From IMG/VR virus record IMGVR_UViG_3300029258_002326, positions 62,001-126,000 of that record: a DNA stretch of 64,000 bases; one strand, given 5' to 3'. The stretch's first letter is position 1, and each line of letters starts with the position of its first letter. The notes beneath the pieces are model-generated. The model saw only the letters and a list, made by a program, of their open reading frames with translations, was not told the DNA's origin and ran no database searches. This document shows positions 1 to 64,000 of this stretch, piece after piece. The stretch comes from a virus. A program made the translations under genes and the position numbers.

Positions 1-2
1 AT

Positions 3-134
3 GTAGAGAACAACCTGATGAGTCGAAAGATTGAGCGCCAGGATGCGACGATCGACGACGCGTTGGAGATTATCAATATGGCCCAGGAAGCTGGAGCCAT
101 CGAAGTAGACGATTGCGCAGCGTGCGGAGACTGA
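3..134 (+). CDS. C-terminal part of an unrecognised protein
   Basis: An open frame enters from the left edge and stops at 132-134. It ends in an acidic helix-like stretch (IDDALEIINMAQEAGAIEVDD) and a C-x-x-C pair (CAACGD). An internal ATG at 18 could start a 38-aa peptide on its own, but no good ribosome binding site precedes it. The frame is open back to the window edge, so this is probably the tail of a longer gene. No function recognised. Confidence 0.4.
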   Translation, partial: VENNLMSRKIERQDATIDDALEIINMAQEAGAIEVDDCAACGD

Positions 135-138
135 ACTC

Positions 139-154
139 GCGAACTTGAGTTCGC
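139..154. repeat. Dispersed palindrome, copy 1
   Basis: Perfect dyad GCGAACTTGAGTTCGC in the 32-nt gap before the gene at 167. The 14-nt core ends 14 nt before the ATG, with the ribosome binding site AAGGGG between them. As RNA it would form a 6-bp stem with a UUGA loop. Confidence 0.9.
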
Positions 155-166
155 AAGGGGCAGCAA

Positions 167-865
167 ATGACAGTAATCGGAACAGCGGATATTCGAGACT
201 GGGATGAAGGGTGTATGCAGACTCTCGGCGCCGAGATCACGACATATGTTGTGGACGGCGATACCCGGAATATTTACGCGTGCGATGTTCCGGGACTTGA
301 CTCTGGCTTCCCTGCCATAGATGGAAAAGTTCCGTGTCAATTTGTTGAGCCAGAGGGAGTGTATCAGCCGTACAGGGTTCCGTGTTTCCAGTTTAGGCGT
401 TCTGATATGACTCCGGCGTTTGATCGCCACCCTTGGTATCAATGGGTTGCAAGAGGCCCTTCGAAGACAGCCAGGAAGGTCACTCTTGAAGACGGGACAG
501 AGGGTTATACTGAGTATGAGAACCAATGGCGGGGTACTCCGTTTGACATATCTTACGAGTGCAGCGTCATTGCGAGGCGACAGCAGGACTCAACCCTTAT
601 GCTGACATATGCGCTTAGGCACTTTCTTCCGCCGAGCTTCATTTTCAAAATAATTGACAGTCTAGGGGACGTGCGGGAATATGATGCTGTAGATGTGTCT
701 ATTACGAACGCTTCGGAGCTTGTCGATATTGCGGACAGAGTTGTTGCCTGGTCGGTGTCCTTTGTTGTTCGTGGCGAGGTTGATCTACATGACTCGCGTG
801 AATTCCCGGCCATGTTGGAACCGAGGATTACGTATGAGCAATTCGTGATAGGCGAGGAGGATTAG
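167..865 (+). CDS. Neck/tail-completion region virion protein (unknown)
   Basis: A 232-aa protein directly upstream of the sheath operon, with no signal peptide or membrane segment. It is rich in aromatic residues (for example HPWYQWVARG near residue 88) and looks like a mixed alpha/beta virion protein. In contractile-tailed phages the genes just before the sheath usually encode neck or tail-terminator proteins. That role is inferred from position only; I do not recognise a family motif. The ATG at 167 is chosen for the AAGGGG site upstream, and it follows palindrome copy 1. The next gene starts 3 nt after the stop. Confidence 0.75.
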   Translation: MTVIGTADIRDWDEGCMQTLGAEITTYVVDGDTRNIYACDVPGLDSGFPAIDGKVPCQFVEPEGVYQPYRVPCFQFRRSDMTPAFDRHPWYQWVARGPSKTARKVTLEDGTEGYTEYENQWRGTPFDISYECSVIARRQQDSTLMLTYALRHFLPPSFIFKIIDSLGDVREYDAVDVSITNASELVDIADRVVAWSVSFVVRGEVDLHDSREFPAMLEPRITYEQFVIGEED

Positions 866-867
866 AA

Positions 868-1305
868 ATGCCGTGGTTTTACTATTCAGGAACTGTTTCG
901 AGATCTATCCCTGTAAAAAAAGGTTTGAGCGTTGCGGTGCGGCCACATTCGAGGGTTGAGATTTTCGATGCTCAGGCTCGCGAAGTGCAGAGTTTGATCA
1001 AAAAAGGGCAGCTGAAGAGGACCGGCAAGCCCGCAGGCGTTGAGAGCACAATTAACGCTGAGACAGTGACAGGAAAAGACATTGAGAGTGTGACTCCTCG
1101 CTCGGCTATCGCTGATAGCTTTGCGGAAAAAGGAATCTCCACTGGTCCTGACAAGCCCCCTAAGAAGCTCAAGGGGGCTCCCGAGATGACATCTGCTGAA
1201 GTAGGATTAGCTGAGGGTGACAAGCCCGTGGTTGACGAGTTGAAAAGCGTTGAGAGCAAAAAAGAAAAACAAGGCAAAGGAAAAAGCAAAAAACGCGATG
1301 CGTAG
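868..1305 (+). CDS. Small conserved-looking virion-region protein with basic tail
   Basis: A 145-aa protein. Residues 1-55 look folded (FYYSG, SVAVRPHSRVEIFDA, REVQSLIKKGQLKRTGKP). The rest is a low-complexity hydrophilic linker ending in a lysine-rich tail (KKEKQGKGKSKKRDA). The ribosome binding site GGAGGA lies in the end of the preceding gene, so the two are probably co-translated. Its place between a neck-type gene and the sheath suggests a neck or tail-assembly role, but no family is recognised. A perfect 8-bp hairpin lies inside the coding region at 1154-1179, without a T-run. Confidence 0.75.
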   Translation: MPWFYYSGTVSRSIPVKKGLSVAVRPHSRVEIFDAQAREVQSLIKKGQLKRTGKPAGVESTINAETVTGKDIESVTPRSAIADSFAEKGISTGPDKPPKKLKGAPEMTSAEVGLAEGDKPVVDELKSVESKKEKQGKGKSKKRDA

Positions 1306-1333
1306 GCGCTAAACTCGGCAAACGGAGCTAAAA

Positions 1334-4195
1334 ATGACAGATTACACGTACCCAGGGGTATATGTGCAGGAGCAGTCGAGCGGTCCAGGACCGATCACTG
1401 GCGTCTCCACATCGAACTTAGGATTGCTCGGTTGGACTAACAAGGGTCCAATCGACGAGCCTACACTGTGCACCAGCTTCTCTGATTTCAAGACGAAGTT
1501 CGGGACATTTACCGAAGACGGCCTAACGCCAACAATGGCGTATGCGTTCTTCCAAAACGGTGGGCAGCGTGCGTACGTCGTGCGTGCGGCTCCGTCCGAT
1601 GCTGACGAGGCATACTACGACTACGAGTACACGATTCCCTCCGGGAGCGAAGAGGATCTTGGAAACACAGTCGAGGCGAGTGGCATTTACGAGCTTCAAC
1701 TTGCACATCCCCCGGTTACGCCGGGTTCGGTGACGATTACCTTCGAGGGTACTCTCACCAATATCTTTACTGACCCAGGTTCGGACGGAGTGCTTGTCGC
1801 TTCTGGAACTGGCGCTGGCGGATCGGGATCTATCGATTACACCACTGGCGAAGTCAACATTACGCTGACCAACCCTGCTCAGTTCACAGGTAGCTCCTAT
1901 CACATTGAGGCCGTGTACACTTATCGCGTGTTCCGCTTCCAGATGAAATGGCCTGGGGCTGCGGGGAATTATTACCGCGTAAGGATCACTCCTGGGTCTG
2001 ATGACTACCAGGTGTCTGGACAGGCTGAGTGGACTCGGTTCAACGTGTTTGTTGACGAGGATATTGATGCCGGGGCAACTGGCATTTCCTCATGGGTGGT
2101 GGATGAGCAGTTTACCGACTTGGTATTCGACGATCCATCCGATCCGAACTACGTAGCCACGATTTTGAATGCTGATTACAATGGCTCGGATTTCTTCGAG
2201 GTCATTGGATACGGCAACGAAATGAACCCGACTGAGCTGGCTGGTGTTGCCACGACAGCAGAGGATTTCTCTGCGACTATGGTACACAGTGACGACTCTT
2301 CGGTTGTCACTCCTGACCACTACAACACGAAGTGGAAGGGTTGGACTTACGACCTAGCGAACGGAGCATATCCTGCGACGTTCACCGCCAGCTTCACATT
2401 TGAAGAGGGTGGGCCTCTCATGGCCAGAAGCGTTGCAGCGGCAGCTACTGCTACTGTAGTGGGTCCAGATGTCTTCGATACGACATTGCTACCCATCACC
2501 GCTGGGACGGTTCGCATTAGCGCCAAGCTGACAGGTGACGGATTCGTAGACATCGTGGACGACGGAGCCGGTAACCTCACAGAGGCAAAGACATCCACAG
2601 CCGTGGGTACAATCGATTACACAACCGGTGCCATTGCTGATACGGGTGCTGTAGCTAACCAACTCAACGTTGGCGGTGTTGGTCTTGCTGACACATTCGC
2701 AGTTGGCTCTGACATCCGCTGGTGCAGTGGGACTCAGATCGGAACCGGAGCAGCTGGTCCTGCGGCTGCGGCGGCTATCGTATCTCCTGGGACGGCTTCT
2801 GCTCCTGCGGCAATCACACCTGGCAGCGTTCGCATCTCTGCTACTCTGACTGGCGACGGAACGGTATCCATCGTTGATGACGGAGCGGGAAGTCTCTCTG
2901 AGTCGCTGACGAGCACTGTGGTTGGATCAATCGACTACACAACCGGAATCATCTCCGACACTGGCGCTACAGCGAATCAGCTGGACGTAGGCGGTGTTGG
3001 TCTTGCTGACACGTTCGTAGCGGGTTCTGCGATTTACTTGGAATGCCAGTACGCAGCCGTGGTCGACGTTTCTGATGATGGAGACGGATACCTCTCGCTG
3101 GCTACCACGCAGGCGACTGGTTATCCTCAGAAGTTCGTTCTTGATTCCAACGGGACCAACGAGATCGATTACACGACTGGCAACTTTACGTTGACCTGGT
3201 CGGTGAGTGGGAATCCTGCTCTCAGCATTTCCTCGGCGGTCACTCAGGTAGCCACGTACTATACATACCCAAGCACAAGCATTGAAGGGGAGATGGCGCT
3301 GGGAAGCAACGGATCTGCGATGACGTCTTCGGACATCGTTGGAGCGTCCTTGGCTTCTGACCAGAAGGGCCTCTGGGCGTTTGGCAAGGTTGATGAGTTG
3401 ATGCAGTTAGTTGCATCCGACTTCCAGACCGATGTCACTGTTGCCGACGCGCTAATCACCTATGCAGAATTGACACAGGACAAGTTCGTTATCCTGACAG
3501 TTCCTGCTGGACTGACTCCGCAAGAAGCTCTCACTTGGAAGAAATTCCAGTTGAACAAGTACACCTCCTACGCTGCTTTATACTACCCGCACATCAAGAT
3601 CATCGATCCTGTGACGGATGTAGCGACAGACGTTCCTTGTGGTGGTCACGTAGCAGGCGTCTATGCGCGTACTGATACAGTCCGCAACGTAGGCAAGGCT
3701 CCTGCGGGCACCGACGACGGTCGTCTTAACTGGGCAATCGGCCTAGAGCAGGATCTAACTCCTGAGCAAGTCGGAACGGTATATCCGAACCGAATCAACT
3801 GCTTGGTTCAATGGCCGCACACTGGTCGATGCGTATGGGGTGCTCGCACTCTAGACATCGCAGGCGGAGAATGGCCGTACATCCAGGGTCGTCGTTTGTT
3901 CATGTTCCTGAAGAAGTCCGTGTTCAACGCGACTCATGGTCATGTGTTCAAAAACAACGGACCTCAGCTGTGGTCTGCCATCAGAACTCAGGTTTCCAGC
4001 TTCATGACAGGTTTGTTCCAGGCCGGTTATTTCGCGGGAACCACTCCGGACGAGTCGTTCTTCGTAGTATGCGACCGAACGAACAATCCTCAGAACACCG
4101 TGGATCAGGGCATTGTATTCTGTGACGTTGGTGCAGCTACCAACAAACCAGCAGAATATTTGGTATTTAGATTTTCCCAAAGAAGCCTAGCATAA
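1334..4195 (+). CDS. Tail sheath protein (T4 gp18-like), long form with inserted beta domains
   Basis: The contractile sheath subunit that polymerises around the tail tube and contracts on infection. The N-terminus has the classic sheath signature (YPGVYVQEQSSG, GVSTSNLGLLGWTNKGP, then FFQNGGQRAYVVRA). The C-terminus has the conserved end domain (TPDESFFVVCDRTNNPQ, PAEYLVFRFSQ). At 953 aa it is about 300 aa longer than T4 gp18 (659 aa). The extra length is beta-rich insertions at residues about 125-195 and 385-640 that repeat a module ending in IDYTTG. Two of these (around 390-465 and 495-570) are clear tandem duplicates sharing VRISA.LTGDG, VDDGAG and NQL.VGGVGLADTF. Such insertions probably face outward and decorate the tail surface. 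The start at 1334 is preceded by a weak GGAG site. Confidence 0.95.
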   Translation: MTDYTYPGVYVQEQSSGPGPITGVSTSNLGLLGWTNKGPIDEPTLCTSFSDFKTKFGTFTEDGLTPTMAYAFFQNGGQRAYVVRAAPSDADEAYYDYEYTIPSGSEEDLGNTVEASGIYELQLAHPPVTPGSVTITFEGTLTNIFTDPGSDGVLVASGTGAGGSGSIDYTTGEVNITLTNPAQFTGSSYHIEAVYTYRVFRFQMKWPGAAGNYYRVRITPGSDDYQVSGQAEWTRFNVFVDEDIDAGATGISSWVVDEQFTDLVFDDPSDPNYVATILNADYNGSDFFEVIGYGNEMNPTELAGVATTAEDFSATMVHSDDSSVVTPDHYNTKWKGWTYDLANGAYPATFTASFTFEEGGPLMARSVAAAATATVVGPDVFDTTLLPITAGTVRISAKLTGDGFVDIVDDGAGNLTEAKTSTAVGTIDYTTGAIADTGAVANQLNVGGVGLADTFAVGSDIRWCSGTQIGTGAAGPAAAAAIVSPGTASAPAAITPGSVRISATLTGDGTVSIVDDGAGSLSESLTSTVVGSIDYTTGIISDTGATANQLDVGGVGLADTFVAGSAIYLECQYAAVVDVSDDGDGYLSLATTQATGYPQKFVLDSNGTNEIDYTTGNFTLTWSVSGNPALSISSAVTQVATYYTYPSTSIEGEMALGSNGSAMTSSDIVGASLASDQKGLWAFGKVDELMQLVASDFQTDVTVADALITYAELTQDKFVILTVPAGLTPQEALTWKKFQLNKYTSYAALYYPHIKIIDPVTDVATDVPCGGHVAGVYARTDTVRNVGKAPAGTDDGRLNWAIGLEQDLTPEQVGTVYPNRINCLVQWPHTGRCVWGARTLDIAGGEWPYIQGRRLFMFLKKSVFNATHGHVFKNNGPQLWSAIRTQVSSFMTGLFQAGYFAGTTPDESFFVVCDRTNNPQNTVDQGIVFCDVGAATNKPAEYLVFRFSQRSLA

Positions 4196-4219
4196 CCGAG
4201 GATTTTGACTGTGAATTGT

Positions 4220-4248
4220 TTGACACAGCATTCTGTTTCCAATAGAAG
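4220..4248 (+). promoter_or_regulatory. Putative sigma-70 promoter for the homing endonuclease gene
   Basis: A perfect -35 TTGACA (4220-4225), 17-nt spacer and -10-like TAGAAG (4243-4248) lie in the gap between the sheath stop and the endonuclease ATG. The endonuclease would thus have its own early-type promoter inside a late structural cluster. The -10 match is modest. Confidence 0.5.
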
Positions 4249-4285
4249 CGCAGCACATGTTGCTGTGAAAGAAATGGAGACTAAT

Positions 4286-5143
4286 ATGGTGTTGTCAAGC
4301 GAGGAGCAGTTGGAAGTTGTTAGGCTGTACGAGGGTGACGATATGACGACGAAGGGCATTGCGAGCAGATTTGGTGTCTCTGATACCACTGTCCGCAATG
4401 TTCTCCGTAGTCATGGGATCACTCCTCACAGGGGGAGTAAGGCGATTTTGCCAGAGGCAGAGGATCGTATGATTTCTCTGTATGAATCTGGCCTCAATGT
4501 CCATGATGTCGCCAAGGGGTGCGGTGTTGTTCCGTCCACGGTTCTGAAGGTTCTGCGTCGCAGAGGGATCGAGCGTCGAGCGAATGTTAAGCGCAAGGTT
4601 CTTTCCGATGAGCAACGTTTGGAGCTTGCTCGTAAATACGCGGACGGATCTACATTTAGCGACTTAGAGAGTGAGTACAAGGTGTCTTGCTCGGTGGTCA
4701 AGAGTTGCTTGGATGAATTCAATGTTGAGCACCGAACCAGTGGCAGGGCCGGGTCGATTGAGTACATGGACACCCTTGGTCAAACGTGGATGTTCAAATC
4801 GACCTGGGAGCATCTTTACGCGCAGTGGCTGGACAAAGGGGGCTTCAGGTGGTCGTATGAGCCGCGCAGTTTCGATCTGAGCGAGCGACGGTGCTACACA
4901 CCAGATTTCTCTGTGGTTGTCGATGGGTCTGTTGAATACCACGAGGTAAAGGGTTGGCTTAATGAAAAGGCAGAGGATCGCATGCGTGAGTTTGTGTCCA
5001 TGTATCCGAGCGAGACGCTTGTTCTCGTTGGGCCTTCTGACATGGCGAGACTAGGATTGGTAGAAGAATGGTATCAGCGGCATTCGATGGCGGATGTCGT
5101 CGATGCTTTTAAGGCGTCCCTGGTAGCGAAGGAGGAGAGATGA
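4286..5143 (+). CDS. Free-standing homing-type endonuclease: three HTH units plus PD-(D/E)XK nuclease
   Basis: A 285-aa DNA-binding nuclease. Three successive helix-turn-helix units fill residues about 8-140; each reads as 'L/A-x-x-Y...G...dva..~gVs.~tv...L...gI'. The C-terminal nuclease core has TPDF (D207) and YHEVKGW (E220, K222), the D...E-x-K active site of the PD-(D/E)XK fold, as in TnsA/Vsr-like enzymes. HTH plus this nuclease is typical of phage homing endonucleases. ATG 4286 is chosen over 4274 and a TTG at 4205 because GGAG sits 6 nt upstream and the putative promoter would put the transcript start near 4255. It splits the sheath from the next virion gene and overlaps that gene by ATGA. 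Alternative: a regulator or restriction-like nuclease. Confidence 0.8.
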   Translation: MVLSSEEQLEVVRLYEGDDMTTKGIASRFGVSDTTVRNVLRSHGITPHRGSKAILPEAEDRMISLYESGLNVHDVAKGCGVVPSTVLKVLRRRGIERRANVKRKVLSDEQRLELARKYADGSTFSDLESEYKVSCSVVKSCLDEFNVEHRTSGRAGSIEYMDTLGQTWMFKSTWEHLYAQWLDKGGFRWSYEPRSFDLSERRCYTPDFSVVVDGSVEYHEVKGWLNEKAEDRMREFVSMYPSETLVLVGPSDMARLGLVEEWYQRHSMADVVDAFKASLVAKEER

Positions 5144-5901
5144 GTACTGAAGTTATCCCAGCTGTGCAGGTGCACGAGGTCATAACCGGCGTGACATTAG
5201 GGGGAGATCCTCCAGATGTAGACGGCACGGACGAGACGCTCTACAGAGGGCGCATCCAGGAATGGCTAGGCGCTTCGCAGGGCGGAGAATTCTCGGCTCC
5301 GGATGGCATAGGGATGCGAGTCTCTCAGGTCTTCTGGAACTTGGATTGTGCCACTGACCCGGATGTCTCCATTTACTTGGTAGACGACGGTGGAATCGAA
5401 TATCTCGTTAGTACGGAGAGTGCTCTTTCGGGGAGCTACATCCAGACAAACGGCGGGATACTCGTTCCTCCTTCGTTCAAGCTCCGGGTTAAGGCGAATG
5501 TGGCGATTGATTCAGCCACATCGGTAGCCTCTGAAGATACAGGGGTTACAGGGGATGGAACGACATCAGATTACAGCGTTCAGCTTGCTAATCGTCCTGT
5601 TACCACGTCGTCTGTTTCACTGGTCGCTGGTTCTGTCACTTTCACCGATAACGGCGCAGGCGTTCTAACGGGTGCAGGCGGCGGCGGCGGAACAGGGACT
5701 ATCAACTATGTGACAGGGGCTGTTGAGATCACGGTGACTACACCTAGTGATTTCAATGGAACGAATGTGATTGCCACGTATGATTATGACAGCGTGGGTC
5801 GTGTGATGGTTTACACGGCGCAGGAATGGGGAACGTTGACAACTTCCTTGTTCGGCCAAATAGGAACACAAGTATTACCACCGGCCATGCAAAGATCGTA
5901 A
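5140..5901 (+). CDS. Virion-associated protein carrying the IDYTTG-type beta module
   Basis: A 253-aa protein lying between the sheath and the tubes, starting at an ATGA overlap with the endonuclease gene. Residues about 1-120 form an unrecognised beta-rich domain (YRGRIQEWLGASQGGEFSAP, DVSIYLVDDGG). Residues about 140-225 carry the module also seen in the sheath: VSLVAGSVTFTDNGAGVLTG, a glycine run, then GTINYVTGAVEITV. The shared module and the location suggest a tail or baseplate component. Exact role unknown. Confidence 0.7.
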   Translation: MSTEVIPAVQVHEVITGVTLGGDPPDVDGTDETLYRGRIQEWLGASQGGEFSAPDGIGMRVSQVFWNLDCATDPDVSIYLVDDGGIEYLVSTESALSGSYIQTNGGILVPPSFKLRVKANVAIDSATSVASEDTGVTGDGTTSDYSVQLANRPVTTSSVSLVAGSVTFTDNGAGVLTGAGGGGGTGTINYVTGAVEITVTTPSDFNGTNVIATYDYDSVGRVMVYTAQEWGTLTTSLFGQIGTQVLPPAMQRS

Positions 5902-5919
5902 GGCTGGAAGGAGAGAGTT

Positions 5920-6444
5920 ATGTCACGAGCAGCAGTCGATGATCTTATGCAAGGATTCCGGTTCCACGTTGTCGCTCAAACGGCAGGCGGAGAGAATCCC
6001 CTTGAGTATGCTCGCCAGGGTGAATACCAGGGCGGTGGGCAAGCCGGTTTCACGTCGGCAACTCTTCCTGAGCTATCGGTAGAGGTCGCTGAGTACAGAG
6101 AAGGCACATTCCAGTGGACTCAGAAGTACGCTGGCGTTCCTACTGTCTCCGACGTCTCCTTGATGCGTGGTGTTGCGAAGCAGGATACTGCATTCTTGGA
6201 CTGGGTAAGAGCCTCAGTTGATGGAGAAGAGTATCGTTGCGACGTAACCATTTACCACTACCAACGCACAGAGATGGGTCAAGCAAGCCAGTCTGAGGTT
6301 GGAGACGACATCCGTCGCGTGGAATGCAAAAACTGTGTTCCTATTCGTGGTAAAGCGGCTGGCGATTTCGATTCAACATCTTCCGAAGTCTCTGTTTCTG
6401 AAGTTGACTTCGCGTTGGAATCTTTCGAGATCAAAACTTCGTAG
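5920..6444 (+). CDS. Tail tube protein paralogue 1 (T4 gp19-like)
   Basis: A 174-aa tail tube subunit; the tube lies inside the sheath and conducts DNA. Typical tube features are the N-terminal helix (AAVDDLMQGFRFHV), the central FQWTQKYAGVPTVSDVSLMRGV with DTAFLDWVRA, and the C-terminal AAGDFDSTSSEVSVSEVDFALE. The next gene encodes a second tube protein with the same C-terminal pattern (KAASDFDATSSSVSISELEI), so they are paralogues. A strong site (AAGGAGAGAG) precedes the ATG. Two tube genes side by side suggest a specialised second tube or cap ring. This copy has no intein. Confidence 0.85.
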   Translation: MSRAAVDDLMQGFRFHVVAQTAGGENPLEYARQGEYQGGGQAGFTSATLPELSVEVAEYREGTFQWTQKYAGVPTVSDVSLMRGVAKQDTAFLDWVRASVDGEEYRCDVTIYHYQRTEMGQASQSEVGDDIRRVECKNCVPIRGKAAGDFDSTSSEVSVSEVDFALESFEIKTS

Positions 6445-6461
6445 AGAGGTGGTGACGCTCA

Positions 6462-8039
6462 ATGGCCAGGAGTCGCACAGAAGATCTGATGTTAACGCAT
6501 CGTTTCTGGCTAATGGACGTCGTCCCTAGCGCTACGTTTCCCTTCCTTGTTTTAGGTACGCCCTTCATGGGTTTCCAGTCGATCACCTCTCCTGAGTACA
6601 CGGCAGAAATGGTCGAGATCAAAGAGTTGAACTCGATGTACAAGAAGTACGGGTACGGGGGAGGCTCGGTCTCCCCTATTACTCTTACTCGTGGCGTGCG
6701 CGGATACGACGAAACAATGTGGAACTGGATGCAGACGGCTATTCGTGGAAATGATATGACGAATCGCCATCTCGTCCTTCTCCATTTCACAAACATGGCC
6801 ATGCCGGTAGGTGGAGATAGCGATCTCCCGTTTGACGCTTGGGAGACCAGGCCGTTTTTGCCGGGCAAGGCATGGCTTCTGTGGGATTGCTTAGATGAGG
6901 ACACTGAGATCCTGACAAGCAAAGGATGGAGGGGAAGCGATGGTGTTAAGGAGGGCGATCTTGTTTACTCGATGAATGTCGAGACGGAGAAGCTGGAAAC
7001 AGTCCCAGTTGATGGGTATGTGAAGCGTAGAAGGGCGCCTGATGATGACATGGTTTCTGTAGCAGGACGACGTTTTAACTTCAGGGTTACGGGTAAACAC
7101 GGGTTCTACCTCAAGCCTTCCAATGGTGGCGCCATGGTTCGGCATCAGGCTGCGGATCTTTTGTCGTTAAAAGGAGAGCACTTGATGCCCGTTGCTTCTC
7201 GCATGTCTAGCGAACACAAGGGTGTCGATTTGACCGACGATGAGCTTCGTTTTGTCGCGTGGTTTGTAACGGATGGTCACCTCAAGGAAGGCCAGAGGCT
7301 GATCATATCCCAAGCCAAAGAATACCGTAACGACATTAGGGATCTTCTGAGTAGGATAGGCTTGCACTTCACGGAGCGGGTTATTGAGCGATCCGTGGAT
7401 GATGGTTCGTATGCGAATGGCAAGCCTCTTCACGAGTTTGGCGTCCCCAAGGGAACGGGGGGCAAGGGCCTGTCCGGGTGGAGTAGGTACAGCGAGTATC
7501 TTGACAAGGATATTTCTGAATTGCTTCACGACATGACCCGTGATCAGTTTATGGTTTTCTGGAAAGAGCTTGTAAAAGGAAATGGCTTCTTCCTGAATGA
7601 AGAAGATGACGATTGGATAAACAATTCTCAGTTGTGGTGTCCCTCCAAGGAGCAGGCTGACGCCCTTGTGTGGATGGCGACGGTGCGCGGAGTAGCGCTT
7701 AGCTGCTATGAGCGGGAGACAGAAAATGGGCATGCTATGTATTGCCTTACGGCACGGGACAAAGAGTGGATAATTGTTCGCCCTGGACGCATGGCGGAAA
7801 GAGAAAAGCCCCTTATCAAAGAGAGGGTTTTTGTAGATGAATTCGTATGGTGCGTATCGAATAGGAATCGCAGTATCGTAACAAGAAGAGGCGGAAAGGT
7901 CGCTATCATGGGTAATTGCCTCCCGACTCGGTACAAGGCGGCGTCAGACTTCGACGCAACCAGTTCGAGCGTCAGTATCTCGGAGCTAGAGATACAACCC
8001 CAAGCGGTCACAGAAATGACCCTGCTGGATCCGACGTAG
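6462..8039 (+). CDS. Tail tube protein paralogue 2, interrupted by an intein
   Basis: A 525-aa precursor. Residues 1-142 (N-extein) and 486-525 (C-extein) together make a 182-aa tail tube protein. The central LTRGVRGYDETMWNWMQTA matches the paralogue's SLMRGVAKQDTAFLDWVRA. The C-extein CLPTRYKAASDFDATSSSVS aligns with the intein-free CVPIRGKAAGDFDSTSSEVS, which fixes the insertion just before the conserved Cys. Without splicing the tube domain would be split near its C-terminal strand, so splicing is presumably needed for tail assembly. It starts 18 nt after the stop of paralogue 1 with an AGAGGTGG site upstream. Confidence 0.88.
   Translation: MARSRTEDLMLTHRFWLMDVVPSATFPFLVLGTPFMGFQSITSPEYTAEMVEIKELNSMYKKYGYGGGSVSPITLTRGVRGYDETMWNWMQTAIRGNDMTNRHLVLLHFTNMAMPVGGDSDLPFDAWETRPFLPGKAWLLWDCLDEDTEILTSKGWRGSDGVKEGDLVYSMNVETEKLETVPVDGYVKRRRAPDDDMVSVAGRRFNFRVTGKHGFYLKPSNGGAMVRHQAADLLSLKGEHLMPVASRMSSEHKGVDLTDDELRFVAWFVTDGHLKEGQRLIISQAKEYRNDIRDLLSRIGLHFTERVIERSVDDGSYANGKPLHEFGVPKGTGGKGLSGWSRYSEYLDKDISELLHDMTRDQFMVFWKELVKGNGFFLNEEDDDWINNSQLWCPSKEQADALVWMATVRGVALSCYERETENGHAMYCLTARDKEWIIVRPGRMAEREKPLIKERVFVDEFVWCVSNRNRSIVTRRGGKVAIMGNCLPTRYKAASDFDATSSSVSISELEIQPQAVTEMTLLDPT
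6888..7916 (+). other. Intein with degenerate LAGLIDADG homing endonuclease domain
   Basis: A 343-aa in-frame insertion. It opens with C1-LDEDTEILTSKGW (splicing block A), has block B TGKH (T68, H71), block F around EFVWCVSNRNRSIVTRRGGK, and ends VAIMGN before the extein Cys+1. The usual penultimate His of block G is Gly here (MGN instead of the common VHN). The middle carries a LAGLIDADG-like helix (RFVAWFVTDGHL, residues 121-132) followed by a DOD-type pattern (IISQAKEYRNDIRDLLSRIG). A second, weaker motif (FWKELVKGNGFF, residues 224-235) has Asn where an acidic residue is expected. The splicing part looks functional; the nuclease may be impaired. Confidence 0.88.
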
Positions 8040-8044
8040 AAGTG

Positions 8045-8073
8045 TTGACAAACAACCCTAAAGGGGTTAAAGA
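8045..8073 (+). promoter_or_regulatory. Putative sigma-70 promoter upstream of palindrome copy 2
   Basis: Perfect -35 TTGACA (8045-8050), 17-nt spacer, -10-like TAAAGA (8068-8073). Palindrome copy 2 starts 9 nt after the -10, so it would lie at the transcript start. That position suits either an operator or a 5' RNA hairpin. Confidence 0.45.
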
Positions 8074-8081
8074 ACTAGTAC

Positions 8082-8097
8082 ACGAACTTGAGTTCGT
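8082..8097. repeat. Dispersed palindrome, copy 2
   Basis: ACGAACTTGAGTTCGT. The flanking pair is A...T here instead of the G...C seen in copy 1, so the dyad is kept by a compensating change. The core ends 16 nt before ATG 8112, with AAGGAG between. Confidence 0.9.
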
Positions 8098-8111
8098 TAA
8101 GGAGTGTTGAG

Positions 8112-8717
8112 ATGAAACTTCAAGAGATGGTCGAACAGTACATAGTAGAAGGTTCGGAATCGGAGGGTGTCATCAAGGCACTCAGGGACACGGACTACAA
8201 AGACTCGGACGCGTATTTCAAGATGGTCCAGCTTCTCAAGGGGCTCGCTGTAGCAAGCGCCGAGGATGAGAAGGCTGCTGCATTTTTGCGCAAGCTCAGT
8301 GATGCGCTGACGGATGTTGCCAAGAAGGTTCAAGGCAAGGCCGAAGAGTCAGCAGAAGATGGGTCGGGCGAGATTTTGGAGGTTAAGGAGTACGTCTATC
8401 CGAGGACCAGGAAGGACCTAGACGAAAAGACTCCTGCCAATTTCAAGAAAAGAGCCAAGCTGTTCAAGAGCGCGACCAAGCACGTCGAAGCTGCGATGAA
8501 TGATCTTGGGAGTATCCCTCGCTTGGATTTCTATGGCGATCTTGCTCATGTCTGGGGTCAGCTTCGCGATGTTTACTCTACTGATGGTGGAGAGGTCGGG
8601 ATGAAGGCCATGGTAGCTGGGTACGAGAAGGAAGCAAAAAATCCTCCGCTGGATCCATTCGCTGCCAACAAAGCTAAGGGCAAGGCGCTTGTAGACAAAA
8701 TGAAAAAAGCCCACTGA
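8112..8717 (+). CDS. Unknown 201-aa protein with internal-head-protein-like leader
   Basis: The N-terminus MKLQEMVEQYIVEG is a short amphipathic helix followed by IVE-G, an (L/I)-x-E site as used by T4-type prohead proteases. The rest is helical and charged (FKKRAKLFKSATKHVEAAMN) with no recognised domain. ATG 8112 is chosen because AAGGAG is ideally spaced; a TTG at 8088 would start inside the palindrome. First gene of the small-protein cluster after the tubes. The leader resembles those of ten other proteins in the window. Packaging in the head is an inference. Confidence 0.75.
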   Translation: MKLQEMVEQYIVEGSESEGVIKALRDTDYKDSDAYFKMVQLLKGLAVASAEDEKAAAFLRKLSDALTDVAKKVQGKAEESAEDGSGEILEVKEYVYPRTRKDLDEKTPANFKKRAKLFKSATKHVEAAMNDLGSIPRLDFYGDLAHVWGQLRDVYSTDGGEVGMKAMVAGYEKEAKNPPLDPFAANKAKGKALVDKMKKAH

Positions 8718-8735
8718 GGCACAAAGGGGTCATCC

Positions 8736-9047
8736 ATGAGAGATCTGATAGAGAAGATAACGAACAAGCACGCTCAGTCCGATGACATATCGGAAGAGAA
8801 GGTACGGGCCAAAGATGTGCGTGTAAGGGAAGACATGTACATTCGTTCGCATGGTAAGCCAAAGGGTGAAGGTCAGTGGATGTTTGGGTTCGGCCCAGGC
8901 GCAGGGAGCAGCAAGGACTACCTGGATTCTTCCAAGAGAGACAAAACTTGGTTTAGATCGCCTTTCGCGAGTTATGGGAAAGCCAAGACCATGGCTAAGA
9001 AACTAGCCGCAAGTCTTGGGTTTACGGAAATCACTACACTGCCCTGA
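8736..9047 (+). CDS. Unknown 103-aa protein with shared leader
   Basis: It begins MRDLIEKITNKHAQSDDISE, the [MR-x-L-I-E-x-I] leader followed by an I-S-E site near residue 20. The rest contains MYIRSHGKPKGEGQWMFGFG and a basic helix (YGKAKTMAKKLAASLGF). The C-terminal motif looks like a compact domain with conserved Trp/Phe positions, but I do not recognise it. AAGGGG precedes the ATG. It is 18 nt from the previous gene, so probably one operon. Confidence 0.75.
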   Translation: MRDLIEKITNKHAQSDDISEEKVRAKDVRVREDMYIRSHGKPKGEGQWMFGFGPGAGSSKDYLDSSKRDKTWFRSPFASYGKAKTMAKKLAASLGFTEITTLP

Positions 9048-9111
9048 TTTGCAAGCGCGGCCTGGCGATGTTCAGGGCTGGCGTCTTTACCGGATGAAAT
9101 GGATGTGAGTT

Positions 9112-10926
9112 ATGAAAGATACAAAAAAATCAATAATGGCAAACGAAGACGCTGGGCCTTGTGGGGTGGAAGAGGCCGCAAGCATGGTCAGCACGGGCGC
9201 ACGCAGGGCTGAGATTATAACCAGGACGCTTGAAGAAGGACTGGCCTTCCTTGATCGTCCTGGATTTGTGGACCGCATCGAAGAGGCCCAGGGCCAAGAG
9301 ATCCCTATCGACGAAGAATCGATGGAGAAAGTTGAGGACATCTTAGGGGCTGACGAATACAGTGAGAGTGAGGTAGCTGACGCTACGATAAGGCTCACGA
9401 AGGCTACTCTCTCGGCTCGTAATTTGTTGAAGCGAAGCGACTACAAAGAAATGTTCCCCCCAAAGGCCCGGAAGATAATAGAGCAAATATACAAGATAGG
9501 TAACGACGTTAATGACGCGGTAGGGTCAATGCGTAATATAGACAAAGCGGTTAAGGTTTTTGCCAAGGCGGTCGATGGCCTTAAGACGGAGTCGGTCGAG
9601 GGAGGATTGTGTATTTCCGAGGCGAAAGCTGCCAAGAAGCCAAAGGTTACTCTTAAGCCTCTCGATGCCAAAGCGGGCGATGACTACGAGAATGTTTTTC
9701 AAGCCGACGACGACAACGAGGAGCTTATACACGAAGCGCTCGCATCGACCTACAAGGCGTATTCTGCGGCTGAGGAGCTAATGAAGTCAGGCGACTATAA
9801 GAAGATGTTCCCTTCGAATGCTCGCTCAGCTTTGGACAAGGTGGTCAAGGCTTTGGACGATCTCTATAAGGGCCTCAAAGACTTTGACGGAATCCACCGG
9901 TTGGTTAGCGCTTTAGCCAAGGCGACCAACCAAGTGCAGCATGAATCAGTTGATGAGGAAAACCTCGAAGAGGCCGCGCTATTACCGAATGAGAAGAAAG
10001 CTGTCGCAGCGTATGCCAAGGCGTATGTTGCGGCTGAGAAGAGCAAAGAGGGCAAGATGTCCAGGGATGCTGTCAAGAAGACAGTTGCCGCCATTAAGAA
10101 AGCGCTAAACAAGGACATCGCAAAAGCTGGCTTTCCAAGTCTCTGGCATTTCAGCAAGTCGTCCGGCGACGGTCCCTTTGTTTTCCGGATCCTCTTTCAT
10201 GCTAACGAAAAGGATAAGGATCCACGCGGTCTCAAAGCGTGGTTGACGTTGAACGGGTTCGTCAATGTCTATCAAACGAACCTGGGCGACGGGGACTACG
10301 AGGTGGGCGCTGTTAAGAATTACGCCGACCGGAAGTTGGGCCTTGCGCTGAACAAGCATTTATTTCCAGAGGGAGATGCGTCCATTGCGAAGGGGTCTGG
10401 CCTGGGATCCGTCATTAATAGAATAAAGAAGGATTACTCTGGTGATCTTTCTGAGGCTGTGTCTAGACCAGAGGAGGCATCGAAGGCTTTCAGGCTAGGC
10501 AGGGAGGCTCGGTTCGGCGGGATGAAAAACACGCCGCTTCATGACGCAAGGTTGATGGGGATGCTGAGGATCCAAGAGGCTGACTGCGAAGTGGATGTCG
10601 TGAAGGAATGGCAGAGTGGGTGGCACAAGGAGAACGGAACAGTTCCACCCGTCTACCCTGATGAGATGCCGCCTGTTGAAAGATCATGGCTAAAAGAAGG
10701 CAAGGGATCGGTCCCGCCTGAAGTGGCGAAGGCGTGGAAGCCTCATCTTAGCCGTGTGAAGCAGAAGGTGAAAGACCATAACAACGGGTACTACTCGATG
10801 TCCGACAAGGAACTCATATCCGATATATGGGACACCGCGAAAGCGGCGGGCTGGAGAGTCGATGAGATCGTAGGTAACCCTCGTGGATCGATTATGGATG
10901 TGGTTGCAATCTGGAACAGTAATTAG
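9112..10926 (+). CDS. Unknown 604-aa protein with a duplicated helical domain
   Basis: A large hydrophilic protein with no membrane segment. Two copies of a roughly 75-aa helical domain are visible. The first is around residues 90-165 with SDYKEMFPPKARKIIEQI; the second is around 205-285 with GDYKKMFPSNARSALDKV. Each is followed by an acidic linker (ESVEGG, ESVDEEN). A C-terminal region (residues 500-604) holds WQSGWHKENGTVPPVYPDEM and WDTAKAAGWRVDEIVGNPRG. The repeated acidic junctions could be processing sites, but this is speculative. Start ATG 9112 follows GGATGTGAG; ATG 9136 is an alternative. Confidence 0.7.
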   Translation: MKDTKKSIMANEDAGPCGVEEAASMVSTGARRAEIITRTLEEGLAFLDRPGFVDRIEEAQGQEIPIDEESMEKVEDILGADEYSESEVADATIRLTKATLSARNLLKRSDYKEMFPPKARKIIEQIYKIGNDVNDAVGSMRNIDKAVKVFAKAVDGLKTESVEGGLCISEAKAAKKPKVTLKPLDAKAGDDYENVFQADDDNEELIHEALASTYKAYSAAEELMKSGDYKKMFPSNARSALDKVVKALDDLYKGLKDFDGIHRLVSALAKATNQVQHESVDEENLEEAALLPNEKKAVAAYAKAYVAAEKSKEGKMSRDAVKKTVAAIKKALNKDIAKAGFPSLWHFSKSSGDGPFVFRILFHANEKDKDPRGLKAWLTLNGFVNVYQTNLGDGDYEVGAVKNYADRKLGLALNKHLFPEGDASIAKGSGLGSVINRIKKDYSGDLSEAVSRPEEASKAFRLGREARFGGMKNTPLHDARLMGMLRIQEADCEVDVVKEWQSGWHKENGTVPPVYPDEMPPVERSWLKEGKGSVPPEVAKAWKPHLSRVKQKVKDHNNGYYSMSDKELISDIWDTAKAAGWRVDEIVGNPRGSIMDVVAIWNSN

Positions 10927-10988
10927 CGGAGTGTTACCGGTGAGCTTGTAAGCATCTCTTGCAAGTTGAAATCCCCAGGGAGGCGTCA

Positions 10989-11276
10989 ATGGTTTCATCG
11001 AAACTCAAATCAAGGAAGTTGATCATCGGTATATTCGCGGCGATCTGCATTGTTGTTAACGATGCGGTTGGAAAGCCTGTGAGTGACGATGCTGTGTACG
11101 CCGCTCTGGGCGTTCTGTCGGCCTATATCCTTGCGCAGGGAGTTGCGGACCATGGCGTCGCCAGGGGGGCTGTTCCGCCGCCTGTGGCCCACTCAGTTGA
11201 ACCTGAAATGCTAGTCGAAGACGACGATGGGCCAGATATTGACAGAGACGAGGGCCTTATGAGGCTGGAGGAGTAG
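10989..11276 (+). CDS. Holin-like small membrane protein
   Basis: A 95-aa protein. After a basic start (SSKLKSRK) there is one clear hydrophobic segment (LIIGIFAAICIVVND, residues 10-24) and a second, milder one (YAALGVLSAYILAQGVADHG, residues 36-55), then an acidic soluble tail. The pattern 'AYILxQGxADHG' after a first membrane helix is familiar from small phage membrane proteins often annotated as holins. An endolysin gene lies 1.4 kb downstream. The holin role is inferred, not shown. ATG 10989 is chosen for AGGGAGG upstream. Confidence 0.6.
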   Translation: MVSSKLKSRKLIIGIFAAICIVVNDAVGKPVSDDAVYAALGVLSAYILAQGVADHGVARGAVPPPVAHSVEPEMLVEDDDGPDIDRDEGLMRLEE

Positions 11277-11277
11277 T

Positions 11278-11712
11278 ATGCACGAGATAATCGAAAAACT
11301 CGAAGGTTTCGCGGGAGACCAGATTACAGAGCGTTCTCGTGGAGGCGCACGCAAGAAAGATCACGATACAATGATCGGGGCGATTCAGGATTCAGCCGAG
11401 GAGTGGTTTGCTCATGCTGTTAGGATGGTAGCAGCTGCTCTGCCTGGTATGTCCATGGTTAGAAAGGCGTCTGGGGATCTATCCTCTACGTCTGAGGTCA
11501 AGCTATACAAAGATGGTAAGGAGATGGTTCTTGACGCTACTGTGGAAGCAGAGCCGCTTGTAAAGCCTGGGGGCGTAGCAGGGACCAGGTTCACGTTCAC
11601 TCTTGAAGGTGAGAAGCCTAAATCCTTTGAGCTTTCTGCGATGGATTCCTACGACGAGGTCAGCGAAGGCATCGCTAAGTTCGTCAAGTCCAGAGGTTAC
11701 TCCACTAAGTAG
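11278..11712 (+). CDS. Unknown 144-aa protein with shared leader
   Basis: It begins MHEIIEKLEGFAGDQITERS, an amphipathic leader with an I-T-E site at residues 16-18. The remainder appears alpha/beta: a helix (AEEWFAHAVRMVAAALPG), strands (SEVKLYKDGKEMVLDATVE, TRFTFTLEG) and a C-terminal helix (VSEGIAKFVKSRGY). No family recognised. GGAGGAG precedes the ATG, one base after the holin-like gene's stop. Confidence 0.7.
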   Translation: MHEIIEKLEGFAGDQITERSRGGARKKDHDTMIGAIQDSAEEWFAHAVRMVAAALPGMSMVRKASGDLSSTSEVKLYKDGKEMVLDATVEAEPLVKPGGVAGTRFTFTLEGEKPKSFELSAMDSYDEVSEGIAKFVKSRGYSTK

Positions 11713-11726
11713 CCAGTTTTCCAAAC

Positions 11727-11755
11727 TTCGATTTCAAACAGATTTGTTGTATAAG
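11727..11755 (+). promoter_or_regulatory. Weak candidate promoter
   Basis: TTCGAT (11727-11732), 17-nt spacer, good -10 TATAAG (11750-11755), in the 83-nt gap before the gene at 11796. The -35 is poor. Confidence 0.3.
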
Positions 11756-11795
11756 TAAGATTCAAGGGTCGCAAATCTAATCACGGAGAAAACCA

Positions 11796-12119
11796 ATGAG
11801 AGATATAGTCGAGAGGATAAACGAGCTTCGAGCGCAGGATTCGGATCTCATGGAGAAGGACGACAGTGGCGATCCGCAGGACAAGGCATACGAGATGATT
11901 CAGTCGTATGGCATGGTTGAGAAGACGCTCGGCAAGAAGGTCTCTTTGTTGATGAATAGATTTGAGGATGCCAAGAAGGGAACCGCTCAACTCAAGAAGT
12001 CTGGGGCACATTATCAGACGGCTTCAGAGTATGTGAAAAAGTACCTTCTTCCAGATGCTAAGAAGCTGCAAGACTTCGTGAACGGTGTCGTTAAGGAGCT
12101 GGAAAAGGCGGCGAAGTAA
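11796..12119 (+). CDS. Unknown helical 107-aa protein with shared leader
   Basis: The leader MRDIVERINELRAQDSDLME has an L-M-E site at residues 18-20. The remainder is predicted helical (AYEMIQSYGMVEKTLGKKV, MNRFEDAKKGTAQLKKSG, DAKKLQDFVNGVVKELEKA). No catalytic motif is visible. CACGGAG precedes the ATG. Like its neighbours, it could be a packaged internal protein; that rests on the leader alone. Confidence 0.7.
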   Translation: MRDIVERINELRAQDSDLMEKDDSGDPQDKAYEMIQSYGMVEKTLGKKVSLLMNRFEDAKKGTAQLKKSGAHYQTASEYVKKYLLPDAKKLQDFVNGVVKELEKAAK

Positions 12120-12161
12120 AGCTCGCCTGATTACGAAGGCATTTTTTGACGGGAGCGCAAA

Positions 12162-12644
12162 GTGGAACAGACACCGGAGATTGAAGTTCAAGATCGAGTC
12201 AATGTTCCTGATCAAGTTCGGTCCATGGCGATCTTGTCCCGTGACCTTTTGCTGGAAAAGCGGCTGATCCTTAGATCCTTTGCAAAGTGGACAGCTGTAC
12301 AAGGTCCTAATAACAAGCTCATTTTACATTCGAAGATAGTCAACAACCGACACAAAGAAGTTGGAGAGGTGAGGTTAACGTTCAAGTCTTATCCTGACAT
12401 GGGGGAAGTTCGGATAGTCATCGAGTGGACGAAAAAGATGCTCGGCTTCTGGTACCGCACGATTATCTACGTCCCGTTTGGGGACTATATCGCTGCGTTG
12501 GAGGGGTTTGCTCCTGTGTTGGCGCATATGCGATGGCTCGTGAATCGCAATGTCAGCATAGGGTCTCTGAATCGAACGATGCGTAAGGTGAAGAAGAACA
12601 AATCCCGTGACAAGGCCATGCTCCAAGGAATGAGGCTGATGTGA
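12162..12644 (+). CDS. Unknown 160-aa protein upstream of the endolysin
   Basis: GTG start at 12162 with GGGAG 7 nt upstream. It contains strands (KLILHSKIVNN, EVGEVRLTFKSYP, EVRIVIEWTKK) and an aromatic stretch (GFWYRTIIYVPFGDYIAAL), ending in a basic tail (RKVKKNKSRDKA). It overlaps the endolysin start by TGATG, so translation is coupled. No recognised family and no membrane helix long enough for a holin. Confidence 0.65.
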   Translation: MEQTPEIEVQDRVNVPDQVRSMAILSRDLLLEKRLILRSFAKWTAVQGPNNKLILHSKIVNNRHKEVGEVRLTFKSYPDMGEVRIVIEWTKKMLGFWYRTIIYVPFGDYIAALEGFAPVLAHMRWLVNRNVSIGSLNRTMRKVKKNKSRDKAMLQGMRLM

Positions 12645-13585
12645 TGATAAAGCGTGACGAGCTAAACGAGGCTATAAGATACAACGCTCGAAAGGCTGGT
12701 GATCTGTACGACGTAGCTGCTCTTCCTTGGCCATGGTCATGGGAGGGCTCTGCTTCGGGTTTTGCGTGGGCTGTTGCGCTATTTCAGAGTGAGAACAAGT
12801 TGACTATCGATGGCAAGCTGGGCAAGGGCACGCTGGCCAAGATCAAAGAGGTTCGAAAAGAGAGAGACAACACTCCTCTTGAGAAGCCGACGATTATGCA
12901 GCCATGGAAGTCCAACTGTGTTGTTGTGGACGGCGCGAGGATCCAGATCCCGGATGTGCTTATCGACGCGGGGTTTTCTGCGGCGAATTATCTGGACGAC
13001 GGAGAGCCTCGTTTCAACCGTCGAAACAGAAGGTCTCCGCTTCGGCATTTTGTGTTGCATGAGACGGCGGGGACAACGGCTGAGGGGTGCAAGAGAACGT
13101 TGCTGGCAAAGAAGTACGGAGTTCAGTTGATTCTCGCGCCAAGCGGGGACTTGAGCTGTCACGGAGATCTCGTGAGAGATGTAATGACTCATGGTAACCA
13201 GCTGAACAAGACATCGATTGGTATTGAGGTAGTGAATCCGTATAGCCCTAAGTATTCTAAGCCACCGTGGGGGCCGGATGATGAGATCCCGGCTCAGTGG
13301 TGGACATGGTGTCCAAAAGGCGCACCTAAGCGATATGTGAAGCCGACAGAGGAACAGCTGGTAGTCATTCGAATTCTTGTGCCCTGGTTGTGCAATGTGC
13401 TATCCATTCCATACGTATTCCCGACTGCTGATCTGGGGCCTGGCAAGAGAAAGATCAAGGGCTGGAACGTCAAGCCTCGTGCTGTTCCTGCCTCTGGGGT
13501 GGTTTGCCACAGGGATTATTCAAGCCACGCCGATGGCCGATACATGCTAGAGGACTTGATCGATAGAGCGGGAAAAGGACTGTGA
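12644..13585 (+). CDS. Endolysin: peptidoglycan-binding domain plus amidase_2 (N-acetylmuramoyl-L-alanine amidase)
   Basis: A cell-wall amidase that cuts the bond between MurNAc and L-Ala to release progeny. Residues about 40-70 form a PG_binding_1-like domain (VALFQSENKLTIDGKLGKGT). Residues about 130-310 form the zinc amidase (T7 lysozyme/PGRP fold): HFVLHETAG (H139), SIGIEVVNPY, and CHRDYSSHADGRYM (H289, with D297 as likely third ligand). No signal peptide is visible, so it would rely on a holin, and a holin-like gene lies upstream. ATG 12644 is chosen (TGATG coupling); GTG 12641 is just in front. Confidence 0.88.
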   Translation: MIKRDELNEAIRYNARKAGDLYDVAALPWPWSWEGSASGFAWAVALFQSENKLTIDGKLGKGTLAKIKEVRKERDNTPLEKPTIMQPWKSNCVVVDGARIQIPDVLIDAGFSAANYLDDGEPRFNRRNRRSPLRHFVLHETAGTTAEGCKRTLLAKKYGVQLILAPSGDLSCHGDLVRDVMTHGNQLNKTSIGIEVVNPYSPKYSKPPWGPDDEIPAQWWTWCPKGAPKRYVKPTEEQLVVIRILVPWLCNVLSIPYVFPTADLGPGKRKIKGWNVKPRAVPASGVVCHRDYSSHADGRYMLEDLIDRAGKGL

Positions 13586-13908
13586 TGAAAGATTTAGCGT
13601 CGAAGCTCAACGAATTCATAGAGGTTCCAGAGGGGCAAGCTCGCCTTACCAAGCTGGAAGAGCGTCTTTATCGCTCGCTAAGGACACAGGGAGAGAGGGC
13701 CACAAAGGGTCGCTCTATCTCCAGGTGCGTGTTCGAGTCGCACCCTGGAGAGGAGGGTGCCCGACTGGTTATGATCATGGAGGGCAGGTACTCGGTATCC
13801 GTGGGTAACCAGATAGTCCGGAGATTCGCTGGGATGCCAGAAGTGGGCTCGGTGATTGTCAAGCGAACGGATGCCGGAGCCAAGGTTGTTTTGAGGCTTG
13901 TCGGCTAG
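13585..13908 (+). CDS. Unknown 107-aa protein with leader-like N-terminus
   Basis: It starts at an ATG (13585) overlapping the endolysin stop. The N-terminus MKDLASKLNEFIEVPEGQAR is amphipathic with FIE/VPE sites near residues 11-16, a weaker match to the shared leader. The rest is beta-rich (ISRCVFESHPGEEGARLVMI, YSVSVGNQIVRRFAGMP, GSVIVKRTDAGAKVVLRLVG). No family recognised. Confidence 0.65.
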   Translation: MKDLASKLNEFIEVPEGQARLTKLEERLYRSLRTQGERATKGRSISRCVFESHPGEEGARLVMIMEGRYSVSVGNQIVRRFAGMPEVGSVIVKRTDAGAKVVLRLVG

Positions 13909-13944
13909 TTAGAGATCTTTTGGCTATGCGCGATGTATAGCAGT

Positions 13945-13973
13945 TTGCGGCTTTTGAGTGTTCCACGTATTAT
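13945..13973 (+). promoter_or_regulatory. Candidate promoter for the 14016 operon
   Basis: TTGCGG (13945-13950), 17-nt spacer, TATTAT (13968-13973), in the 107-nt gap before the gene at 14016. The -10 is close to consensus; the -35 shares only TTG. Confidence 0.4.
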
Positions 13974-14015
13974 CAAGATCTAGCGCGTTGTCTTCGACGA
14001 CGAAAGGACGATTGC

Positions 14016-14975
14016 ATGGTTACCACCACCGCGAATATAGCCTCTGTCCCCGGACCTTTTCTTACTGTTAGCCGTTCGATGGGAGGGACGATCTTCGACG
14101 TAGAAAAGATCACAAGCAAGTCCAAGAAAAAGAAGAAGACACCTGTTGAGATCGGGATGATCTCGGTGGACGGCGGGACGATTTCAAGTTCTACGTTTGT
14201 GCTTGAGAGCACTGGTTATGGGTCTGTCATTCTCGAAGGAATCGGCAAGCTCAACATTGACATGTCAAAGGCTGATCGAGTGATCGAAGATAAGATTCGA
14301 GATCTTGCCGAGTACACACTTAGTCGTGGCCGGGAGCTAGACTGGGATGTTGATAAGGAAATCGATAGTTATAAGAGGACAGCGATTAAGAAGGCATGGA
14401 AGATGGCCAGCTCTGTGTCCAGAATGGCGGCCAAGGCCGGTGTTGAGAGTAGCGTCACGTTTTATCCAATGATACTGAAAGACGGGAATAGCTCATTTCT
14501 TGATGTTTATGCCGTTGAGGTGGTGGTTCATGGCGGTGCAAAACCTAGTCACAGCACCCCTTCTTTTACTTATTTCGGTCCTCGTGAAGTCGATGATGTG
14601 TTGGACTTCGGAGACAGGGATTTCTTTAAAAACGATGAGGATGCGGCTGACTACTTTAAGCTGGTGCAGGCGATCAGAGATCCTTCTAGTGTTAAGAAAT
14701 CTGGCAAGGCGGTGACAGTTTACACGGCGCGTCCTGTTAAAGATCGCAGGATATACGACAACGCCAAGGGGGTTCCTACTGGCATCTTTGTCACCACAAG
14801 TGCTGACCGCGCCGAGGGATTTGGCAGGGAGCTTGGAGGGACCGAGGGCCGGGATCTTTGGAAGATCAAGATCAGCGACAAGAATCTAGTTCGAACGCTC
14901 AAGACTGGTCGTGTTTCTGATTATCAGGTGGTGGGCAAAGGCAAAGTTCCAGTTTTGGACATAGAGAGGCTTTAG
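14016..14975 (+). CDS. Unknown 319-aa protein with possible ADP-ribosyltransferase-like C-terminus
   Basis: The N-terminal 120 residues are beta/helical with a basic patch (SKSKKKKKTP) and are unrecognised. From residue about 230 the pattern resembles an R-S-E type ADP-ribosyltransferase: VTVYTARP (candidate NAD-binding Arg), then PTGIFVTTSADRAEGFG (TTS in place of the STS strand), then a closing GKGKVPVLDIE. Phages such as T4 package ADP-ribosyltransferases (Alt) that act on the host. Here the assignment is a pattern resemblance only, and the acidic catalytic residue is not certain. The papain-like protease follows 3 nt downstream. Confidence 0.7.
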   Translation: MVTTTANIASVPGPFLTVSRSMGGTIFDVEKITSKSKKKKKTPVEIGMISVDGGTISSSTFVLESTGYGSVILEGIGKLNIDMSKADRVIEDKIRDLAEYTLSRGRELDWDVDKEIDSYKRTAIKKAWKMASSVSRMAAKAGVESSVTFYPMILKDGNSSFLDVYAVEVVVHGGAKPSHSTPSFTYFGPREVDDVLDFGDRDFFKNDEDAADYFKLVQAIRDPSSVKKSGKAVTVYTARPVKDRRIYDNAKGVPTGIFVTTSADRAEGFGRELGGTEGRDLWKIKISDKNLVRTLKTGRVSDYQVVGKGKVPVLDIERL

Positions 14976-14977
14976 CA

Positions 14978-15754
14978 ATGAGCGAGTTCCAGTGGACGGG
15001 GTGGAATAGGCAGAAAGAGGATAGGCGTGATCATCTTCTTCTAGCGAGTTTTGGGATCTCGGAAACGACAGCTGTGGCATGGTCTCTGAAGGGATTCGTC
15101 AAGCATGTCCACGACCAGGGGCGAACGAATTCCTGTGTTGCTCATGCGCTGGCCAGTGCAGTAGGCATCATTGAGAGCAAGGCCGGGCTTAGGGACGATC
15201 CTATATCCAGGCGTTTTTTGTATTATTATGCTAGGCGGGTGAACAGCAATGTGATCTCTGACTCTGGCGCTTATATGAGGTCGGCAGCCTCTGCTTTGTT
15301 TAGGTTCGGGGCTCCTCCTGAGAGGTCGTTTAAATGGGATGATGGGCGAATGAATGAGATACCGCCATGGATTTCGCATATGCGTGCACACTCGCGTATG
15401 CACGGTGAGTATGCGTTCATTAAATCCAAGGACGATCGCCTCGTGCGGGAGATAATGTCATCGATTTGCGCGGGCTATCCCGTCGCGTTTGGCACAATGC
15501 TGCATGATAACTTCACGGATCGCGCAGACGGGGGGCTTATCCGCAGGCCAAAGACGGTGACGGGTGGCGGCCATGCGATGCTGATAGTGGGATACAAGAC
15601 TGCGTCCGACGGGGGAGTAGAATTTGATGTGCTGAACAGCTGGGGGAGAGAGTTTGGGGACGAGGGGTTTTGCAGGATGTCCGAGGATTACATGACCTGG
15701 GAGGAGACGAGCGATTTTGTTTCCATAAGAGGTTGGTCGAGGTTGAGAAGATGA
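14978..15754 (+). CDS. Papain-like (C1A) cysteine protease
   Basis: A 258-aa protein with the full papain-fold active site. Q47 and C53 lie in HDQGRTNSCVAHALASA, which matches the classic QGxCGSCWAFA site. H199 lies in GGGHAMLIVGYK and N220 in VLNSWGREFGDEGFC. There is no pro-domain or signal peptide, so it may act in the infected cell or as a virion component. Such proteases are uncommon in phages; possible substrates (host proteins or virion precursors) cannot be told from sequence. GAGAGG precedes the ATG, and the stop overlaps the next start by ATGA. Confidence 0.88.
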   Translation: MSEFQWTGWNRQKEDRRDHLLLASFGISETTAVAWSLKGFVKHVHDQGRTNSCVAHALASAVGIIESKAGLRDDPISRRFLYYYARRVNSNVISDSGAYMRSAASALFRFGAPPERSFKWDDGRMNEIPPWISHMRAHSRMHGEYAFIKSKDDRLVREIMSSICAGYPVAFGTMLHDNFTDRADGGLIRRPKTVTGGGHAMLIVGYKTASDGGVEFDVLNSWGREFGDEGFCRMSEDYMTWEETSDFVSIRGWSRLRR

Positions 15755-16083
15755 ATGTATTTATCGTTTCTGTGCTAGCGGCCATAGCCGTCTTGTTTCC
15801 GAAGTGCAACGTGGTTCAAGAGACTCGCAATCCCCCTGGACCTAATGTTCCAAGGGATCCTGTGGTCGTCGTGGGGCAGTGCGAGGCGGCGTGCAAGCGC
15901 ATGGCAGAGCTTAAGTGCGAGGGGTGGCAAGGTTCCCCTGGGTATGATGGAGAGTACGGCACAGGGGACGACGTGGCGTGCGTAGAGGTATGTGGGAGCA
16001 TAGACATTAACCCTGAGTCTGACTTGAATACAAAATGTGTCGCTGCTGCTAAATCTTGTCGTGATGTTGGCGGGTGTTATTAG
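15751..16083 (+). CDS. Small Cys-rich exported protein
   Basis: A 110-aa protein. The N-terminus MNVFIVSVLAAIAVLFPKCN is a signal-like hydrophobic segment. A Pro-rich linker follows, then a Cys-rich domain with at least seven cysteines (GQCEAACKRMAELKC, ACVEVCG, KCVAAAKSCRDVGGCY). This suggests a disulfide-bonded periplasmic or surface protein. LFPKC is not a good lipobox. The start overlaps the protease stop by ATGA. Unknown role; could act in lysis or superinfection. Confidence 0.7.
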   Translation: MNVFIVSVLAAIAVLFPKCNVVQETRNPPGPNVPRDPVVVVGQCEAACKRMAELKCEGWQGSPGYDGEYGTGDDVACVEVCGSIDINPESDLNTKCVAAAKSCRDVGGCY

Positions 16084-16085
16084 TT

Positions 16086-16101
16086 GCGAACTTGAGTTCG
16101 C
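16086..16101. repeat. Dispersed palindrome, copy 3
   Basis: GCGAACTTGAGTTCGC, 2 nt after the stop of the Cys-rich gene. Unlike most copies it has no plus-strand gene just downstream; it lies between converging transcription units. Confidence 0.9.
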
Positions 16102-16111
16102 GAGAAAAGAT

Positions 16112-16152
16112 GTCGGCATAGAACGGAGGTTCAGGGGCCATTCTATGCCGAC
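16112..16152 (-). terminator. Strong hairpin, likely terminator of the minus-strand island
   Basis: A perfect 12-bp stem (GTCGGCATAGAA with TTCTATGCCGAC) and 17-nt loop. Read on the minus strand, the stem is followed by TCTTTTCTC, a T-rich tract as in intrinsic terminators. On the plus strand no T-run follows. It sits downstream of the two minus-strand genes and between convergent operons. Confidence 0.65.
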
Positions 16153-16238
16153 GAGAAGAAAAGGGGGGACACACTTGATATTATCTAGGGGCTAGTTGTT
16201 GTCAAGCCGGAAAGGGGAGATGGGTTCAAGGAGGGGAG

Positions 16239-16574
16239 CTATACGGGGGAGACTTTGGACATATGGGTACGGACAAGGACAACGTCTTCGTCGTCATTAT
16301 TTTGTTTGATGGTCAGTTCTATGAATGTGTCTCTGGGTGTTTTTTCGACGCTTGTGATTTCCAGGACCTCGCCTTTTATGGTTTTGTTCTTTCGATTAAC
16401 AGAGACGGTGTCTCCTATCTCTACGATCATGTTCTTGCCTATCGACTCAAAAGCTGTGACGGCGATAACGTTCTCTCCTATAGCTCGCAGGGCGTCGGAT
16501 AGTCTTTCGAACTCAAATGTATCAGCGTGGGTTTCTAAATCCTTGGTGGTCCATGAAATGCTCCAGCGTTTCAT
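16239..16574 (-). CDS. Unknown minus-strand protein (second gene of island)
   Basis: A 111-aa protein starting at ATG 16574, which overlaps the upstream stop by ATGA. It begins MKRWSISWTTKDLETHAD and contains beta strands (MIVEIGDTVSVNRKNKTIKG, DTFIELTIKQN). The ETHADTFEFERLSDALRAI part looks helical. No recognised family. Its opposite orientation to all surrounding late genes suggests separate, probably early, expression. Confidence 0.7.
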   Translation of the reverse strand: MKRWSISWTTKDLETHADTFEFERLSDALRAIGENVIAVTAFESIGKNMIVEIGDTVSVNRKNKTIKGEVLEITSVEKTPRDTFIELTIKQNNDDEDVVLVRTHMSKVSPV

Positions 16575-16813
16575 TCGTCCTCCATAGCTGCGCACCCAAC
16601 TCGATGCACGGCTTTTTTGATTTCGTCCATTATCCATAGTTGATCAATGTCGCCTCCACTAATGTACACGGGGTAGATGCTGTCTCCAAATGTTATGGAT
16701 ACAGTGAAGAATTCACATGAGGATGAGGTTGCCAGCTCGGCTTCTATGGCGTTGAGGACATCGCTAGCCATATGAGCCTTGTCGTGTGGGATTTTGAATT
16801 CTACGGAAATCAT
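16571..16813 (-). CDS. Unknown minus-strand protein (first gene of island)
   Basis: An 80-aa acidic protein beginning MISVEFKIPHDKAHMASDVL, with strand-helix-strand character (FFTVSITFGDSIYPVYISGG, DQLWIMDEIKKAVHRVG). It starts about 20 nt downstream of a well-formed promoter and is coupled to the next gene by ATGA. No family recognised. Confidence 0.7.
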   Translation of the reverse strand: MISVEFKIPHDKAHMASDVLNAIEAELATSSSCEFFTVSITFGDSIYPVYISGGDIDQLWIMDEIKKAVHRVGCAAMEDE

Positions 16814-16835
16814 GCTCAGCCTTTCTTGAGGACAG

Positions 16836-16864
16836 AAAATAACCTGTTAAAGACGTTTTGTCAA
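16836..16864 (-). promoter_or_regulatory. Sigma-70-type promoter of the minus-strand island
   Basis: On the minus strand: -35 TTGACA (16864-16859), exactly 17-nt spacer, -10 TATTTT (16841-16836). It lies just upstream of ATG 16813. The same architecture with the same -10 recurs at 56935-56907. Confidence 0.75.
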
Positions 16865-16953
16865 CAAACCTGCAAGGGGGGGACTAAATTGTGTTCCGTT
16901 TGTATAGGTGATACGGTTCATCTGTGCGGAGGAGTCTGTAAACCCCCCTCAAG

Positions 16954-16997
16954 GGCGGCGGCCAACATTCCTGTTGGTTCCGTCGCCTGTTTTTTTT
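16954..16997 (+). terminator. Intrinsic terminator on the plus strand
   Basis: The stem GGCGGCGG-CCAACA pairs with TGTTGG-(TT)-CCGTCGCC, with loop TTCC and one G-T pair. Two bases later comes a run of eight T (16990-16997). It would stop plus-strand transcription that has crossed the antisense island before the next operon at 17100. The 287-nt gap 16814-17099 otherwise holds only the minus promoter. Confidence 0.75.
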
Positions 16998-17099
16998 ATT
17001 GTGTGCCAGCGCGTCACTAAGTAGAATCTACTCATTGGCATCCTCCCTTTCCCTTGGGTCAGGGGTTCTCTAAAGAGGCATAACGCCCAATGAGGCTGA

Positions 17100-17297
17100 A
17101 TGAGGTTGAATGTTGAAATCAAGGGCGTCGTATACGAGGAGTTTACTCGGTACTGTGCCTCGGAGGGAAGATCCCTTAGCGACGTAGTTAGATCGCTGGT
17201 TATCGGTTGGAATGCAGACAAGCGGTCAGAGGAAATGCTAAAAATGCAGTCGTTACAAATGGCTGAGTTGAAAAATTCGGAGGAAAGATCGAGATGA
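17100..17297 (+). CDS. Small ribbon-helix-helix-like protein
   Basis: A 65-aa protein reading MRLNVEIKGVVYEEFTRYCA, then SEGRSLSDVVRSLVIGWNAD. A beta strand followed by two helices with the RHH spacing suggests a dimeric DNA-binding protein of the Arc/MetJ type, with a charged C-terminal tail. It sits immediately before the tail chaperone and overlaps it by ATGA (17294-17297). It could regulate this operon or the palindromes, but this is inference. Confidence 0.65.
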   Translation: MRLNVEIKGVVYEEFTRYCASEGRSLSDVVRSLVIGWNADKRSEEMLKMQSLQMAELKNSEERSR

Positions 17298-18163
17298 CAG
17301 ATTCCAAGATTGAGGTTGTTGGTAGCAAGGTTGACGAGGCGCCAGTTGACGCTGAAAACACCGTCGTTGATGTTGGAAAGACCAAGGGACACGCTCTGGA
17401 TGCTGGCCCAGGAACGATCACTGTAGATCTTCCGTGCGGGTGTATCCACGGAGAAGACCTGCACAGGACGATCACGTTCAAAGAGATGACCGGCAAAGAG
17501 GAGGATCTTCTCGGTGGGACAGGGGATCTGGTCGAGCGATTGAGTCAGGTCATTATCAACTGTACGCTTCGGGTGGGCTCCATTGATGACCGTAAAGTCA
17601 TCTCCAACATGGTGGCTCAGATGTCTTCCTCGGATCGCCTGATCTCGCTTATCGCGATCCGCAGGCTTTCTCTAGGTGATCACTACGACGTTTCGATCAC
17701 TTGCCCGAAGGAGTCATGCGGAACCAAGAGTCGATTCACTCTGGATATTTCAGGGCTAGAGATTTCTCCTATGCCTAATCCAATGGTTCGGACGATGAGC
17801 CAGGAGATGTGTACAGGTGCTGTGTACACGTGGCATGTTATGGTTGCGAAGGACGAGTCCTGGTTACAGGGAATGAAGCGTTCTCTCCGAAACGAGAGCC
17901 CGTTCACAATGGCTATGTTGTCCCGTATCGACAAGGTTGATGACGTCGTTATCGACAGAAACACTCCTCGCGGGACCAAGCAGGCTATTGAGTTTTTACA
18001 GGATCGTCCGTCTCGTGAGCGGAATCAGTTCCGTGAGGTGTATCCCCAGATGGAGGGGAGTGTCGATACAGATGTAGAATTCACGTGCCCGGCTTGCCAG
18101 GCTCAGTGGGAATCTGAGTTAAACGTTGGCAATCCGTCTTTTTTCTTCCCGTCGGTCAAGTAG
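17294..18163 (+). CDS. T4 gp26-like baseplate/tail assembly chaperone, short (0-frame) form
   Basis: A 289-aa protein. After an acidic N-terminus come a Cys motif (LPCGCIHGEDL), a helical core (KEMTGKEEDLLGG, SSDRLISLIAIRRL), a first CP-x-x-C (ITCPKESCGTKSRF) and a second zinc-type pair (FTCPACQAQWESELN) ending NPSFFFPSVK. This layout and the position just before the tape measure fit the gp26-like baseplate/tail-chaperone family (T4_baseplate). A slippery heptamer lies five codons before its final residue, and the -1 frame carries a second conserved-looking segment, so a longer fusion is probably also made. Confidence 0.8.
   Translation: MTDSKIEVVGSKVDEAPVDAENTVVDVGKTKGHALDAGPGTITVDLPCGCIHGEDLHRTITFKEMTGKEEDLLGGTGDLVERLSQVIINCTLRVGSIDDRKVISNMVAQMSSSDRLISLIAIRRLSLGDHYDVSITCPKESCGTKSRFTLDISGLEISPMPNPMVRTMSQEMCTGAVYTWHVMVAKDESWLQGMKRSLRNESPFTMAMLSRIDKVDDVVIDRNTPRGTKQAIEFLQDRPSRERNQFREVYPQMEGSVDTDVEFTCPACQAQWESELNVGNPSFFFPSVK
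18139..18145 (+). promoter_or_regulatory. Canonical -1 ribosomal frameshift site T_TTT_TTC
   Basis: In the chaperone frame the codons read TC[T TTT TTC], an exact X_XXY_YYZ heptamer. The 0-frame stops 16 nt later at 18161-18163, while the -1 frame is open from 18118 to 18339. A small stem-loop (TCTCG AAAG CGAGA) lies at 18168-18181. Tail chaperone genes before the tape measure commonly use such a shift (G/GT in lambda). Confidence 0.75.
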
Positions 18164-18339
18164 ACGTTCTCGAAAGCGAGATCTTCTTCCTGATCGAGAT
18201 TCAAGGTTATGGGTACTCTGACGCAATGTCGATACCCTGGAGCAGAAGGAAGAGATTCGTTGAAAAAATGCAAGAGAACATTCGCAGACAGCAAGCCTCG
18301 ACTGGATCGGCGGGCGGAAGACCGAGACGCAGGCGATAA
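18145..18339 (+). CDS. -1 frame extension of the tail chaperone (fusion C-terminus)
   Basis: After the shift the reading continues LPVGQVDVLESEIFFLIEIQ, GYGYSDAMSIPWSRRKRFVE and a basic tail ending RPRRRR, stopping at 18337-18339. The fusion would be about 348 aa. The pattern ESEIFFLIE...GYSDAMSIPWSRRKRFVEKM matches the 'EEIF.L.Y...~EA..lP...R.~f...~' motif typical of the C-terminal part of phage tail chaperones. There is no in-frame ATG until the middle of the motif, so independent translation is unlikely. The stop abuts palindrome copy 4. Alternative: a recent frameshift mutation or sequencing error in a single ORF. Confidence 0.75.
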   Translation, partial: LPVGQVDVLESEIFFLIEIQGYGYSDAMSIPWSRRKRFVEKMQENIRRQQASTGSAGGRPRRRR

Positions 18340-18353
18340 CGAACTCAAGTTCG
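18340..18353. repeat. Dispersed palindrome, copy 4
   Basis: CGAACTCAAGTTCG, starting directly after the stop of the chaperone extension and ending 13 nt before the tape measure ATG, with AGGGGG between. This is the reverse-complement orientation (TCAA centre) of copies 1-3. Confidence 0.9.
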
Positions 18354-18365
18354 CAGGGGGACTGA

Positions 18366-21300
18366 ATGGCTGATTTCCTCGGAGCATCATTTGGTTTTGG
18401 CGCAATGGACGTCGGGTTTAAGGCCGCCATGTCCTCGGCTATCAAGTCCGTGGGCGAGATTAGCAAGGGCATAAATGGCCAGCTGAAAGACGGCAAGAAG
18501 CTCAGCAGGATGTGGCAGGGCGTCAAGTCGAGCGTTGATTCATTCAATATCGCCTCTATTGCCTCGAACATGAACGAGCTAAACGGGAACACAGGCAACC
18601 TGTCGAATAGTCTTGAATCGATGGGAGTGTCGATGGCCCAGGCTGCGAAGCCGATCATCGCCGGTATGGATTTGACGTCCAAAGAGGCTCGCAAGATGAC
18701 TGGCCGGGTCACGGGCATGGCGATAGGTCTCAACGTCGGAGCCGAACAAGTGGCCGAGACGCTGAGGGCGATCCACAGTGCCGGTGGGCCTGCGAAGGCA
18801 GCGATTGATGCGATGGCCATGTCTGAGCGGGATTGGGTCAAGGTCACTACCACTACGGGCGTGACCATGCAGGACTTCTCTGCTGTGCTTGGCGATATGA
18901 CTGCCAGTTGGGGCGCGTCTCCGAAGCAAGCGGCTGCCATGATCGACAATATAATGGCCATTGGGAAGCAAGCTGGAATCGGGGAACACGGTATTAAGGG
19001 CATGAAGGGTCAGCTTGATGCGTTGGACGACATCTTCGAGGGGATGCCTCCTGGCATTGCTCGGACAGCGGATGAGGTCCAGAGTCTCATGGAGTCGACC
19101 TATAAATTATCTGGTGTCTTCAGGACAATGGGTGACACGCAGGAAGATGCGACTGCGCGGGGGCAAGACACAGCCAAGATGTTCGCAGAGCAGGCGACGC
19201 TGATTGAAACTCTCTATGCAGTTGGCGGGGATCAAAACCTGGATGAGTCTCCTCTTTTTAGATTCCTTACCCAGCTAGGGATAGGGACGGAGGAGGCGAA
19301 AAGTATCATCATTGACGGGTCCAAAGATGTTGTAGGTGGAGTGTCGAGGATCAATGACGTCTTCGCCAAAATGGGAGGGGACTCTTCTCCACAGGTTGGG
19401 GCTGCCCTTGGTGAGCTATCCAAAGCCATGGGGGCAAGCGCTAGCGGTCTAGGATTTTTGGCTTCGAGCACAACGGTGGGCAGAGACAGACTGAAGGAGA
19501 TGGCCGAAATGACGGTCAGGGGAGAAGGTGCTCTTAGGAGATACGGCAAGTCTGCTCATAGTTCAGGTAGGACATTGCAGGAGAGCATGGACCTTGCGCG
19601 AGAAGGGTTCGAGACACAGTTCCGTGCGATAGGAAGAGCGGATGTGCGCGGCTTCGCCAAGAAGCAGATGAAAGCGTACAAGAGCATGGGCAAGGAACTT
19701 AAACAGCTGGGCGGGGATCCTGTCTGGGGTGGGTTTATCAAGAAGATGTCCATCATGCATCAGATGGGCGCCAAGGGCGTGTTCGAGAGTTTTGCTGATG
19801 ATCTTGATGTGTCCTCTCAGAGAGCAAGAGAGCTAAGTGTCGGTTTCGAGCTTGCGATGAACACGGCCAAACAGCTGTCGTCTGAGTTTGCTCCTGTTAT
19901 GGAGATAATGGGCATGCTCGGGCCTGCGGGCGGCCTTGCCATAGCTGGCGGTATCGCCTCTTATTTCGTGCTTAGTGAGTCTGATCGCAAGGAGATATTC
20001 GGATCGTTCTATCCGGTTATTGATAAAATCGGCAATGCCATAAAGGATCTGTGGAACAAGATTCCATGGGACAAGATAAAGATTGGCTTTGAAGCGGTGA
20101 TGGACAAGATCTCTCTCTATTTTGCGAGGCTATTCGAGCGCATAATGGGCAAGGATTTTGCTGAGAAATTTGGTTTGACGAAGTCCATAAAAGCGATGGA
20201 GAGGGAGCAGGCGGTTAAAACCCAGGCGGATCGCATTAGGAAGGAAGACGCGGCTAAGGCTGCCAGGGGTACTGTGTTTGGTGGTCAGTCGGTTCCGTTG
20301 GCAGACTGGGAGAGGAAGTCTGATTTTGAGATAGGCAAAGAAGCTGAGAAGACGATTCGTATCGGGGAGATGAGGGAGGATGTCAAGAAATACAGTGCGA
20401 GGACGTCGTCTCGTGATTTCGCAAGGAGTGCGGCTGAAGCTGCGGCCAAGGCCAAGGGTGCCAGCGCAGACGAACAGAGAGCGCAGGGGCAGCTGGAAGT
20501 TGACAGGATGATGCTGCTTGAAGAAGCTCAGTCTATCCTCAAGGATACGAGCGGTATGAATATAATTCCCTGGGTAAGGGAGTTCAGGGCGGGTCGGGCA
20601 GTTACCCAGGCTGAGAACATCGGCGGCATGGGGGATCTGTCAAGAAGTACGCAGAAGGAGACGGAGAAGCGCCTTGCCAGCGAAGGGGAGGCAAGGCGGG
20701 CTCACTTTAGAAGAAAAAAAGATCCTGCTGAGGCGGTTCCGGGTATTGCGGACGAGCTGGCGGACTCGGTGGACACTGAGGCGTTACAAGAGAAAGCTAA
20801 GGTTGGCGGGACGGCTGTTCTAGGCTCGTGGGGTGCAGGTGTAAAAGAGGGAACGCCTGATGCTCTCACGGAAATATATGGGGCAATGGGGATACTCGCC
20901 AAGCCATTTGGTGGGTCCTTGCCAGAGGATGGCCCGCTCAAGGACGGCGAGCGGTCATTTAACGGTGGTCGTTCTGTCATGGAATCATTTGCCAACGGCA
21001 TGTATGAGGCCAAGGACTTTGTTGCCGACACGGTTGCGATGGTCCTTGATGATGCTGTTATAGGGACGCTCGATACATACGCAACGAAGATGGAAGAGCT
21101 TGCTGCTGGCAAGTCGCTTCTCAAGGGCGTCGCCAGGAAAATGGTCCAGGACATGGGCGGAGACGTCAAAATGGGCTCGGTAGAAATCGACGGTGTGAAT
21201 CTGGACGCAGAGCAAACGTTTGAAGCGGCGATGAGTCTTCCTGGGCTCGCGAGTGTGGTTGCGGCCATTGCGTCGGACGGTCACAAGACGCGAGTTGTTT

Positions 21301-21395
21301 TGAAGAAAATACAAGAGGACACAAGCGGCATATTGGCGATGGGCAATGCCTCTCCTGGTGCAGGGTCATCGGCAGGGCAGCCGACTTTGGAATAA
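18366..21395 (+). CDS. Tail tape measure protein
   Basis: A 1009-aa, mostly helical, Ala/Gly/Lys-rich protein directly after the tail chaperone, the invariant tape measure position. It opens with GFGAMDVGFKAAMSSAIKSV. Repeated helical segments follow (AEQVAETLRAIHSAGGPAKA, ASPKQAAAMIDNIMAIGKQA). A hydrophobic segment at residues about 512-537 (GMLGPAGGLAIAGGIASYFV) could insert in the inner membrane at ejection. By the usual rule of about 0.15 nm per residue, the tail would be roughly 150 nm long. AGGGGG precedes the ATG, and palindrome copy 4 lies just upstream. Confidence 0.88.
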   Translation: MADFLGASFGFGAMDVGFKAAMSSAIKSVGEISKGINGQLKDGKKLSRMWQGVKSSVDSFNIASIASNMNELNGNTGNLSNSLESMGVSMAQAAKPIIAGMDLTSKEARKMTGRVTGMAIGLNVGAEQVAETLRAIHSAGGPAKAAIDAMAMSERDWVKVTTTTGVTMQDFSAVLGDMTASWGASPKQAAAMIDNIMAIGKQAGIGEHGIKGMKGQLDALDDIFEGMPPGIARTADEVQSLMESTYKLSGVFRTMGDTQEDATARGQDTAKMFAEQATLIETLYAVGGDQNLDESPLFRFLTQLGIGTEEAKSIIIDGSKDVVGGVSRINDVFAKMGGDSSPQVGAALGELSKAMGASASGLGFLASSTTVGRDRLKEMAEMTVRGEGALRRYGKSAHSSGRTLQESMDLAREGFETQFRAIGRADVRGFAKKQMKAYKSMGKELKQLGGDPVWGGFIKKMSIMHQMGAKGVFESFADDLDVSSQRARELSVGFELAMNTAKQLSSEFAPVMEIMGMLGPAGGLAIAGGIASYFVLSESDRKEIFGSFYPVIDKIGNAIKDLWNKIPWDKIKIGFEAVMDKISLYFARLFERIMGKDFAEKFGLTKSIKAMEREQAVKTQADRIRKEDAAKAARGTVFGGQSVPLADWERKSDFEIGKEAEKTIRIGEMREDVKKYSARTSSRDFARSAAEAAAKAKGASADEQRAQGQLEVDRMMLLEEAQSILKDTSGMNIIPWVREFRAGRAVTQAENIGGMGDLSRSTQKETEKRLASEGEARRAHFRRKKDPAEAVPGIADELADSVDTEALQEKAKVGGTAVLGSWGAGVKEGTPDALTEIYGAMGILAKPFGGSLPEDGPLKDGERSFNGGRSVMESFANGMYEAKDFVADTVAMVLDDAVIGTLDTYATKMEELAAGKSLLKGVARKMVQDMGGDVKMGSVEIDGVNLDAEQTFEAAMSLPGLASVVAAIASDGHKTRVVLKKIQEDTSGILAMGNASPGAGSSAGQPTLE

Positions 21396-21409
21396 CAGGC
21401 GGGTAAAAA

Positions 21410-21793
21410 ATGGCAATGAAAAGTGATCCTAGTCCTAGAGAGAAGATACTGAGGTCGAGCTACGGATCTCCGATGCAGTTCATGAAAGAGGAGTTGATAC
21501 CCGATGAGGAGACTTCGGCTCTTGTTAGGTTTCGTGGTCCTTTTATTATGCCTGATTGGCAGGACGTGGAAGAGAACGAGTTCGAGTACGTAGTCCAGGA
21601 GAGCTGGAAGCGGCTCGATTCCATCGCCCATGAGGTCTACGGGGATGTTCACATGATGTGGGTTATCGCGGCTCGGAACCACATGGATCTTCCGAGCGCC
21701 CAGGTCTACAAGGGACAGAAGTTGAAGCTGCCTAACCGGGCGTGGGTCGAGAGTAAGCTGCTGCCACAGGGTCGAACTCTCAGGAGCAACTAA
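21410..21793 (+). CDS. Baseplate wedge protein with LysM-like motif (T4 gp53-like)
   Basis: A 127-aa protein. Residues about 55-108 read FEYVVQESWKRLDSIAHEVY, then GDVHMMWVIAARNHM and GQKLKLP, the arrangement of gp53-like wedge proteins and LysM-type baseplate adaptors. T4 gp53 joins neighbouring wedges. The gene begins 14 nt after the tape measure stop and abuts the hub gene, consistent with the usual tail order. Confidence 0.78.
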   Translation: MAMKSDPSPREKILRSSYGSPMQFMKEELIPDEETSALVRFRGPFIMPDWQDVEENEFEYVVQESWKRLDSIAHEVYGDVHMMWVIAARNHMDLPSAQVYKGQKLKLPNRAWVESKLLPQGRTLRSN

Positions 21794-23134
21794 ATGAGCT
21801 TGTACACGGATCCAGTTGCGCAGGTGATCATTACCGATCATCATACCGGGCAGGAGTGGAAGCTGACCTACCCTGAATTGCCGTACTTGACAGCCGGGAC
21901 TATAAATTACGACAAGGCCAAGATGTCAGGGTTCACGTTCAGCGTTGACATGCCATACGAGAAGGGGCTTGAGCTGCTTAGTCCTCCAAGCCCATTCCAG
22001 CATAACAATATTGTCAAAATGCGCTTTGGGTATCCTACCCAGGGAGCGAGCGGGTGGACACCTTGGGCGGGCGGATTCATCAAGAGCGATGGAGTTAACC
22101 TTACCGCTGACGCCAACGGAATCGCAGGGACTGTGTCTGTCCAGGGGGTTGCTGAGAGCTACGGGTATGACGTTGACGAGGAGAAGCTGAAGGCGGCGGG
22201 CCAGAGTTATCTCAAAATACTAGAGCTATGCGCTGAAGGCATGGGGATGACTTTGAACGCCAGCTTGGACACGGTCATAGCTCTCACAGAGCAGGAGACG
22301 GTAGTAAAGGGGTTGACCAAGGCTGCTTCTGAGAAGGCGTTTCCTTCGCGATTTCTTAGGCTTTCATACGTTGAGATCGTCAAGAAAATGTGCACTGAGC
22401 AGGACTTAACGTTCCTGATAGCTCCCTCTGAGAATGATGAACTGGGAAGAACGCTGCATGTTGGTTCGGAGGCTGACTTCATTCGTGGAGAGCTGGTCAG
22501 TGGAGACGGGGCAACCAGCGACAAGAGGACATACGCTATTCGTGAGGGTATCGATGAGACGAAGTCTGTGTACCCGTGTCTCACTTGGGCGCCGGAAGGC
22601 GGGAACATGGGTCTGTGGTTGGCTTCGGCTCCAGACCCTGTGGCTCGCGGAGCCCAGATGGGTACCCTCAACACGGAGACAGGACAGGTTTCTGTGGAGC
22701 TGGTCAAGCCCAAGGATCTGGAGACCCCTATCTTCGGTGTCACCCCAGGCGGAGATCCCAAGGACGATGTTGCAGAGGGTATCAAGAATGACGAATCTCG
22801 CCCTGATGGATCGGCGGTCACTCAAACAAGTGTCCCGGTCGACAAGGGAGGGGAGGCTCGCGCTAGCAGAGAGCTAAAGAGGAGACAGAAGCAGGGCAAC
22901 CCAACGCAAAACGGAGTGATTACCAGTATTGGGATTCCTCACGAGAGGCCGGGGCATCTCTGCTCCCTTCGTGGAGCTGGCCATATCTACGACGGTCCTT
23001 ATATGATCGACGCAATGACTCACACGTATGCTCCTGGCTCATGGGACATGTCTCTTACTGTGCGCAGGGACGGTGTTGTTGCGAAGAGCGGGGATCAAGA
23101 AGAGTCGATTGGCGGACAGATGGAGGACAAGTAA
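21794..23134 (+). CDS. Baseplate hub protein (gpD/gp27-like)
   Basis: A 446-aa protein with the pattern of hub proteins that form the ring above the spike. The N-terminal domain has AGTINYDKAKMSGFTFSVDM and IVKMRFGYPTQG...FIKSDGVNL. The middle repeats the fold (TVSVQGVAESYGYDVDEEKL, SYVEIVKKMCTEQDLTFLIA). The C-terminus has the conserved HERPGHLCSLRGAGHIYDG, PYMIDAMTHTYAPG, SWDMSLTVRRDG. The stop overlaps the spike gene start (TAATG). Gene order gp53-hub-spike supports the call. Confidence 0.8.
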   Translation: MSLYTDPVAQVIITDHHTGQEWKLTYPELPYLTAGTINYDKAKMSGFTFSVDMPYEKGLELLSPPSPFQHNNIVKMRFGYPTQGASGWTPWAGGFIKSDGVNLTADANGIAGTVSVQGVAESYGYDVDEEKLKAAGQSYLKILELCAEGMGMTLNASLDTVIALTEQETVVKGLTKAASEKAFPSRFLRLSYVEIVKKMCTEQDLTFLIAPSENDELGRTLHVGSEADFIRGELVSGDGATSDKRTYAIREGIDETKSVYPCLTWAPEGGNMGLWLASAPDPVARGAQMGTLNTETGQVSVELVKPKDLETPIFGVTPGGDPKDDVAEGIKNDESRPDGSAVTQTSVPVDKGGEARASRELKRRQKQGNPTQNGVITSIGIPHERPGHLCSLRGAGHIYDGPYMIDAMTHTYAPGSWDMSLTVRRDGVVAKSGDQEESIGGQMEDK

Positions 23135-24120
23135 TGCCATTTTTAGGCAATAAGGGCTTCGGCTCCAAGGAGATGGTAACGAATCCGATTGGGTGGCTCA
23201 GGGGTGTTTTGTCTGATGCTACCCGTGGTCTAGAGTGGTTTGCTGGGCGTTATTACGGGGTTTACGAGGGACAGGTAATAGATAACCAGGACCCCGAAGA
23301 TCGCGGGCGTGTGCGAGCGTTGTGTCCTGTTATTAAGCTCAACAAGAAAGAGGATGTCAGCGGTGACTTTTGGGCGCTTCCCACGATGCCAGGGTTAGGG
23401 GTAGATCCCGACTCCAAGCAGATGTCCGGGCTCTTTAACCCACCCGATGTGGGGATGAATGTTTGGATAATGTTCCGGCATGGGAACCCGGAGTACCCTG
23501 TTTACATGGGCGGGTGGATGACGGCCAACAAGGCGTCGGATACATTCGATAGCGAGAATACCTACAAGCGCGGGTTTAGAACACGAGCTGGGCACTTCCT
23601 TCGCATGGATGACGACCCCGAGAACTTGGGGATCTTAATCTCGAAGGGCGACGGGGATGGGACACCTACTGCCATGTATCTGAGTATGGATGCAACGGGC
23701 GGGTGTACTCTGACCAATGAAAACGGCTCGACGTTATTCATGAATGGGGAGAAGCCAGAGACATCGATAATGACGGCCAATGAGAGCGGAGAGGTCACGG
23801 CGATGCTCATGCTAGGGGACGACAAGATTACCCTGGCTACTAAGTCCGGAGGCGCGATAGGAATTGACGGCAAGGACACGACGATTACCGGCGACAACAT
23901 GGTGGCTGATATGTCCAAGGAGTTTGTTGCAAATGCAGGGGCGGTGAAGCTGGGTAAAAATGCAACTGAGCCAGCGGTTCGAGGCATGAAGTTCATGCAG
24001 TGGAGTCTGATTCATCAGCACACTATAACGACTCCTACGCCTGGATCTCCCACGGCTACAGGTGCGACCCCTCCTCCCATGATGTACAACGAGCTGAGTC
24101 CTAACGTTTTCATAGGGTAG
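23134..24120 (+). CDS. Baseplate spike protein (gp5/gpV, OB-fold)
   Basis: A 328-aa puncturing-device protein. Residues about 42-128 form the OB-fold: YYGVYEGQVIDNQDPEDRGR, VRALCPVI, then PPDVGMNVWIMFRHGNPEYP and VYMGGW. The following region is rich in short beta strands (GCTLTNENGSTLFMNGE, KITLATKSGGAIGIDGK), as expected of a trimeric beta-helix spike. No lysozyme domain is inserted, unlike T4 gp5. The start ATG 23134 overlaps the hub gene stop. A C-terminal HQHTITTPTPGSPTATG segment resembles PAAR-adapter ends. Confidence 0.85.
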   Translation: MPFLGNKGFGSKEMVTNPIGWLRGVLSDATRGLEWFAGRYYGVYEGQVIDNQDPEDRGRVRALCPVIKLNKKEDVSGDFWALPTMPGLGVDPDSKQMSGLFNPPDVGMNVWIMFRHGNPEYPVYMGGWMTANKASDTFDSENTYKRGFRTRAGHFLRMDDDPENLGILISKGDGDGTPTAMYLSMDATGGCTLTNENGSTLFMNGEKPETSIMTANESGEVTAMLMLGDDKITLATKSGGAIGIDGKDTTITGDNMVADMSKEFVANAGAVKLGKNATEPAVRGMKFMQWSLIHQHTITTPTPGSPTATGATPPPMMYNELSPNVFIG

Positions 24121-24124
24121 ATGG

Positions 24125-24379
24125 ATGACACTGTGCAAAATACCATCTCTGCCCTCGATTATTCCGGCGATTCCGATTCCATCGGTTCCGTTCGGGCTCC
24201 CTCCGATTCCGAGTCTCCCTTCGATGCCTGATCTTCCGTCGGTCCCGATCCCTGGGTTGCCGTCTCTGAGCCTTCCTTCGTTATCTTTGGCGATCCCGGT
24301 TCCATCGATCCCATTTGGGCTCCCTCCGGTTCCAAAAATCCCGGACATTCCGGACTTGCCGTCGTGTCCGCTGGACTAA
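24125..24379 (+). CDS. Pro-rich P-S-[LI]-P repeat protein, probable spike-tip accessory
   Basis: An 84-aa protein almost entirely of Pro, Ser, Leu and Ile in short repeats (IPSLPS, IPAIPIPSVPFGLPPIPSLP, VPSIPFGLPPVPKIPDIP). The element 'IPVPSIPFGLPPxP' occurs twice. It has one Cys near each end (LCK, SCPLD). It lies between spike and gp25 genes, where phages often carry tip or PAAR proteins. The sequence suggests polyproline-type structure. Function is unproven. It starts 4 nt after the spike stop. Confidence 0.65.
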   Translation: MTLCKIPSLPSIIPAIPIPSVPFGLPPIPSLPSMPDLPSVPIPGLPSLSLPSLSLAIPVPSIPFGLPPVPKIPDIPDLPSCPLD

Positions 24380-24389
24380 CACAAACAGT

Positions 24390-24407
24390 GACGAACTTGA
24401 GTTCGTC
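24390..24407. repeat. Dispersed palindrome, copy 5
   Basis: GACGAACTTGAGTTCGTC, the longest perfect dyad in the family (18 nt). The flanks GAC...GTC differ from other copies yet still pair. The core ends 18 nt before ATG 24423. Confidence 0.9.
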
Positions 24408-24422
24408 GGGTAAGGTAAGACG

Positions 24423-24851
24423 ATGCCGATAGCTAACCAACCACCCCCTGTTTCAAGCTCATCCACGAGGATGTCGCTCGCGTTTCCATTCCAGGCCGGG
24501 CCTACATCTTTTCCTGCTATGTCAGATCCAAACATGACGACATTCCACAGGATTGTTTCATTGATAATGACGGGGCCAGGGGAGAGGGTAATGCAGCCTG
24601 ATCTTTTTGTGGATCTTCAGGAATTCATGTTTGAGAATTTGACGCCAATCGTTGCAGCCAGGATAGCTTCATCGGTCTCCAGGGCGATAGGCATCTGGAT
24701 TCCAGAGGCGAAGGTGGAGAATGTCACTGCCGAGATCAAGGACACGAATGACAAGACGCAGTCTACGATCCTCATAGGCATAGACTACGTAGAGGCGAAC
24801 CAGTCTGTATCAGTCCAGGTTCCGTTAACCGTTGGTATCACTACCCCGTAG
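24423..24851 (+). CDS. Baseplate wedge protein (T4 gp25-like)
   Basis: A 142-aa wedge/sheath-initiator protein. The diagnostic motif IVSLIMTGPGERVMQPDLFV is followed by DLQEFMFENLTPIVAARIAS and AIGIWIPEAKVENV, which is the conserved gp25/gpW core. The N-terminal 35 residues are a Pro/Ser-rich extension with FPFQAG. It lies directly before baseplate J, the standard pairing. GGTAAGG precedes the ATG. Confidence 0.88.
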   Translation: MPIANQPPPVSSSSTRMSLAFPFQAGPTSFPAMSDPNMTTFHRIVSLIMTGPGERVMQPDLFVDLQEFMFENLTPIVAARIASSVSRAIGIWIPEAKVENVTAEIKDTNDKTQSTILIGIDYVEANQSVSVQVPLTVGITTP

Positions 24852-24860
24852 GAGTTAGTT

Positions 24861-27125
24861 ATGACGACTGATCCATATAATCCACTTGTTCAAGATCTTG
24901 TTCCGCTGAACAAGGTGAAGTATGCGGCTCGTGATTACCCTAGTATTTTCGACTCGTTGCTGCGGCGTATCAAGATTGAATACGGAGACGTGTACAATGA
25001 TTACGCGACCACCACTCAAGGGATTATGTTCCTGGAGCTGATGGCGTTCGCCGCGCAGGAGATCCAGTGGTATCTCGACAGAACTGCGAGTGATTGCTTC
25101 CTGGGGACGGCTAGGACTCGTTCCGCTGTTGCTCGGCTGGTTAGCCAGATTGGGTACAAGATGCGACCGGCAGCGGCGTCTAGCACGACGTTGACGCTCA
25201 CATTCCCGGATGGGACGACTGGCCCATTTACGATGCCTGCGAGGTGGAGGTTTCAAGGGCCAGACGGTCTCGTGTTTGAGAGTTATGCGGAGTTCTCTCA
25301 GCCTACGGCGCTCGGTGCCGGTGCAGAGATCGAGATCCCGGTGCGCCAGGGTCAAACGAGGCTTCTGTCGTACACTGGGGACGGAACGAAGAACCAAAGC
25401 TACCGCATGACTAATGCCGATACTGAAAAGTACGTGGCTAACGGTGCTGTGGATGTATGGGTTGACGGGGCTCTTTGGACAGAGAACGAATTCCTAGAGT
25501 ACGAGAAGACCAATCAGTACGAGGTTGCCTATAACTACGACCCGCCTATCGTCCAATTTGGCGACGGGATTGCTGGGAATGTCCCTCCAGATACTTCGGA
25601 CGTCAAAATACGGTTTATTATCATCGATGGAGAGAAGGGGAACGTAAAGTCGGGGACCATAGCCTCCTCTATTGATACGCTCATTGTCGGTGGTTCGGCT
25701 GTCACGTTCACGGTGAATAACGAAGTCGGATCTACAGGTGGAACTGAGCCAGAAACTGCGGACAGTGCCCGCAAAATTGCTCCGTTCTCGTTCGCTGCTC
25801 GTGGTGCGGCGATTACAGAGACTGACTATGAGGCTCTTGCGAACAGTTACACCGATTCAACCTACGGTTCAGTTGCTAAGTCTTATGCGTACAACCCTCG
25901 CGGTCCACATGAGGATGCGGAGTTCAACGGTCTTATCGAGGACGTAAAAGAGGATCTGACTGACAACACCGTTAGCATGACGGCCAAGGAGACAGCGGCG
26001 GCAACCACAGCGGCGGAGATTTCGACCCCGATAGCCGGGTTAGAAACCGATGCGACCAATGCTGAGTCGATACGCGCAGACTTGGTTTCCCAGATAGGCA
26101 CAGCGAAGACTCAGTGCACTACCGCATCGTCGAGTTCAACCAGTTCAGAGTCCAGCTCTGCGTTGGCCGGAACTAACTGTGACGATGCCACGACGCTGAT
26201 AAACAGTGTAATTGCATACGTGGAGGCGGTAGGGGCAGCTGCTCCAACGTGGACCTCATCTCATGTTACGGAGATAACGGACAATCTGAATTCCGCTCTT
26301 AGTTCTATTGCTTCGGCCAGTAGCAACTCTACGAACGCCAGGACGGCGTCTGGAGCGGCGGCTTCGGCACTTGGTACTGCGATCAATGATTACCTAGCTC
26401 CTGCGCTGGACAGCGTGGAGAACGCGGCTCCTGTGTCTCCTGCGTTCACCCTGCCGACGATCATTGCGTCCATGACCTCGAATACTGCGTCCATAGAGAC
26501 TTCTGTCGAGGGAACGGGCGGGCTCCAGGATCAGCTTTCGACCATGGAGGGGGAGGCGTCCGCGCTCGACACATCTGTGAATTTGGTCCTTACGGATATG
26601 CACGACAGGATCGGGAGGCTGTTCTCGGACGACTGCCAGAGCAACTACGTCCAAGTTCCTATCCTTGGATTGGATGTGGACGGCAACTACTCTGCTCCTT
26701 CGGTCGGTTTGATGGTCGGGCTCCAGTCCCATTTGAACAGCATCAAGGAAGTTACTCAGAATGTTGAGGTGATAGACGGAAGCGCATCGCTGGTTCCTGT
26801 CGACATTGAGATGACTCTTGTCGTCAATAAGGACGCCTACAAAGAGGCGGAGGTTGTATCCGATGTCGTGGCGACGATCCTGGGGATGCTCAAGGGCCGG
26901 GATTTCAATTCCCCCTTGTACCTGTCTGATCTGTACAAAAACGTCAGGATCACATCTGACGGAATAACGAGGGTAAACATTGAAATAACAGGTCCGATTG
27001 TCTCTCCTTCCGTGTTTGACACAGAGGGCAACGTCGTGCCTGGAGAGAACAAAATCATCAACTACGGATCGCTAATAATCAGAGATGAAGATGGTATCGT
27101 TCTGTATCCCGCTTCACCTGCTTAA
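24861..27125 (+). CDS. Baseplate J-like wedge protein (T4 gp6-like) with long helical insert
   Basis: A 754-aa protein. The N-terminus has the family pattern (VKYAARDYPSIFDSLLRRIK, FLELMAFAAQEIQWYLDRTA, FLGTARTRSAVARLVSQIGY). A central part reads VQFGDGIAGNVPPDTSDVKI then FAARGAAITETDYEALANSY. The C-terminus is typical of baseplate J (VDIEMTLVVNKDAYKEAEVV, SPLYLSDLYKNVRITSDGI). Between residues about 360 and 580 lies an Ala/Ser/Thr-rich coiled-coil-like insert (TTAAEISTPIAGLE, TASSSSTSSESSSA) absent from ordinary J proteins. It forms the wedge ring with gp25. Confidence 0.88.
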   Translation: MTTDPYNPLVQDLVPLNKVKYAARDYPSIFDSLLRRIKIEYGDVYNDYATTTQGIMFLELMAFAAQEIQWYLDRTASDCFLGTARTRSAVARLVSQIGYKMRPAAASSTTLTLTFPDGTTGPFTMPARWRFQGPDGLVFESYAEFSQPTALGAGAEIEIPVRQGQTRLLSYTGDGTKNQSYRMTNADTEKYVANGAVDVWVDGALWTENEFLEYEKTNQYEVAYNYDPPIVQFGDGIAGNVPPDTSDVKIRFIIIDGEKGNVKSGTIASSIDTLIVGGSAVTFTVNNEVGSTGGTEPETADSARKIAPFSFAARGAAITETDYEALANSYTDSTYGSVAKSYAYNPRGPHEDAEFNGLIEDVKEDLTDNTVSMTAKETAAATTAAEISTPIAGLETDATNAESIRADLVSQIGTAKTQCTTASSSSTSSESSSALAGTNCDDATTLINSVIAYVEAVGAAAPTWTSSHVTEITDNLNSALSSIASASSNSTNARTASGAAASALGTAINDYLAPALDSVENAAPVSPAFTLPTIIASMTSNTASIETSVEGTGGLQDQLSTMEGEASALDTSVNLVLTDMHDRIGRLFSDDCQSNYVQVPILGLDVDGNYSAPSVGLMVGLQSHLNSIKEVTQNVEVIDGSASLVPVDIEMTLVVNKDAYKEAEVVSDVVATILGMLKGRDFNSPLYLSDLYKNVRITSDGITRVNIEITGPIVSPSVFDTEGNVVPGENKIINYGSLIIRDEDGIVLYPASPA

Positions 27126-27139
27126 TAGGAGAGTTCCAC

Positions 27140-29791
27140 ATGTCGAATGAAGAGACTCCTAGATTCCGATGGCCCTTTCCTGCGTGGAACGCTGACTGGC
27201 AGAAGTGGCAGGATGTATTTGAAGACCTGATTACCAATGTCGATGCAGCAATGTTCTCTGCGGTGGACGGAACTCGTCTGATTTTTAAATCCATTCCGAA
27301 CGCTGAGATCGTCGCGAACGGCCCCGGTTACGACATGGTAATGGATGGCCCTCTGGTGATGCAGTCGAGGGCTCACGGTGTTGAGGTCACGGTACCTGCG
27401 GGCACATACTCTCTGGAGACGTTGGCCGTTGCGGCTCTCACGTCTACTCCGGGGGCGGTGGGTGCCCAGTCTATAGAGTGGGAGATGTTGGAGGGGGGGA
27501 TCAGTTCATCTCCGGACATACTTCCTTTGGGCTATGTGGACGATAGCTACAACATAACCTGGTGGAATGGCGCCCGACTAGTTGCAGGAGCGGGTAATCT
27601 GCCCTTGTTCGGATCGGCGGCTGGAAGCGGCGGGACTCCTGGCGGATCAGACGGCCAGATACAATACAACAACGGCGGGGTGTTCGGCGGCGCGTCGGAG
27701 TTCACATACAACGATTCCACGGACAAGGTTGGGCTTCGTAATACGGCTCCATTTTTTGACATTGATGTGGTTAATCCTGCGAGCGCGGGTGCATCGGTTG
27801 GGGTCCGGACATATCACGACTCTGCAAGTCCTGGTTTGCTGTGCGTAAGATCTCGCGGAACTGCGGCGGCGCGAACGGCTGTTCAGAGTGGGGATATACT
27901 AGGCTCTCTCAACTTCATGGGGTTTCATGGCTCGTCTGATTTCAGCGTCCACAATCCTGTGGCTATCATGGCCGAGGCGGTCGAGAACTTTACCGCAGGA
28001 GCTGGGGGTACAGACCTCGCTCTGTTCACGTGTCCTGTTGGAGGAACGATAGCTACAAGGAGGGTCACTGTCACAGCCGAAGGCGACCTGGACATGTATT
28101 CAGGCGCTATCAGCGTTCAGTCTTACAATGGGACAGCTATTGCCGGTGCGATCGAATGGGACGGGAGCAACTTCCGAGGGTACGACGGTGCAAGTTGGGT
28201 GAATTTAGACAGTGCTGGAGGCGGCGGAGACGGAGAAGTCTACATAAACGACATCGTTCCGAACGGAGGCGGGAACGTGGGAACGAAGGTTTATACGACC
28301 GGTTCCGACGATAAAATTCTTGAGTCTTGTGTGTCGGACGATTCCAGTTTGAGGGTGTACGTTATCGCCCTGATAGGGCCGAGCAATCTCAGGCCGTCTG
28401 TTACCGTTAATGGCACGGCTGTGGGCAACTGGGACTACACTGCGTATCAAGACGACAACCGGGTTCTGTTCCGTGGGTACGCGGACATCACCTTAGTGGG
28501 GACAACCGTGACTGCTACTCATGAGGATGGATCAACTGCTTCGTGCACGGTGGCCGAGGACGTTAAGCCTGTTATCAGCACATTAGTGTTTGCGAATGGC
28601 TACCCTGGATCTCAAACCGAGCTTAAAGCCGGTGATGAATTCGACATAAGCGTCACAGCTGATCTGGCGTTTGTGGAGGTCGAAGTAGAGGACTCCGGAG
28701 CGTGCGATTCGCAGAGTGAGGTGGTTGCTTCAACCACGAATACGACGATCACTTCGGTTATAGCTGATCGAGGGACGACGAACGTAGCCAGGCCCGCACG
28801 CGTGAGGGTTAAGAAGTCCACGGGGACTTGGAGCGACTGGGTCTACACGAATGCAGGTGGGTCTGTTGACGGAATAAATCTGGTCAACTGCAACAACTTG
28901 TATCCTTCCGTGGAGGCCATGACGCAGGTGTCGATCACGTATCCCGCTACGCAAGAAGCGATCAAGGATTCGGAGACGGTGTCTGTTCATTGTACCTGTA
29001 GTGACTACGACACGATTGCTTACTCTTCACCGAACAGCGATTTGAGCATTCCTAGTTCAACCACTTACGTGGAGGACAAGACAGGGATCTCCAGGATCGC
29101 CGGAAGTTACAATCTGACCACTACGAACTACAGGGTGTCCTGTAATCGAGCAGCCAACGACGCTGATACAGTGGAAGACTTGGTTGTCTATGTTGCTCAC
29201 GTTGCGGCTACTGTAACCATGAGTGAGGCGTCAAGGCTGCGTACAGGTGGTACAAATGGAACCACAACTCAGGGCCATACCATAACCTTGACAGCCAATC
29301 AGGAGCTTCGGATAGCACCTACGATTGCCGCTCCAAGTGCTAATGGTGGAACGTGGGATGGATTGTTCACCGGGGGTCCTCTCGTTTGGACGAGGACATT
29401 GCAGTGTCACGATACGGACGACACTCCTGGAACTTACACATACCAGGCTTTGAGCGCATACAATTTGGCGAACATCGAGACGACTTCTTACACGGGGGAC
29501 TCGAACTACGTGATCGGTGGATTCGTGAGTAGAGTGATCGCGCTGGCGGCGTTTGCGAACGAGGCCACGTTTACGGCCAAGGTTGCTGATTATGCAAAAT
29601 GCACGTTGACGTGGACTGTTAAGTCGTTGCCCAACAAGCGGGCGTTCAATACGACTACGACGCCGGATGCTAACAGTTGGTGTCTAGCTGGGACACTTGG
29701 GGTATCGCCGACTACGGCCAGGATCTTGGACACGGCAGCGGCCAGTTCTTCATCCGATGAGACATCCCTAACAATTGAAGAGACCATCTAG
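27140..29791 (+). CDS. Tail fibre protein A with shared N-terminal anchor
   Basis: An 883-aa fibre. Residues 1-160 (RFRWPFPAWNADWQKWQDVF, PGAVGAQSIEWEM, GYVDDSYNITWWNGARL) match the N-terminus of the fibre at 38750 and probably attach it to the baseplate. A GGSDGQIQYNNGGVFGG linker and an AGAIEWDGSNFRGYDGASWV unit follow, both repeated in the giant fibre next door. The C-terminal half (after about residue 370) is beta-rich with Ig-like stretches (SVTVNGTAVGNWDYTAYQDD, ITLTANQELRIAPTI) and may bind receptor. Confidence 0.85.
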   Translation: MSNEETPRFRWPFPAWNADWQKWQDVFEDLITNVDAAMFSAVDGTRLIFKSIPNAEIVANGPGYDMVMDGPLVMQSRAHGVEVTVPAGTYSLETLAVAALTSTPGAVGAQSIEWEMLEGGISSSPDILPLGYVDDSYNITWWNGARLVAGAGNLPLFGSAAGSGGTPGGSDGQIQYNNGGVFGGASEFTYNDSTDKVGLRNTAPFFDIDVVNPASAGASVGVRTYHDSASPGLLCVRSRGTAAARTAVQSGDILGSLNFMGFHGSSDFSVHNPVAIMAEAVENFTAGAGGTDLALFTCPVGGTIATRRVTVTAEGDLDMYSGAISVQSYNGTAIAGAIEWDGSNFRGYDGASWVNLDSAGGGGDGEVYINDIVPNGGGNVGTKVYTTGSDDKILESCVSDDSSLRVYVIALIGPSNLRPSVTVNGTAVGNWDYTAYQDDNRVLFRGYADITLVGTTVTATHEDGSTASCTVAEDVKPVISTLVFANGYPGSQTELKAGDEFDISVTADLAFVEVEVEDSGACDSQSEVVASTTNTTITSVIADRGTTNVARPARVRVKKSTGTWSDWVYTNAGGSVDGINLVNCNNLYPSVEAMTQVSITYPATQEAIKDSETVSVHCTCSDYDTIAYSSPNSDLSIPSSTTYVEDKTGISRIAGSYNLTTTNYRVSCNRAANDADTVEDLVVYVAHVAATVTMSEASRLRTGGTNGTTTQGHTITLTANQELRIAPTIAAPSANGGTWDGLFTGGPLVWTRTLQCHDTDDTPGTYTYQALSAYNLANIETTSYTGDSNYVIGGFVSRVIALAAFANEATFTAKVADYAKCTLTWTVKSLPNKRAFNTTTTPDANSWCLAGTLGVSPTTARILDTAAASSSSDETSLTIEETI

Positions 29792-29815
29792 GTAGATTAA
29801 CGCGGAGGAAATCTC

Positions 29816-32800
29816 ATGGCCGATGCCAGTTCGAACCAGTTTGAGATCGAAAGAAGACAAATAACCTGGAGCCCATTAACAACATTGAATGATGGGATTA
29901 CCGCGCTAACGTGGGACGCAGATCCGAATACGGTGGTTCCCGGCAACAGCGATGGTGAGGATTGGTTGTACGGCCTCCCTATAGGGCATCTCTATAAGCA
30001 GTCTGACGCGACGCTGTGGTGGAAGACTGGATCGCCGAATACGTGGCAGCAGGTTGGGGTTGGGGATGTCACAGGGGATGAGATTATATCCTCCGATGTC
30101 ACCTACTATGTAGACGGGACTGATGGAGACGACGCTGACGACGGGCTTTCATGGGGCAACGCCTGGAAGACTCTTTCTAGATTATGCACGAGGGATGCAA
30201 ATCATATCCCACGCATTCTGGCTGCGGATGTAGTGGTCAACGTCAAGAACACCACGTACTCGATTGGAACCGAGTATCATCTTCTCGCGGACTCGTTTGT
30301 GGGCGCTGGCGGTTCTCTTACTATTGTTGGGGAGCTTACCGAGGTGGAGGCTGATCTTATCCCGACGGGCTGGGATAATACGACATCTTCGGCGACCTTT
30401 GCGACCTACGTAGATGCGTCGGCTGAGTCATGGACAACAGATGAGCACCGAGGGCATTTTCTTGAATTTACCACTGGTCACACGTCTGGTGTTTACTACC
30501 CAATTACACGAAACACAGCGACTCGACTTGAGTGTGTGAATCTTCCGGTTCTTTCAGGGACGGACAGGTTTAGGATTGTTTCGATGCCTAAGCTCAGGGC
30601 AGCTCAAGTGTCTACTCCGGGGACGTTGCTTGAGTATACTGCTCCCCATTTTGGCGCTGCGTTCGTGACCGAGAATTGCACGGCGCCGATCGTGTTCAAG
30701 CATTTGGACATGTGGGAAGTCGATGACGCCTATGGTTTCATCATGGGTTCAAGGGCGTATTTTGCCTCTGACAAACTGAATCCAATTGCGGGATATTCAA
30801 CAGTCCAGAACGAGGTCAGAGAAGTAAACCAAACTCCAGGGTATTGCATTGAATGTAATATGCCTCCTGGGTTCACCAATACGGATAACTGGCAGTTCAT
30901 TCGGTGCAATTTCAATATCGACAATTGGAACTCGATCAATGTTCGTGCGGGTTGTTCCGACATCAATGTTTTAGGCTGCATCTTTGACGGGGACTTGGCG
31001 GATGGCTGGGGTATTTACGTCTACGACGATGTATCCCTTGTTGTCAGTGCTACGAGGTTCAAGGATCAGACCCATGGGATCATCTCGGCGGGTCGATGTT
31101 CTGTTCGAGTCTTTTACGCCACTTATTTCGAGAACGTTACGAACGCAATAGCTCCCATGGGGTCCCTGATCGATATGTCGGCGTTGCAAGATGTCGGCTC
31201 AGGGGTCCGGTTCAAAAATGTTACTAATGCAGTGAACCTCGTTGGCAATACGCTTCTGGTGACGTCCGATGGAGATTTCGGGGCGATAACTGACACGGTG
31301 ACCAACGAGATCGTGTTGGCGAATGATCCGTCTGTGATCACTGCTGATTTCGCCGATGTTGTTGCAGAACAGAGGATCTCGAACGCTGCGAGTGGATCGG
31401 CTGTAATCTACGTAGACAGTTCAGATTATGTACCAAAGGGTAAATCTGAGTACGACAACACATCCTCTGGCCTGACTGCTACGAACTACCAGGACGCTAT
31501 TGACGAGATAGACACCACGGTAACTGGGGCGACGTTAAATGCGGACACTTCCTTGGCCGGTAATGGGTACTTCCTGGATGAGGACAATATGGCCTCTGAC
31601 GATGCCACGAAAGTCGCATCGCAGCAGTCCATCGTAGCGTATGTTGGCTCTGTGGTTGCTAGTGCCAAGGCATACAAGGGCGGGTATAACGCGGATACGA
31701 ATACTCCTGACCTGGATGTCTCCCCTAGTTCATCGATTGAAATCGGAGATGTGTACGACGTAACTGTTGCCGGAACCTTCTTTACGATTGATGTCGAGAT
31801 TGGCGACATGCTTACCGCAAAGCAGGATGCTCCGACCACGGCAGCGCACTGGGTGATCACGCAGGCTAATTTGTCTGCTGCGAGTATCAAGACGCAGTAC
31901 GAGTCCAACTCTGACACGAACGCATACACGGACGCCGAGAAAACCAAGGTCGGCCACATTTCGGTAACCCAGGCTGTTGACCTCGACGCTATCGAAACAG
32001 CGGTCGGTCTCAACACGGCTAAAGTCACGAATGCGACCCATACGGGGGACGTAACCGGTGATGGAGCGCTGACCATTGCTGCGGGCGCAGTCGACATTGC
32101 GATGCTGAGCGCATCCGGAACTCCAGGCGCAACCACATTCCTGCGTGGTGACAACACGTGGTCCGTTCCAGCCGGGGCCGGTGATGTTTCCAAGGTCGGG
32201 ACTCCTGTAGATAATCAAGTTGGCGTATGGACCGGGGACGGAACCATTGAAGGGGACACTGATCTCACGTTCGATGGTAGTAACCTAAGTGTCGGTGGAA
32301 ATATTGTTGTTGGCGGTACGGTAGACGGGATCGATATTGGAACCGATGTGGCTGCCAATACGTTGAAAGTCACAAACGCTACGCATACAGGTGATGTGAC
32401 CGGGGACGGTGCGCTCACTATAGCTGCCGACGCTGTTACTTACGCGAAGATGCAGAACGTTGTAGCGGATGAGAGAATCCTGGGTAACGTCGCAGGGGCA
32501 GGTGAGCCGGTTGTTGAATTAACAGCGACCCAGGTCAGGGCTATGATCAATGTGGCGGATGGTGCCACAGCGGTAACGGTCAGCGACATTGCTTACAACG
32601 CTACGAGCTGGAATGCCAATACCGATGCTGCGTCCAAGAATGCGATCCGGGACAAGATCGAGATAATGGATACGGCCATCGGGCTCAATACCGCTAAAAC
32701 TACCAACGCGACTCACACGGGAGACGCGACTGGTTCTGGGGCTCTAACGCTGGCTAACGCTGCCATTACTGGCAAGGGCACCGTCACAGCGGACGGTGCT

Positions 32801-35800
32801 GATTACGTGTTATTGAGCGACACAAGTGACAGTGGAAACCTAAAGAAAGCGCTCGTGAGTGACCTTGGGGGCAGTGGGGATGTAACCAAGGTCGGAACGC
32901 CAGCAAATAATCAGATTGGTGTTTGGACCGGTGACGGGACTATCGAAGGCGACGCTGACTTTGTCTGGGATGGGACAAATGAAGCCTTGGGGATCGGGAC
33001 CTCTAATCCAGCAGCATCTCTTTTCATTTCGAGAGAGGACGCGAATGCGTCTGATATTATCCTCCAGAACACAAACAACACTGGAGAACACGGCAGCCTT
33101 TCCTTCTCTCGTGGAAGGGGCACAGAGGCGTCTCCCCTGGCAGTGGAAACCGGGGACAACCTTGGCGTTATAAGTTGGGCAGGCGTCGAAGCAGATGGCA
33201 CGGGGAACCGGAAAGGGTCCGCTTACATCTACGGTGTTGCAGAGGGTGACTGGAGCACAAATATCCGCCCAACATACCTGTCGTTCCGCACGTCCTCTTC
33301 GACCGTTAGCGATCTCGGGGTTGAGAGACTCAGGATCACGGGAAACGGACGAGTATCGACTGGGAACACGGCATCTCCTGATGTTGATCCTGGCGGACTG
33401 ACATTGCAGCAAGGGACAGGGGATCTGAAGATTCTGACCCTTAAAAGCTCGGACGTTTCGCATCCGTTCACGGGATCCGAAGAGGCCGATACGTATGGAT
33501 CGTTCAATAAGTGGAACGGGACGCTGGGTGGCGTCCAGCTTACAGGTTGTGCCTCTACAGGAAACGAAGTAGGGGTGAACTTAAGTTCGCGAGTTCAGAC
33601 CCCTTCGACAACTACAACTACCTCCTCTCGCGGTGGCGTTCATCTAATGTCTCGCAAGTCCGACGGCGGTACTGGTTCGGCGACCATGGGGAATACGGAT
33701 AACGTGTTCTCTGTTGCCAAGGGAACAGCAGCTGGCTCGACTACGCTGATCATCCAAGGCTCTGGAGACATTTATCAGACAGCGGGAGGACACAAACTCT
33801 CTAGTTGGGTAAATACCAATGTTGCAGGAGCTATCGAATGGGACGGTAGTAATTTCCGTGGGTACGACGGCGCAAGCTGGGTCAACCTGGACAATACAGG
33901 GACAGGGAGCGGAGACGTCACCAAGGTTGGAACACCCGTAAATAACCAGGTGGGCGTCTGGACCGGTGACGGAACTATCGAAGGCGACGCTAATCTGTAT
34001 TGGGATGGGACCAACGAATATCTCGGAATTGGCACTAATACCCCAGATTCATCTCTCCATATGGCCAGGGAGGACACGAACTACACATTCCTCAAGATGA
34101 TCAACACGAACGATACTAACGTGTTCCCCATCTTTACGATGTGCAGGGGTAGAGGAACGGCTGCATCTCCCACGGCTATCAAAAGCGGAGACACTTTAGG
34201 GGCACTGAACTTTGCGGGGTACGAGACTGCTGGGATCCTAAAGGGTGCGGCTTACATTTACTGTGACGCAGAGGGTGATTGGGCTACCAACGTAAGACCC
34301 TGCAACATGTCCTTTCGAACGTCGTCTTCTACGGTTGGGGATTACACAGTTGAGAGATTCCTGATCACTGGAGACGGTAGGTTGTCTACTGGGGCTGAGG
34401 CTGCTCCGGATTGTTCCCCTGGCGGGATAACGCTGAATCAGGGCGCAGAGACTGGTAGGACAGTGACCCTGAAGAATTCAGGGGTCTCACACCCATTCAC
34501 AAGCGCCGATGATGCGGATACCTTTGGTGCACTTTCATGTTGGAATCCAACAGTGGGCGGGCTGGCTATAGTCGGGTTAACCGAGACAGGTGGAAACCCT
34601 GCAATCGGTCTTAGCGCTCAAGGGGCTGCTCCTCAAACCACTACCACGGCCAGCTCGTGGGGAAACGTCCATATATATTCTCGGAAAAGTGACGGCGGCA
34701 CAGGCACAGCGAACCTAGGCAACACGGATAACATGTTTGCTTTGTCCTCCGGTGGCAGCGCCACGAGATGGATCATGCAGGGCTCTGGTGACATCTATCA
34801 GATAGCCGGTGGTTACAAGCTCTCTAGTTGGGTCAACGCAGATGTAGCTGGTGCGATTGAATGGGATGGCAGTAATTTCCGGGGCTACACAGGCTCGGCC
34901 TGGGTGAACCTAGACACTCAGGGTGCGGCGACATCTCCGGGTGGTTCAGATGCTCAAATTCAATACAACAACGGTGGTGCTTTCGGTGGCGCTTCAAGGC
35001 TTTACTACAATGACTCGACTGATCATGTAGGGCTAGGCGTCACAGACCCGGCTTGGGATCTCGAAGTTCACAATACAGTGGATGGTGCGCACGCTCTTAT
35101 GGGTTGCAGGGCCTATAGTAACTCTGGTTACTCGGCTGCTTTTGGATTGCACTCCTCTAGGGGCACGGTAGGAACTCCGATTGCTACGGCTGATCTTGGA
35201 GCACTGGGTAACATCTATTTCGTAGGCCAAGCTGACGCGAGCACAGCAAGGACTGCGGCTTTAGTAACGGCTAGAGCTGAAGAGGCGTGGTCTCTAACGC
35301 AAAGTGGGACAGGATTTAATTTCTGGACGACCGCTCTTGGAGCAACGGCATATTCGCACAAATTCACAATGAGTGGCGACGGAGACTTCAAGCTCCTTGC
35401 TGGAGGTCTTCTGGTTGGCGAATACCAAGCCATGGCGGCTGCTGGCGCGGTAGAGTGGGATGGGTCGAATTTCAGGGGATACACCGGGTCTGCTTGGGTG
35501 AACCTTGATGCCCAGACTTCGGCCACATCTCCCGGTGGATCCGACGGCCAAATTCAGTACAATAATGGTGGATCGTTCGGCGGCGACACCGATATGACCT
35601 GGGACGATGTGAACCATCGTCTAACTCTCGGTGCGAATACGATTCTTACTACTGGCGGCAACACCGCAATCGATGTGAATCCTGGTGGAATCATCCTGGA
35701 TCAGGGCGCTGGCGACGGGAATATCTTCACGCTGAAAAGCTCTGACATCAGTCACCCGTTTACCACTATTGCTAATTCAGACACTTATTTCCATATCAGG

Positions 35801-37309
35801 AAGTTCACTGGCGCTGAGGGCGGTGCGCATATTCGCGGGTTTGCCGAGAATGACTCTTCTGGTCTAGTGCTAGATGCGTTTACTCAGGCGCCACACGCAG
35901 TGGATACTAATCCAGGCGTGATTGCTCTGAATGTCAGGGAGTCTGACGGAGGCACTGGTCTCGCGGCCCTGGCTGATACCGATGTTGGACTTACTTACGC
36001 GAACAACAGCACCGTTAAGGTTACTGTTCGCGGCTCTGGCGACATCATTACCGTTGCCGGTGTGAAGGTCGGAGCATTTGGCGGGACGGCAGCTGCGGGC
36101 GTGATGGAGTGGAACGGTAGCAACTTCCGTGGCTACACTGGATCTGGCTGGGTCAATCTGGACGGCGTGAGCGGAACAGCGGTAACTGCGGCCTCGGTGG
36201 TGGCAGATCATTCCATTGTTAGAGGCAACGGGGGTTCAAGGGATGTCCAGGGCAGCACTGTTCTCATCACAGACACAGGCCAGATTTCCACAGGCGGAGA
36301 GACTTCTCCGGACTGTGATCCGGGTGGGCTTTGCTTGCAACAAGGGACCAATGACCTGAAGATCCTGACCATGAAGAGTTCGGATGTATCGCATCCGTTT
36401 ACCGGGTCTGAAGAGGCTGACACGTACGGTACATTCAATAAGTGGAGCGGGACACTTGGTGGTGTTCAGCTCACCGGTTGCTCTTCAACGGGCAACGAGG
36501 TTGCTGTTAATCTCAATGCTAGAGTTCAAACTCCTTCGACGACTACAACCACTTCCTCTCGCGGTGGTGTTCATCTTATGGCCCGTAAGTCGGATGGCGG
36601 CACTGGCTCAGCTACGATGGCAAACACGGATAACGTATTCTCCGTTGCAAAGGGTACGGCAGCCGGTTCAACTACACTAATCATCCAGGGCTCCGGCGAT
36701 ATTTATCAAACGGCTGGAGGACACAAACTGTCTAGCTGGGTGAATACCGATGTGGCTGGCGCCACTGAGTGGGATGGTAGTAATTTCCGGGGATACACGG
36801 GCTCAGCTTGGGTGAATTTCGATAGCGATGGAGACGTCACAGCGGCTGCTGCGATGACAGACAACACGCTGATCAAGGGCGACGGCGGATCCAAGGGTGT
36901 GCAGGACACAGGCATCACTGTTGACGACAGCGACCGCGTAGAGAATGTTAAAACCCTTGGGTACACCTCAGCCTACGACAATGGGACAGTCACAGGAACA
37001 GCCCTCTCGGTCACGCTGAGCAACGGGCAGCTTCAAAAGGTCAAGTTGGGCAATGCGGCAATCGCATTGACGATTGTGGACACGGGGAACATTGGCGACG
37101 GAACGTGGAGGCTCATCTGTGAGCAAAACACAGGGGGATCCTTCGGGATAACGAGCGCTTCTGTTTCTGGTGGAACGATTCTAACCCCTGACGGGTCTTC
37201 GTTGACTTTCTCTACGACAGCGGGAGCTAAAGACATCCTGATGATCGTCAAAGAGGGAACGGAATACACACTGGCATTTGGAGCAAAAAACCTGAGCGAA
37301 TGGACGTAG
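29816..37309 (+). CDS. Giant modular tail fibre (2497 aa)
   Basis: The largest gene in the window. Residues about 95-480 look like a right-handed beta-helix (YYVDGTDGDDADDGLSWGNA, INVLGCIFDGDLADGWGIYV). The rest is built from recurring units: THTGDVTGDGALTIA; TKVGTPVNNQVGVWTGDGTI; GGSDGQIQYNNGG; GAIEWDGSNFRGYTGSAWVN; and SSDVSHPFTGSEEADTYG. Four long modules (33361-36826) recur, two nearly identical. The last 100 residues form a different beta domain (LSNGQLQKVKLGNAAIALTI). No intramolecular chaperone is evident. It probably makes a long trimeric side fibre. Confidence 0.88.
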   Translation: MADASSNQFEIERRQITWSPLTTLNDGITALTWDADPNTVVPGNSDGEDWLYGLPIGHLYKQSDATLWWKTGSPNTWQQVGVGDVTGDEIISSDVTYYVDGTDGDDADDGLSWGNAWKTLSRLCTRDANHIPRILAADVVVNVKNTTYSIGTEYHLLADSFVGAGGSLTIVGELTEVEADLIPTGWDNTTSSATFATYVDASAESWTTDEHRGHFLEFTTGHTSGVYYPITRNTATRLECVNLPVLSGTDRFRIVSMPKLRAAQVSTPGTLLEYTAPHFGAAFVTENCTAPIVFKHLDMWEVDDAYGFIMGSRAYFASDKLNPIAGYSTVQNEVREVNQTPGYCIECNMPPGFTNTDNWQFIRCNFNIDNWNSINVRAGCSDINVLGCIFDGDLADGWGIYVYDDVSLVVSATRFKDQTHGIISAGRCSVRVFYATYFENVTNAIAPMGSLIDMSALQDVGSGVRFKNVTNAVNLVGNTLLVTSDGDFGAITDTVTNEIVLANDPSVITADFADVVAEQRISNAASGSAVIYVDSSDYVPKGKSEYDNTSSGLTATNYQDAIDEIDTTVTGATLNADTSLAGNGYFLDEDNMASDDATKVASQQSIVAYVGSVVASAKAYKGGYNADTNTPDLDVSPSSSIEIGDVYDVTVAGTFFTIDVEIGDMLTAKQDAPTTAAHWVITQANLSAASIKTQYESNSDTNAYTDAEKTKVGHISVTQAVDLDAIETAVGLNTAKVTNATHTGDVTGDGALTIAAGAVDIAMLSASGTPGATTFLRGDNTWSVPAGAGDVSKVGTPVDNQVGVWTGDGTIEGDTDLTFDGSNLSVGGNIVVGGTVDGIDIGTDVAANTLKVTNATHTGDVTGDGALTIAADAVTYAKMQNVVADERILGNVAGAGEPVVELTATQVRAMINVADGATAVTVSDIAYNATSWNANTDAASKNAIRDKIEIMDTAIGLNTAKTTNATHTGDATGSGALTLANAAITGKGTVTADGADYVLLSDTSDSGNLKKALVSDLGGSGDVTKVGTPANNQIGVWTGDGTIEGDADFVWDGTNEALGIGTSNPAASLFISREDANASDIILQNTNNTGEHGSLSFSRGRGTEASPLAVETGDNLGVISWAGVEADGTGNRKGSAYIYGVAEGDWSTNIRPTYLSFRTSSSTVSDLGVERLRITGNGRVSTGNTASPDVDPGGLTLQQGTGDLKILTLKSSDVSHPFTGSEEADTYGSFNKWNGTLGGVQLTGCASTGNEVGVNLSSRVQTPSTTTTTSSRGGVHLMSRKSDGGTGSATMGNTDNVFSVAKGTAAGSTTLIIQGSGDIYQTAGGHKLSSWVNTNVAGAIEWDGSNFRGYDGASWVNLDNTGTGSGDVTKVGTPVNNQVGVWTGDGTIEGDANLYWDGTNEYLGIGTNTPDSSLHMAREDTNYTFLKMINTNDTNVFPIFTMCRGRGTAASPTAIKSGDTLGALNFAGYETAGILKGAAYIYCDAEGDWATNVRPCNMSFRTSSSTVGDYTVERFLITGDGRLSTGAEAAPDCSPGGITLNQGAETGRTVTLKNSGVSHPFTSADDADTFGALSCWNPTVGGLAIVGLTETGGNPAIGLSAQGAAPQTTTTASSWGNVHIYSRKSDGGTGTANLGNTDNMFALSSGGSATRWIMQGSGDIYQIAGGYKLSSWVNADVAGAIEWDGSNFRGYTGSAWVNLDTQGAATSPGGSDAQIQYNNGGAFGGASRLYYNDSTDHVGLGVTDPAWDLEVHNTVDGAHALMGCRAYSNSGYSAAFGLHSSRGTVGTPIATADLGALGNIYFVGQADASTARTAALVTARAEEAWSLTQSGTGFNFWTTALGATAYSHKFTMSGDGDFKLLAGGLLVGEYQAMAAAGAVEWDGSNFRGYTGSAWVNLDAQTSATSPGGSDGQIQYNNGGSFGGDTDMTWDDVNHRLTLGANTILTTGGNTAIDVNPGGIILDQGAGDGNIFTLKSSDISHPFTTIANSDTYFHIRKFTGAEGGAHIRGFAENDSSGLVLDAFTQAPHAVDTNPGVIALNVRESDGGTGLAALADTDVGLTYANNSTVKVTVRGSGDIITVAGVKVGAFGGTAAAGVMEWNGSNFRGYTGSGWVNLDGVSGTAVTAASVVADHSIVRGNGGSRDVQGSTVLITDTGQISTGGETSPDCDPGGLCLQQGTNDLKILTMKSSDVSHPFTGSEEADTYGTFNKWSGTLGGVQLTGCSSTGNEVAVNLNARVQTPSTTTTTSSRGGVHLMARKSDGGTGSATMANTDNVFSVAKGTAAGSTTLIIQGSGDIYQTAGGHKLSSWVNTDVAGATEWDGSNFRGYTGSAWVNFDSDGDVTAAAAMTDNTLIKGDGGSKGVQDTGITVDDSDRVENVKTLGYTSAYDNGTVTGTALSVTLSNGQLQKVKLGNAAIALTIVDTGNIGDGTWRLICEQNTGGSFGITSASVSGGTILTPDGSSLTFSTTAGAKDILMIVKEGTEYTLAFGAKNLSEWT
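33361..36826 (+). repeat. Four long repeated modules inside the giant fibre gene
   Basis: Modules of about 500-530 nt start near 33361, 34385, 35650 and 36290. Each runs from a 'PGG..L.QG' start through SHPFT, SDGGTG and GSGDI to EWDGSNFRGY. The first and fourth are nearly identical over their whole length (offset 2931 nt), including 20-residue runs such as NTDNVFSVAKGTAAGSTTLI. This indicates recent duplication or recombination. Confidence 0.85.
33577..33588. repeat. Dispersed palindrome, copy 6 (inside fibre coding sequence)
   Basis: GAACTTAAGTTC in TGAACTTAAGTTCGC; the first core base is T instead of C, so the outer pair is lost. It is the only copy within a long gene, encoding NLSS in the first fibre module. 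The near-identical fourth module lacks it at the equivalent place (about 36508). Confidence 0.6.
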
Positions 37310-37319
37310 GAGTTAATCG

Positions 37320-38645
37320 ATGGCTATTATCTTTTGTGATCCATCGGCATCGGGAGACAATGATGGAACATCCTGGGAGGATGCGTATGAGTCCTTACAG
37401 GTTGCCGGGGACGCTTCTGCGTCTACAGGGAATCAGGTATGGGTAAAGGCAAGGGTCATAGTTCTGACTGCCCCGCTTGACGTTGACAACGCCAATGATC
37501 CGGATTTCTACGGCGGATTTGCTACTGATTTGACAGGAACGAATGGCAGTGTTGCGGGTCGGGATCTTGCGAACGATATAACTACTTTAGATGGTGGTGA
37601 TACCTACAGGTGTGTTCTGACTTCTGGGTGGGAAGGGACGTTTGATGGATTCAAGCTCCTGGACGGTTATACTCAAGACACAGAGGGTGCTGGGATATAT
37701 GTCACGACGACAGGGACAAGCGCGATAACAATTTCCAATTGTGAATTCAATGGCTGCGATACCCCAAGGCAATTTTCGTTTCCTGACGGCGGTGCGGGCT
37801 TGTTTTTCTCCAGCAACTCTTCGTGTGATGTTGTCGTGGATTCTTGTCTTTTCACGGGATGCACTTCTTACAATCACGGCGGGGCGCTTGCGACCTCTCT
37901 CACGGACGATGCCTTGGCAAGTGCTACGATCTCCAACTGCACATTCACAGGCAATACGACCACCGATGGCACGGGGGGCGCAATGCTCCTTACGGCCACT
38001 ACTACCACTATAGAAAATTGTAAATTCATCAACAATACTGCGACTATTAGTAGTGCGGGGCACATCTTTACTTACTACGGTACTGACACTGATATTATCA
38101 ATTCTGTGTTCTCAGGGGGCTCATCGGACGCCAAGGGCGGGGCCATATATTTGGGCTGGAACTCCACTGTTACCATTACAAACTGTACGCTTGCTGATAA
38201 TGACTGTTCTGATGCAAGCGGCGGGGGCGCTGTGTTTCTAGAGGGCTCAACTGAGACCCTGGTCGCAACCAACTGCATCTTCTGGGACAATACTGCTAAT
38301 TCAGTGGCTAACCAGATTGATGGAACCGGGACCATAACCGTAACGTATTCTGACGTAGATGGCACTGGCACCTATACAGGCACCGGCAATGTTAACGATG
38401 ACCCGCTTTTCGTGGGCACCGGAGATGATCCTTACGATCTGTCGGGCTCTAGTGAAGCGGTTGACTCAGGTAATGCTGGGGCAACAGATTATCCTACTAC
38501 GGACATACTTGGGCGTGCCCGGTGTGACGATCCTGATACTACAACGACCGGAACGGGGACCCCTGCGTACAGTGACATGGGGGCCTACGAGCTTCAAGTA
38601 GACCCCCCAGCATTTTTCGGATCGTTGTTGCTGATGAATAACTAA
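37320..38645 (+). CDS. Right-handed beta-helix protein with choice-of-anchor-Q-like end
   Basis: A 441-aa protein. It opens IIFCDPSASGDNDGTSWEDA, the usual start of bacterial beta-helix surface proteins. Regular turns follow (ITISNCEFNGCD, ATISNCTFTGNTTTDGTGGA, TTIENCKFINNTA, VTITNCTLADND). Near the end YDLSGSSEAVDSGNAGATDY then DILGRARCDDP and YSDMGAYE match the choice-of-anchor Q pattern of bacterial surface proteins. It follows the giant fibre by 10 nt, so it may be a fibre tip, depolymerase or adhesin captured from bacteria. No catalytic residues are identifiable. Confidence 0.8.
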   Translation: MAIIFCDPSASGDNDGTSWEDAYESLQVAGDASASTGNQVWVKARVIVLTAPLDVDNANDPDFYGGFATDLTGTNGSVAGRDLANDITTLDGGDTYRCVLTSGWEGTFDGFKLLDGYTQDTEGAGIYVTTTGTSAITISNCEFNGCDTPRQFSFPDGGAGLFFSSNSSCDVVVDSCLFTGCTSYNHGGALATSLTDDALASATISNCTFTGNTTTDGTGGAMLLTATTTTIENCKFINNTATISSAGHIFTYYGTDTDIINSVFSGGSSDAKGGAIYLGWNSTVTITNCTLADNDCSDASGGGAVFLEGSTETLVATNCIFWDNTANSVANQIDGTGTITVTYSDVDGTGTYTGTGNVNDDPLFVGTGDDPYDLSGSSEAVDSGNAGATDYPTTDILGRARCDDPDTTTTGTGTPAYSDMGAYELQVDPPAFFGSLLLMNN

Positions 38646-38749
38646 ATGATTTCGCTAGATCCCAGATGTCACGAACAAAACTATCTAGAGTCGGCAAAGG
38701 CGGATAGAATTAAAAAGGCTGATTCAAGCTCTGAGCGTAGGAGTTCAAG

Positions 38750-41632
38750 ATGACCAACGAAACATCCAGATATAGATGGCCTGTGCCTGCGTGGAACGCT
38801 GATTGGCAGCAATGGCAGGGCGTGTTCAGAGACCTTGTAACCAATGTGGATTCCACTGTTTTCTCATCTGTTGACGGTAACAGGCTCATGTTTGAGTCGC
38901 TTCCGAATGCTTCGATTGTGTCCAGTGGCCCAGGTTATAATCTGAGCATGAGCGGTCCATTGGTCATTCGTTCGAGGACGCATAGTGTCTCGATCACGGT
39001 CCCGGTGGGCACGACTGCTTTAACGGCAAACTCCGTCCTTGCTCTCACTGTGACCCCAGGGGCGGTGGGTGCTCAATCCATAGAGTGGCAGACGTTCATG
39101 AGCGGGATCGATACTTCTCCAGATATTATCCCGTTTGGTTACGTGGATGACAGCTACAACATCATATGGTGGAACGGTGCTCAGTTGACGGCTGGCGGGA
39201 GTGCTCTCCCGTTGTTTGGATCTGCGTCTGGTGGCGGGGGCGGAGACGTAACCAAGGTAGGGACTCCTGTGAACGATCAGGTTGCGGTGTGGACGGGGAA
39301 CGGGACAGTCGAGGGCGACTCGAACCTAACATTTGACGGCAGCAACCTTTCCGTAGGCGGAAATATCATAGTAGGTGGCACGGTTGACGGGATCAATGTT
39401 GGAGCTGACGTGGCCGCCAACACGGCGAAAGTTACGAACGCTACGCACACGGGTGATGTTACGGGAAGCGGAGCCTTGTCCATTGCTAGCGGGGTTGTAG
39501 GGGTTGCTCATTTGAGCGCCACAGGGACGCCCTCTGCTTCCACGTATCTAAGGGGTGACAATACTTGGGCTGCGGCGTCGGGCGGCGGCACTCTCGACGA
39601 TGCGTATGACTACGGTGGCTCTGGAGCGGGTCGAGCTATTACGGCTGACTCAGGGGCTGTAACGGTCACGAATGCTGTTGCTGACACAACAGGCGTGTTG
39701 GAGTTGTCAAGGAGTGTCGGGACAGGCAACGTTCTGAAGCTACAGAATGATTACGGCGGATACCCGGATTCTACGAACCGGAAGTCCATCTTCTTGACGG
39801 CTGCTTCACCGGCAGCGCAAACGATATGGTCTGATCAGGAACTTTACATCGGTACTAGCGAGCCGGTACTCGGGATGTATGTGCAGAACAAGGCCACAGG
39901 CGGTGCTCTGCTAAGGGTGCAGGCTGAGGCAGTCACTACCGGTGATTCTGTGATGTGGGTCACGGCCAATGGTGCAACAGCGGATAACAGCACAGGCTAT
40001 CTCCTTCTTCAGGCCGCTGGAGCTGGAACTGGTGGGCAATCCAAGATAGAGATGCGAGCCACAGCTGGCAGCACCGGGCCCGGTGTTGTAGATATTTATG
40101 CAAGTGGCGGGGCGGCTTCTGTCAATATCGGTGGTGATGATTGTGACGTTCGTCTCAATGACGACAACCGTGCTGGATCAACATGGACAGGTCAAGAATT
40201 CATCCAGTTGTCCGCTTCTAGCGCAGAATGGGATTTGCTAGAGTCCAACTGTAGTGGTGAAGTATCCCTGATTAACGCGATCAATCTCGCTTTTGCTGGT
40301 GGTAGTGGGAACACGCTGGATGGAGCATATGATCAGGGTGGGTCCGGCGTTGGTCGGACGATTACGGCTGATTCTGGGGCTGTAGCGATCACGAACGCAG
40401 CAAATGATTCCACGGATACACTTGAGCTGACTCGCTCTGACGGAGGTGTTTCTGCGACGGGGAGCCCTCTTAGGATAATCAACGATCTGGACACGTTCCA
40501 GACCGAGTCGGGATCTTCGATATTCTTGACCAGCACGGGCTCGGGGAAGCAGTCTGTTTGGTCGGATAAAGAGTTGTATATCGGATCTACGGTTAATGCT
40601 TTGGGTGTGTATCTGAAGAATGTCGCCGATACGAGCAGCATTCTTAGAGTTCAGAGCGAGGCCGCTGGCACGTCAGGATCAGGCCAGCTATGGTTGACGT
40701 CTTCCGGCGCAAACAATGGAACGGCTGAATTACTGGTCCAGGCTAGCGGGTCCGGAACGGGTGGTCTGACAGAAGTCGAGATCAAAGCGTCTGCCGGTAG
40801 CACGGGGCCGGGCGTTCTATCATTGGACGCAAGCGGCGGATCTGCCTATATCCTAGCGGGCTCCTCTACGTGCAAAATCCGCCTGGACGACCAGTATCGA
40901 TCGGGGTCCACTTGGACGGGTCAATCCTATATTACCTTGTCCGATTCGAGTGCCGAATGGTCGTCCTTGGAATCGAATTGCAGCGGGGAAGTATCTCTGA
41001 TTGGCGCGATCAATCTCGCTTTTGCTGGCGGCGGCGGTGGTGGGATGTCCTGGTCGAGGATAACCTCGAATACTACAGCAACTTCAGGTAACGGTTATCT
41101 AATCGATGCGGCGAGCAACACTGTTACATTGTCGTTGCCAGCATCCCCGAGTGAAGGGGACATTGTAGGTGTTCAGGTTTACGACTCGACATATAATGTC
41201 GCTGTAAACAGAAACACAAACAACGTTGAGGGTTCGGCTTACGATCCGTATCTTACTAAAGGAGACGCAGCTACTTTTGTCTATGCCGAGGCGACGGAGG
41301 GTTGGGTTCGTGTTTCGACTGCCGGAGGCAAGATACACACTTCGCTGAATGCGACCACAGCAACCCTTGATGCGTTTTCTGATTCAGTCAATGGAGCAGT
41401 CCAATACCAGTATTTCATTTCGAATGCAGGAACGAACATACGCTCTGGGACTGTAAGGGCACACTGGGATGGCGTTGGTAATACTTACGAATCAGACGAT
41501 TCTGCTGTAACCTCTATTGGGGATACAGACGATTTTACGTTCACGGTTGATATTGATTCAGGTCTTGTACGCTTAAGAGCGACTGCAACTAAGAATTACA
41601 ATGTAATACGGCTGGTCAAAACGATCATTTAG
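38750..41632 (+). CDS. Tail fibre protein B, paralogue of fibre A
   Basis: A 960-aa fibre. The N-terminal 160 residues (RYRWPVPAWNADWQQWQGVF, GYVDDSYNIIWWNGAQL) are homologous to fibre A. The shaft uses modules of the giant fibre (TKVGTPVNDQVAVWTGNGTV, THTGDVTGSGALSIA). Two long internal repeats cover residues about 283-520 and 525-765; each starts GG(S)G.GR.ITADSGAV and ends CSGEVSLI.AINLAFAGG. The C-terminal 190 residues are distinct and may form the tip. The 104-nt gap before the gene shows no clear promoter. Confidence 0.85.
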   Translation: MTNETSRYRWPVPAWNADWQQWQGVFRDLVTNVDSTVFSSVDGNRLMFESLPNASIVSSGPGYNLSMSGPLVIRSRTHSVSITVPVGTTALTANSVLALTVTPGAVGAQSIEWQTFMSGIDTSPDIIPFGYVDDSYNIIWWNGAQLTAGGSALPLFGSASGGGGGDVTKVGTPVNDQVAVWTGNGTVEGDSNLTFDGSNLSVGGNIIVGGTVDGINVGADVAANTAKVTNATHTGDVTGSGALSIASGVVGVAHLSATGTPSASTYLRGDNTWAAASGGGTLDDAYDYGGSGAGRAITADSGAVTVTNAVADTTGVLELSRSVGTGNVLKLQNDYGGYPDSTNRKSIFLTAASPAAQTIWSDQELYIGTSEPVLGMYVQNKATGGALLRVQAEAVTTGDSVMWVTANGATADNSTGYLLLQAAGAGTGGQSKIEMRATAGSTGPGVVDIYASGGAASVNIGGDDCDVRLNDDNRAGSTWTGQEFIQLSASSAEWDLLESNCSGEVSLINAINLAFAGGSGNTLDGAYDQGGSGVGRTITADSGAVAITNAANDSTDTLELTRSDGGVSATGSPLRIINDLDTFQTESGSSIFLTSTGSGKQSVWSDKELYIGSTVNALGVYLKNVADTSSILRVQSEAAGTSGSGQLWLTSSGANNGTAELLVQASGSGTGGLTEVEIKASAGSTGPGVLSLDASGGSAYILAGSSTCKIRLDDQYRSGSTWTGQSYITLSDSSAEWSSLESNCSGEVSLIGAINLAFAGGGGGGMSWSRITSNTTATSGNGYLIDAASNTVTLSLPASPSEGDIVGVQVYDSTYNVAVNRNTNNVEGSAYDPYLTKGDAATFVYAEATEGWVRVSTAGGKIHTSLNATTATLDAFSDSVNGAVQYQYFISNAGTNIRSGTVRAHWDGVGNTYESDDSAVTSIGDTDDFTFTVDIDSGLVRLRATATKNYNVIRLVKTII

Positions 41633-41640
41633 GAGTCGCC

Positions 41641-42744
41641 ATGCCAGGGACGGTTTACAGAAACGCTGTTGAGGTAACTGAAAACGCTGAAGGCAGAAAT
41701 CTATCAACTTATAACAGGTTGGCATCGTGTGTTGTTAGCGCGACAACAATCACCGTTCCGCCAACGAGCTATAACGCAAACAGTGGAATAGTTTTGGCAC
41801 AAAACGGAAAATTGTATTGCGTTCAATATTCAGTGTCGACCGACAAAAAACCGTTCGCGGTGACCATTACTGATAATGGGCTTGAATATGAACAGCTTTC
41901 ACTAGACTCAATAGGAGCCCCGTATACATGGCAGGGTGTCTATTGTGCGCTTGCGCCGAATGGTTTGATTTATTGCGTCCCATTGCAGGACACAAGGGTG
42001 ATGACAATAAACCCTGACACTCATGAGGTGTTAGCCCCTATTACTGGACTTACATCGGAGCTATACAAAGGCGGGGCGTTGCATCCGAATGGCAAGATAT
42101 ATTGTGCGCCATGGGTTCAAACGTCTAGTGGTCACATAGGAGTGATTGATACAAGCAACAACACCATTGACACATCTATCACTGGGCCAACTGGTTCTTA
42201 CATGTATCATGGCGGCGTCTTAGCTCCGAATGGTAAGATATATTGTGCGCCAAGTGGCGCAACTAATGTCTTGATAATTGACCCAGAGGCAGGAACAGCA
42301 GACTGGACTACAATCACAGGAGTATCTTCAGGGTATGCACCTGGAACGCTTGCGCATAATGGGAAAATCTATTTCCCACCGACAAGTTCGACGAAAGTCT
42401 TGATAGTTGACACCTCTGACGATACAGCCGAGGAAACTTCTATCACTGGGCTGACAGGAACGGACAAGTACGGCAATAGTGTTCTGGCCCAAGACGGAAA
42501 GATTTATTGTTGCCCAAGTGATGCAACGAATATCTTGATAATTGACCCAGAAACAGACACGGCAGATACAACAACAATATCAGGATTGTCATCGACTAGC
42601 TTTAAGCATCATTGCATGGTTCTAGCGCCAAACGGGAAAATATATTGCCCTCCAGAGGGGACGTTTGACAAGTTTACAGTCATCAATCCAGGGATTGCCA
42701 AGTACCCAATTGCACCGCTGTTAAGCCCGTACCAAAACAGTTAA
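41641..42744 (+). CDS. Beta-propeller fibre-tip protein 1
   Basis: A 367-aa protein of about seven repeats of roughly 45 aa with consensus 'LAPNGKIYCAPxxATNVLIIDPxxxTxDxTTITGL'. Seven such units suggest a seven-bladed beta-propeller. It is the first of three tandem paralogues between the fibre and the baseplate genes. The conserved N-terminal 35 residues may attach the protein to the fibre, and loops between blades could bind receptor. GGAG precedes the ATG. The codons are visibly more A/T-rich than in the neighbouring fibres. Confidence 0.8.
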   Translation: MPGTVYRNAVEVTENAEGRNLSTYNRLASCVVSATTITVPPTSYNANSGIVLAQNGKLYCVQYSVSTDKKPFAVTITDNGLEYEQLSLDSIGAPYTWQGVYCALAPNGLIYCVPLQDTRVMTINPDTHEVLAPITGLTSELYKGGALHPNGKIYCAPWVQTSSGHIGVIDTSNNTIDTSITGPTGSYMYHGGVLAPNGKIYCAPSGATNVLIIDPEAGTADWTTITGVSSGYAPGTLAHNGKIYFPPTSSTKVLIVDTSDDTAEETSITGLTGTDKYGNSVLAQDGKIYCCPSDATNILIIDPETDTADTTTISGLSSTSFKHHCMVLAPNGKIYCPPEGTFDKFTVINPGIAKYPIAPLLSPYQNS

Positions 42745-42753
42745 GGAGTCAGC

Positions 42754-43836
42754 ATGTCTACCAAGATTCGAAATGATGCGGCAATCAGGGGGAGTCTGAG
42801 CGCTGGTAACATGCCTGGGTATATGCGACAAGCATCGCATGTTATAGGGTCTGAAACGTTCACTACGCCATCAGTATACACGAGACAGTCACAGCAGGGC
42901 GCATTGGGCCAAAATGGAAAGATTTATTTCATGCCGGTCAGTGCTGCGGATTATAGAATCTTAGAGTTAACTCCGGGTGTAAATGGTCCAACGATGGTTG
43001 AGATTCCTTTTGGCGCTGCGTACGATGGTCAGTCGAGCATTTCAGCGCCGAATGGTTTGATCTATTCTTTCCCGTTCAGTTACGAAAACATAACATCTCT
43101 AAATCCATATACGCATGAGGTACGGTTAGATGTTGTTACTGGGATAACAGGGTCCCTAAAATATACGGCAGCGGTTCTGCACCCGAATGGCAAGATATAT
43201 TTGATTCCTTACGCAGCAACTCATGTTGGTATTTTCGACCCATCGAATGAGACATTGGACACGACATCGATAACGGCTCCTGCTGGGAGTAAGTTCTCAG
43301 GTGCGGCGCTGGCATCTAATGGGAAAATCTATTGCACACCGTACAGCGTTAATTACGTAGGGATCATAGATGTTGTGGCTGAGACTATGGACACGACAAC
43401 GATCAGTGTCAATTCGGGTTCAGCAAAATACTACGGAGGAACACTGGCGCATAATGGGAAGATTTACTGTGCCCCAAGGAATGCAACGACGGTGTTGATA
43501 ATTGACCCTAGTGCGGACACAGCAGAAGAAACCTCTATTACTGGCCTGACAGGTAACGACAAATATGGGGACAGTTGCCTAGCACCAGACGGCAAGATCT
43601 ATTGCAGCTCCCTGTCGACGAACCATGTTGGGATAATTGACCCGGAGAACGACACTATTGACCAAACCAGCATTCCTGTTTCTACCTACGATTACAAAAA
43701 TTACTTTCTGATACTCGGGCCGGACGGGAAGATTTATTGTGCGCCGTTTTATGGGTATTCAGAGGTCATTGTTATCACCCCTGGGTTTTCAAAATACCCG
43801 ATTGAGCCAATTTTAACATCGTACGTAAATAGCTGA
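42754..43836 (+). CDS. Beta-propeller fibre-tip protein 2
   Basis: A 360-aa tandem paralogue of the preceding gene with the same seven-unit pattern (LHPNGKIYLIPYAATHVGIF, LAHNGKIYCAPRNATTVLII, LGPDGKIYCAPFYGYSEVIV). It starts 10 nt after the previous stop with an AAGGAG site. The N-terminus (RNDAAIRGSLSAGNMPGYMR) resembles that of propeller 3. Divergence is greatest between the NGKIY strands, as expected for loops under selection. Confidence 0.8.
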   Translation: MSTKIRNDAAIRGSLSAGNMPGYMRQASHVIGSETFTTPSVYTRQSQQGALGQNGKIYFMPVSAADYRILELTPGVNGPTMVEIPFGAAYDGQSSISAPNGLIYSFPFSYENITSLNPYTHEVRLDVVTGITGSLKYTAAVLHPNGKIYLIPYAATHVGIFDPSNETLDTTSITAPAGSKFSGAALASNGKIYCTPYSVNYVGIIDVVAETMDTTTISVNSGSAKYYGGTLAHNGKIYCAPRNATTVLIIDPSADTAEETSITGLTGNDKYGDSCLAPDGKIYCSSLSTNHVGIIDPENDTIDQTSIPVSTYDYKNYFLILGPDGKIYCAPFYGYSEVIVITPGFSKYPIEPILTSYVNS

Positions 43837-43845
43837 GGAGCCAAG

Positions 43846-44949
43846 ATGTCTACAGTGGTAAGAAATAAATTTGACGTGCTTGGCAGACTCACGTCTGGTA
43901 ATGTGTGTGACTTTTTTGATTATGCGTCGCCTGTTGCGGAATATACAAATTCAAGTATATCAGATGCTTCTCTTTCGGCAGGTTGTTTAGCACCAAACGG
44001 AAAGATTTACTTTATACCTGGAAGTAATTCGGGGAGTACCAAGGTGCTCGTTATTGATCCGATTGCTGGAACAACGGAGCGTCTCGATTGTGGCTCGTGG
44101 TCTGGCTATGGGGCGGTCGCTGCGCATGATGGGTTTATCTATTGTTTTCCTTACGGTTCAGTGTCAACAATAATGTCTATAAATCCTGAAACGCACGAAG
44201 TTAACACGAGTCACAAAACAGGAGTTGGCGGAAGTTCTGATTACCTCGGCGCGACCTTGCATCCAAATGGAAATATCTATTTGATTCCGTCTGGCGCTCA
44301 GAACGTCGGTGTATACACGCCGTCAACTAATACGTTTAGCAGTACGACAACTGGACTCACTGGGCTACCATCAGGGGCTGCGAAGTGGTACGGCGGCTGC
44401 CTTGCGCAAAATGGAAAGATTTATTGTGCTCCGTACAATCACAACAGTGTGTTGATTATCGATGTGGATACGCCTAGTACTGACATCACAACGATCGCTT
44501 CGATGTCTACATATGCTGCGTCTTCGTGGCGACAAGGCTGCCTGGCTCCAAATGGCAAGATTTACTTTTCCCCAAGAAATGGAACGTCGGTTTTGATAGT
44601 TGACCCGAGTGACGATAGCAAGGATGAATCGACGATCGCTAGCCTTACTGGTAGCAACAAATATTGCCAAGGAATCCTAGCTCCAAACGGCAAGATTTAT
44701 TGCCTTCCAATGCTGTTTACGAATGCCCTTGTGATCGACCCTGGCGACGATTCGACTGACACGACCACGTACACTGGGTATCAGGCGTCTCAGTACAAGT
44801 TTTATGGGCGAGTCCTCGGACCTAACGGTAAAATTTACGCGCCCGCGTTTGACATTACTTATTCGTTGTTTTTGACAGAGCTAGTGCCAGGCGGGATTGA
44901 TACGCTGGCACTTGAGGGTTTGCTGTCGCCGTATGTTAATAATTGTTAG
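43846..44949 (+). CDS. Beta-propeller fibre-tip protein 3
   Basis: A 367-aa third paralogue with the same repeat (LAPNGKIYFIPGSNSGSTKV, LAQNGKIYCAPYNHNSVLII, LAPNGKIYCLPMLFTNALVI). It ends PYVNNC, close to the ends of the other two (PYQNS, SYVNS), so the C-terminus is conserved. Three copies in tandem offer a set of alternative or combined receptor binders. Confidence 0.8.
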   Translation: MSTVVRNKFDVLGRLTSGNVCDFFDYASPVAEYTNSSISDASLSAGCLAPNGKIYFIPGSNSGSTKVLVIDPIAGTTERLDCGSWSGYGAVAAHDGFIYCFPYGSVSTIMSINPETHEVNTSHKTGVGGSSDYLGATLHPNGNIYLIPSGAQNVGVYTPSTNTFSSTTTGLTGLPSGAAKWYGGCLAQNGKIYCAPYNHNSVLIIDVDTPSTDITTIASMSTYAASSWRQGCLAPNGKIYFSPRNGTSVLIVDPSDDSKDESTIASLTGSNKYCQGILAPNGKIYCLPMLFTNALVIDPGDDSTDTTTYTGYQASQYKFYGRVLGPNGKIYAPAFDITYSLFLTELVPGGIDTLALEGLLSPYVNNC

Positions 44950-44998
44950 TGACCGTCAAGACAGCCTTGCCTGGAAGATTAAACATTAGTATTTCATT

Positions 44999-45027
44999 TT
45001 GAGTCATAGCTGTGACATGGTTATTGA
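44999..45027 (+). promoter_or_regulatory. Weak candidate promoter
   Basis: TTGAGT (44999-45004), 17-nt spacer, TATTGA (45022-45027) in the 103-nt gap after the propeller genes. Confidence 0.3.
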
Positions 45028-45052
45028 GAATTGAGCAAATCAGGAGGAAAAG

Positions 45053-45622
45053 ATGAAGATGACACATGGGCAGGTTGAGATGCTGAGTAAGATTGTTGGG
45101 TCGCTAGGGAACGACAAGTCTCCGTTGCTGGCGTACAGAGTTGTTGTGCTAGGACAAGCGATCGATCCCATTATGGAGGCTCTGACCACGGCGAGGACCC
45201 CGGATCCGGACTATCAAGAGTATTCGCGTAAATATACGGCACTTTGCGAGAGGCATGCGGTGAAGGATGAGCAGGGTATGCCCATCAAGAGGCGGGTAGA
45301 GGTTCCTGCTCATGCTGGTTGGGTTGATCATTATTCTCTTAAGGATCAGGAGCTTTTTGACAAAGAGGTGCTGGATCTGAACAAGGATCATTCAGATCTT
45401 CTTGAAAACGAGACTAAGCGCCAGCAAGAGGTCATTATGCTGCTGGCAGAGGAGGTTGACGTTCCTTGTAATGTCAAGCTTAAGCCGTCCATGTGTGAGG
45501 GGCTCCTCTCTGGGAATGAGATGCTTTTCCTTATCAGGCTGGGTATAATGGAGATGGATGACAACGTTGTGAGTTCAGAGAGTTCCGACTCAGACGCATC
45601 TGAAGAACACCCTCAAGCCTAG
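45053..45622 (+). CDS. Unknown 189-aa helical protein after the fibre cluster
   Basis: A soluble helical protein (MTHGQVEMLSKIVGSLGNDK, LTTARTPDPDYQEYSRKYTA, NKDHSDLLENETKRQQEVIM) with an acidic Ser-rich tail (SSESSDSDASEEHPQA). Small helical proteins after fibres are often assembly chaperones, and DUF1617-type phage proteins look somewhat similar. Neither can be confirmed by eye. A strong AGGAGG precedes the ATG. The 203-nt gap that follows holds a candidate promoter, a weak hairpin and palindrome copy 7. Confidence 0.7.
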   Translation: MKMTHGQVEMLSKIVGSLGNDKSPLLAYRVVVLGQAIDPIMEALTTARTPDPDYQEYSRKYTALCERHAVKDEQGMPIKRRVEVPAHAGWVDHYSLKDQELFDKEVLDLNKDHSDLLENETKRQQEVIMLLAEEVDVPCNVKLKPSMCEGLLSGNEMLFLIRLGIMEMDDNVVSSESSDSDASEEHPQA

Positions 45623-45706
45623 TCCTCGCGAGCGCCAAATGCCTTTGCATCGAGTCTTAGTCTGATAGAATCAAATACTGGCTTGCAGCGCAGTAGTTCA
45701 TATTGT

Positions 45707-45735
45707 TTGTTAATCATGCTTTTGTTGAGTAGGAT
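45707..45735 (+). promoter_or_regulatory. Weak candidate promoter upstream of the 45826 gene
   Basis: TTGTTA (45707-45712), 17-nt spacer, TAGGAT (45730-45735). Each box matches consensus at four of six bases. Confidence 0.3.
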
Positions 45736-45743
45736 ATGAGGAA

Positions 45744-45768
45744 AGAAAACGATCCAGGTCGTTTTTCT
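45744..45768. terminator. Weak hairpin with T-rich arm
   Basis: AGAAAACGA pairs with TCGTTTTTCT (one bulged T) around loop TCCAGG. The arm is T-rich, but the stem is A/T-dominated and no separate T-run follows, so termination would be weak. Confidence 0.25.
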
Positions 45769-45797
45769 GGTGTCGGCGCCAAGGCAGATTAAATCTC

Positions 45798-45813
45798 GCG
45801 AACTTGAGTTCGC
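45798..45813. repeat. Dispersed palindrome, copy 7
   Basis: GCGAACTTGAGTTCGC. The core ends 14 nt before ATG 45826, with TGGAG between. Confidence 0.9.
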
Positions 45814-45825
45814 AATGGAGCGAAA

Positions 45826-48636
45826 ATGTCATCTAGCGATCCAGGTGGTTACGGCTTCTTTGGGAAAGGCTACTGGGGGCGACGGATATTCTGGGGGAAT
45901 GTCCCTACGCAGCAAAAAGCCCTGGATGTAGATGGGTGGATGGAAAGGTTCCTCAAGGTTCTCGGTGACGAAGGGGAAAGTTTCCTGAATCAAATCGCTG
46001 CCTTGCCGTCTCAGAGAGATCCTTATCAGGTGATAGCGGAAGAAGGCGTGGAGGAATGGTTCTATTTCACGAGCGCTCTTTCGTATGAGGATGACTACTG
46101 GGGTAAAGTTGTTCGTCTGGTTGGCGAGCCTGATTATACCCAGATGCCAGAGACAGACGAAGAGGATCCCCCGTCGGCGACCCAGTCGGTCCTTGATGAG
46201 TGGTATCCGTGGTTTCCTTATGCTCCTATTTCCTCGATTGCGCGGTGGTGGTGGTGTCGATGGCACGGTGTTACCGACGATGGGGTAGCCGGGGAAGATG
46301 CAAGGTACGAAGTAGTCAAGGTCAGGACGAGGAACTTCGATTGGCCGGGGCAGTACATCTCTGGTTCTTCCCTTGGGAATGAGGTCTGGATAAAGAGCGA
46401 CGATCTCTATATTCCGTTTGAATGGGAAGACGTGGTGATCGGAGAGGGTGACAACTCTCAAGAGCCTAGCGTGGTTTTGCCGTTCAAGCCTCTGCGCCTT
46501 GCGTACAATGACACCGATTCTCCAACTCCTTGGCTCGTTGCCAACGCGAAGGTGAACATAAACGTGTCGATTTCCTCGTCTATCGTGCCTCTTTATGATG
46601 TCCCGAATGTTCCGTGGGACGGCTCCGGGAACATGTATCCGGCTTCCGGGACGGACATCGTTACGGCCACCTCATACGGAACTGTCAACTACGAGACTGG
46701 AGAGATTGTGATGGCTCTCCCGACGAACGCTGATGCGGACGTCGATATTACGAGTAAATTCACGGTGCGCGGGTATTACCTATCCATGCAGCGCCCTCGG
46801 ATAATTGACCATCTTGCTCGTGACTTCGGGTTCGAGAACGACCGGAACGACCCAGAGGATGTTCAGAGATCTACGATTGCCAATATTTCGAAGTATTTTG
46901 GGTTAAAAGCGTCTCAGGATTCGTACAGGATCAGAGGTGAGATAAGCCTGTTCGACGTGTTTGTGCGGTCGCTGTGGAGGATTTGCGATTCTTCTTTTTG
47001 GGCGTCTATACCCGTTCAGAATGCGTTCATGTATCACGGGACCATGTACACGGACATCGAGCCTAAGTATCTGCGTTTTGACGACATCGCCGCCGATGAA
47101 GAACTTTACGATCCGGACACGTCGTCATGGGTCACGTTAGTGGACAACGCGATTGTGCACTTGGACGATTCCACGGACGGGTATTCGGTCGGGCTGGCGT
47201 ACGCTCTCGACGTAGCGCAGGGGTATTATGCCAACGTGGCCGATACTCCTCATCCGCTGTCTGCTATTCCGAGAGATCCGGCAGGTGCTGTATCCGTGAC
47301 CGCCCTCACTAATGAACAGCTCCTGTCTTACGGTTTGCAGGCCGGGTATTTCGTAGAGATTCGTATGATGCGTTGCCAGGCAGAGAACTGGAGTTGGGTG
47401 AAGGGCAAGTTTGGTATCACAGAATACCAGAAGGCCGCCAGCGTTCCACCAGCTTACGGGGACGATATATTCTGGATTGATAGTGTGCTGAGTGCATGGT
47501 CCGACCCGACTTCTCCTGCGACGCCATCGGACGACGACGTTGGGTCGATGACTGTTGTCATTGGAGTTGGAACGGATTCCTCTGGGGTAGCCGTCGATGG
47601 TCCCGTCGTAGGTCACGCGGACATCGTGTCTGTTGTTGCGGCATCGGCTACGGTTAAGATTTCGGGGGATCATACGGCTACTGTCTCCGCTGGCGATTCC
47701 ATTGGTATCATTCGGTCGACGGCCAATGACACCGATTACACGGTCATCTCTGCGACTCTCAACGGGGTGAACACAGACCTCGTTGTATCTCCTGGGCCTG
47801 CGGCTGACTCTGGAGCCGACGGAGAGGTTCATTGGACGGATATTGCTATCCGGTATGTGCCTGAATTGGATCTTGAGAATTGTTGTTTCTGCTTGTCTTA
47901 CAAGCGGCGCGTGGAGATCACCCCGACTGCTGAGGCTTACGAGCATTACGGATCTGGGGTCAGCATGGACGCGGCGGTGGGTCGCCTTCGGCGCAAGATT
48001 GTAGCGACCCTGGCTCCCATTCATACTCGTGTAGTGGACTGGGCTGTCTCGAAAGAATGGACGCTTGAGAACGTGGATACCGGAGCGACGATAGAAGAGA
48101 CTCTGGCGTCTGAATTCCTTTCGGACGATCTTTCTGGGGTTACCGCTGCCAGCACAGTCACGAATACGTTTACGATCACTGGCGACAGGACGAAGGATCT
48201 GGCGGCTGGCGAGACGATTACCATCGTTGACTCGACGGCCAACGACGGTGACTACGTGATAGACACCGTGGTCCTAAATGCCAACGAGGAAGACACCGAT
48301 GTGGGTGTAACGACGGCTGTTCCCAGTGCCGTTGGAGACGGGTCTTTGCGGCCCATGCCTACCAAGATACTGATGAAGGTTGAGCAGCGCGGAGACATGA
48401 GTTTGTCTCAGACTCAGACGTTCAATCTTTACGATGAATCAGCATCGGTGGTTTGGACTTCTACGGACACGACAGGGGTTAGCGATGCAACCACTTGGTA
48501 CACTGTGACTGAAAATGAAGATGTAACTTCGGACATTGGTAACAATGCCAATGTAAAAATAGAGGCAATTGCAGCAGCAGGCATCACTTACGGTGATGTC
48601 CGTTTCACTTTTACTGTATCCCGCTATCAGAGGTAA
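45826..48636 (+). CDS. Baseplate protein of tail protein I / gp7-like type
   Basis: A 936-aa protein. The N-terminus is Gly/aromatic-rich (GGYGFFGKGYWGRRIFWGNV). Around residues 327-385, IIDHLARDFGFENDRNDPED, VQRSTIANISKYFGLKASQD then GEISLFDVFVRSLWRICDS resembles the wedge-core helix pattern of tail protein I (P2 gpI) and gp7-like proteins. Residues about 255-310 carry the GTVNYETGEIVMALP version of the beta module seen in the sheath. Two later beta domains share STANDTDYTVISATLNGVNT and STANDGDYVIDTVVLNANEE. Probably a wedge protein linking the baseplate to fibres. Confidence 0.7.
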   Translation: MSSSDPGGYGFFGKGYWGRRIFWGNVPTQQKALDVDGWMERFLKVLGDEGESFLNQIAALPSQRDPYQVIAEEGVEEWFYFTSALSYEDDYWGKVVRLVGEPDYTQMPETDEEDPPSATQSVLDEWYPWFPYAPISSIARWWWCRWHGVTDDGVAGEDARYEVVKVRTRNFDWPGQYISGSSLGNEVWIKSDDLYIPFEWEDVVIGEGDNSQEPSVVLPFKPLRLAYNDTDSPTPWLVANAKVNINVSISSSIVPLYDVPNVPWDGSGNMYPASGTDIVTATSYGTVNYETGEIVMALPTNADADVDITSKFTVRGYYLSMQRPRIIDHLARDFGFENDRNDPEDVQRSTIANISKYFGLKASQDSYRIRGEISLFDVFVRSLWRICDSSFWASIPVQNAFMYHGTMYTDIEPKYLRFDDIAADEELYDPDTSSWVTLVDNAIVHLDDSTDGYSVGLAYALDVAQGYYANVADTPHPLSAIPRDPAGAVSVTALTNEQLLSYGLQAGYFVEIRMMRCQAENWSWVKGKFGITEYQKAASVPPAYGDDIFWIDSVLSAWSDPTSPATPSDDDVGSMTVVIGVGTDSSGVAVDGPVVGHADIVSVVAASATVKISGDHTATVSAGDSIGIIRSTANDTDYTVISATLNGVNTDLVVSPGPAADSGADGEVHWTDIAIRYVPELDLENCCFCLSYKRRVEITPTAEAYEHYGSGVSMDAAVGRLRRKIVATLAPIHTRVVDWAVSKEWTLENVDTGATIEETLASEFLSDDLSGVTAASTVTNTFTITGDRTKDLAAGETITIVDSTANDGDYVIDTVVLNANEEDTDVGVTTAVPSAVGDGSLRPMPTKILMKVEQRGDMSLSQTQTFNLYDESASVVWTSTDTTGVSDATTWYTVTENEDVTSDIGNNANVKIEAIAAAGITYGDVRFTFTVSRYQR

Positions 48637-48638
48637 AA

Positions 48639-51296
48639 ATGACTGTATATGGAACCACTGTCAGTCCCGACAAAGTAAAACTTAAATATCGAGAGCGGTA
48701 TGTGACAGAGGGTGAGAACGAGCGATCCTTGGCTTATCCGTCTGGGTGTTATCGTGGGTTCATTCCGGAGGACTCAACCGTTCCGGATATGAAGATCCAT
48801 CTAAACATCGACCCTTTGAGCTTCGAGTATGACACGGATTCGTTTGCTGTCTTTAACCGGTATAATGAGTCCGGAGAGGGCTGGTCCCTTTCCATCAGGG
48901 AGTCCACGGACATTTATATTGAGCTGTCCGGGACGGCGTTTGATCCGATTCCTGCGGGCGTAACCTATCTGTACGTGTACATGTATGCGGATTACGCGGT
49001 GGGTCAGACGACCGATGTTGAGTACAGGGTCTCCGACGAGGATCCTCACAATGCAGTCAGTTCCAATTACGATGTCGATACTATTGTGATTGGCCGGATA
49101 CCGGTTACTCCTGCGGCTACTTCAATCAGTTTTGACATTTCTAATGCTTCAACCTGGGTGGACGTCCTTACTCCTCGGACCTATCCCGCTCCAACTGCGG
49201 CGGAATTATTGACGGATCTCGGGGCAGGCGACAAGCTCTGGGGTTACTACGACTCCCTGAGCGCATGGCGGACCCCTACTGTGGACGAGAAGAAGGCCAT
49301 GGTGAATGCGAATTCTCCGGATGCTGCTAATCCGTTTGCGACAATGGACGACACGAACAGGATGTACACAGCGGAGTGGACAGCCTATGACGTGACTATT
49401 GATCCGACAGCCAGCGTTGACGGCAAACAGAAGATTGCCCTGTCTGGAGACTGGTACATCGGAGATGGCGCACGAGCTAGTGATGCAGCTCGGTATTTTA
49501 AGGTGTACTCCAAGGATTCAACGGTCATGGGATACGATGCTTCGTTTGCATTGGACTACGGCGGCGTTAGGCCGATCAGGGTATGGGATACCGCTGGCAC
49601 GACGGCATTGACTCCGTCGTCTGCTAGCGATACGGAGGGTTTTTATACGGATCCTCAACTCCAGCTCTATATGGATACCGAGCAGGTTCTCACGCAGGAA
49701 TTCACGATTGCTGGGTACAAGAAAAAACAGCAGGGGACAATGGAACAGGCACCAGTGAGTCCTGCTGAGTACCCGTCTGCTAATGCTCAGAATGTCAGTG
49801 TTAAGCGCTTGTCTTCTCCTCCTCTCTGGGGAGAGACTTCAACGGCTTTGGATGATGAGCGGAATGGTCTTCAGGATGTAGTGCATGATCTCCACAGGCG
49901 TCTAAGAGGCCCGGTTGCCAGATCTTTGTCTGCAACCAATTTGAACATGGCGCTGCATAAGATCTCCTCTACTGTATTTCATGAGCAGGGTGCGGCTGAT
50001 GCTCATCCGTTTGCTATAGAGAACACGTTTCCGTATTTTGGGATTCCATTTGCCGATATTGGGGCCAATAAGTATGCTGTTCGCAAAATTGCACCGTGGC
50101 GTCTTGGAGGCATAGGGGCGAAGGTTATTGTTGTGGGTCTAGATAATGCTTATCCGGCCACAGGGGGGCCTGCTGTAGGGTTCGTTGATCCTTCCACTGG
50201 GGAAACAACTGTGACCAGGCTTGAGTCATTTCTCCCGGCCAGTGACGGAACAAAATGGGTGTTCCAGGATCTGTGCGTAGATGACAATGCCATATACATT
50301 AGAGTCGCAGACGACTCAGTGACCGGCAACAACAGGCTTCTGAAGCTACTGTACGGTTTAACAGTAGATTCTGCCTGGCCTACGAATGGCGTATTGCTGG
50401 GCGCTTTCGACGCCGGGACCGTGGCGGGATTTGGTTCGTTAATTCCTAAGCGTGCCAATGTTATAAACGCCAATCTTAATTACTTGGCTGCCAACGATCA
50501 AACGACAGAGGTTAACGGGGCGGCCTCAAACGTTGGCGGTGTTTATGTGATCCGCAAGTCGGACGGAGTGATAATAGGCAACGGCACAGGGGATCTTGTG
50601 ACCTCTGGGACAAGCCCGATTCCCGCACTCAACTCGTCCTACTGTTCGGGGCCTATTGCCTCTGATGGCTCCAATATATATTTTAGCTGCGTAAAAGAGA
50701 CTGGTGGCGGTGGCATTGCTGGAATCAACATTGGTGTCTGTCAGATTGCCAATCCTCATCTTCCTCCCTCTCTCATTACTGGGTGGTATTCCTGGTATTA
50801 CGCAGATGGTCAACCTCCAGTTAATGCAATAGATTTGGTGTTTGACGGATATTATATTTGGGGGTTTGCCGGTAGCACTGTCACTGGCTCGCTTGATGGC
50901 GGTGTCACTCAATCAGGGTTTACAACTAATGGTGAAGTCGACGTGGTCGATATGACTGGCTTTGATGAGCAGTTTGGCCCGGCTTGTTTTGATGGCAAGG
51001 ACATCTGGCATATCACGACCGATCCGGCAAAGGGCACTGTAGCCTGTAATCGCCTTTCTGTTCGGGGCGGTGTCCAGGATATAGCGAATTTTACTTCTAC
51101 GTATGCGGACCTCCTGAAAGAGACCATAGGGATATGCGATCCTTTGCAGGAGCCGAATGTCGCAGCGGATGATCTCGCAGTTGGGGCAATAGCTTTTGAC
51201 GGCGAGGATGTCTGGTACACGCTGGATGGATATGCAGCCGGAACCGGCACTATGGCTGGGTGGATATTCCGTATTCCAAATGTGAAAAACATTTAG
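48639..51296 (+). CDS. Large unknown baseplate/fibre-associated protein
   Basis: An 885-aa beta-rich protein that follows the wedge gene by 2 nt. Early residues include CYRGFIPEDSTVPDMKIHLN and YLYVYMYADYAVGQTTDVEY. A middle helical part reads DERNGLQDVVHDLHRRLRGP. The C-terminal half has repeated strands with tryptophans (GWYSWYYADGQPPVNAIDLV, FDGKDIWHITTDPAKG, FDGEDVWYTLDGYAAGTG) suggestive of propeller- or lectin-like blades. No family recognised. Context suggests a peripheral baseplate protein. Confidence 0.7.
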   Translation: MTVYGTTVSPDKVKLKYRERYVTEGENERSLAYPSGCYRGFIPEDSTVPDMKIHLNIDPLSFEYDTDSFAVFNRYNESGEGWSLSIRESTDIYIELSGTAFDPIPAGVTYLYVYMYADYAVGQTTDVEYRVSDEDPHNAVSSNYDVDTIVIGRIPVTPAATSISFDISNASTWVDVLTPRTYPAPTAAELLTDLGAGDKLWGYYDSLSAWRTPTVDEKKAMVNANSPDAANPFATMDDTNRMYTAEWTAYDVTIDPTASVDGKQKIALSGDWYIGDGARASDAARYFKVYSKDSTVMGYDASFALDYGGVRPIRVWDTAGTTALTPSSASDTEGFYTDPQLQLYMDTEQVLTQEFTIAGYKKKQQGTMEQAPVSPAEYPSANAQNVSVKRLSSPPLWGETSTALDDERNGLQDVVHDLHRRLRGPVARSLSATNLNMALHKISSTVFHEQGAADAHPFAIENTFPYFGIPFADIGANKYAVRKIAPWRLGGIGAKVIVVGLDNAYPATGGPAVGFVDPSTGETTVTRLESFLPASDGTKWVFQDLCVDDNAIYIRVADDSVTGNNRLLKLLYGLTVDSAWPTNGVLLGAFDAGTVAGFGSLIPKRANVINANLNYLAANDQTTEVNGAASNVGGVYVIRKSDGVIIGNGTGDLVTSGTSPIPALNSSYCSGPIASDGSNIYFSCVKETGGGGIAGINIGVCQIANPHLPPSLITGWYSWYYADGQPPVNAIDLVFDGYYIWGFAGSTVTGSLDGGVTQSGFTTNGEVDVVDMTGFDEQFGPACFDGKDIWHITTDPAKGTVACNRLSVRGGVQDIANFTSTYADLLKETIGICDPLQEPNVAADDLAVGAIAFDGEDVWYTLDGYAAGTGTMAGWIFRIPNVKNI

Positions 51297-51305
51297 GAGG
51301 CTTCC

Positions 51306-51836
51306 ATGGGCATTGTTGTGAAAAAAAGAAAAAAGAAAACGATCAATCCTGTTGATCATCGGGGTAACGCTAAAAAAATGATGGAGAGAGTGGGGAAGGT
51401 GTTGTTAGCAGTGTCTCGGAATAATGAATCTGACAGGAATGTCGCGTCCAGCCTGGCTAATCGTGCGAGATCTACATCAGAGGCTCTTCAGGCTGTCCTG
51501 GATAACGATCCTGCGCTGAAATCGGAGAGCCCTGAGTTCTTTGCAGAGATAGAGGGTGCTATCTCTGCCTTGGACAGTGTGCATTCTGATCTGACAGCAG
51601 AGATCGATAGTTTTCCGGCTTCTCCCACGTACAAGAGAGAAGCCTTTGACGAGGTTATCTCGGATGGATCTACCTGTCTGGGCAATACAGATTTTGTGTT
51701 ACCAGAGGGTGCGACCATGATGGTGCCTAATCGCAATCTAGGCATCAATGATGTTCGGGTTGTTACGGATGAGCATCGGAGCGCTGGTGCCAAGGTTAGG
51801 GCGATCATAGGCAAGTACATCTCAGAAGAGGAGTAG
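51306..51836 (+). CDS. Unknown 176-aa protein
   Basis: A basic start (GIVVKKRKKKTINPVDHRGN) is followed by a helical region (RARSTSEALQAVLDNDPALK, FFAEIEGAISALDSVHSDLT) and a mixed C-terminus (GATMMVPNRNLGINDVRVVT). TAGGAGG precedes the ATG. It lies within the baseplate operon; no motif allows a role to be given. Confidence 0.65.
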   Translation: MGIVVKKRKKKTINPVDHRGNAKKMMERVGKVLLAVSRNNESDRNVASSLANRARSTSEALQAVLDNDPALKSESPEFFAEIEGAISALDSVHSDLTAEIDSFPASPTYKREAFDEVISDGSTCLGNTDFVLPEGATMMVPNRNLGINDVRVVTDEHRSAGAKVRAIIGKYISEEE

Positions 51837-51838
51837 TC

Positions 51839-52624
51839 ATGGCCCTTGGAGTCATCGGATCAATAGTTGAGTCGATCATGTATGGTCCGGAAGGATCCGA
51901 TTACAAGGCTGCGTCTATGCTTGGGATCAACCCTAAGACAGGCAAGCCTCTTGGAGATCTCGGAGAGCACACCTTTCAGTATTGGCCGGAGACGGTCACG
52001 GACACGATTGATGTGGGCTGGAACTGGAAGGATATACCAGGTGCATCTTCGGCCCTGGCCCAGTGGTCTGGGAACTCGGGCCGAACGATTGCTTTCGAGG
52101 TTCATCTTCACAGGCTAATGAAGCCCGTTAAGACTCGTAACTTCTTTGAGACTGTGCTCGATCCGTTCAAGTTAAACCGGCCTGAGAACGACATTATAAA
52201 GACCAACCGTCCACACAATGTGGATGTGGTTCAAGAGATCAAGTGGCTCCGTGCGTTTTGCTATCCATGTTATGCGGACGTCGACTCTTACAGGACTGCA
52301 TATCCTCCGCCTGTCGCTATTTTGTCTATGCCCAAAATGGGATTAGGGGACGCCACAGGCGGGAACGCAATTTACTGCATTATGACAGGTTGCGACGTCA
52401 ATTATCAATTGTGCTTTCCGGATGGAACACCCCGCAAGGCGTCCGTATCGCTGACATTTAGGCAGATTCATCAGGATCCAATTGACAAGGTTGTGTATGC
52501 TGTTGGCCATGCCTTGGACGACAACACAAAGGTTCGATACGCATTTCAAAACCCCAATAGCGACAATGTGAACAAGGGCGGCAAGCGCCCCCTTAACAAG
52601 ATCAAGGGCGGGGGGGCGTTGTAA
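51839..52624 (+). CDS. Tube-initiator/baseplate-cap-like protein (CIS tube-type)
   Basis: A 261-aa protein. FQYWPETVTDTIDVGWNWKD, IPGASSALAQWSGNSGRTIA and FEVHLHRLM in the first half recall adaptor proteins at the top of contractile baseplates (Afp7-like CIS tube domain or gp48/gp54-like). The second half ends GCDVNYQLCFPDGTPRKASV then LTFRQIHQ, again as in those proteins. GAGGAG precedes the ATG. The match is by pattern only. It closes the baseplate gene set. Confidence 0.6.
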   Translation: MALGVIGSIVESIMYGPEGSDYKAASMLGINPKTGKPLGDLGEHTFQYWPETVTDTIDVGWNWKDIPGASSALAQWSGNSGRTIAFEVHLHRLMKPVKTRNFFETVLDPFKLNRPENDIIKTNRPHNVDVVQEIKWLRAFCYPCYADVDSYRTAYPPPVAILSMPKMGLGDATGGNAIYCIMTGCDVNYQLCFPDGTPRKASVSLTFRQIHQDPIDKVVYAVGHALDDNTKVRYAFQNPNSDNVNKGGKRPLNKIKGGGAL

Positions 52625-52899
52625 TGGCGATGAAGGCTGTAGAATGCACTGCTGATAGCAGAGAAGAGCCCGTTGCTCGACCGGTCCAGAAGCCTGCTCC
52701 GGCGAGCAGAGAGCCGTCTACCGCTGGCAGTGTCCAGGCAGAGAACATGGACGAGCTTGTGATGATGCTCGTTCCGAGGGTAACGTTCAATGCGATGGAA
52801 GATCTTGCAAAGAAGCATGGCGGGTCCGTTGCTCAAGTCATGAGCGTCGCTTTGAAATTGTTGCAATTGAAGTCCGAGGAGGCAGAAAATGGCGCTTGA
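52624..52899 (+). CDS. Small unknown protein with RHH-like C-terminus
   Basis: A 91-aa protein starting at a TAATG overlap. A disordered Pro/Ala/Ser-rich N-terminus (PVARPVQKPAPASREPSTAG) leads to a short domain, MLVPRVTFNAMEDLAKKHGG then SVAQVMSVALKLLQLKSEEA. Strand-helix-helix spacing hints at a ribbon-helix-helix fold, with low certainty. Confidence 0.6.
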   Translation: MAMKAVECTADSREEPVARPVQKPAPASREPSTAGSVQAENMDELVMMLVPRVTFNAMEDLAKKHGGSVAQVMSVALKLLQLKSEEAENGA

Positions 52900-53119
52900 G
52901 GCAGGGGACGCTTTATTGGGGACTGGTCTTGCTGGCGCCATAGCTGCTGCTCGCAAAGAGGCGTGGGGGAAGAGTTACAGGGTGGAGAAGGATGCTCCGG
53001 CTCTGAACAAAGAGGCGGCGGCGATCATAGACTACATAGTGGCTAACGCAGAGGTATCCGTGACGGAAGCTCCGGGTGGTTCTGCTCTGGTTCCGCCTGG
53101 AATAGGAGTGATCACGTGA
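52889..53119 (+). CDS. Small unknown virion-region protein
   Basis: A 76-aa protein overlapping the previous gene by 11 nt, with GAGGAGG upstream. It begins MALEAGDALLGTGLAGAIAA, then AARKEAWGKS and KEAAAIIDYIVANAEVSVTE, and ends PGGSALVPPGIGVIT. The gly-rich start is mildly hydrophobic. Small proteins of this pattern occur next to phage baseplate genes. No function known. Confidence 0.65.
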   Translation: MALEAGDALLGTGLAGAIAAARKEAWGKSYRVEKDAPALNKEAAAIIDYIVANAEVSVTEAPGGSALVPPGIGVIT

Positions 53120-53133
53120 CGAACTCAAGTTCG
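53120..53133. repeat. Dispersed palindrome, copy 8
   Basis: CGAACTCAAGTTCG immediately after the stop at 53117-53119 (TCAA orientation). The nearest candidate starts downstream are ATG 53146 and ATG 53168. Confidence 0.9.
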
Positions 53134-53145
53134 CGGGCGGCTTTT

Positions 53146-53280
53146 ATGCGATTCCTGGGAGGTATCAATGAAGAACGTCCGACGGAGAATCCATCAGTCA
53201 TTCCGAACTCGGCAACGCTCTGCTCGGAGGATGATGGGGGCGCTAGAAGCACAGGAAACATGGATGGAGGCACCCAGTGA
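53146..53280 (+). CDS. Possible 44-aa peptide between palindrome copy 8 and the next gene
   Basis: The frame reads MRFLGGINEERPTENPSVIP, then NSATLCSEDDGG, and stops at 53278-53280, overlapping the next start by GTGA as many real pairs here do. It lies 13 nt after palindrome copy 8, the spacing typical of the family. The ribosome binding site (GGGCGG) is poor. A competing frame from ATG 53168 (78 aa) has a perfect GGGAGG site but runs over the next gene. Confidence 0.35.
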   Translation: MRFLGGINEERPTENPSVIPNSATLCSEDDGGARSTGNMDGGTQ

Positions 53281-53648
53281 CGATGCACGACATTCTATTG
53301 GCGACCCATCAGAAGTTAGGGGTGAAGGATACGGAGGCAGCGAACGGAGCGATTGCCTACCTTCGGGAGGTGGCCAAGAGCCCGTGGCAATTGGCGATCA
53401 TTAACGTCATCATGGACTCTGTCTCCAGGAATGGATGGAGCGGCGTCGAGCTGGCTCGCGAAGCATTCATGGAGGTGGCCGACGGTGGCAACCCCGATCT
53501 TTCGTTTTTGAGCCCATGGTCCATGAATGACATTCTGTGTATCCGTCAGATGCTTGAGGCTGATCGGAAGGATCGGATTAGCAAATTCTTCACGGATGTT
53601 GGCCACGTTGTTGGTAAAGTTATGAAAGCTGTTATTTCTTCCATCTAG
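53277..53648 (+). CDS. Unknown 123-aa helical protein
   Basis: GTG start at 53277 with GGAGG 6 nt upstream. The sequence is helical (MHDILLATHQKLGVKDTEAA, GAIAYLREVAKSPWQLAIIN, MNDILCIRQMLEADRKDRIS), ending with a mildly hydrophobic segment (FFTDVGHVVGKVMKAVISSI). No family recognised. It is the last gene before an 88-nt gap with a candidate promoter. Confidence 0.65.
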   Translation: MTMHDILLATHQKLGVKDTEAANGAIAYLREVAKSPWQLAIINVIMDSVSRNGWSGVELAREAFMEVADGGNPDLSFLSPWSMNDILCIRQMLEADRKDRISKFFTDVGHVVGKVMKAVISSI

Positions 53649-53666
53649 CTGCCTGTTCCGCGTTTA

Positions 53667-53696
53667 ATGACAATGGTATTGTTCGTGTGGTATTTA
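53667..53696 (+). promoter_or_regulatory. Candidate promoter for the second small-protein cluster
   Basis: ATGACA (53667-53672), 18-nt spacer, TATTTA (53691-53696), about 40 nt before ATG 53737. Confidence 0.35.
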
Positions 53697-53736
53697 TTTA
53701 AGGGCGTTGTTTTTTTGCCATTTGAGAGAGGTTATC

Positions 53737-54459
53737 ATGCGTGAGTTGATCGAGAGATATATACAGCTTCATGAATCTGTCATTCCTTCTTGGGTCAAAA
53801 AAGCTGCCAAGTCCAAGGTTGTCGAGGGGCCGAACGGCAACAAAGCCATCGCGTACGAGTGGAAGTGGATGTGGGATGAGGTTTGGAGCAAGAAAGAGGA
53901 TGGTCTTGTTTCTAAGAAAGTGAGTGATTGGGACAATGCGATGAATTGTGCGTCGTGCCGTCGCAGGATTGTGCATGTATATTGGGTTGAGACGAAAGAG
54001 GGAGATATTCTTCCTTACGGCGGGGATCACCTGCATATGATTCTTGGGTATCCTCGTGAGCTTAAGAAGTCACAGCTTGACAAGATCAAGGCCAAGATTA
54101 CTACCGAGCGGGCATTGAAGAAGAAAAAAGAAGATGATGAGTACAGGAAGTCGAACTATGAGGCTTGGGTCAAAGCCCTTAGTGTATCCTGCGCTCACGG
54201 TGGTGCCTCTGCTATACGTGATGCGATTATGAAGTTTAACGATTTCTATGCAAACAGGCCCAAGCCTCGCTGGATGAGCGATCTGAACGATTCATCCAGA
54301 AATGTTGTGTGGCTTTTTAACAAGAGAAAGAAGCTACTAATGCGCGGAGACACTTTGGATGTTGATGGCTTTTTGTCTTTTTCTCCAGGTTGGAAGGTGG
54401 AGAACCCAAACAAAATCAGGGCTTTCCTGGACAAGGACATTGTTGATGGTGGGCAATAA
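53737..54459 (+). CDS. Unknown 240-aa protein with shared leader and Cys/His motif
   Basis: The leader MRELIERYIQLHESVIPSW has an L-H-E site at residues 11-13. A Trp-rich part follows (YEWKWMWDEVWSKKEDG), then MNCASCRRRIVHVYWVETKE and GDHLHMILG, whose cysteines and histidines could bind zinc. A long charged helix (KKSQLDKIKAKITTERALKK) precedes the C-terminus. GAGAGG gives the start. No known family. With its neighbours it may be an internal head protein. Confidence 0.72.
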   Translation: MRELIERYIQLHESVIPSWVKKAAKSKVVEGPNGNKAIAYEWKWMWDEVWSKKEDGLVSKKVSDWDNAMNCASCRRRIVHVYWVETKEGDILPYGGDHLHMILGYPRELKKSQLDKIKAKITTERALKKKKEDDEYRKSNYEAWVKALSVSCAHGGASAIRDAIMKFNDFYANRPKPRWMSDLNDSSRNVVWLFNKRKKLLMRGDTLDVDGFLSFSPGWKVENPNKIRAFLDKDIVDGGQ

Positions 54460-54460
54460 G

Positions 54461-55258
54461 ATGCCAAAATGGATAGCCGGTAAAGATGGCGAAGTCACAT
54501 GGGAGAAGGCCAAGAAGATCGTTAAGGACGAGTACGGTGATTCTCTGGAGAAATCCGACCCGGACAAGTTTTACGCGGTCGTCACGTCAATTTATAAGAA
54601 AATCTGTAGCAGCGAAAAGCACACATGCGGAATCGCAGGGAAGACAGAGAGCACTCATATGAAGAACTTGATCGAGCAAATTGAAGGGATTGTCTCTGGG
54701 ATTGAGGCGTCTGAGTTGTCCGAGTCTAAAGAGGGCAATAACGGTGTTTCGTTTTTCGCCAAAGGCATCCTTCCCGACGGTTCCAAATGGGCCGGTGGCA
54801 AACCTAAGATTCGTCTCGGTTATGAGGGGGAAGTCCTCGTTACCAAGAAGCGATTCAAGGGCGGCAAGGCGACCTTCGTGATTACTCTTCGTCCGGGTCG
54901 TGGAGGCGGCGGAGGGGCCACTGTAGAGGCTGCTGCATCCAACCATTACTTCAACCTTGCAGGTACGGACAAGCCCGCCATAGACGGCCTGCGGAAGGCT
55001 TTCTCTTCGGCTGCGAAGAAGGCCATGCGTAGCATTGGATCCCAGGCCGACAAGTGGCTATCCAAGAAAGACAATTGGGTGTGGCGAGTAGTCGGTTGGG
55101 ATGAGAGAAACGATTGGACCGTGAAGGATGTCAACATCTCCGGGATTAAGCTCGGGGATGCTATCGTAGACCCAACCCGGCGCAAATGGCCATCGGGACG
55201 GACAGAGATCTGGATACCCGTGGAGATTTCCGTCACTGCTGATATGGAGAAAAAGTAA
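54461..55258 (+). CDS. Two-part unknown protein with an internal copy of the shared leader
   Basis: A 265-aa protein. Residues 1-66 form a small domain (EVTWEKAKKIVKDEYGDSLE, KFYAVVTSIYKKICSSEKHT) of a pattern common in phage proteins ('W.KAK..V...YG....~Y~~V~.IYKK'). At residue 67 a perfect leader begins (MKNLIEQIEGIVSGIEASEL, then an L-S-E site). It is followed by a beta domain (KWAGGKPKIRLGYEGEVLVT, ATFVITLRPGRGGGGGATVE). Either ATG 54659 is a second internal start, or a small gene has fused to a leader-bearing gene. ATG 54461 lies 1 nt after the previous stop. Confidence 0.68.
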   Translation: MPKWIAGKDGEVTWEKAKKIVKDEYGDSLEKSDPDKFYAVVTSIYKKICSSEKHTCGIAGKTESTHMKNLIEQIEGIVSGIEASELSESKEGNNGVSFFAKGILPDGSKWAGGKPKIRLGYEGEVLVTKKRFKGGKATFVITLRPGRGGGGGATVEAAASNHYFNLAGTDKPAIDGLRKAFSSAAKKAMRSIGSQADKWLSKKDNWVWRVVGWDERNDWTVKDVNISGIKLGDAIVDPTRRKWPSGRTEIWIPVEISVTADMEKK

Positions 55259-55531
55259 ATGACCACCATTCAAGAAATGATCGAGAAGCGAAACCTCGAA
55301 GAGTTCTCTTCGGCGGAAGAGGTCGGCAAGAAGCAGGCTAAAGCATTTCTCAAGGCTATCGAGAAGCAGACGGGCTGGGTTGAGACCCAGGTAGGGATTT
55401 TCAAGAAAAAAGAACGTTTTGGTCTAACTTCCGAAGAGAACAAGCGCATTATCATGGCGCTCTCTAGGATAGAGGATGAGTTCGAGCATATTATCGATGA
55501 GATCGAGGGTGTTTTGATAGGGGATGTTTAG
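55259..55531 (+). CDS. Unknown 90-aa protein with shared leader (MTTIQEMIE type)
   Basis: It begins MTTIQEMIEKRNLEEFSSAE, with an L-E-E site at residues 13-15. The first eight residues MTTIQEMI are identical to those of the gene at 55592, although the rest differs. The body is helical (KQAKAFLKAIEKQTGWVETQ, RIIMALSRIEDEFEHIIDEI). It starts directly after the preceding stop. Confidence 0.7.
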   Translation: MTTIQEMIEKRNLEEFSSAEEVGKKQAKAFLKAIEKQTGWVETQVGIFKKKERFGLTSEENKRIIMALSRIEDEFEHIIDEIEGVLIGDV

Positions 55532-55591
55532 TCGTAGCCAGGCCCAGGTTGTTGTCAGGGTAATAGTTGCTATCAATCGGAGAACAAAAAA

Positions 55592-55897
55592 ATGACCACA
55601 ATTCAAGAAATGATCGACCGAATGAAAATCGAAAAGTCCGCCGAGGAGCAAAAACCCGAGGCTGACAAAGGGGAACTCGAAGAGGTAACCTCTAACAAGG
55701 CAGCTGGTTTTGCTGCAAACAACTGGACTGCGTCCATCAAGTTGGCACGCCAGCTTGCGGCGACCTACAAAGGCATTAAGGGTAGCTTTGGCAAATCCGA
55801 GATGTCCGACAAGCACAAGAAGGAAATCGAGCAATGCTACGCGGACGCACAAAAGTGCCTCAAGCGAGCAGCTGTCATCTTTAACGACTACTCATAG
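55592..55897 (+). CDS. Unknown 101-aa protein with shared leader (MTTIQEMID type)
   Basis: It begins MTTIQEMIDRMKIEKSAEEQ, then KPEADKGELEEVTSNKAAGF. The leader matches its upstream neighbour, but the body (NNWTASIKLARQLAATYKGI, KEIEQCYADAQKCLKRAAVI) is unrelated. This supports the leader as a portable tag. A CGGAG site lies before the ATG. No known fold. Confidence 0.7.
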   Translation: MTTIQEMIDRMKIEKSAEEQKPEADKGELEEVTSNKAAGFAANNWTASIKLARQLAATYKGIKGSFGKSEMSDKHKKEIEQCYADAQKCLKRAAVIFNDYS

Positions 55898-55916
55898 ACG
55901 CCGGGTGGTGACTGCG

Positions 55917-56183
55917 ATGAGGAAGCTGATCGAAAAAATCGAGATGCTTATAGAAGGCACGCAGACTTGGACTGTGACACCCAAGAAGGTCAGGAAAATT
56001 GACAACTACGGGAGGGTGAAACGTGCGTTTGCTGATAGTGTTGGAGGAGACAGGATTTATGACCACCCTACTAAAAGGGGGAAGTTTATCGTGTCTGGTG
56101 ATGAGGCGGGTCTTGAGTATGCGCGGGCGCGTTGCAATGCCAGTGGTTATCGCTTCGACTATGACGTAACTGGGATAATGTAA
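55917..56183 (+). CDS. Unknown 88-aa protein with shared leader
   Basis: The leader MRKLIEKIEMLIEGTQTWTV has an L-I-E/G site at residues 11-14, almost the same as in the 8112 protein (IVE/G). The body is basic and beta/alpha (KVRKIDNYGRVKRAFADSVG, GKFIVSGDEAGLEYARARCN). It could bind nucleic acid; unproven. Confidence 0.7.
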   Translation: MRKLIEKIEMLIEGTQTWTVTPKKVRKIDNYGRVKRAFADSVGGDRIYDHPTKRGKFIVSGDEAGLEYARARCNASGYRFDYDVTGIM

Positions 56184-56201
56184 GAAGCAAGGAGCTATTA
56201 A

Positions 56202-56564
56202 ATGACACTGAGTGTAAGCACCCAAGTTTCTCCAGTTGGATCCAATCTAATCAAGGAGACCAGCGCAGGCGCAACGGCCAACAATGATGTCACCGGGACA
56301 TCTGGGACCATCTACATGATCGAGGTGGATAATGCTGCAAACTCGTCTTCTTCGTTCATGAAGATATACGACGACGCGGCGCCCACAATAGGGACCACGG
56401 TTCCCGATCACGTCTTCCGTGTGCCTGCTAACCAAGTTCGCCAGATCGTTTGTCCGGGCGGCATGGACTTCAGTAATCTTTCGTTTGCTGTGGTCACGGC
56501 TGGCGGGACAATGGGGACCACGAGCCCAGCGAGCGCCGTTGTCGTAGCGATTGTTACTTCTTAA
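56202..56564 (+). CDS. Small beta-rich virion-type protein
   Basis: A 120-aa Thr/Ser/Ala-rich protein: SAGATANNDVTGTSGTIYMI, EVDNAANSSSSFMKIYDDAA, PTIGTTVPDHVFRVPANQVR, and a repetitive end (TAGGTMGTTSPASAVVVAIV). This pattern is common among phage structural or decoration proteins of jelly-roll type. AGGAGC precedes the ATG. It lacks the shared leader. It converges on the minus-strand gene at 56565, with no clear terminator between. Confidence 0.7.
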   Translation: MTLSVSTQVSPVGSNLIKETSAGATANNDVTGTSGTIYMIEVDNAANSSSSFMKIYDDAAPTIGTTVPDHVFRVPANQVRQIVCPGGMDFSNLSFAVVTAGGTMGTTSPASAVVVAIVTS

Positions 56565-56873
56565 TTAGAGGTTAAGAGCTAGACAGGTATCTTGCCGGAA
56601 GATCTCTTGGAGTTGATCGGCGTAGATGCCGTTGTACTCCTTGATGATCCTGTATTTCATCCCGTGTACTCGACCGAATTCCAGGTCATAAGTGTCCATT
56701 GAGTTGAGCGTTATCTTGAAAAGGTTAGCCTTGTTGGCCGCTCTCATTTTGAAGCGAATGCGGAGCGTGTTGCCGTCGGCAATGGGAGTACCACCGATCA
56801 TTGCCATTGATCGGTTTCCGCCGAACTGTCGGAAGATTTCCTGAGCGACTTCTTGCTTGTTTGCTTCTTCCAG
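56565..56873 (-). CDS. Conserved-type small phage protein, probable CTG start
   Basis: The likely product is 102 aa. The region LEEANKQEVAQEIFRQFGGN, RSMAMIGGTPIADGNTLRIR, then KITLNSMDTYDLEFGRV, YADQLQEIFRQDTCLALNL matches a common phage family ('...I..QLGG..F..mtGa...~L.f...~~v~I.Ln..D.Ydv.f......Y.~qL...~e..Tgl.L'). The first ATG (56807) would cut off the conserved EIFRQFGGNR part. A CTG at 56873 with GGGAGAGG just upstream restores it; no ATG, GTG or TTG is available before the in-frame stop. Function unknown. Confidence 0.65.
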   Translation of the reverse strand: MEEANKQEVAQEIFRQFGGNRSMAMIGGTPIADGNTLRIRFKMRAANKANLFKITLNSMDTYDLEFGRVHGMKYRIIKEYNGIYADQLQEIFRQDTCLALNL

Positions 56874-56906
56874 TTTGCCTCTCCCTGGGTGGCTTGGTTT
56901 CTATTA

Positions 56907-56935
56907 AAAAATAACGCATAGCATGGGTTTGTCAA
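56907..56935 (-). promoter_or_regulatory. Sigma-70-type promoter of the 56873 gene
   Basis: On the minus strand: TTGACA (56935-56930), 17-nt spacer, TATTTT (56912-56907). It has the same -35, spacing and -10 as the promoter at 16864-16836. It faces away from the twin palindromes and plus promoters of the divergent region. Confidence 0.75.
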
Positions 56936-56982
56936 CTGTCCAACAGGGAGGATCGCGGCCCTGTTTTGAAAAAATGTAAGCC

Positions 56983-56998
56983 GCGAACTTAAGTTCGC
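56983..56998. repeat. Dispersed palindrome, copy 9
   Basis: GCGAACTTAAGTTCGC, fully symmetric (TTAA centre). First of a pair in the divergent control region, 48 nt from the minus-strand -35. Confidence 0.9.
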
Positions 56999-57023
56999 AG
57001 GTTTTAGCCCCTTTTTGGGCAAA

Positions 57024-57037
57024 CGAACTTAAGTTCG
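57024..57037. repeat. Dispersed palindrome, copy 10
   Basis: CGAACTTAAGTTCG followed by CAGGT, as in copy 9 (both read AAGTTCGCAGGT). 41 nt, close to four helical turns, from copy 9, and 64 nt before the -35 at 57101. Confidence 0.9.
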
Positions 57038-57100
57038 CAGGTCAAAAAGTGACCTATGTATGTGGAATCACGGGTGAAATACGAATTTGAATTTAGGGTA

Positions 57101-57129
57101 TTGACACGCAAAAAATGATCGCGCATATT
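57101..57129 (+). promoter_or_regulatory. Sigma-70-type promoter P1 of the accessory operon
   Basis: TTGACA (57101-57106), 17-nt spacer, CATATT (57124-57129), in an A/T-rich stretch. Confidence 0.6.
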
Positions 57130-57201
57130 GTTCTCCACCTAAAAATTCTTTCCTTTCCAAAGCCAAGAAGAAGCGAATACCCCAGGGTAACAATATATGG
57201 G

Positions 57202-57230
57202 TTGACAAAGCAGTAAGCAGGCTCTAACGT
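57202..57230 (+). promoter_or_regulatory. Sigma-70-type promoter P2 of the accessory operon
   Basis: TTGACA (57202-57207), 17-nt spacer, TAACGT (57225-57230). About 100 nt before ATG 57329. Confidence 0.5.
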
Positions 57231-57328
57231 CCGCTTGGCTGATTTGAAAACCCAAAAGCTAGCGTGTAAGAGGGGCTCAAAGATTGGGCCATGTTGGTAG
57301 CTGAGGCAAGTTGATGGAAGGTTTCTGA

Positions 57329-57781
57329 ATGAGTTTTGATAAAAAGGCTTTGCTCGCGGACCTGGAGCGCTTGATAGATCACCCAGACACCCCGGCTGCT
57401 GAGAAAGAAAATGCCCTTGAGAGGGTTCGAGAGATAGAGCTTCGTCTTTCTAAGGCCATGGTCAAGAACAAGAAGAAGCCGGGGATAGCATCTCTGGCAG
57501 GTCGCTCTCCCAAGGTAACGGGGATAATCAAGGTTCGGTGGCCTTTCGGCTGGGACGGCCCATGCGTTCGTGTCGATTATCAGTTTGTGCCGATTGGCGA
57601 AGGGGGCGAGCTTTCCTGGGGCTGTCCTGGTTGCGGCAACAGGGTTGCTGAGGATATACGAGGGAGGCTGCTCAGGAGGCTCTTGGGCAGACCAGGCGGG
57701 GTTTCAAGATGGATCGGCGACAGGGCAAGGGGAGCCATTAATCAGTTGTGTAATGCGTGTTGGGACAAGCATGAGGGTTGA
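57329..57781 (+). CDS. Unknown zinc-finger-type protein
   Basis: A 150-aa protein. The N-terminal helices (KKALLADLERLIDHPDTPAA, EKENALERVREIELRLSKAM) look coiled-coil-like. The C-terminal half has GCPGCGNRV and CNACWDKHEG, four cysteines suited to one zinc site. It is the first gene of the rightward accessory operon. No family recognised. Confidence 0.7.
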   Translation: MSFDKKALLADLERLIDHPDTPAAEKENALERVREIELRLSKAMVKNKKKPGIASLAGRSPKVTGIIKVRWPFGWDGPCVRVDYQFVPIGEGGELSWGCPGCGNRVAEDIRGRLLRRLLGRPGGVSRWIGDRARGAINQLCNACWDKHEG

Positions 57782-57794
57782 AAGGTTTGAAGTT

Positions 57795-58034
57795 ATGAAT
57801 TTTCTGAAGAGAGACAAATACATTTTTACTTTTGGTATGGGCACCGAGAATCGTGGCAGGTACGTCGAGATAGAGGGGACCGGGGACGAGACAAGGGATC
57901 GAATGTTCGCGGTATTCGGGAAAGAATGGGCGTTTCAGTATGATTCCAAAAAAGGGGCGGAGCTGATTAAAGAGTACGGCTACACGAAGATGGAGCTTCC
58001 GGAGACTCCGCAGCAGCCAAAGGGCTCAAGCTAG
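57795..58034 (+). CDS. Small conserved-type phage protein of unknown function
   Basis: A 79-aa protein: KRDKYIFTFGMGTENRGRYV, then GTGDETRDRMFAVFGKEWAF and QYDSKKGAEL. The pattern 'yiFTFG....~~Yv.i.G....~R..M~..yG..WafqY' occurs in small phage proteins of unknown role. ATG 57795 is chosen for AAAGG 9 nt upstream; ATG 57771, overlapping the previous gene, is an alternative. Confidence 0.65.
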   Translation: MNFLKRDKYIFTFGMGTENRGRYVEIEGTGDETRDRMFAVFGKEWAFQYDSKKGAELIKEYGYTKMELPETPQQPKGSS

Positions 58035-58092
58035 CAATCAAGAGGTGTCTCTGGTAGAGTGTTTCCAAGTTGAATATTGAAAGCAGGGTTGA

Positions 58093-58698
58093 GTGTCTAA
58101 ATATAATGTTATTCTCGCGGACTTCCCGTGGTCATATTCGGACAAGGCGAGCGCAGGCAAGCGCGGCGTTGATTATAAATACAGCACTATGAGCATGAGA
58201 GATCTTTCGCAGATGAGAATAAGGGATCTCGCTGCGGAGAATTGTGCGCTCTTCTTATGGGCCACGAGTCCTCTGATGCCGGAAGCTATCGATTTGATGC
58301 GGTCATATGGCTTCAAGTACAAGAACATAGCCTTCACGTGGGTGAAGACCAACAAGAAAGCCAAGACGCTTTTTTGGGGGATGGGAAATACAACAAGAGC
58401 CTGCGCTGAGTTTGTGCTGCTTGGGCTGCGCGGCAAGGTGCCTCGCGTTTCGGCGGGTGTTCATTCAGTTGTCATGGATCCTGTCGGCAAGCATTCTGAG
58501 AAGCCGGAGTCCGTCAGAGATCGGATTGTCCAGCTCTATGGTGATGTTCCGAGGCTTGAGCTTTTCGCTCGCAGCAAATGCGAGGGATGGGATCAGACAG
58601 GCTTGGAACTCGACGGCAAGGATGTATTCGATTTCATCGAGGAGAAATCCCCGCTTGATATACGGTCTGGTTTGCGAGCTTTATCACAGCGAACTTGA
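58093..58698 (+). CDS. MT-A70 family N6-adenine DNA methyltransferase
   Basis: A 201-aa enzyme. The catalytic motif is ILADFPWSY (DFPW, D10-W13), a variant of the DPPW motif that binds the target adenine. YSTMSMRDLSQMRIRDLAAE, LFLWATSPLMPEAIDLMRSY and FTWVKTNKK follow. RACAEFVLLGLRGKVPR, HSEKPESVRDRIVQLYGDVP and RLELFARSKCEGWDQTG complete the MT-A70 core. It transfers methyl groups from SAM to adenine, probably protecting phage DNA from host restriction. GTG start. Its stop codon lies inside palindrome copy 11. Confidence 0.88.
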   Translation: MSKYNVILADFPWSYSDKASAGKRGVDYKYSTMSMRDLSQMRIRDLAAENCALFLWATSPLMPEAIDLMRSYGFKYKNIAFTWVKTNKKAKTLFWGMGNTTRACAEFVLLGLRGKVPRVSAGVHSVVMDPVGKHSEKPESVRDRIVQLYGDVPRLELFARSKCEGWDQTGLELDGKDVFDFIEEKSPLDIRSGLRALSQRT

Positions 58699-58704
58699 GT
58701 TCGC
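58689..58704. repeat. Dispersed palindrome, copy 11
   Basis: GCGAACTTGAGTTCGC. It overlaps the end of the methyltransferase gene and supplies its TGA (58696-58698). The core ends 14 nt before GTG 58717, with GAGGAGG between. Confidence 0.9.
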
Positions 58705-58716
58705 GAGGAGGGCTAG

Positions 58717-58971
58717 GTGACCGAAGACAGGATACGAATTGTTAACGTTCGTCGAGGCCCGCGCCCATCTCAGTTTAAGCTCGTCTGTCCATGCGGATCC
58801 GAGGATATTCAAGCTAGGAGATCCGAGTCGGGCGCTTTCTCGACAGAGAGAGATGTCTATCATGTTGATATTCGCTGCTCTGAATGTGAGCGCACAGAGG
58901 TGGCCAGGAAGCTGGGCGGGAGAAGCGCCTATGTGAACCTTGGAGTATGGGAGGATGAAGATGAGAATTGA
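58717..58971 (+). CDS. Small zinc-ribbon-like protein
   Basis: An 84-aa protein with GTG start and GAGGAGG upstream. LVCPCGSEDI and DIRCSECERTEVAR give two Cys pairs (C-x-C and C-x2-C), arranged like a zinc ribbon. The acidic C-terminus overlaps the start of the lipoprotein gene by 11 nt. Function unknown. Confidence 0.68.
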   Translation: MTEDRIRIVNVRRGPRPSQFKLVCPCGSEDIQARRSESGAFSTERDVYHVDIRCSECERTEVARKLGGRSAYVNLGVWEDEDEN

Positions 58972-59233
58972 TAACGGTGTGTTGTCCTTTTTTGCGCTAA
59001 TGGCCATCGCCACGTGCTTTGGGTTCCTTGTGCTTGTCCTTACCTCTTGCGGCGAGGGGTGCGAGGCAGAAGTGACTAGGTGCGCTGGGAACTCGGTGGA
59101 GATATGCAACGCCGATGGCGACTGGGACGAGGTCATGGATTGCAGTGATGTCTGGAGCGCCGACGGGGCGGACTGGAAATGCTGTGTGGATACAGACGGG
59201 GAGTCTACGTGTCTCCCAGGGGGGTGTGACTGA
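58961..59233 (+). CDS. Small Cys-rich lipoprotein
   Basis: A 90-aa protein. The signal peptide ends in a good lipobox (FGFLVLVLTSC, Cys at residue 30), so it should be lipid-anchored in the envelope. The mature part is Cys-rich (GEGCEAEVTRCAGNSVEICN, DCSDVW, WKCCVDTDGESTCLPGGCD). The 'RCAGNSVEICNADGDW' pattern is common in secreted Cys-rich proteins of some bacteria. ATG 58961 is chosen because GGAGG is 7 nt upstream. It could be a superinfection-exclusion lipoprotein; no direct evidence. Confidence 0.75.
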   Translation: MRIDNGVLSFFALMAIATCFGFLVLVLTSCGEGCEAEVTRCAGNSVEICNADGDWDEVMDCSDVWSADGADWKCCVDTDGESTCLPGGCD

Positions 59234-59865
59234 TGGCAAAGGTATTAACGGGCGATCTGGTTGTAAAGCTATGGGCCGACATGCAGTCGGAGTTCAATTT
59301 CAAGGTACTGAGAAAGAACAAGTCATCCACGATGCGCATGGTTGGGAGTTTTCTCCAAATGATCGGTGTTCAGGATCGCGGAGATTTTATGAACAAGTAC
59401 GCCGTGACATTTTGGGATAAGATTTACATACCCTATGAGATAGGGAAGGCGGCGGGGCGCTGGGGCTTGGTTAGCCAGGTTACGAATCTAGCTCATGAGG
59501 CTCATCACGTTGTTCAGTTTCGCAAGAATCCGGTGAAGTTCCCGTTCAAGTACATCACTAGCACATCGGCGCGGGCTCACTATGAGATGGAATCGATGCG
59601 GGCCAGCATGGAGGTGTACAAGTACCTCACGGGAGAGATGCTAGAACCGGCTCTTGTGGCCAGTCGGCTCAAGGCATATGGATGCAAGCAGAAAGACATT
59701 GACGTGACTCAGAAGAGCCTGGAGGCGGCGTATAAGGTAATAGAAAAGGGAGGTGTTGTTACAGAGACATCTCAATACTTGATAATGCTCATGGAGCGAT
59801 CGGACATGAGAGTGGAGGTGCTGCCCCCTATGCACGTTTTCTTCGATAAGACACTCTTTTTGTAG
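59233..59865 (+). CDS. Putative zinc metallopeptidase-like protein (HEAHH)
   Basis: A 210-aa protein with LAHEAHHVVQF at residues 87-97, an exact HExxH motif (H88, E89, H92). A downstream ARAHYEMESMRASMEVYKYL helix offers E118 or E120 as third ligand, as in gluzincins. There is no signal peptide. It starts at a TGATG overlap with the lipoprotein gene. Only the motif supports an enzymatic role. About 100 nt follow before the next promoter-led gene. Confidence 0.68.
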   Translation: MAKVLTGDLVVKLWADMQSEFNFKVLRKNKSSTMRMVGSFLQMIGVQDRGDFMNKYAVTFWDKIYIPYEIGKAAGRWGLVSQVTNLAHEAHHVVQFRKNPVKFPFKYITSTSARAHYEMESMRASMEVYKYLTGEMLEPALVASRLKAYGCKQKDIDVTQKSLEAAYKVIEKGGVVTETSQYLIMLMERSDMRVEVLPPMHVFFDKTLFL

Positions 59866-59891
59866 AAATGCTTTTTTCTTTCCTCAGCTTG

Positions 59892-59920
59892 TTGACAAAC
59901 CCCTTTGCAGGACGTAAATT
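59892..59920 (+). promoter_or_regulatory. Sigma-70-type promoter of the 59972 gene
   Basis: TTGACA (59892-59897), 17-nt spacer, TAAATT (59915-59920). A second possible -10 (TATAGT) lies 7 nt further on. Confidence 0.65.
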
Positions 59921-59971
59921 GTATAGTGAGAGGACGGGGAAAACCCCCGGCCCGAAACTGAGGAGTTGAAA

Positions 59972-60469
59972 ATGTTGACATCTGTTGAAACCGTTGCTGT
60001 TGCAAAAGCCGTCGAAACCAAAGTCGCCAAGGCAGCTCGCAAAGATCTCGTCGCTGGCGAGAAATACGATGTCGATGTTGTTGTCCGTGTCCAGGGTGAA
60101 GTCTCGGTTGGCGAGGACTACACTCGCGCTTCCACTTCCTCGCTTATTAGTGAGGAGTTCATGATTCTCGTTCTTCAGCGCTGCGGGGTGACTCGCGACG
60201 GCGCGGCCAAGGTTATCGAGGAAGTGGCCAGCGAGTACCTCAAGGGATGGACAGGGGGCGCTGCGGCGAAAAAAGAGGCCAAGGCTGCTCGCAAGGCAGC
60301 GGTCAAAGAGGCGGACCCGGAGGGTAAAATCTCCGCGATTTTCGAGGGTGTGAAAGCCAAGGTTCCGCGCACAACGTGCTCGGGCAAGGTTGAGTTTGAG
60401 GGAGAGGTCACCCAGGTTAGCGCTCCGACTATCAAAATCAAAGAGGAGGCAAAGAAAGAGGCTGTCTAG
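59972..60469 (+). CDS. Unknown Ala/Lys-rich 165-aa protein under its own promoter
   Basis: ATG 59972 follows AGGAG by 6 nt. N-terminal helices (VETVAVAKAVETKVAKAARK) are followed by GEKYDVDVVVRVQGEVSVGE, STSSLISEEFMILVLQRCGV and an Ala/Lys-rich linker (AAAKKEAKAARKAAVKEADP). A C-terminal beta part reads CSGKVEFEGEVTQVSAPTIK. A dedicated promoter and strong ribosome site suggest high early expression. No family is recognised; a DNA-binding role is possible. Confidence 0.7.
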   Translation: MLTSVETVAVAKAVETKVAKAARKDLVAGEKYDVDVVVRVQGEVSVGEDYTRASTSSLISEEFMILVLQRCGVTRDGAAKVIEEVASEYLKGWTGGAAAKKEAKAARKAAVKEADPEGKISAIFEGVKAKVPRTTCSGKVEFEGEVTQVSAPTIKIKEEAKKEAV

Positions 60470-60494
60470 CCTTTGAAAAATCCTGCCTTAACCG

Positions 60495-60523
60495 AGGGGA
60501 GCGGCTATCTAGTCGACTCCCCT
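60495..60523 (+). terminator. Stem-loop after the 59972 gene, possible terminator
   Basis: AGGGGAG pairs with CTCCCCT, with an inner CGGCT/AGTCG stem (one G-T pair) and loop ATCT. Only three T follow the stem, so termination may be partial. It lies in the 90-nt gap after 60469. Confidence 0.45.
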
Positions 60524-60559
60524 TTGGTCGTAGAGAGACCCAAAAAAGAGGAGGGTGCA

Positions 60560-60754
60560 ATGAGTCAAGGTTGTCCGAAGTGTAAATCCAGCAAGACCAA
60601 GGGGGTTCACAGCCCCAATTCCCCAGGGGATCTTTTCATTGAGTGCGAGGCGTGCGGATGCGTGACGCCGGTTCCAAGTCGGAAACAACGCATTGCCAAT
60701 GAGTCCGCTGAGGCGGCTGAGGCGGCTGCTGCGCCGGGCGTAATCTGCGGGTAA
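60560..60754 (+). CDS. Small zinc-ribbon protein
   Basis: A 64-aa protein: MSQGCPKCKSSKTKGVHSPN, then FIECEACGCVTPVP. The two C-x2-C pairs form a zinc ribbon. The tail is Ala/Glu-rich (ANESAEAAEAAAAPGVICG). ATG 60560 is preceded by AGAGGAGGG; an upstream TTG at 60473 lacks a site and would read through the hairpin. Probably nucleic-acid binding; unproven. Confidence 0.7.
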   Translation: MSQGCPKCKSSKTKGVHSPNSPGDLFIECEACGCVTPVPSRKQRIANESAEAAEAAAAPGVICG

Positions 60755-60816
60755 TCCATCCTTCTGCCTCGCCTTTTATTTTTGCTTGCAAGCCCGTGTG
60801 ATGTAATATGGGATTC

Positions 60817-61167
60817 ATGAGGGCACTGATAGAGGCAAAAATGATTGAAGCTGAATCAATACCTGCAATGCAGGAAGTTGAGAGTTCCAACGTCCATTCG
60901 GTGGGGTACGACTATCTAAAAGGGATCCTGTACATCCGATATTGGAAGGATTCCACAACTCGCCGATCTCAGGTCTCGGGGAATATCTACAAGTACTTCG
61001 ATGTCCCGTTTTTGGTCTACCACCACATGATCAACGCCAGAAGCAAGGGTAAGTTCATGTGGGCTCAGATACGCGATCAGTATCGGTACAAAATGATCGG
61101 TCGCACTGGTTGGCGAAAAAGGCAGCCTAAGAGGGCAAAAAAGAAGCCAGCAAAGAGGAAACGGTAG
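60817..61167 (+). CDS. KTSC-domain protein with shared leader
   Basis: A 116-aa protein. The leader MRALIEAKMIEAESIPAMQE fits the tag seen on ten other proteins, with an M-I-E/A site. Residues about 25-90 are a KTSC-type domain (SNVHSVGYDYLKGILYIRYW, IYKYFDVPFLVYHHMINARS, KGKFMWAQIRDQYRYKMIG). The tail is strongly basic (KRQPKRAKKKPAKRKR). KTSC domains occur in single-strand nucleic-acid-associated proteins. ATG 60817 is preferred (GGGA 5 nt upstream) over 60808. The stop TAG abuts palindrome copy 12. Confidence 0.75.
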   Translation: MRALIEAKMIEAESIPAMQEVESSNVHSVGYDYLKGILYIRYWKDSTTRRSQVSGNIYKYFDVPFLVYHHMINARSKGKFMWAQIRDQYRYKMIGRTGWRKRQPKRAKKKPAKRKR

Positions 61168-61182
61168 CGAACTCAAGTTCGC
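61167..61182. repeat. Dispersed palindrome, copy 12
   Basis: GCGAACTCAAGTTCGC. Its first base is the last of the preceding TAG. The core ends 14 nt before ATG 61195, with CCGGGAG between. Confidence 0.9.
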
Positions 61183-61194
61183 CGGGAGATCAGT

Positions 61195-61410
61195 ATGACA
61201 TTGTATGTTGTTTCCAAGACGTCGGAAGAGAAAAGCTCCACGGGAACCATTCAGCGGGTCGACGTGGTTGTATACGGGGTGTTCACCACCGAGGAGAGGG
61301 CGAGCACTATCGCAACAAGGTGGGGCGCGTCTGTCTCTGAGTACGTGGCAGACCAGGGCGGTCGAACGGTTGCTAATCAGTGGCTAAATCCGGGATATGC
61401 AGCAAGTTGA
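61195..61410 (+). CDS. Unknown 71-aa protein
   Basis: A compact alpha/beta protein: MTLYVVSKTSEEKSSTGTIQ, RVDVVVYGVFTTEERASTIA, then RWGASVSEYVADQGG. No family recognised. The start is set by the GGGAG site after palindrome copy 12. Confidence 0.6.
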   Translation: MTLYVVSKTSEEKSSTGTIQRVDVVVYGVFTTEERASTIATRWGASVSEYVADQGGRTVANQWLNPGYAAS

Positions 61411-61441
61411 CGTTTTAGAATTGACGTGGTAATCGATCTTT

Positions 61442-61678
61442 ATGAGGCTGCAACACATGACCGGATCTATTATTGAAGTGGACACCGTGAAGTGCGGAAA
61501 AGAGTTGCTGCTTCAGGTTGGAGATGGTGATGCGTTTGGGCCAGTTTTGGCGTATATGATGTTCACGTCTTTCCCAGCATGTATTATGTCAGCGTCGGAA
61601 GAAGAGATGGATTATCTTCGCTCTGGGGGGTACATAATTGCTCCTGATGGAGTCTTCAGAGAGGATATGAAGAGGTAA
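61442..61678 (+). CDS. Unknown 78-aa protein upstream of tnpB
   Basis: MRLQHMTGSIIEVDTVKCGK begins a beta-rich protein (ELLLQVGDGDAFGPVLAYMM) with a helical end (SASEEEMDYLRSGGYIIAPD). Its ribosome binding site is poor. The stop lies 6 nt before the tnpB TTG, so the two may be coupled. It could mark the point where a TnpB element entered; no left-end hairpin was seen within it. Confidence 0.5.
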   Translation: MRLQHMTGSIIEVDTVKCGKELLLQVGDGDAFGPVLAYMMFTSFPACIMSASEEEMDYLRSGGYIIAPDGVFREDMKR

Positions 61679-61684
61679 GGGCAG

Positions 61685-62866
61685 TTGAATCGTAGCCATA
61701 AAATAGCACTCGATTCGACCCCTCGTCAGGAGAGGTATTTTCGGCGAGCGTGCGGAGTGTCGCGGTTCACATACAACTGGGCGTTGGCTGAGTGGAAGAG
61801 GCAGTATGATCTGGGCGGGGATCCAAGTGGGTTTGCATTGAGGAAGCAGTTTAATGCCATTCGCCATGTCGATTTTTCATGGACTGGGGAAGTGTTACGT
61901 GATGCGACGGCACGGCCGTTCATGAATGTTGAAAAAGCCTATCAGAGTTTTTTTAAAAAAAGAGGGAAGTATCCTCGGTTCAAGAAGAAAGGTGTCCGTG
62001 ATAGCTTCTATGTGTCGAGCGATAGACTTGCAGTAGATGGCCAGAGAATCCGGATTCCGCGTATTGGGTGGATAAGGATGAGGGAAGAGCTTCGTTTCAC
62101 GGGAAAGATAACTTCAGCGGTGGTGTCAAGAACAGCTCACAAGTGGTTTGTGTCAATAGCGGTGGATATTCCTAAAACTCTGACAACGAGCGAGAACCAA
62201 GCCGTGGTTGGGGTGGACCTGGGAATCAAGTCGCTGGCGACATTATCCACTGGGGAGAAGTTCGAGGCACCGAAGCCGTTAAAGAAGTCATTGGCGAAGT
62301 TGCAGAGGTTGAGTCGGCAGTTGTCCCGCAAGCAGAAGGGGTCGAATCGTCGGTGGAAGGCCAAGCAAAAGTTGGCGCGGTTTCATTATCGAGTGTCGTG
62401 TGTCCGCAACGACGCGCTGCACAAGCTGACAACGGGGTTAGTACAGCGATTTGGTACAGTGGTCATTGAAGACCTGAACTTGAAGGGCATGGTCCGCAAC
62501 CGGTATCTGTCGCGGGCTATTTCCGACGTGGGGTTTGGGGAGTTTCGACGGCAGATTGAGTACAAGGTTGCGGATCACGGTGGTCGTTTAGTAGTGGCTG
62601 ATCGCTGGTATCCGTCGTCGAAGACGTGTTCGGATTGTGGGTTCAAACTGGATATTTTGTCATTAGGCACCCGAAAATGGGATTGTCCGGAGTGCGGATC
62701 TTCACACGACCGAGACATCAATGCCGCTGTAAATTTGAAAAAACTAGGGCAGGCTTTGCCCGAAGTGACGCCCGTGGAGAAGAAGGCCCTGGCGAGCAGT
62801 GATCTGTTCGTGAAACCAGCTTCGGTGAATCGGGAACTAAGCTGTGTCAGGCGCGAAAGTGTTTGA
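61685..62866 (+). CDS. tnpB: TnpB, RNA-guided nuclease of the IS200/IS605 family
   Basis: A 393-aa full-length TnpB. The N-terminal OrfB helix-turn-helix part (QERYFRRACGVSRFTYNWAL) precedes a split RuvC nuclease: D178 in VGVDLGIKSLATLS, E262 in VVIEDLNLKGM, D344 in HDRDINAAVNL. A zinc finger lies between (CSDCG, CPECG: C315, C318, C334, C337). All catalytic residues are present, so it looks active. TnpB uses an omega RNA from the 3' end of its own gene to cut target DNA. No TnpA is nearby. TTG start, with GAGG/AAGGG upstream, right after the preceding gene. Confidence 0.92.
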   Translation: MNRSHKIALDSTPRQERYFRRACGVSRFTYNWALAEWKRQYDLGGDPSGFALRKQFNAIRHVDFSWTGEVLRDATARPFMNVEKAYQSFFKKRGKYPRFKKKGVRDSFYVSSDRLAVDGQRIRIPRIGWIRMREELRFTGKITSAVVSRTAHKWFVSIAVDIPKTLTTSENQAVVGVDLGIKSLATLSTGEKFEAPKPLKKSLAKLQRLSRQLSRKQKGSNRRWKAKQKLARFHYRVSCVRNDALHKLTTGLVQRFGTVVIEDLNLKGMVRNRYLSRAISDVGFGEFRRQIEYKVADHGGRLVVADRWYPSSKTCSDCGFKLDILSLGTRKWDCPECGSSHDRDINAAVNLKKLGQALPEVTPVEKKALASSDLFVKPASVNRELSCVRRESV

Positions 62867-62875
62867 ATGCACTTT
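62856..62875 (+). other. Hairpin at the tnpB 3' end (candidate right end / omega RNA element)
   Basis: AAAGTG-TTTGAATG-CACTTT, a perfect 6-bp stem with an 8-nt loop that spans the tnpB stop codon. IS605-type right ends and the omega RNA scaffold lie at this place. The next 15-20 nt (from about 62876) would be the guide if the RNA ends there. The exact element boundary is unproven. Confidence 0.45.
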
Positions 62876-63160
62876 AGAAAGCAGGGTATATCATTGAGGT
62901 GTGAAAATACAGCAGAACCAGGCCCAGAGGCTCTTAGGGCATGGGCAGAACGGGCGGTGGCTCCATTTCATGGAGTCCAGCAGGCGGAGGCGTCTGGTCC
63001 GATTAAGACGAGCTTTAGCATCTGGGGACCTGTATACGAATCTCTCTTTGGTCCGGTCGGACGACTGGCTTGCCGATGGGATGGCCAAGGCCGTATATCG
63101 GTTCTGTTGCCAGATGAGGGAATCGAAGAAACAGATTTAATTCTGGAGAACACTCGGTGA
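62867..63160 (+). CDS. Unknown 97-aa ORF after tnpB
   Basis: An ATG directly after the tnpB stop starts MHFRKQGISLRCENTAEPGP, with a later SFSIWGPVYESLFGPVGRLA. Support: its stop overlaps the next start by GTGA, and its codons favour G/A in position one as in real genes here. Against: no ribosome binding site, and the start lies in the tnpB hairpin. An overlapping frame 62901-63140 (79 aa, GTG) is a possible alternative. No function recognised. Confidence 0.4.
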   Translation: MHFRKQGISLRCENTAEPGPEALRAWAERAVAPFHGVQQAEASGPIKTSFSIWGPVYESLFGPVGRLACRWDGQGRISVLLPDEGIEETDLILENTR

Positions 63161-63366
63161 GAGTGGTAGGAATCTTGGAGTCGTTTGGCCTTGCAGAGGC
63201 CGTGGGTGAGATGGTCCTCTCAGATGAGGAGATTGCCTTTATGGCGGCGGCGAAAAAAAGACGAGGTTGTAATTGCGTCACGTCCCAGAGTGTCACTCGC
63301 GAGGACAGGCGGCGCATTATGGAAATAGGTCAGAAATGTCTAAAGTGGAGGGCAGAGAACCAATGA
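63157..63366 (+). CDS. Unknown 69-aa protein
   Basis: A GTG start overlaps the previous stop (GTGA). MRVVGILESFGLAEAVGEMV begins a helical protein with a GCNC pair and a basic helix (TREDRRRIMEIGQKCLKWRA). It ends by ATGA overlap with the GroES-like gene. Confidence 0.6.
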   Translation: MRVVGILESFGLAEAVGEMVLSDEEIAFMAAAKKRRGCNCVTSQSVTREDRRRIMEIGQKCLKWRAENQ

Positions 63367-63674
63367 GCGATTGTAGTTGTGATTCAAAATGCGGAGAAGC
63401 GGTTGCTGAAGAGATGAAAGTGTTAGGCGGGTATGTTGTCGTCGAGCGCGACAAGGCCGAAGGCAGCGAGCAAATGAGCCCTGGCGGGATTGTTCTCCCG
63501 GCTAGTGCCGAGAAGCCTCCCCAAACGGCGTGTGTCGTAGGTGTAGGGCCGGACGTTGATGGTATCAACGTTGGAGACAAGGTTGTTATTGGCAGATTCG
63601 TCGGTACTGACTTCGAGGTCGGCGACAAGGATTTGTGTGCTGTCGTGGCGGGAGACATTATCGCCATAGTTTAA
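63363..63674 (+). CDS. GroES-like co-chaperonin
   Basis: A 103-aa Cpn10-fold protein. After a Cys-rich N-terminus (SDCSCDSKCGEAVAEEM) the fold reads LGGYVVVERDKAEGSEQMSP, GGIVLPASAEKPPQTACVVG, VGPDVDGINVGDKVVIGRFV and CAVVAGDIIAIV. The mobile-loop region carries the GGIVLP motif that contacts GroEL. Phage co-chaperonins (T4 gp31) help host GroEL fold capsid protein. The N-terminal CSCDSKC is unusual and could bind metal. The start is an ATGA overlap. Confidence 0.85.
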   Translation: MSDCSCDSKCGEAVAEEMKVLGGYVVVERDKAEGSEQMSPGGIVLPASAEKPPQTACVVGVGPDVDGINVGDKVVIGRFVGTDFEVGDKDLCAVVAGDIIAIV

Positions 63675-63720
63675 AAATCTGCTATAAGTTGAATGTTGCA
63701 TGAGTTGAAGGGGCGAACAG

Positions 63721-63939
63721 ATGAAGAGAGCAGAATTGGTCCTCCCGTGGGAGGAGGATGAACGTGTCCGAGGCGAGAGGTCTCGGTGGGTTGTTTTTTT
63801 TGTGTTTTTAGTTGTGATCCTGGGTATCGAGTTGTTCTACCAGGGGATCAAGGGAGGGCACAAAGAGGACACCGATAGAGGTGCAGAGTATGAATTATGC
63901 AGCGTGCAAGAGATGCGGGGTGGTGGTTCCGAGAGATGA
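63721..63939 (+). CDS. Small single-pass membrane protein
   Basis: A 72-aa protein. A charged N-terminus (ELVLPWEEDERVRGERSR) leads to one clear membrane helix (WVVFFVFLVVILGIELFY, residues about 23-40) and a charged tail. No function is assignable. GAAGGGGCG precedes the ATG. Confidence 0.65.
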   Translation: MKRAELVLPWEEDERVRGERSRWVVFFVFLVVILGIELFYQGIKGGHKEDTDRGAEYELCSVQEMRGGGSER

Positions 63940-64000
63940 GATGCGGTCCGTGAACGTCCATTTTTTCACAGAGTCAGAAAGCCGAGATATTGTTCGCGTA
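63890..64000 (+). CDS. 5' part of a zinc-ribbon-like protein (runs off the window)
   Basis: ATG 63890 overlaps the end of the previous gene and opens a frame to the window edge: MNYAACKRCGVVVPRDEMRS, then VNVHFFTESESRDIVRV. The C-x2-C pair near the start suggests a zinc ribbon. Identity unknown. Confidence 0.5.
   Translation, partial: MNYAACKRCGVVVPRDEMRSVNVHFFTESESRDIVRV

Follow-up and report, generated by a model that had tools for sequence, protein, structure and literature searches.

The window analysed in this study is a stretch of 64,000 nt from IMG/VR record IMGVR_UViG_3300029258_002326 (positions 62,001 to 126,000), and the phage to which it belongs is an uncultured T4-superfamily myophage of 157 kb (genome G000). 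No cultured relatives were found by DNA or by tail-tube protein comparison, and the best capsid-protein matches were below 40% identity. Record IMGVR 3300018080_000128 represents practically the same phage (99.99%) and did not count as independent evidence. The genes of the window relevant here are the following, with a slash marking the predicted cleavage site of a leader:

8112-8717, + strand: leader protein 1, 201 aa; leader MKLQEMVEQYIVE/G (8112-8150)
8736-9047, + strand: leader protein 2, 103 aa; leader MRDLIEKITNKHAQSDDISE/E (8736-8795)
9112-10926, + strand: leaderless protein of island 1, 604 aa, with nine [LIMF]-x-E-[AGSD] sites and an internal repeat
11278-11712, + strand: leader protein 3, 144 aa; leader MHEIIEKLEGFAGDQITE/R (11278-11331)
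11796-12119, + strand: leader protein 4, 107 aa; leader MRDIVERINELRAQDSDLME/K (11796-11855)
13585-13908, + strand: leader protein 5, 107 aa; weaker leader MKDLASKLNEFIE (13585-13623)
53737-54459, + strand: leader protein 6, 240 aa; leader MRELIERYIQLHE/S (53737-53775)
54461-54658, + strand: MPKWI domain, upstream of and in frame with leader protein 7
54659-55258, + strand: leader protein 7, 199 aa, internal start; leader MKNLIEQIEGIVSGIEASELSE/S (54659-54724)
55259-55531, + strand: leader protein 8, 90 aa; leader MTTIQEMIEKRNLEE/F (55259-55303)
55592-55897, + strand: leader protein 9, 101 aa; leader MTTIQEMIDRMKIEK
55917-56183, + strand: leader protein 10, 88 aa; leader MRKLIEKIEMLIE/G (55917-55955)
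60817-61167, + strand: leader protein 11, 116 aa; leader MRALIEAKMIE/A (60817-60849), KTSC domain from residue 22

An earlier note on this DNA had proposed that these eleven proteins share a short leader in front of unrelated bodies. Each of the eleven starts opens a reading frame with the N-terminus quoted there, and family searches agree that the bodies are mutually unrelated; among the eleven, only the body at 60817 (KTSC) has a significant Pfam match, and the predicted structures of two bodies had no significant match in the PDB. The same note held that most leaders carry L/I-x-E with the E at residues 11-20, which stands for seven of the eleven, against 3.1 in shuffled sequences (p=0.01), and does not extend to 13585 (F-I-E at 13) or 54659 (LSE at 22); in 55592 and 60817 a strict site is missing from those residues. 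The internal start suggested at 54659 is supported as a genuine start by comparison with relatives: its orthologs G016:38253 and G015:152304 begin at the same point, can be aligned with it from the first residues on and have the site PLME/G, and in G016 the MPKWI domain forms a gene of its own (36199). In the predicted structure of this protein, residues 1-19 have pLDDT below 50 and the body mostly about 90, suggesting a disordered leader and a folded body; that of 8736 has a leader helix at residues 3-13, then low confidence at 12-21.

The same genome encodes the head-assembly proteins Gp20 (portal) and Gp23 (capsid protein, E=1e-69), as well as a gp21-like prohead protease, so the proposed likeness to T4 passes the check set by the earlier note, for which a genome lacking such a protease would have spoken against it:

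G000:40069-41829 (positions of the genome): protease-scaffold fusion, Peptidase_S77 (PF03420, E=1e-12) and PHROG 207 (E=5e-38)

This protein aligns with T4 gp21 (pairwise BLASTP, E=9e-12) from the PQ[VL]LIE pro-segment to the GEL[DN]HP and GVSSRG motifs, both of which are kept, and an S77 protease was detected in ten of 13 related records, the remaining three being short. The protease N-terminus bears LIE or LTE, a motif of the leader type. The capsid protein has a predicted propeptide site, [LF]xE/D, that is invariant in 12 records, and the form LHE seen at this site in some relatives is also that of the 53737 leader. However, the P1' residue is D at the capsid site, whereas A, G or S is favoured in the leaders, which counts against a capsid-targeting role.

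Loose regular expressions applied to gene-caller starts were uninformative in G000 (seven matches, 5.4 expected), and the caller missed some true starts. Individual ATG starts were instead examined for a tight core, M[KRH]x[LI][IV]E. The whole genome has nine ATG starts with this strict core, all of them on the coding strand. Seven of the nine were already among the eleven of the earlier note; the others lie outside the window (G000:23793 and G000:154334) and, together with those of relatives, bear out its expectation of further leader genes elsewhere. The core at G000:23793 may be a coincidence, as may that at G018:163871, a MutY-like protein whose N-terminus is probably natural and which is therefore not claimed as cargo. 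In G000 alone, the core was found at 7/369 starts with a good Shine-Dalgarno sequence and at 2/779 without (Fisher p=0.006). Such single-genome statistics are modest and become strong only once relatives are added: in G000 and ten relatives, 94/3244 well-initiated ATG starts (2.9%) have the core, compared with 34/8013 weakly initiated ones (0.42%; p=1e-25).

For the analysis of cleavage sites, 88 leaders were picked without reference to any site and then scored. Downstream of the core, [LIMF]-x-E was present in 54 (mean of shuffles 26.6, maximum 40), and in 36 of the 88 it was followed by A, G, S or D (mean 9.2, maximum 20). Two features count against capsid targeting, namely that about 40% of the leaders have no clear site past the core and that the length up to the site varies from 10 to 27 residues. 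About 20 leaders match the register of T4 ipII/ipIII, for example MRSLIRQLEE/A compared with T4 MKTYQEFIAE/A; the likeness to MKTYQEFIAEA stops at length, register and motif, the peptides being too short and diverged to prove descent. Targeting in T4 depends on positions 4 and 7 of the tag, and processing on positions 8 and 10 (PMC9026906). The N-terminus of T4 gp67 reads MEGLIEAI. The leaderless protein at 9112-10926, with nine sites where 2.8 are expected (the third highest z-score in the genome), is a candidate protease-cleaved cargo polyprotein.

The leader genes sit in islands whose positions are conserved across relatives and whose contents, mostly leader-bearing genes in those relatives, turn over. 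Long records have about 10-25 candidate tagged genes each, and searches of Pfam, PHROGs and NCBIfam with 131 candidate tagged proteins matched few families, nearly all of them once. Homologous bodies occur behind different leaders, or leaderless. The two body segments of 8112 are found behind different leaders in relatives, and proteins related to the 8736 body in G001, G015 and G018 have other leaders, ending in VIGE/A, QLDE/A and RLEE/A. The KTSC protein has the leader in G015 and G016 and lacks it in G017; a Tad6-like domain (Thoeris inhibitor family) is tagged in G016:193860 and untagged in relatives. Protein 13585 has orthologs in most relatives, with a poorly conserved cleavage site.

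Read from the sequence, the tag, the islands, the protease, the site enrichment and the modularity suggest that the leaders are T4-type capsid-targeting tags removed by the prohead protease, with the bodies packaged and probably injected, and we consider this likely. The likeness to T4 signals drawn in the earlier note is favoured because of the site enrichment, the swapping of bodies in islands of fixed position, the domains found both tagged and untagged, and conservation at the level of the peptide. For docking, cutting, packaging, injection and function, we infer the following course. During late expression, unrelated proteins would dock onto the prohead scaffold through their N-terminal amphipathic helix, which is short and has the core M-[KR]-x-[LI]-[IVL]-E; the gp21-like protease would cut behind the E of [L/I/M/F]-x-E, in most cases with A, G or S as the next residue, and free the mature body within the capsid; the bodies would enter the head along with the DNA and probably be injected at infection. 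Islands at fixed places among the late genes would gain and lose bodies as the tag stays, and would therefore keep a stock of accessory proteins for injection, counter-defence proteins probably among them. An effector role of the tagged proteins is hinted at by the Tad6-like body in one relative.

The leader could instead be a docking helix for the tail tube, baseplate or an assembly complex, making the proteins structural or chaperone-like rather than head cargo. Island 1 does lie between tail-tube genes and an amidase, and island 2 after a tail protein. However, a late-cluster neighbourhood is equally expected of head cargo, a prohead-protease site just past the core is unexpected for a tail dock, and the bodies turn over freely among close relatives, unlike structural parts, so tail docking is improbable. 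Slightly less probable still is a helix for localisation or oligomerisation that acts after synthesis in the infected cell, with no link to packaging. The leaders are amphipathic (hydrophobic moment 0.507, against 0.354 for shuffles) and some have no cleavage site, as such a helix would allow, but the enrichment of [LIMF]xE before A, G or S, the T4-like register and the recurrence of the motif in capsid protein and protease would be left unexplained. Descent of all these genes from a single ancestor, with only the N-terminus kept and no targeting, could account for a 39-bp repeat in the leader regions of 55259 and 55592 (90% DNA identity); it is very improbable and already disfavoured, given the matches of tagged bodies to unrelated families (KTSC, Tad6, DUF3175), the untagged KTSC and Tad6 proteins in relatives, and the different leaders on homologous bodies. 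Chance, compositional bias or a DNA-level translation-initiation signal is just as improbable and likewise already disfavoured, for although charged helix-forming N-termini are common and initiation regions at phage gene starts are constrained, the core is enriched 7-fold at good starts and absent from all 551 starts of five distant T4-like control contigs (G005, G006, G007, G008 and G011), and a DNA-level signal is rejected because the leader peptide is conserved, the codons less so (codon identity 0.39 vs 0.51), and the synonymous codons of the core vary more than background.

Under the capsid-targeting interpretation, we lean slightly towards a lineage-wide version, in which one processable tag would load 10-25 cargoes and a protease-cut polyprotein into each head and be swapped in recombining islands, so that counter-defence arsenals injected in the first minute could be read from N-termini. 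It is hard to learn which proteins a phage injects, above all when it is uncultured. Should the tag be a targeting signal, the injected set would be marked directly in the sequence of a lineage for which no cultured member was found, giving about a hundred candidate injected proteins that can be checked gene by gene; it would be the T4 packaging trick on a far greater scale, in islands made for the exchange of cargo. No description of such a tagged cargo set was found in the open-access literature.

T4 IPI, IPII and IPIII bear a capsid targeting sequence (Mullaney and Black 1996, via PMC9026906, PMC3012670), and the internal proteins of T-even phages are diverse defence proteins with the tag alone in common (PMC3012670). 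The predicted system resembles them in its short amphipathic N-terminal tag on unrelated bodies, its L/I-x-E/A site, and a gp21-family protease and gp23-family capsid protein in the same genome. However, T4 has three internal proteins and Alt, compared with about 10-25 candidates per long record here, predicted from sequence; the tag here is M[KR]xLIE..., with a variable distance to the site and a second tag type, and the genes are clustered in late islands beside tail genes. The ejection proteins of SPN3US and phiKZ are likewise carried in the head and cut after x-x-E by a gp21-like protease (PMC5694885), as is predicted here, although their propeptides are mostly far longer (several above 100 residues, against 10-27) and their motif is A/S/G-x-E instead of L/I/M/F-x-E. 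The P1 Dar proteins are described as head-associated counter-defence proteins (PMC9024508, PMC12810830) and offer a parallel of function.

At the level of sequence, the virus record under study (G000) and its relatives are shown to possess a lineage-specific, modular N-terminal leader with a cleavage-like site, and a matching protease and capsid protein are in place. G000 is a 157,265-base record of an uncultured virus, of which the window covers positions 62001-126000 (coordinates prefixed G000 refer to the record, unprefixed ones to the window). A DNA search found no matching cultured phage, no cultured-phage match was found for the tail-tube protein, and every capsid-protein match to cultured phages was below 40% identity. 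The principal features are listed below; in motifs, a slash after E marks the predicted cleavage point.

G000:40069-41829: fusion of a gp21-like S77 protease and a coiled-coil scaffold, upstream of the window
9112-10926: 604-aa protein inside island 1 of leader genes, with nine [LIMF]xE[AGSD] sites against 2.8 expected
53737-56183; G016:35606-39382; G018, about 43000-53000: island 2 of leader genes, in G000 and two related records
G000:44129; L097:5032-5669; G016:187584 and 187909: second leader type (ILxEMLxxAGVxPxxIL), found on several bodies unrelated to one another

The earlier note had described eleven window proteins with a short leader on unrelated bodies; all eleven quoted N-termini match the sequence, and the leader helix is amphipathic. 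The L/I-x-E site proposed there, with E at residues 11-20, is present in seven of these leaders (3.1 expected) and absent from the other four. Genome-wide, the coding strand has nine ATG starts with a strict core, M[KRH]x[LI][IV]E, and the opposite strand none; seven of the nine belong to the original eleven, and two lie outside the window, at G000:154334 and G000:23793 (the latter presumably a HAD-like protein, judged by eye). These two are candidates for the additional leader genes that the note had proposed to look for in the rest of the genome. The "internal" start that it placed at 54659 is borne out by ortholog N-termini coinciding with its first residues (sites PLME/G), and the MPKWI domain upstream is a separate gene in G016. 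The structure predicted for 54659 has residues 1-19 at low confidence and the remainder well folded, and that for 8736 a short helix followed by a low-confidence linker. Within G000 the core is found at 7/369 good starts (ATG with a good Shine-Dalgarno) versus 2/779 weak starts; this and the site count above are modest statistics, so relatives were needed to decide.

Searching with the tail tube and amidase yielded about 15 related IMG/VR contigs, in six of which the majority of genes downstream of the tail tube start with a leader, such as MTMRTLIERFERIME/A, MRHLIERVERIME/A, MATMRTLVKDMRALVE/G, MKRLLESLGTFLDE/A and MTTMRRLSGLLTE/A. Across 11 family records including G000, partly close kin (e.g., G017 and G022) and thus not a fully independent sample, the tight core occurs at 2.9% of good starts (94/3244; 1.7-4.9% by record) and at 0.42% of weak ones (34/8013; p=1e-25). 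It was found at none of 551 starts in five more distant T4-superfamily contigs. The position of island 2, between a tail protein and a 56202-type gene, is common to relatives.

The leader behaves as a module. The KTSC domain of 60817 carries it in G000, G015 and G016 and lacks it in G017; the Tad6 domain (Pfam: type I Thoeris inhibitor) lacks it in G015 and G001, and in G016:193860 a leader precedes the C-terminal half of that domain (profile 66-145). G001 has a conserved counterpart of the 8736 body, and G015 and G018 have recognisable ones, all behind differing leaders ending VIGE/A, QLDE/A and RLEE/A; portions of 8112 stand behind other leaders in relatives. The protein at G000:44129 has the second leader type (ILxEMLxxAGVxP), and its body homolog in G019 the standard one. 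In the leaders it is the peptide that is conserved and not the codons, whose identity is 0.39 as against 0.51 in bodies. The protease-scaffold C-terminus reads ...MSEMQRLAGLE and the capsid protein N-terminus ARELFEQAG, noted here beside the second leader type.

When 88 leaders were picked on the core only, blind to any site, and the next 20 residues scanned, [LIMF]-x-E was found in 54 (same-residue shuffles: mean 26.6, maximum 40), with A, G, S or D as the next residue in 36 (mean 9.2, maximum 20). Leaving out G000 gave 47/80 and 33/80 (24.0 and 8.3 expected), and P1' alanine occupies 26% of sites against a 9% background. In T4, L/I-x-E is the motif after which the protease cuts (PMC9026906). 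The prohead protease on which the earlier proposal depended is indeed encoded, in a T4-superfamily head module upstream of the window with a Gp20 portal and Gp23 capsid protein; the tail sheath and tube region lies at the window's start. The protease keeps the GEL[DN]HP and GVSSRG motifs of T4 gp21, and it most likely starts at G000:40213 with MPQVLIE, a stretch aligned to gp21 MNEPQLLIE. S77 proteases occur in 10 of 13 related records, the three without a match being short. Family proteases have LIE/[AST] or LLTE/T at the N-terminus, and family capsid proteins an invariant [LF]-x-E/D at the maturation-site position of relatives and T4. A G000-wide scan for surplus [LIMF]xE[AGSD] sites was topped by three proteins above 400 aa: G000:46217 (head module), the protease-scaffold and the 604-aa protein, which has an internal repeat with a 'DYK.MFP..AR' segment and may be a protease-processed cargo polyprotein.

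Other features were observed. Upstream of the window, G000:28684-38071 holds a 2179-aa terminase ORF with large intein-like insertions, and the portal there matches intein splicing and HNH-like domains. The 525-aa tail-tube-like protein at 6462-8039 contains an insert (about residues 145-478) that is not in relatives (196 aa in G001) and resembles part of a different G001 protein; it looks like an intein. Amid tail/baseplate-region genes, 24125-24379 encodes 84 aa of nearly continuous P-S-I/L-P repeats, and 41641-44949 three tandem, paralog-like proteins of 360-367 aa. We take 61685-62866 and G000:126635-128322, recognised by eye, to encode TnpB-like proteins and an IS200-like transposase.

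Of the inferred steps, taken from more to less certain, the leader would dock its protein to the prohead core, and the protease would then cut it. Packaging may follow, with less confidence than cutting, then, less securely still, injection, and most tentatively action on the host. Body turnover in the islands fits counter-defence. Only a few of 131 candidate tagged proteins scanned had family matches.

In T4, targeting is governed by tag residues 4 and 7 and processing by residues 8 and 10 (PMC9026906); the phage injects its internal proteins, of which IPI acts by blocking a restriction enzyme and IPIII is required with one particular E. coli strain as host (PMC3012670, PMC9391042). About 20 family leaders have the T4 register exactly (MRSLIRQLEE/A versus T4 MKTYQEFIAE/A), ITE/A at residue 19 of T4 ipI is in line with the longer leaders, and T4 gp67 begins MEGLIEAI. 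Several proteins of a distant T4-like contig (G008, L115-L123) start MKTFKEFL, MRSFTEFLEE or MKSFLEYLKE, like the T4 tag itself. The principle is already known from T4; to the extent of the searches, novelty lies in its scale, the sequence of the tag, the arrangement in islands and the lineage.

Follow-up and report, generated by a model that had tools for sequence, protein, structure and literature searches.

The tail assembly chaperones of phage lambda, gpG and gpGT, are a short protein and its frameshifted longer version, encoded just ahead of the tape measure gene, and this G-T frameshifting is said to be conserved in long-tailed phages "except T4" (Atkins et al. 2016, PMC5009743). T4 has two paralogous genes, 26 and 51, and no slip site: both products belong to PF12322, and gp51 is longer, its C-terminal part forming a family of its own (phrog_634). 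In cyanophages, gp51 was reported to be about 20% of full length, with no reason given (Sullivan et al. 2010, PMC3037559). The tail chaperones of T4-like phages were identified by Vladimirov, Gautam & Davidson (2022, Virology 566:9-15), according to the papers that cite this work (PMC10885494, PMC12846349). The first of these cites it for a short/long pair of chaperone genes in some T4-like phages, and the second (2025) for poly-T slip signals in the short chaperone genes, which it presents as known. Since T4-like chaperones with poly-T -1 sites are already in the literature, the gene analysed here adds a deep-branching member to a kind of system that was known before.

A PF12322 gene in a distant T4-like phage

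The DNA that we analysed (the window, 64,000 nucleotides) is part of a 157,265-base virus record. Judging from the Gp23-type major capsid protein (E 7e-70), sheath, gp19-type tube protein and gp25 encoded in this record, its source is a distant T4-like contractile-tailed phage, from environmental DNA. The gp19-type tail tube gene (6462-8039) carries an apparent intein (CLDEDTEILTSKGW ... MGNCLPTRYK), only the tube part being matched by Pfam. The sheath gene (1334-4195) is followed by an ORF (4205-5143) that combines helix-turn-helix domains with an endonuclease-like C-terminal part and precedes the genes of the tube region, including the intein-bearing one. The tail gene region also contains the ORF of a papain-family (C1) cysteine protease (14978-15754), and a TnpB-like protein (OrfB_IS605, with a Cas12f1-like TNB domain) is encoded at 61685-62866. 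In a head-gene region (G000:C1:28684-35223; L030 4684-11223), a 2179-aa ORF has a LAGLIDADG domain along with three matches to intein splicing.

The chaperone locus has the following features:

17279..17283, + strand: Shine-Dalgarno-like GGAGG of the chaperone gene, read from the sequence
17294..18163, + strand: putative TAC-N (short form), gp26-like tail assembly chaperone of 289 aa; PF12322 / phrog_150; model pLDDT 82.7, best structural matches being tail assembly chaperones
18139..18145, + strand: candidate slippery heptamer T_TTT_TTC, in frame, from the sequence; kept in nine distinct relatives
18161..18163, + strand: zero-frame stop TAG, read from the sequence
18145..18339, + strand: -1 frame extension, 64 aa and TAA, predicted gp51-C-terminal-like domain of the long form (TAC-NC); pN/pS 0.33; profile match to gp51 C-termini E 1.9e-5
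18366..21395, + strand: probable tape measure protein, 1009 aa, presumed client, from position and length only

The gene starts at the ATG at 17294, and its zero-frame product (17294-18163), used as the query P0001, has two cysteine pairs (C137/C142 and C265/C268). At the slip site the codons read ..TCT TTT TTC TTC.., which places T_TTT_TTC in frame with the TAG 15 nt further on. A ribosome that slipped back by one base would next read CTT (18145-18147) and would meet no stop before the TAA at 18337-18339. The 64-residue extension is LPVGQVDVLESEIFFLIEIQGYGYSDAMSIPWSRRKRFVEKMQENIRRQQASTGSAGGRPRRRR; a mutated version of the slip heptamer is TTCTTCTTC. The coordinates of the gene, the heptamer, the -1 frame and its 64 aa in the first-pass annotation all proved exact when the sequence was read again. 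The 1009-aa ORF starts 26 nt 3' of the extension; it gave no family match, and its identity as the tape measure is taken from position and length.

P0001 matches PF12322 (T4_baseplate) with 40.9 bits (cut-off 24.5, E 2.4e-10) and is matched by phrog_150 (E 1.5e-12). It is the only PF12322 gene in the 157-kb record, which is possibly incomplete. A tblastn search of 50,697 phage records with P0001 returned no match, and P0001 is a deep new branch of the PF12322 tail assembly chaperones.

The AlphaFold2 model of P0001 has a mean pLDDT of 82.7, and a search of viral predicted models with it retrieved PF12322-type proteins. Against the PDB, Foldseek gave nothing significant with the model, and the sequence search gave no match. 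After VIA-align, the top two of 998 PDB chains were 3klu (B. subtilis YqbN, which we take to be an XkdN-like chaperone; Z 5.0) and 2ob9 (the HK97 tail assembly chaperone; Z 4.9), both with Z < 8 and with alignments covering residues 38-130 of P0001. Matches at Z near 5 are modest, and weak by themselves; we regard them as suggestive.

Conservation of the heptamer and of the extension

Relatives were gathered by a search for Gp23-type capsids, which gave 23 loci; 13 of their longer records were searched with P0001, giving seven matches, and the alignment of these seven was used as a scan to reach seventeen loci in total (the alignment of all PF12322 members is too diverse as a scanning profile). 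The first-pass annotation had proposed conservation of the heptamer in related phages as a check on its reading, and all nine distinct relatives (28-50% identical) have both an in-frame T_TTT_TTC and an open -1 extension. The distance from T_TTT_TTC to the stop is 19-28 nt in these nine. In the close relatives the stop lies 22 nt from the first base of the heptamer, and their extensions share the motif FFLP..G..LE.EVFFL.EL....YDS.M..P.SRR.RF.E. The TTTTTTCTTCCC site of the window clade is also found in a 595-kb phage genome (LR756511). The first-pass annotation had further named uninterrupted ORFs lacking the heptamer as a finding that would speak against a frameshift: a fused chaperone ORF of this sort was sought in the window's clade, and none was found. 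Among the 19,046 codons of 51 plus-strand ORFs of the window, the in-frame heptamer occurs once, at 18139; the arrangement is beyond chance because it is conserved in the relatives. Three more distant loci (L073, L074 and L077, 3700-4010; 25-26% identical) have no heptamer; in these, the domain is encoded by an ORF of its own, overlapping or adjacent, that starts with ATG or GTG.

We compared the extension with the C-terminal domain of gp51. Neither the window extension as a single sequence nor a first profile test gave a significant match to gp51 C-termini. When the twelve extensions of the clade were compared with fifteen gp51-type ends, profile against profile, 52 columns aligned in register (E 1.9e-5), and the clade profile scored 31.1 against a maximum of 15.9 in 200 column shuffles (0/200 as high). 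By this comparison, made through the clade profile only, the clade's extension is homologous to the C-terminal domain of T4 gp51.

Slip sites in other T4-like phages

A PF12322 search was run on twelve phage records. The gene is present in a single copy in P-SSM2, Cr30, phiW-14, Melnitz and HTVC008M, with T_TTT_TTC or T_TTT_TTT beside the stop and a -1 ORF, and KVP40, ACP17 and YB07 have the same arrangement. The -1 ORFs of P-SSM2, Cr30, phiW-14 and phiEa2809 are matched by phrog_634, the gp51 C-terminus (1e-29 to 1.5e-5). In Melnitz the -1 frame is closed just 5' of the T run and opens only at the run, and the shift must therefore occur on it. Where the T4-like phages of this analysis have only one PF12322 gene, a slip site of this kind in it is the usual arrangement. 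The remark in the first-pass annotation that a frameshift would be less expected for a T4 gp26-like gene was thus mistaken, the more so as the literature treats it as known. In a distant lineage, Campylobacter phage CP220 (FN667788; L025, L028) resembles T4 with its gp26/gp51 pair: it has two PF12322 genes, one short and one long, and no slip site.

The cyanophage type was analysed in 80 IMG/VR loci close to P-SSM2 (L078-L157), 75 of them unique. T_TTT_TTC lies 10 nt ahead of the stop in 75/75 unique loci; being 74-100% identical to P-SSM2, these are not independent. They have a GAGG-type Shine-Dalgarno-like element about 10-14 nt 5' of the heptamer, and the Glu codon at this element is GAG in 72 of the 75, as opposed to 24% GAG among the other Glu codons of these genes. 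The element is a likely stimulator of frameshifting in cyanophage-type genes. The equivalent search in the window clade found no such element upstream and no unusual structure downstream: in the window, upstream anti-Shine-Dalgarno pairing is below the shuffle mean, and the 70 nt downstream fold with a z of -1.1. The window gene resembles the T4-like chaperones in family, in a poly-T -1 site shortly before the short form ends and in a gp51-type extension, but differs from them in that its extension is far diverged, its heptamer is 15 nt from the stop and it is without a clear Shine-Dalgarno-like stimulator.

Some other phages have the extension in the +1 frame. They are the Streptomyces phages BRock (KX925554, L026), pSt2308 (PV588686, L168) and GiJojo (PP725410, L169), and the Bacillus, Listeria and Streptococcus phages SP-15 (KT624200, L158), LIS04 (OQ999172, L159) and GXN1 (PQ819873, L024). 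Candidate +1 sites are TTT_C in the BRock group and NCC_CGA in SP-15, LIS04 and GXN1, and the frame of these extensions suggests +1 frameshifting. The records of BRock, LuckySocke, pSt2308, GiJojo, SP-15 and LIS04 show separate ORFs in this region or no annotation at all; the LuckySocke locus, which had been read from a wrong anchor, was excluded from the +1 set. A scan for further +1 cases with SP-15 recovered only SP-15 itself, and we found no published description of a +1 frameshift in PF12322 chaperones. It is an evenly balanced possibility that the family switched decoding several times, between a -1 shift (the window clade, cyanophages and others), a gene pair (T4, CP220), split ORFs (L073, L074, L077) and a +1 shift (BRock, pSt2308, GiJojo; SP-15, LIS04, GXN1), the short/long pair remaining constant.

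How the two frames are probably joined

Past the zero-frame stop, the -1 frame has a pN/pS of 0.33 and the other two frames have 1.16 and 1.75; substitutions at codon positions 1, 2 and 3 of the -1 frame number 307, 228 and 528. Only in the -1 frame does the extension evolve as a protein. In the window and in most relatives, no start codon falls ahead of the conserved domain once the slip site is passed: in the window, the first ATG, GTG or TTG of the -1 frame is 29 codons past the slip, within this domain. Given the constraint and the lack of an early start codon, the segment is protein, and frameshifting is the simplest way to read it. We consider it very probable that the window gene encodes a tail assembly chaperone (TAC) that yields a short and a long form by a -1 slip at T_TTT_TTC. 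A programmed -1 frameshift in a tail chaperone, as the first-pass annotation had proposed, is strongly supported by the conserved heptamer, the coding constraint, the missing start codon and the homology to the gp51 C-terminus.

The -1 ORF could instead be a small separate gene, with its own start or read by re-initiation past the TAG, as the annotation of cyanophage gp51 implies: the P-SSM2 record lists gp26 and gp51 as two CDS, its -1 ORF has an ATG just past the stop, 69 of the 75 cyanophage-type loci have an ATG shortly after the stop, and L073, L074 and L077 carry a truly separate ORF. Such a gene would not need the heptamer, yet the heptamer is invariant, and with no ATG, GTG or TTG ahead of the conserved domain in the window and most relatives we find this improbable. 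Even less probable is that the frames are joined by transcriptional slippage adding a base on the six-T homopolymer at the junction. Six T are short for slippage of RNA polymerase, at every locus the run keeps precisely to the X_XXY_YYZ phase of ribosomal slip sites, and the cyanophage-type loci have their GAGG-type element upstream, like known -1 sites. Homopolymers are error-prone, but an error of sequencing or assembly, or the decay of a former fusion, has a negligible chance and is already contradicted by a second, separately assembled contig (IMGVR_UViG_3300018080_000128) that is identical over 10.9 kb around the gene, by the same arrangement in the nine relatives and by purifying selection on the -1 frame.

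Proposed mechanism and implications

Beyond the observed sequence features, conservation, -1-frame coding constraint and family membership, we infer for the cell the slippage itself, its rate, the client and the step that recruits the tube. With a -1 slip on the heptamer, the majority of ribosomes would stop at the TAG at 18161 and release the short form, and a minority would slip back one base, their Phe-tRNAs on T_TTT_TTC, and continue to the TAA at 18337. The resulting long form (~347 aa) would consist of the shared N-terminal part and the gp51-type C-terminal domain. If lambda gpG/gpGT is a guide, the tape measure protein, from the gene immediately 3', would be coated by many copies of the short form and few of the long one. 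The latter would bring in tail tube subunits through its C-terminal domain, and neither form would remain in the virion.

The window gene would share with lambda a short and a frameshifted long chaperone encoded just ahead of the tape measure (PMC5009743), although in the window the tape measure is probable only. The slip heptamer of lambda differs from T_TTT_TTC, and the likeness is drawn from the arrangement. T4 gp26 and gp51 are likewise short and long PF12322 forms, the latter with the gp51 C-terminal domain, but they are made from two genes, in place of one gene and a slip site.

The frameshifted arrangement extends far outside the cultured T4-like phages and is probably older than the T4 gene pair. 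This gives the "T4 exception" (PMC5009743) a simple reading: gp26 is the short and gp51 the long chaperone. In many phages (e.g., P-SSM2), gp51 is entered as a gene of its own; such ORFs should be annotated as products of ribosomal slippage.
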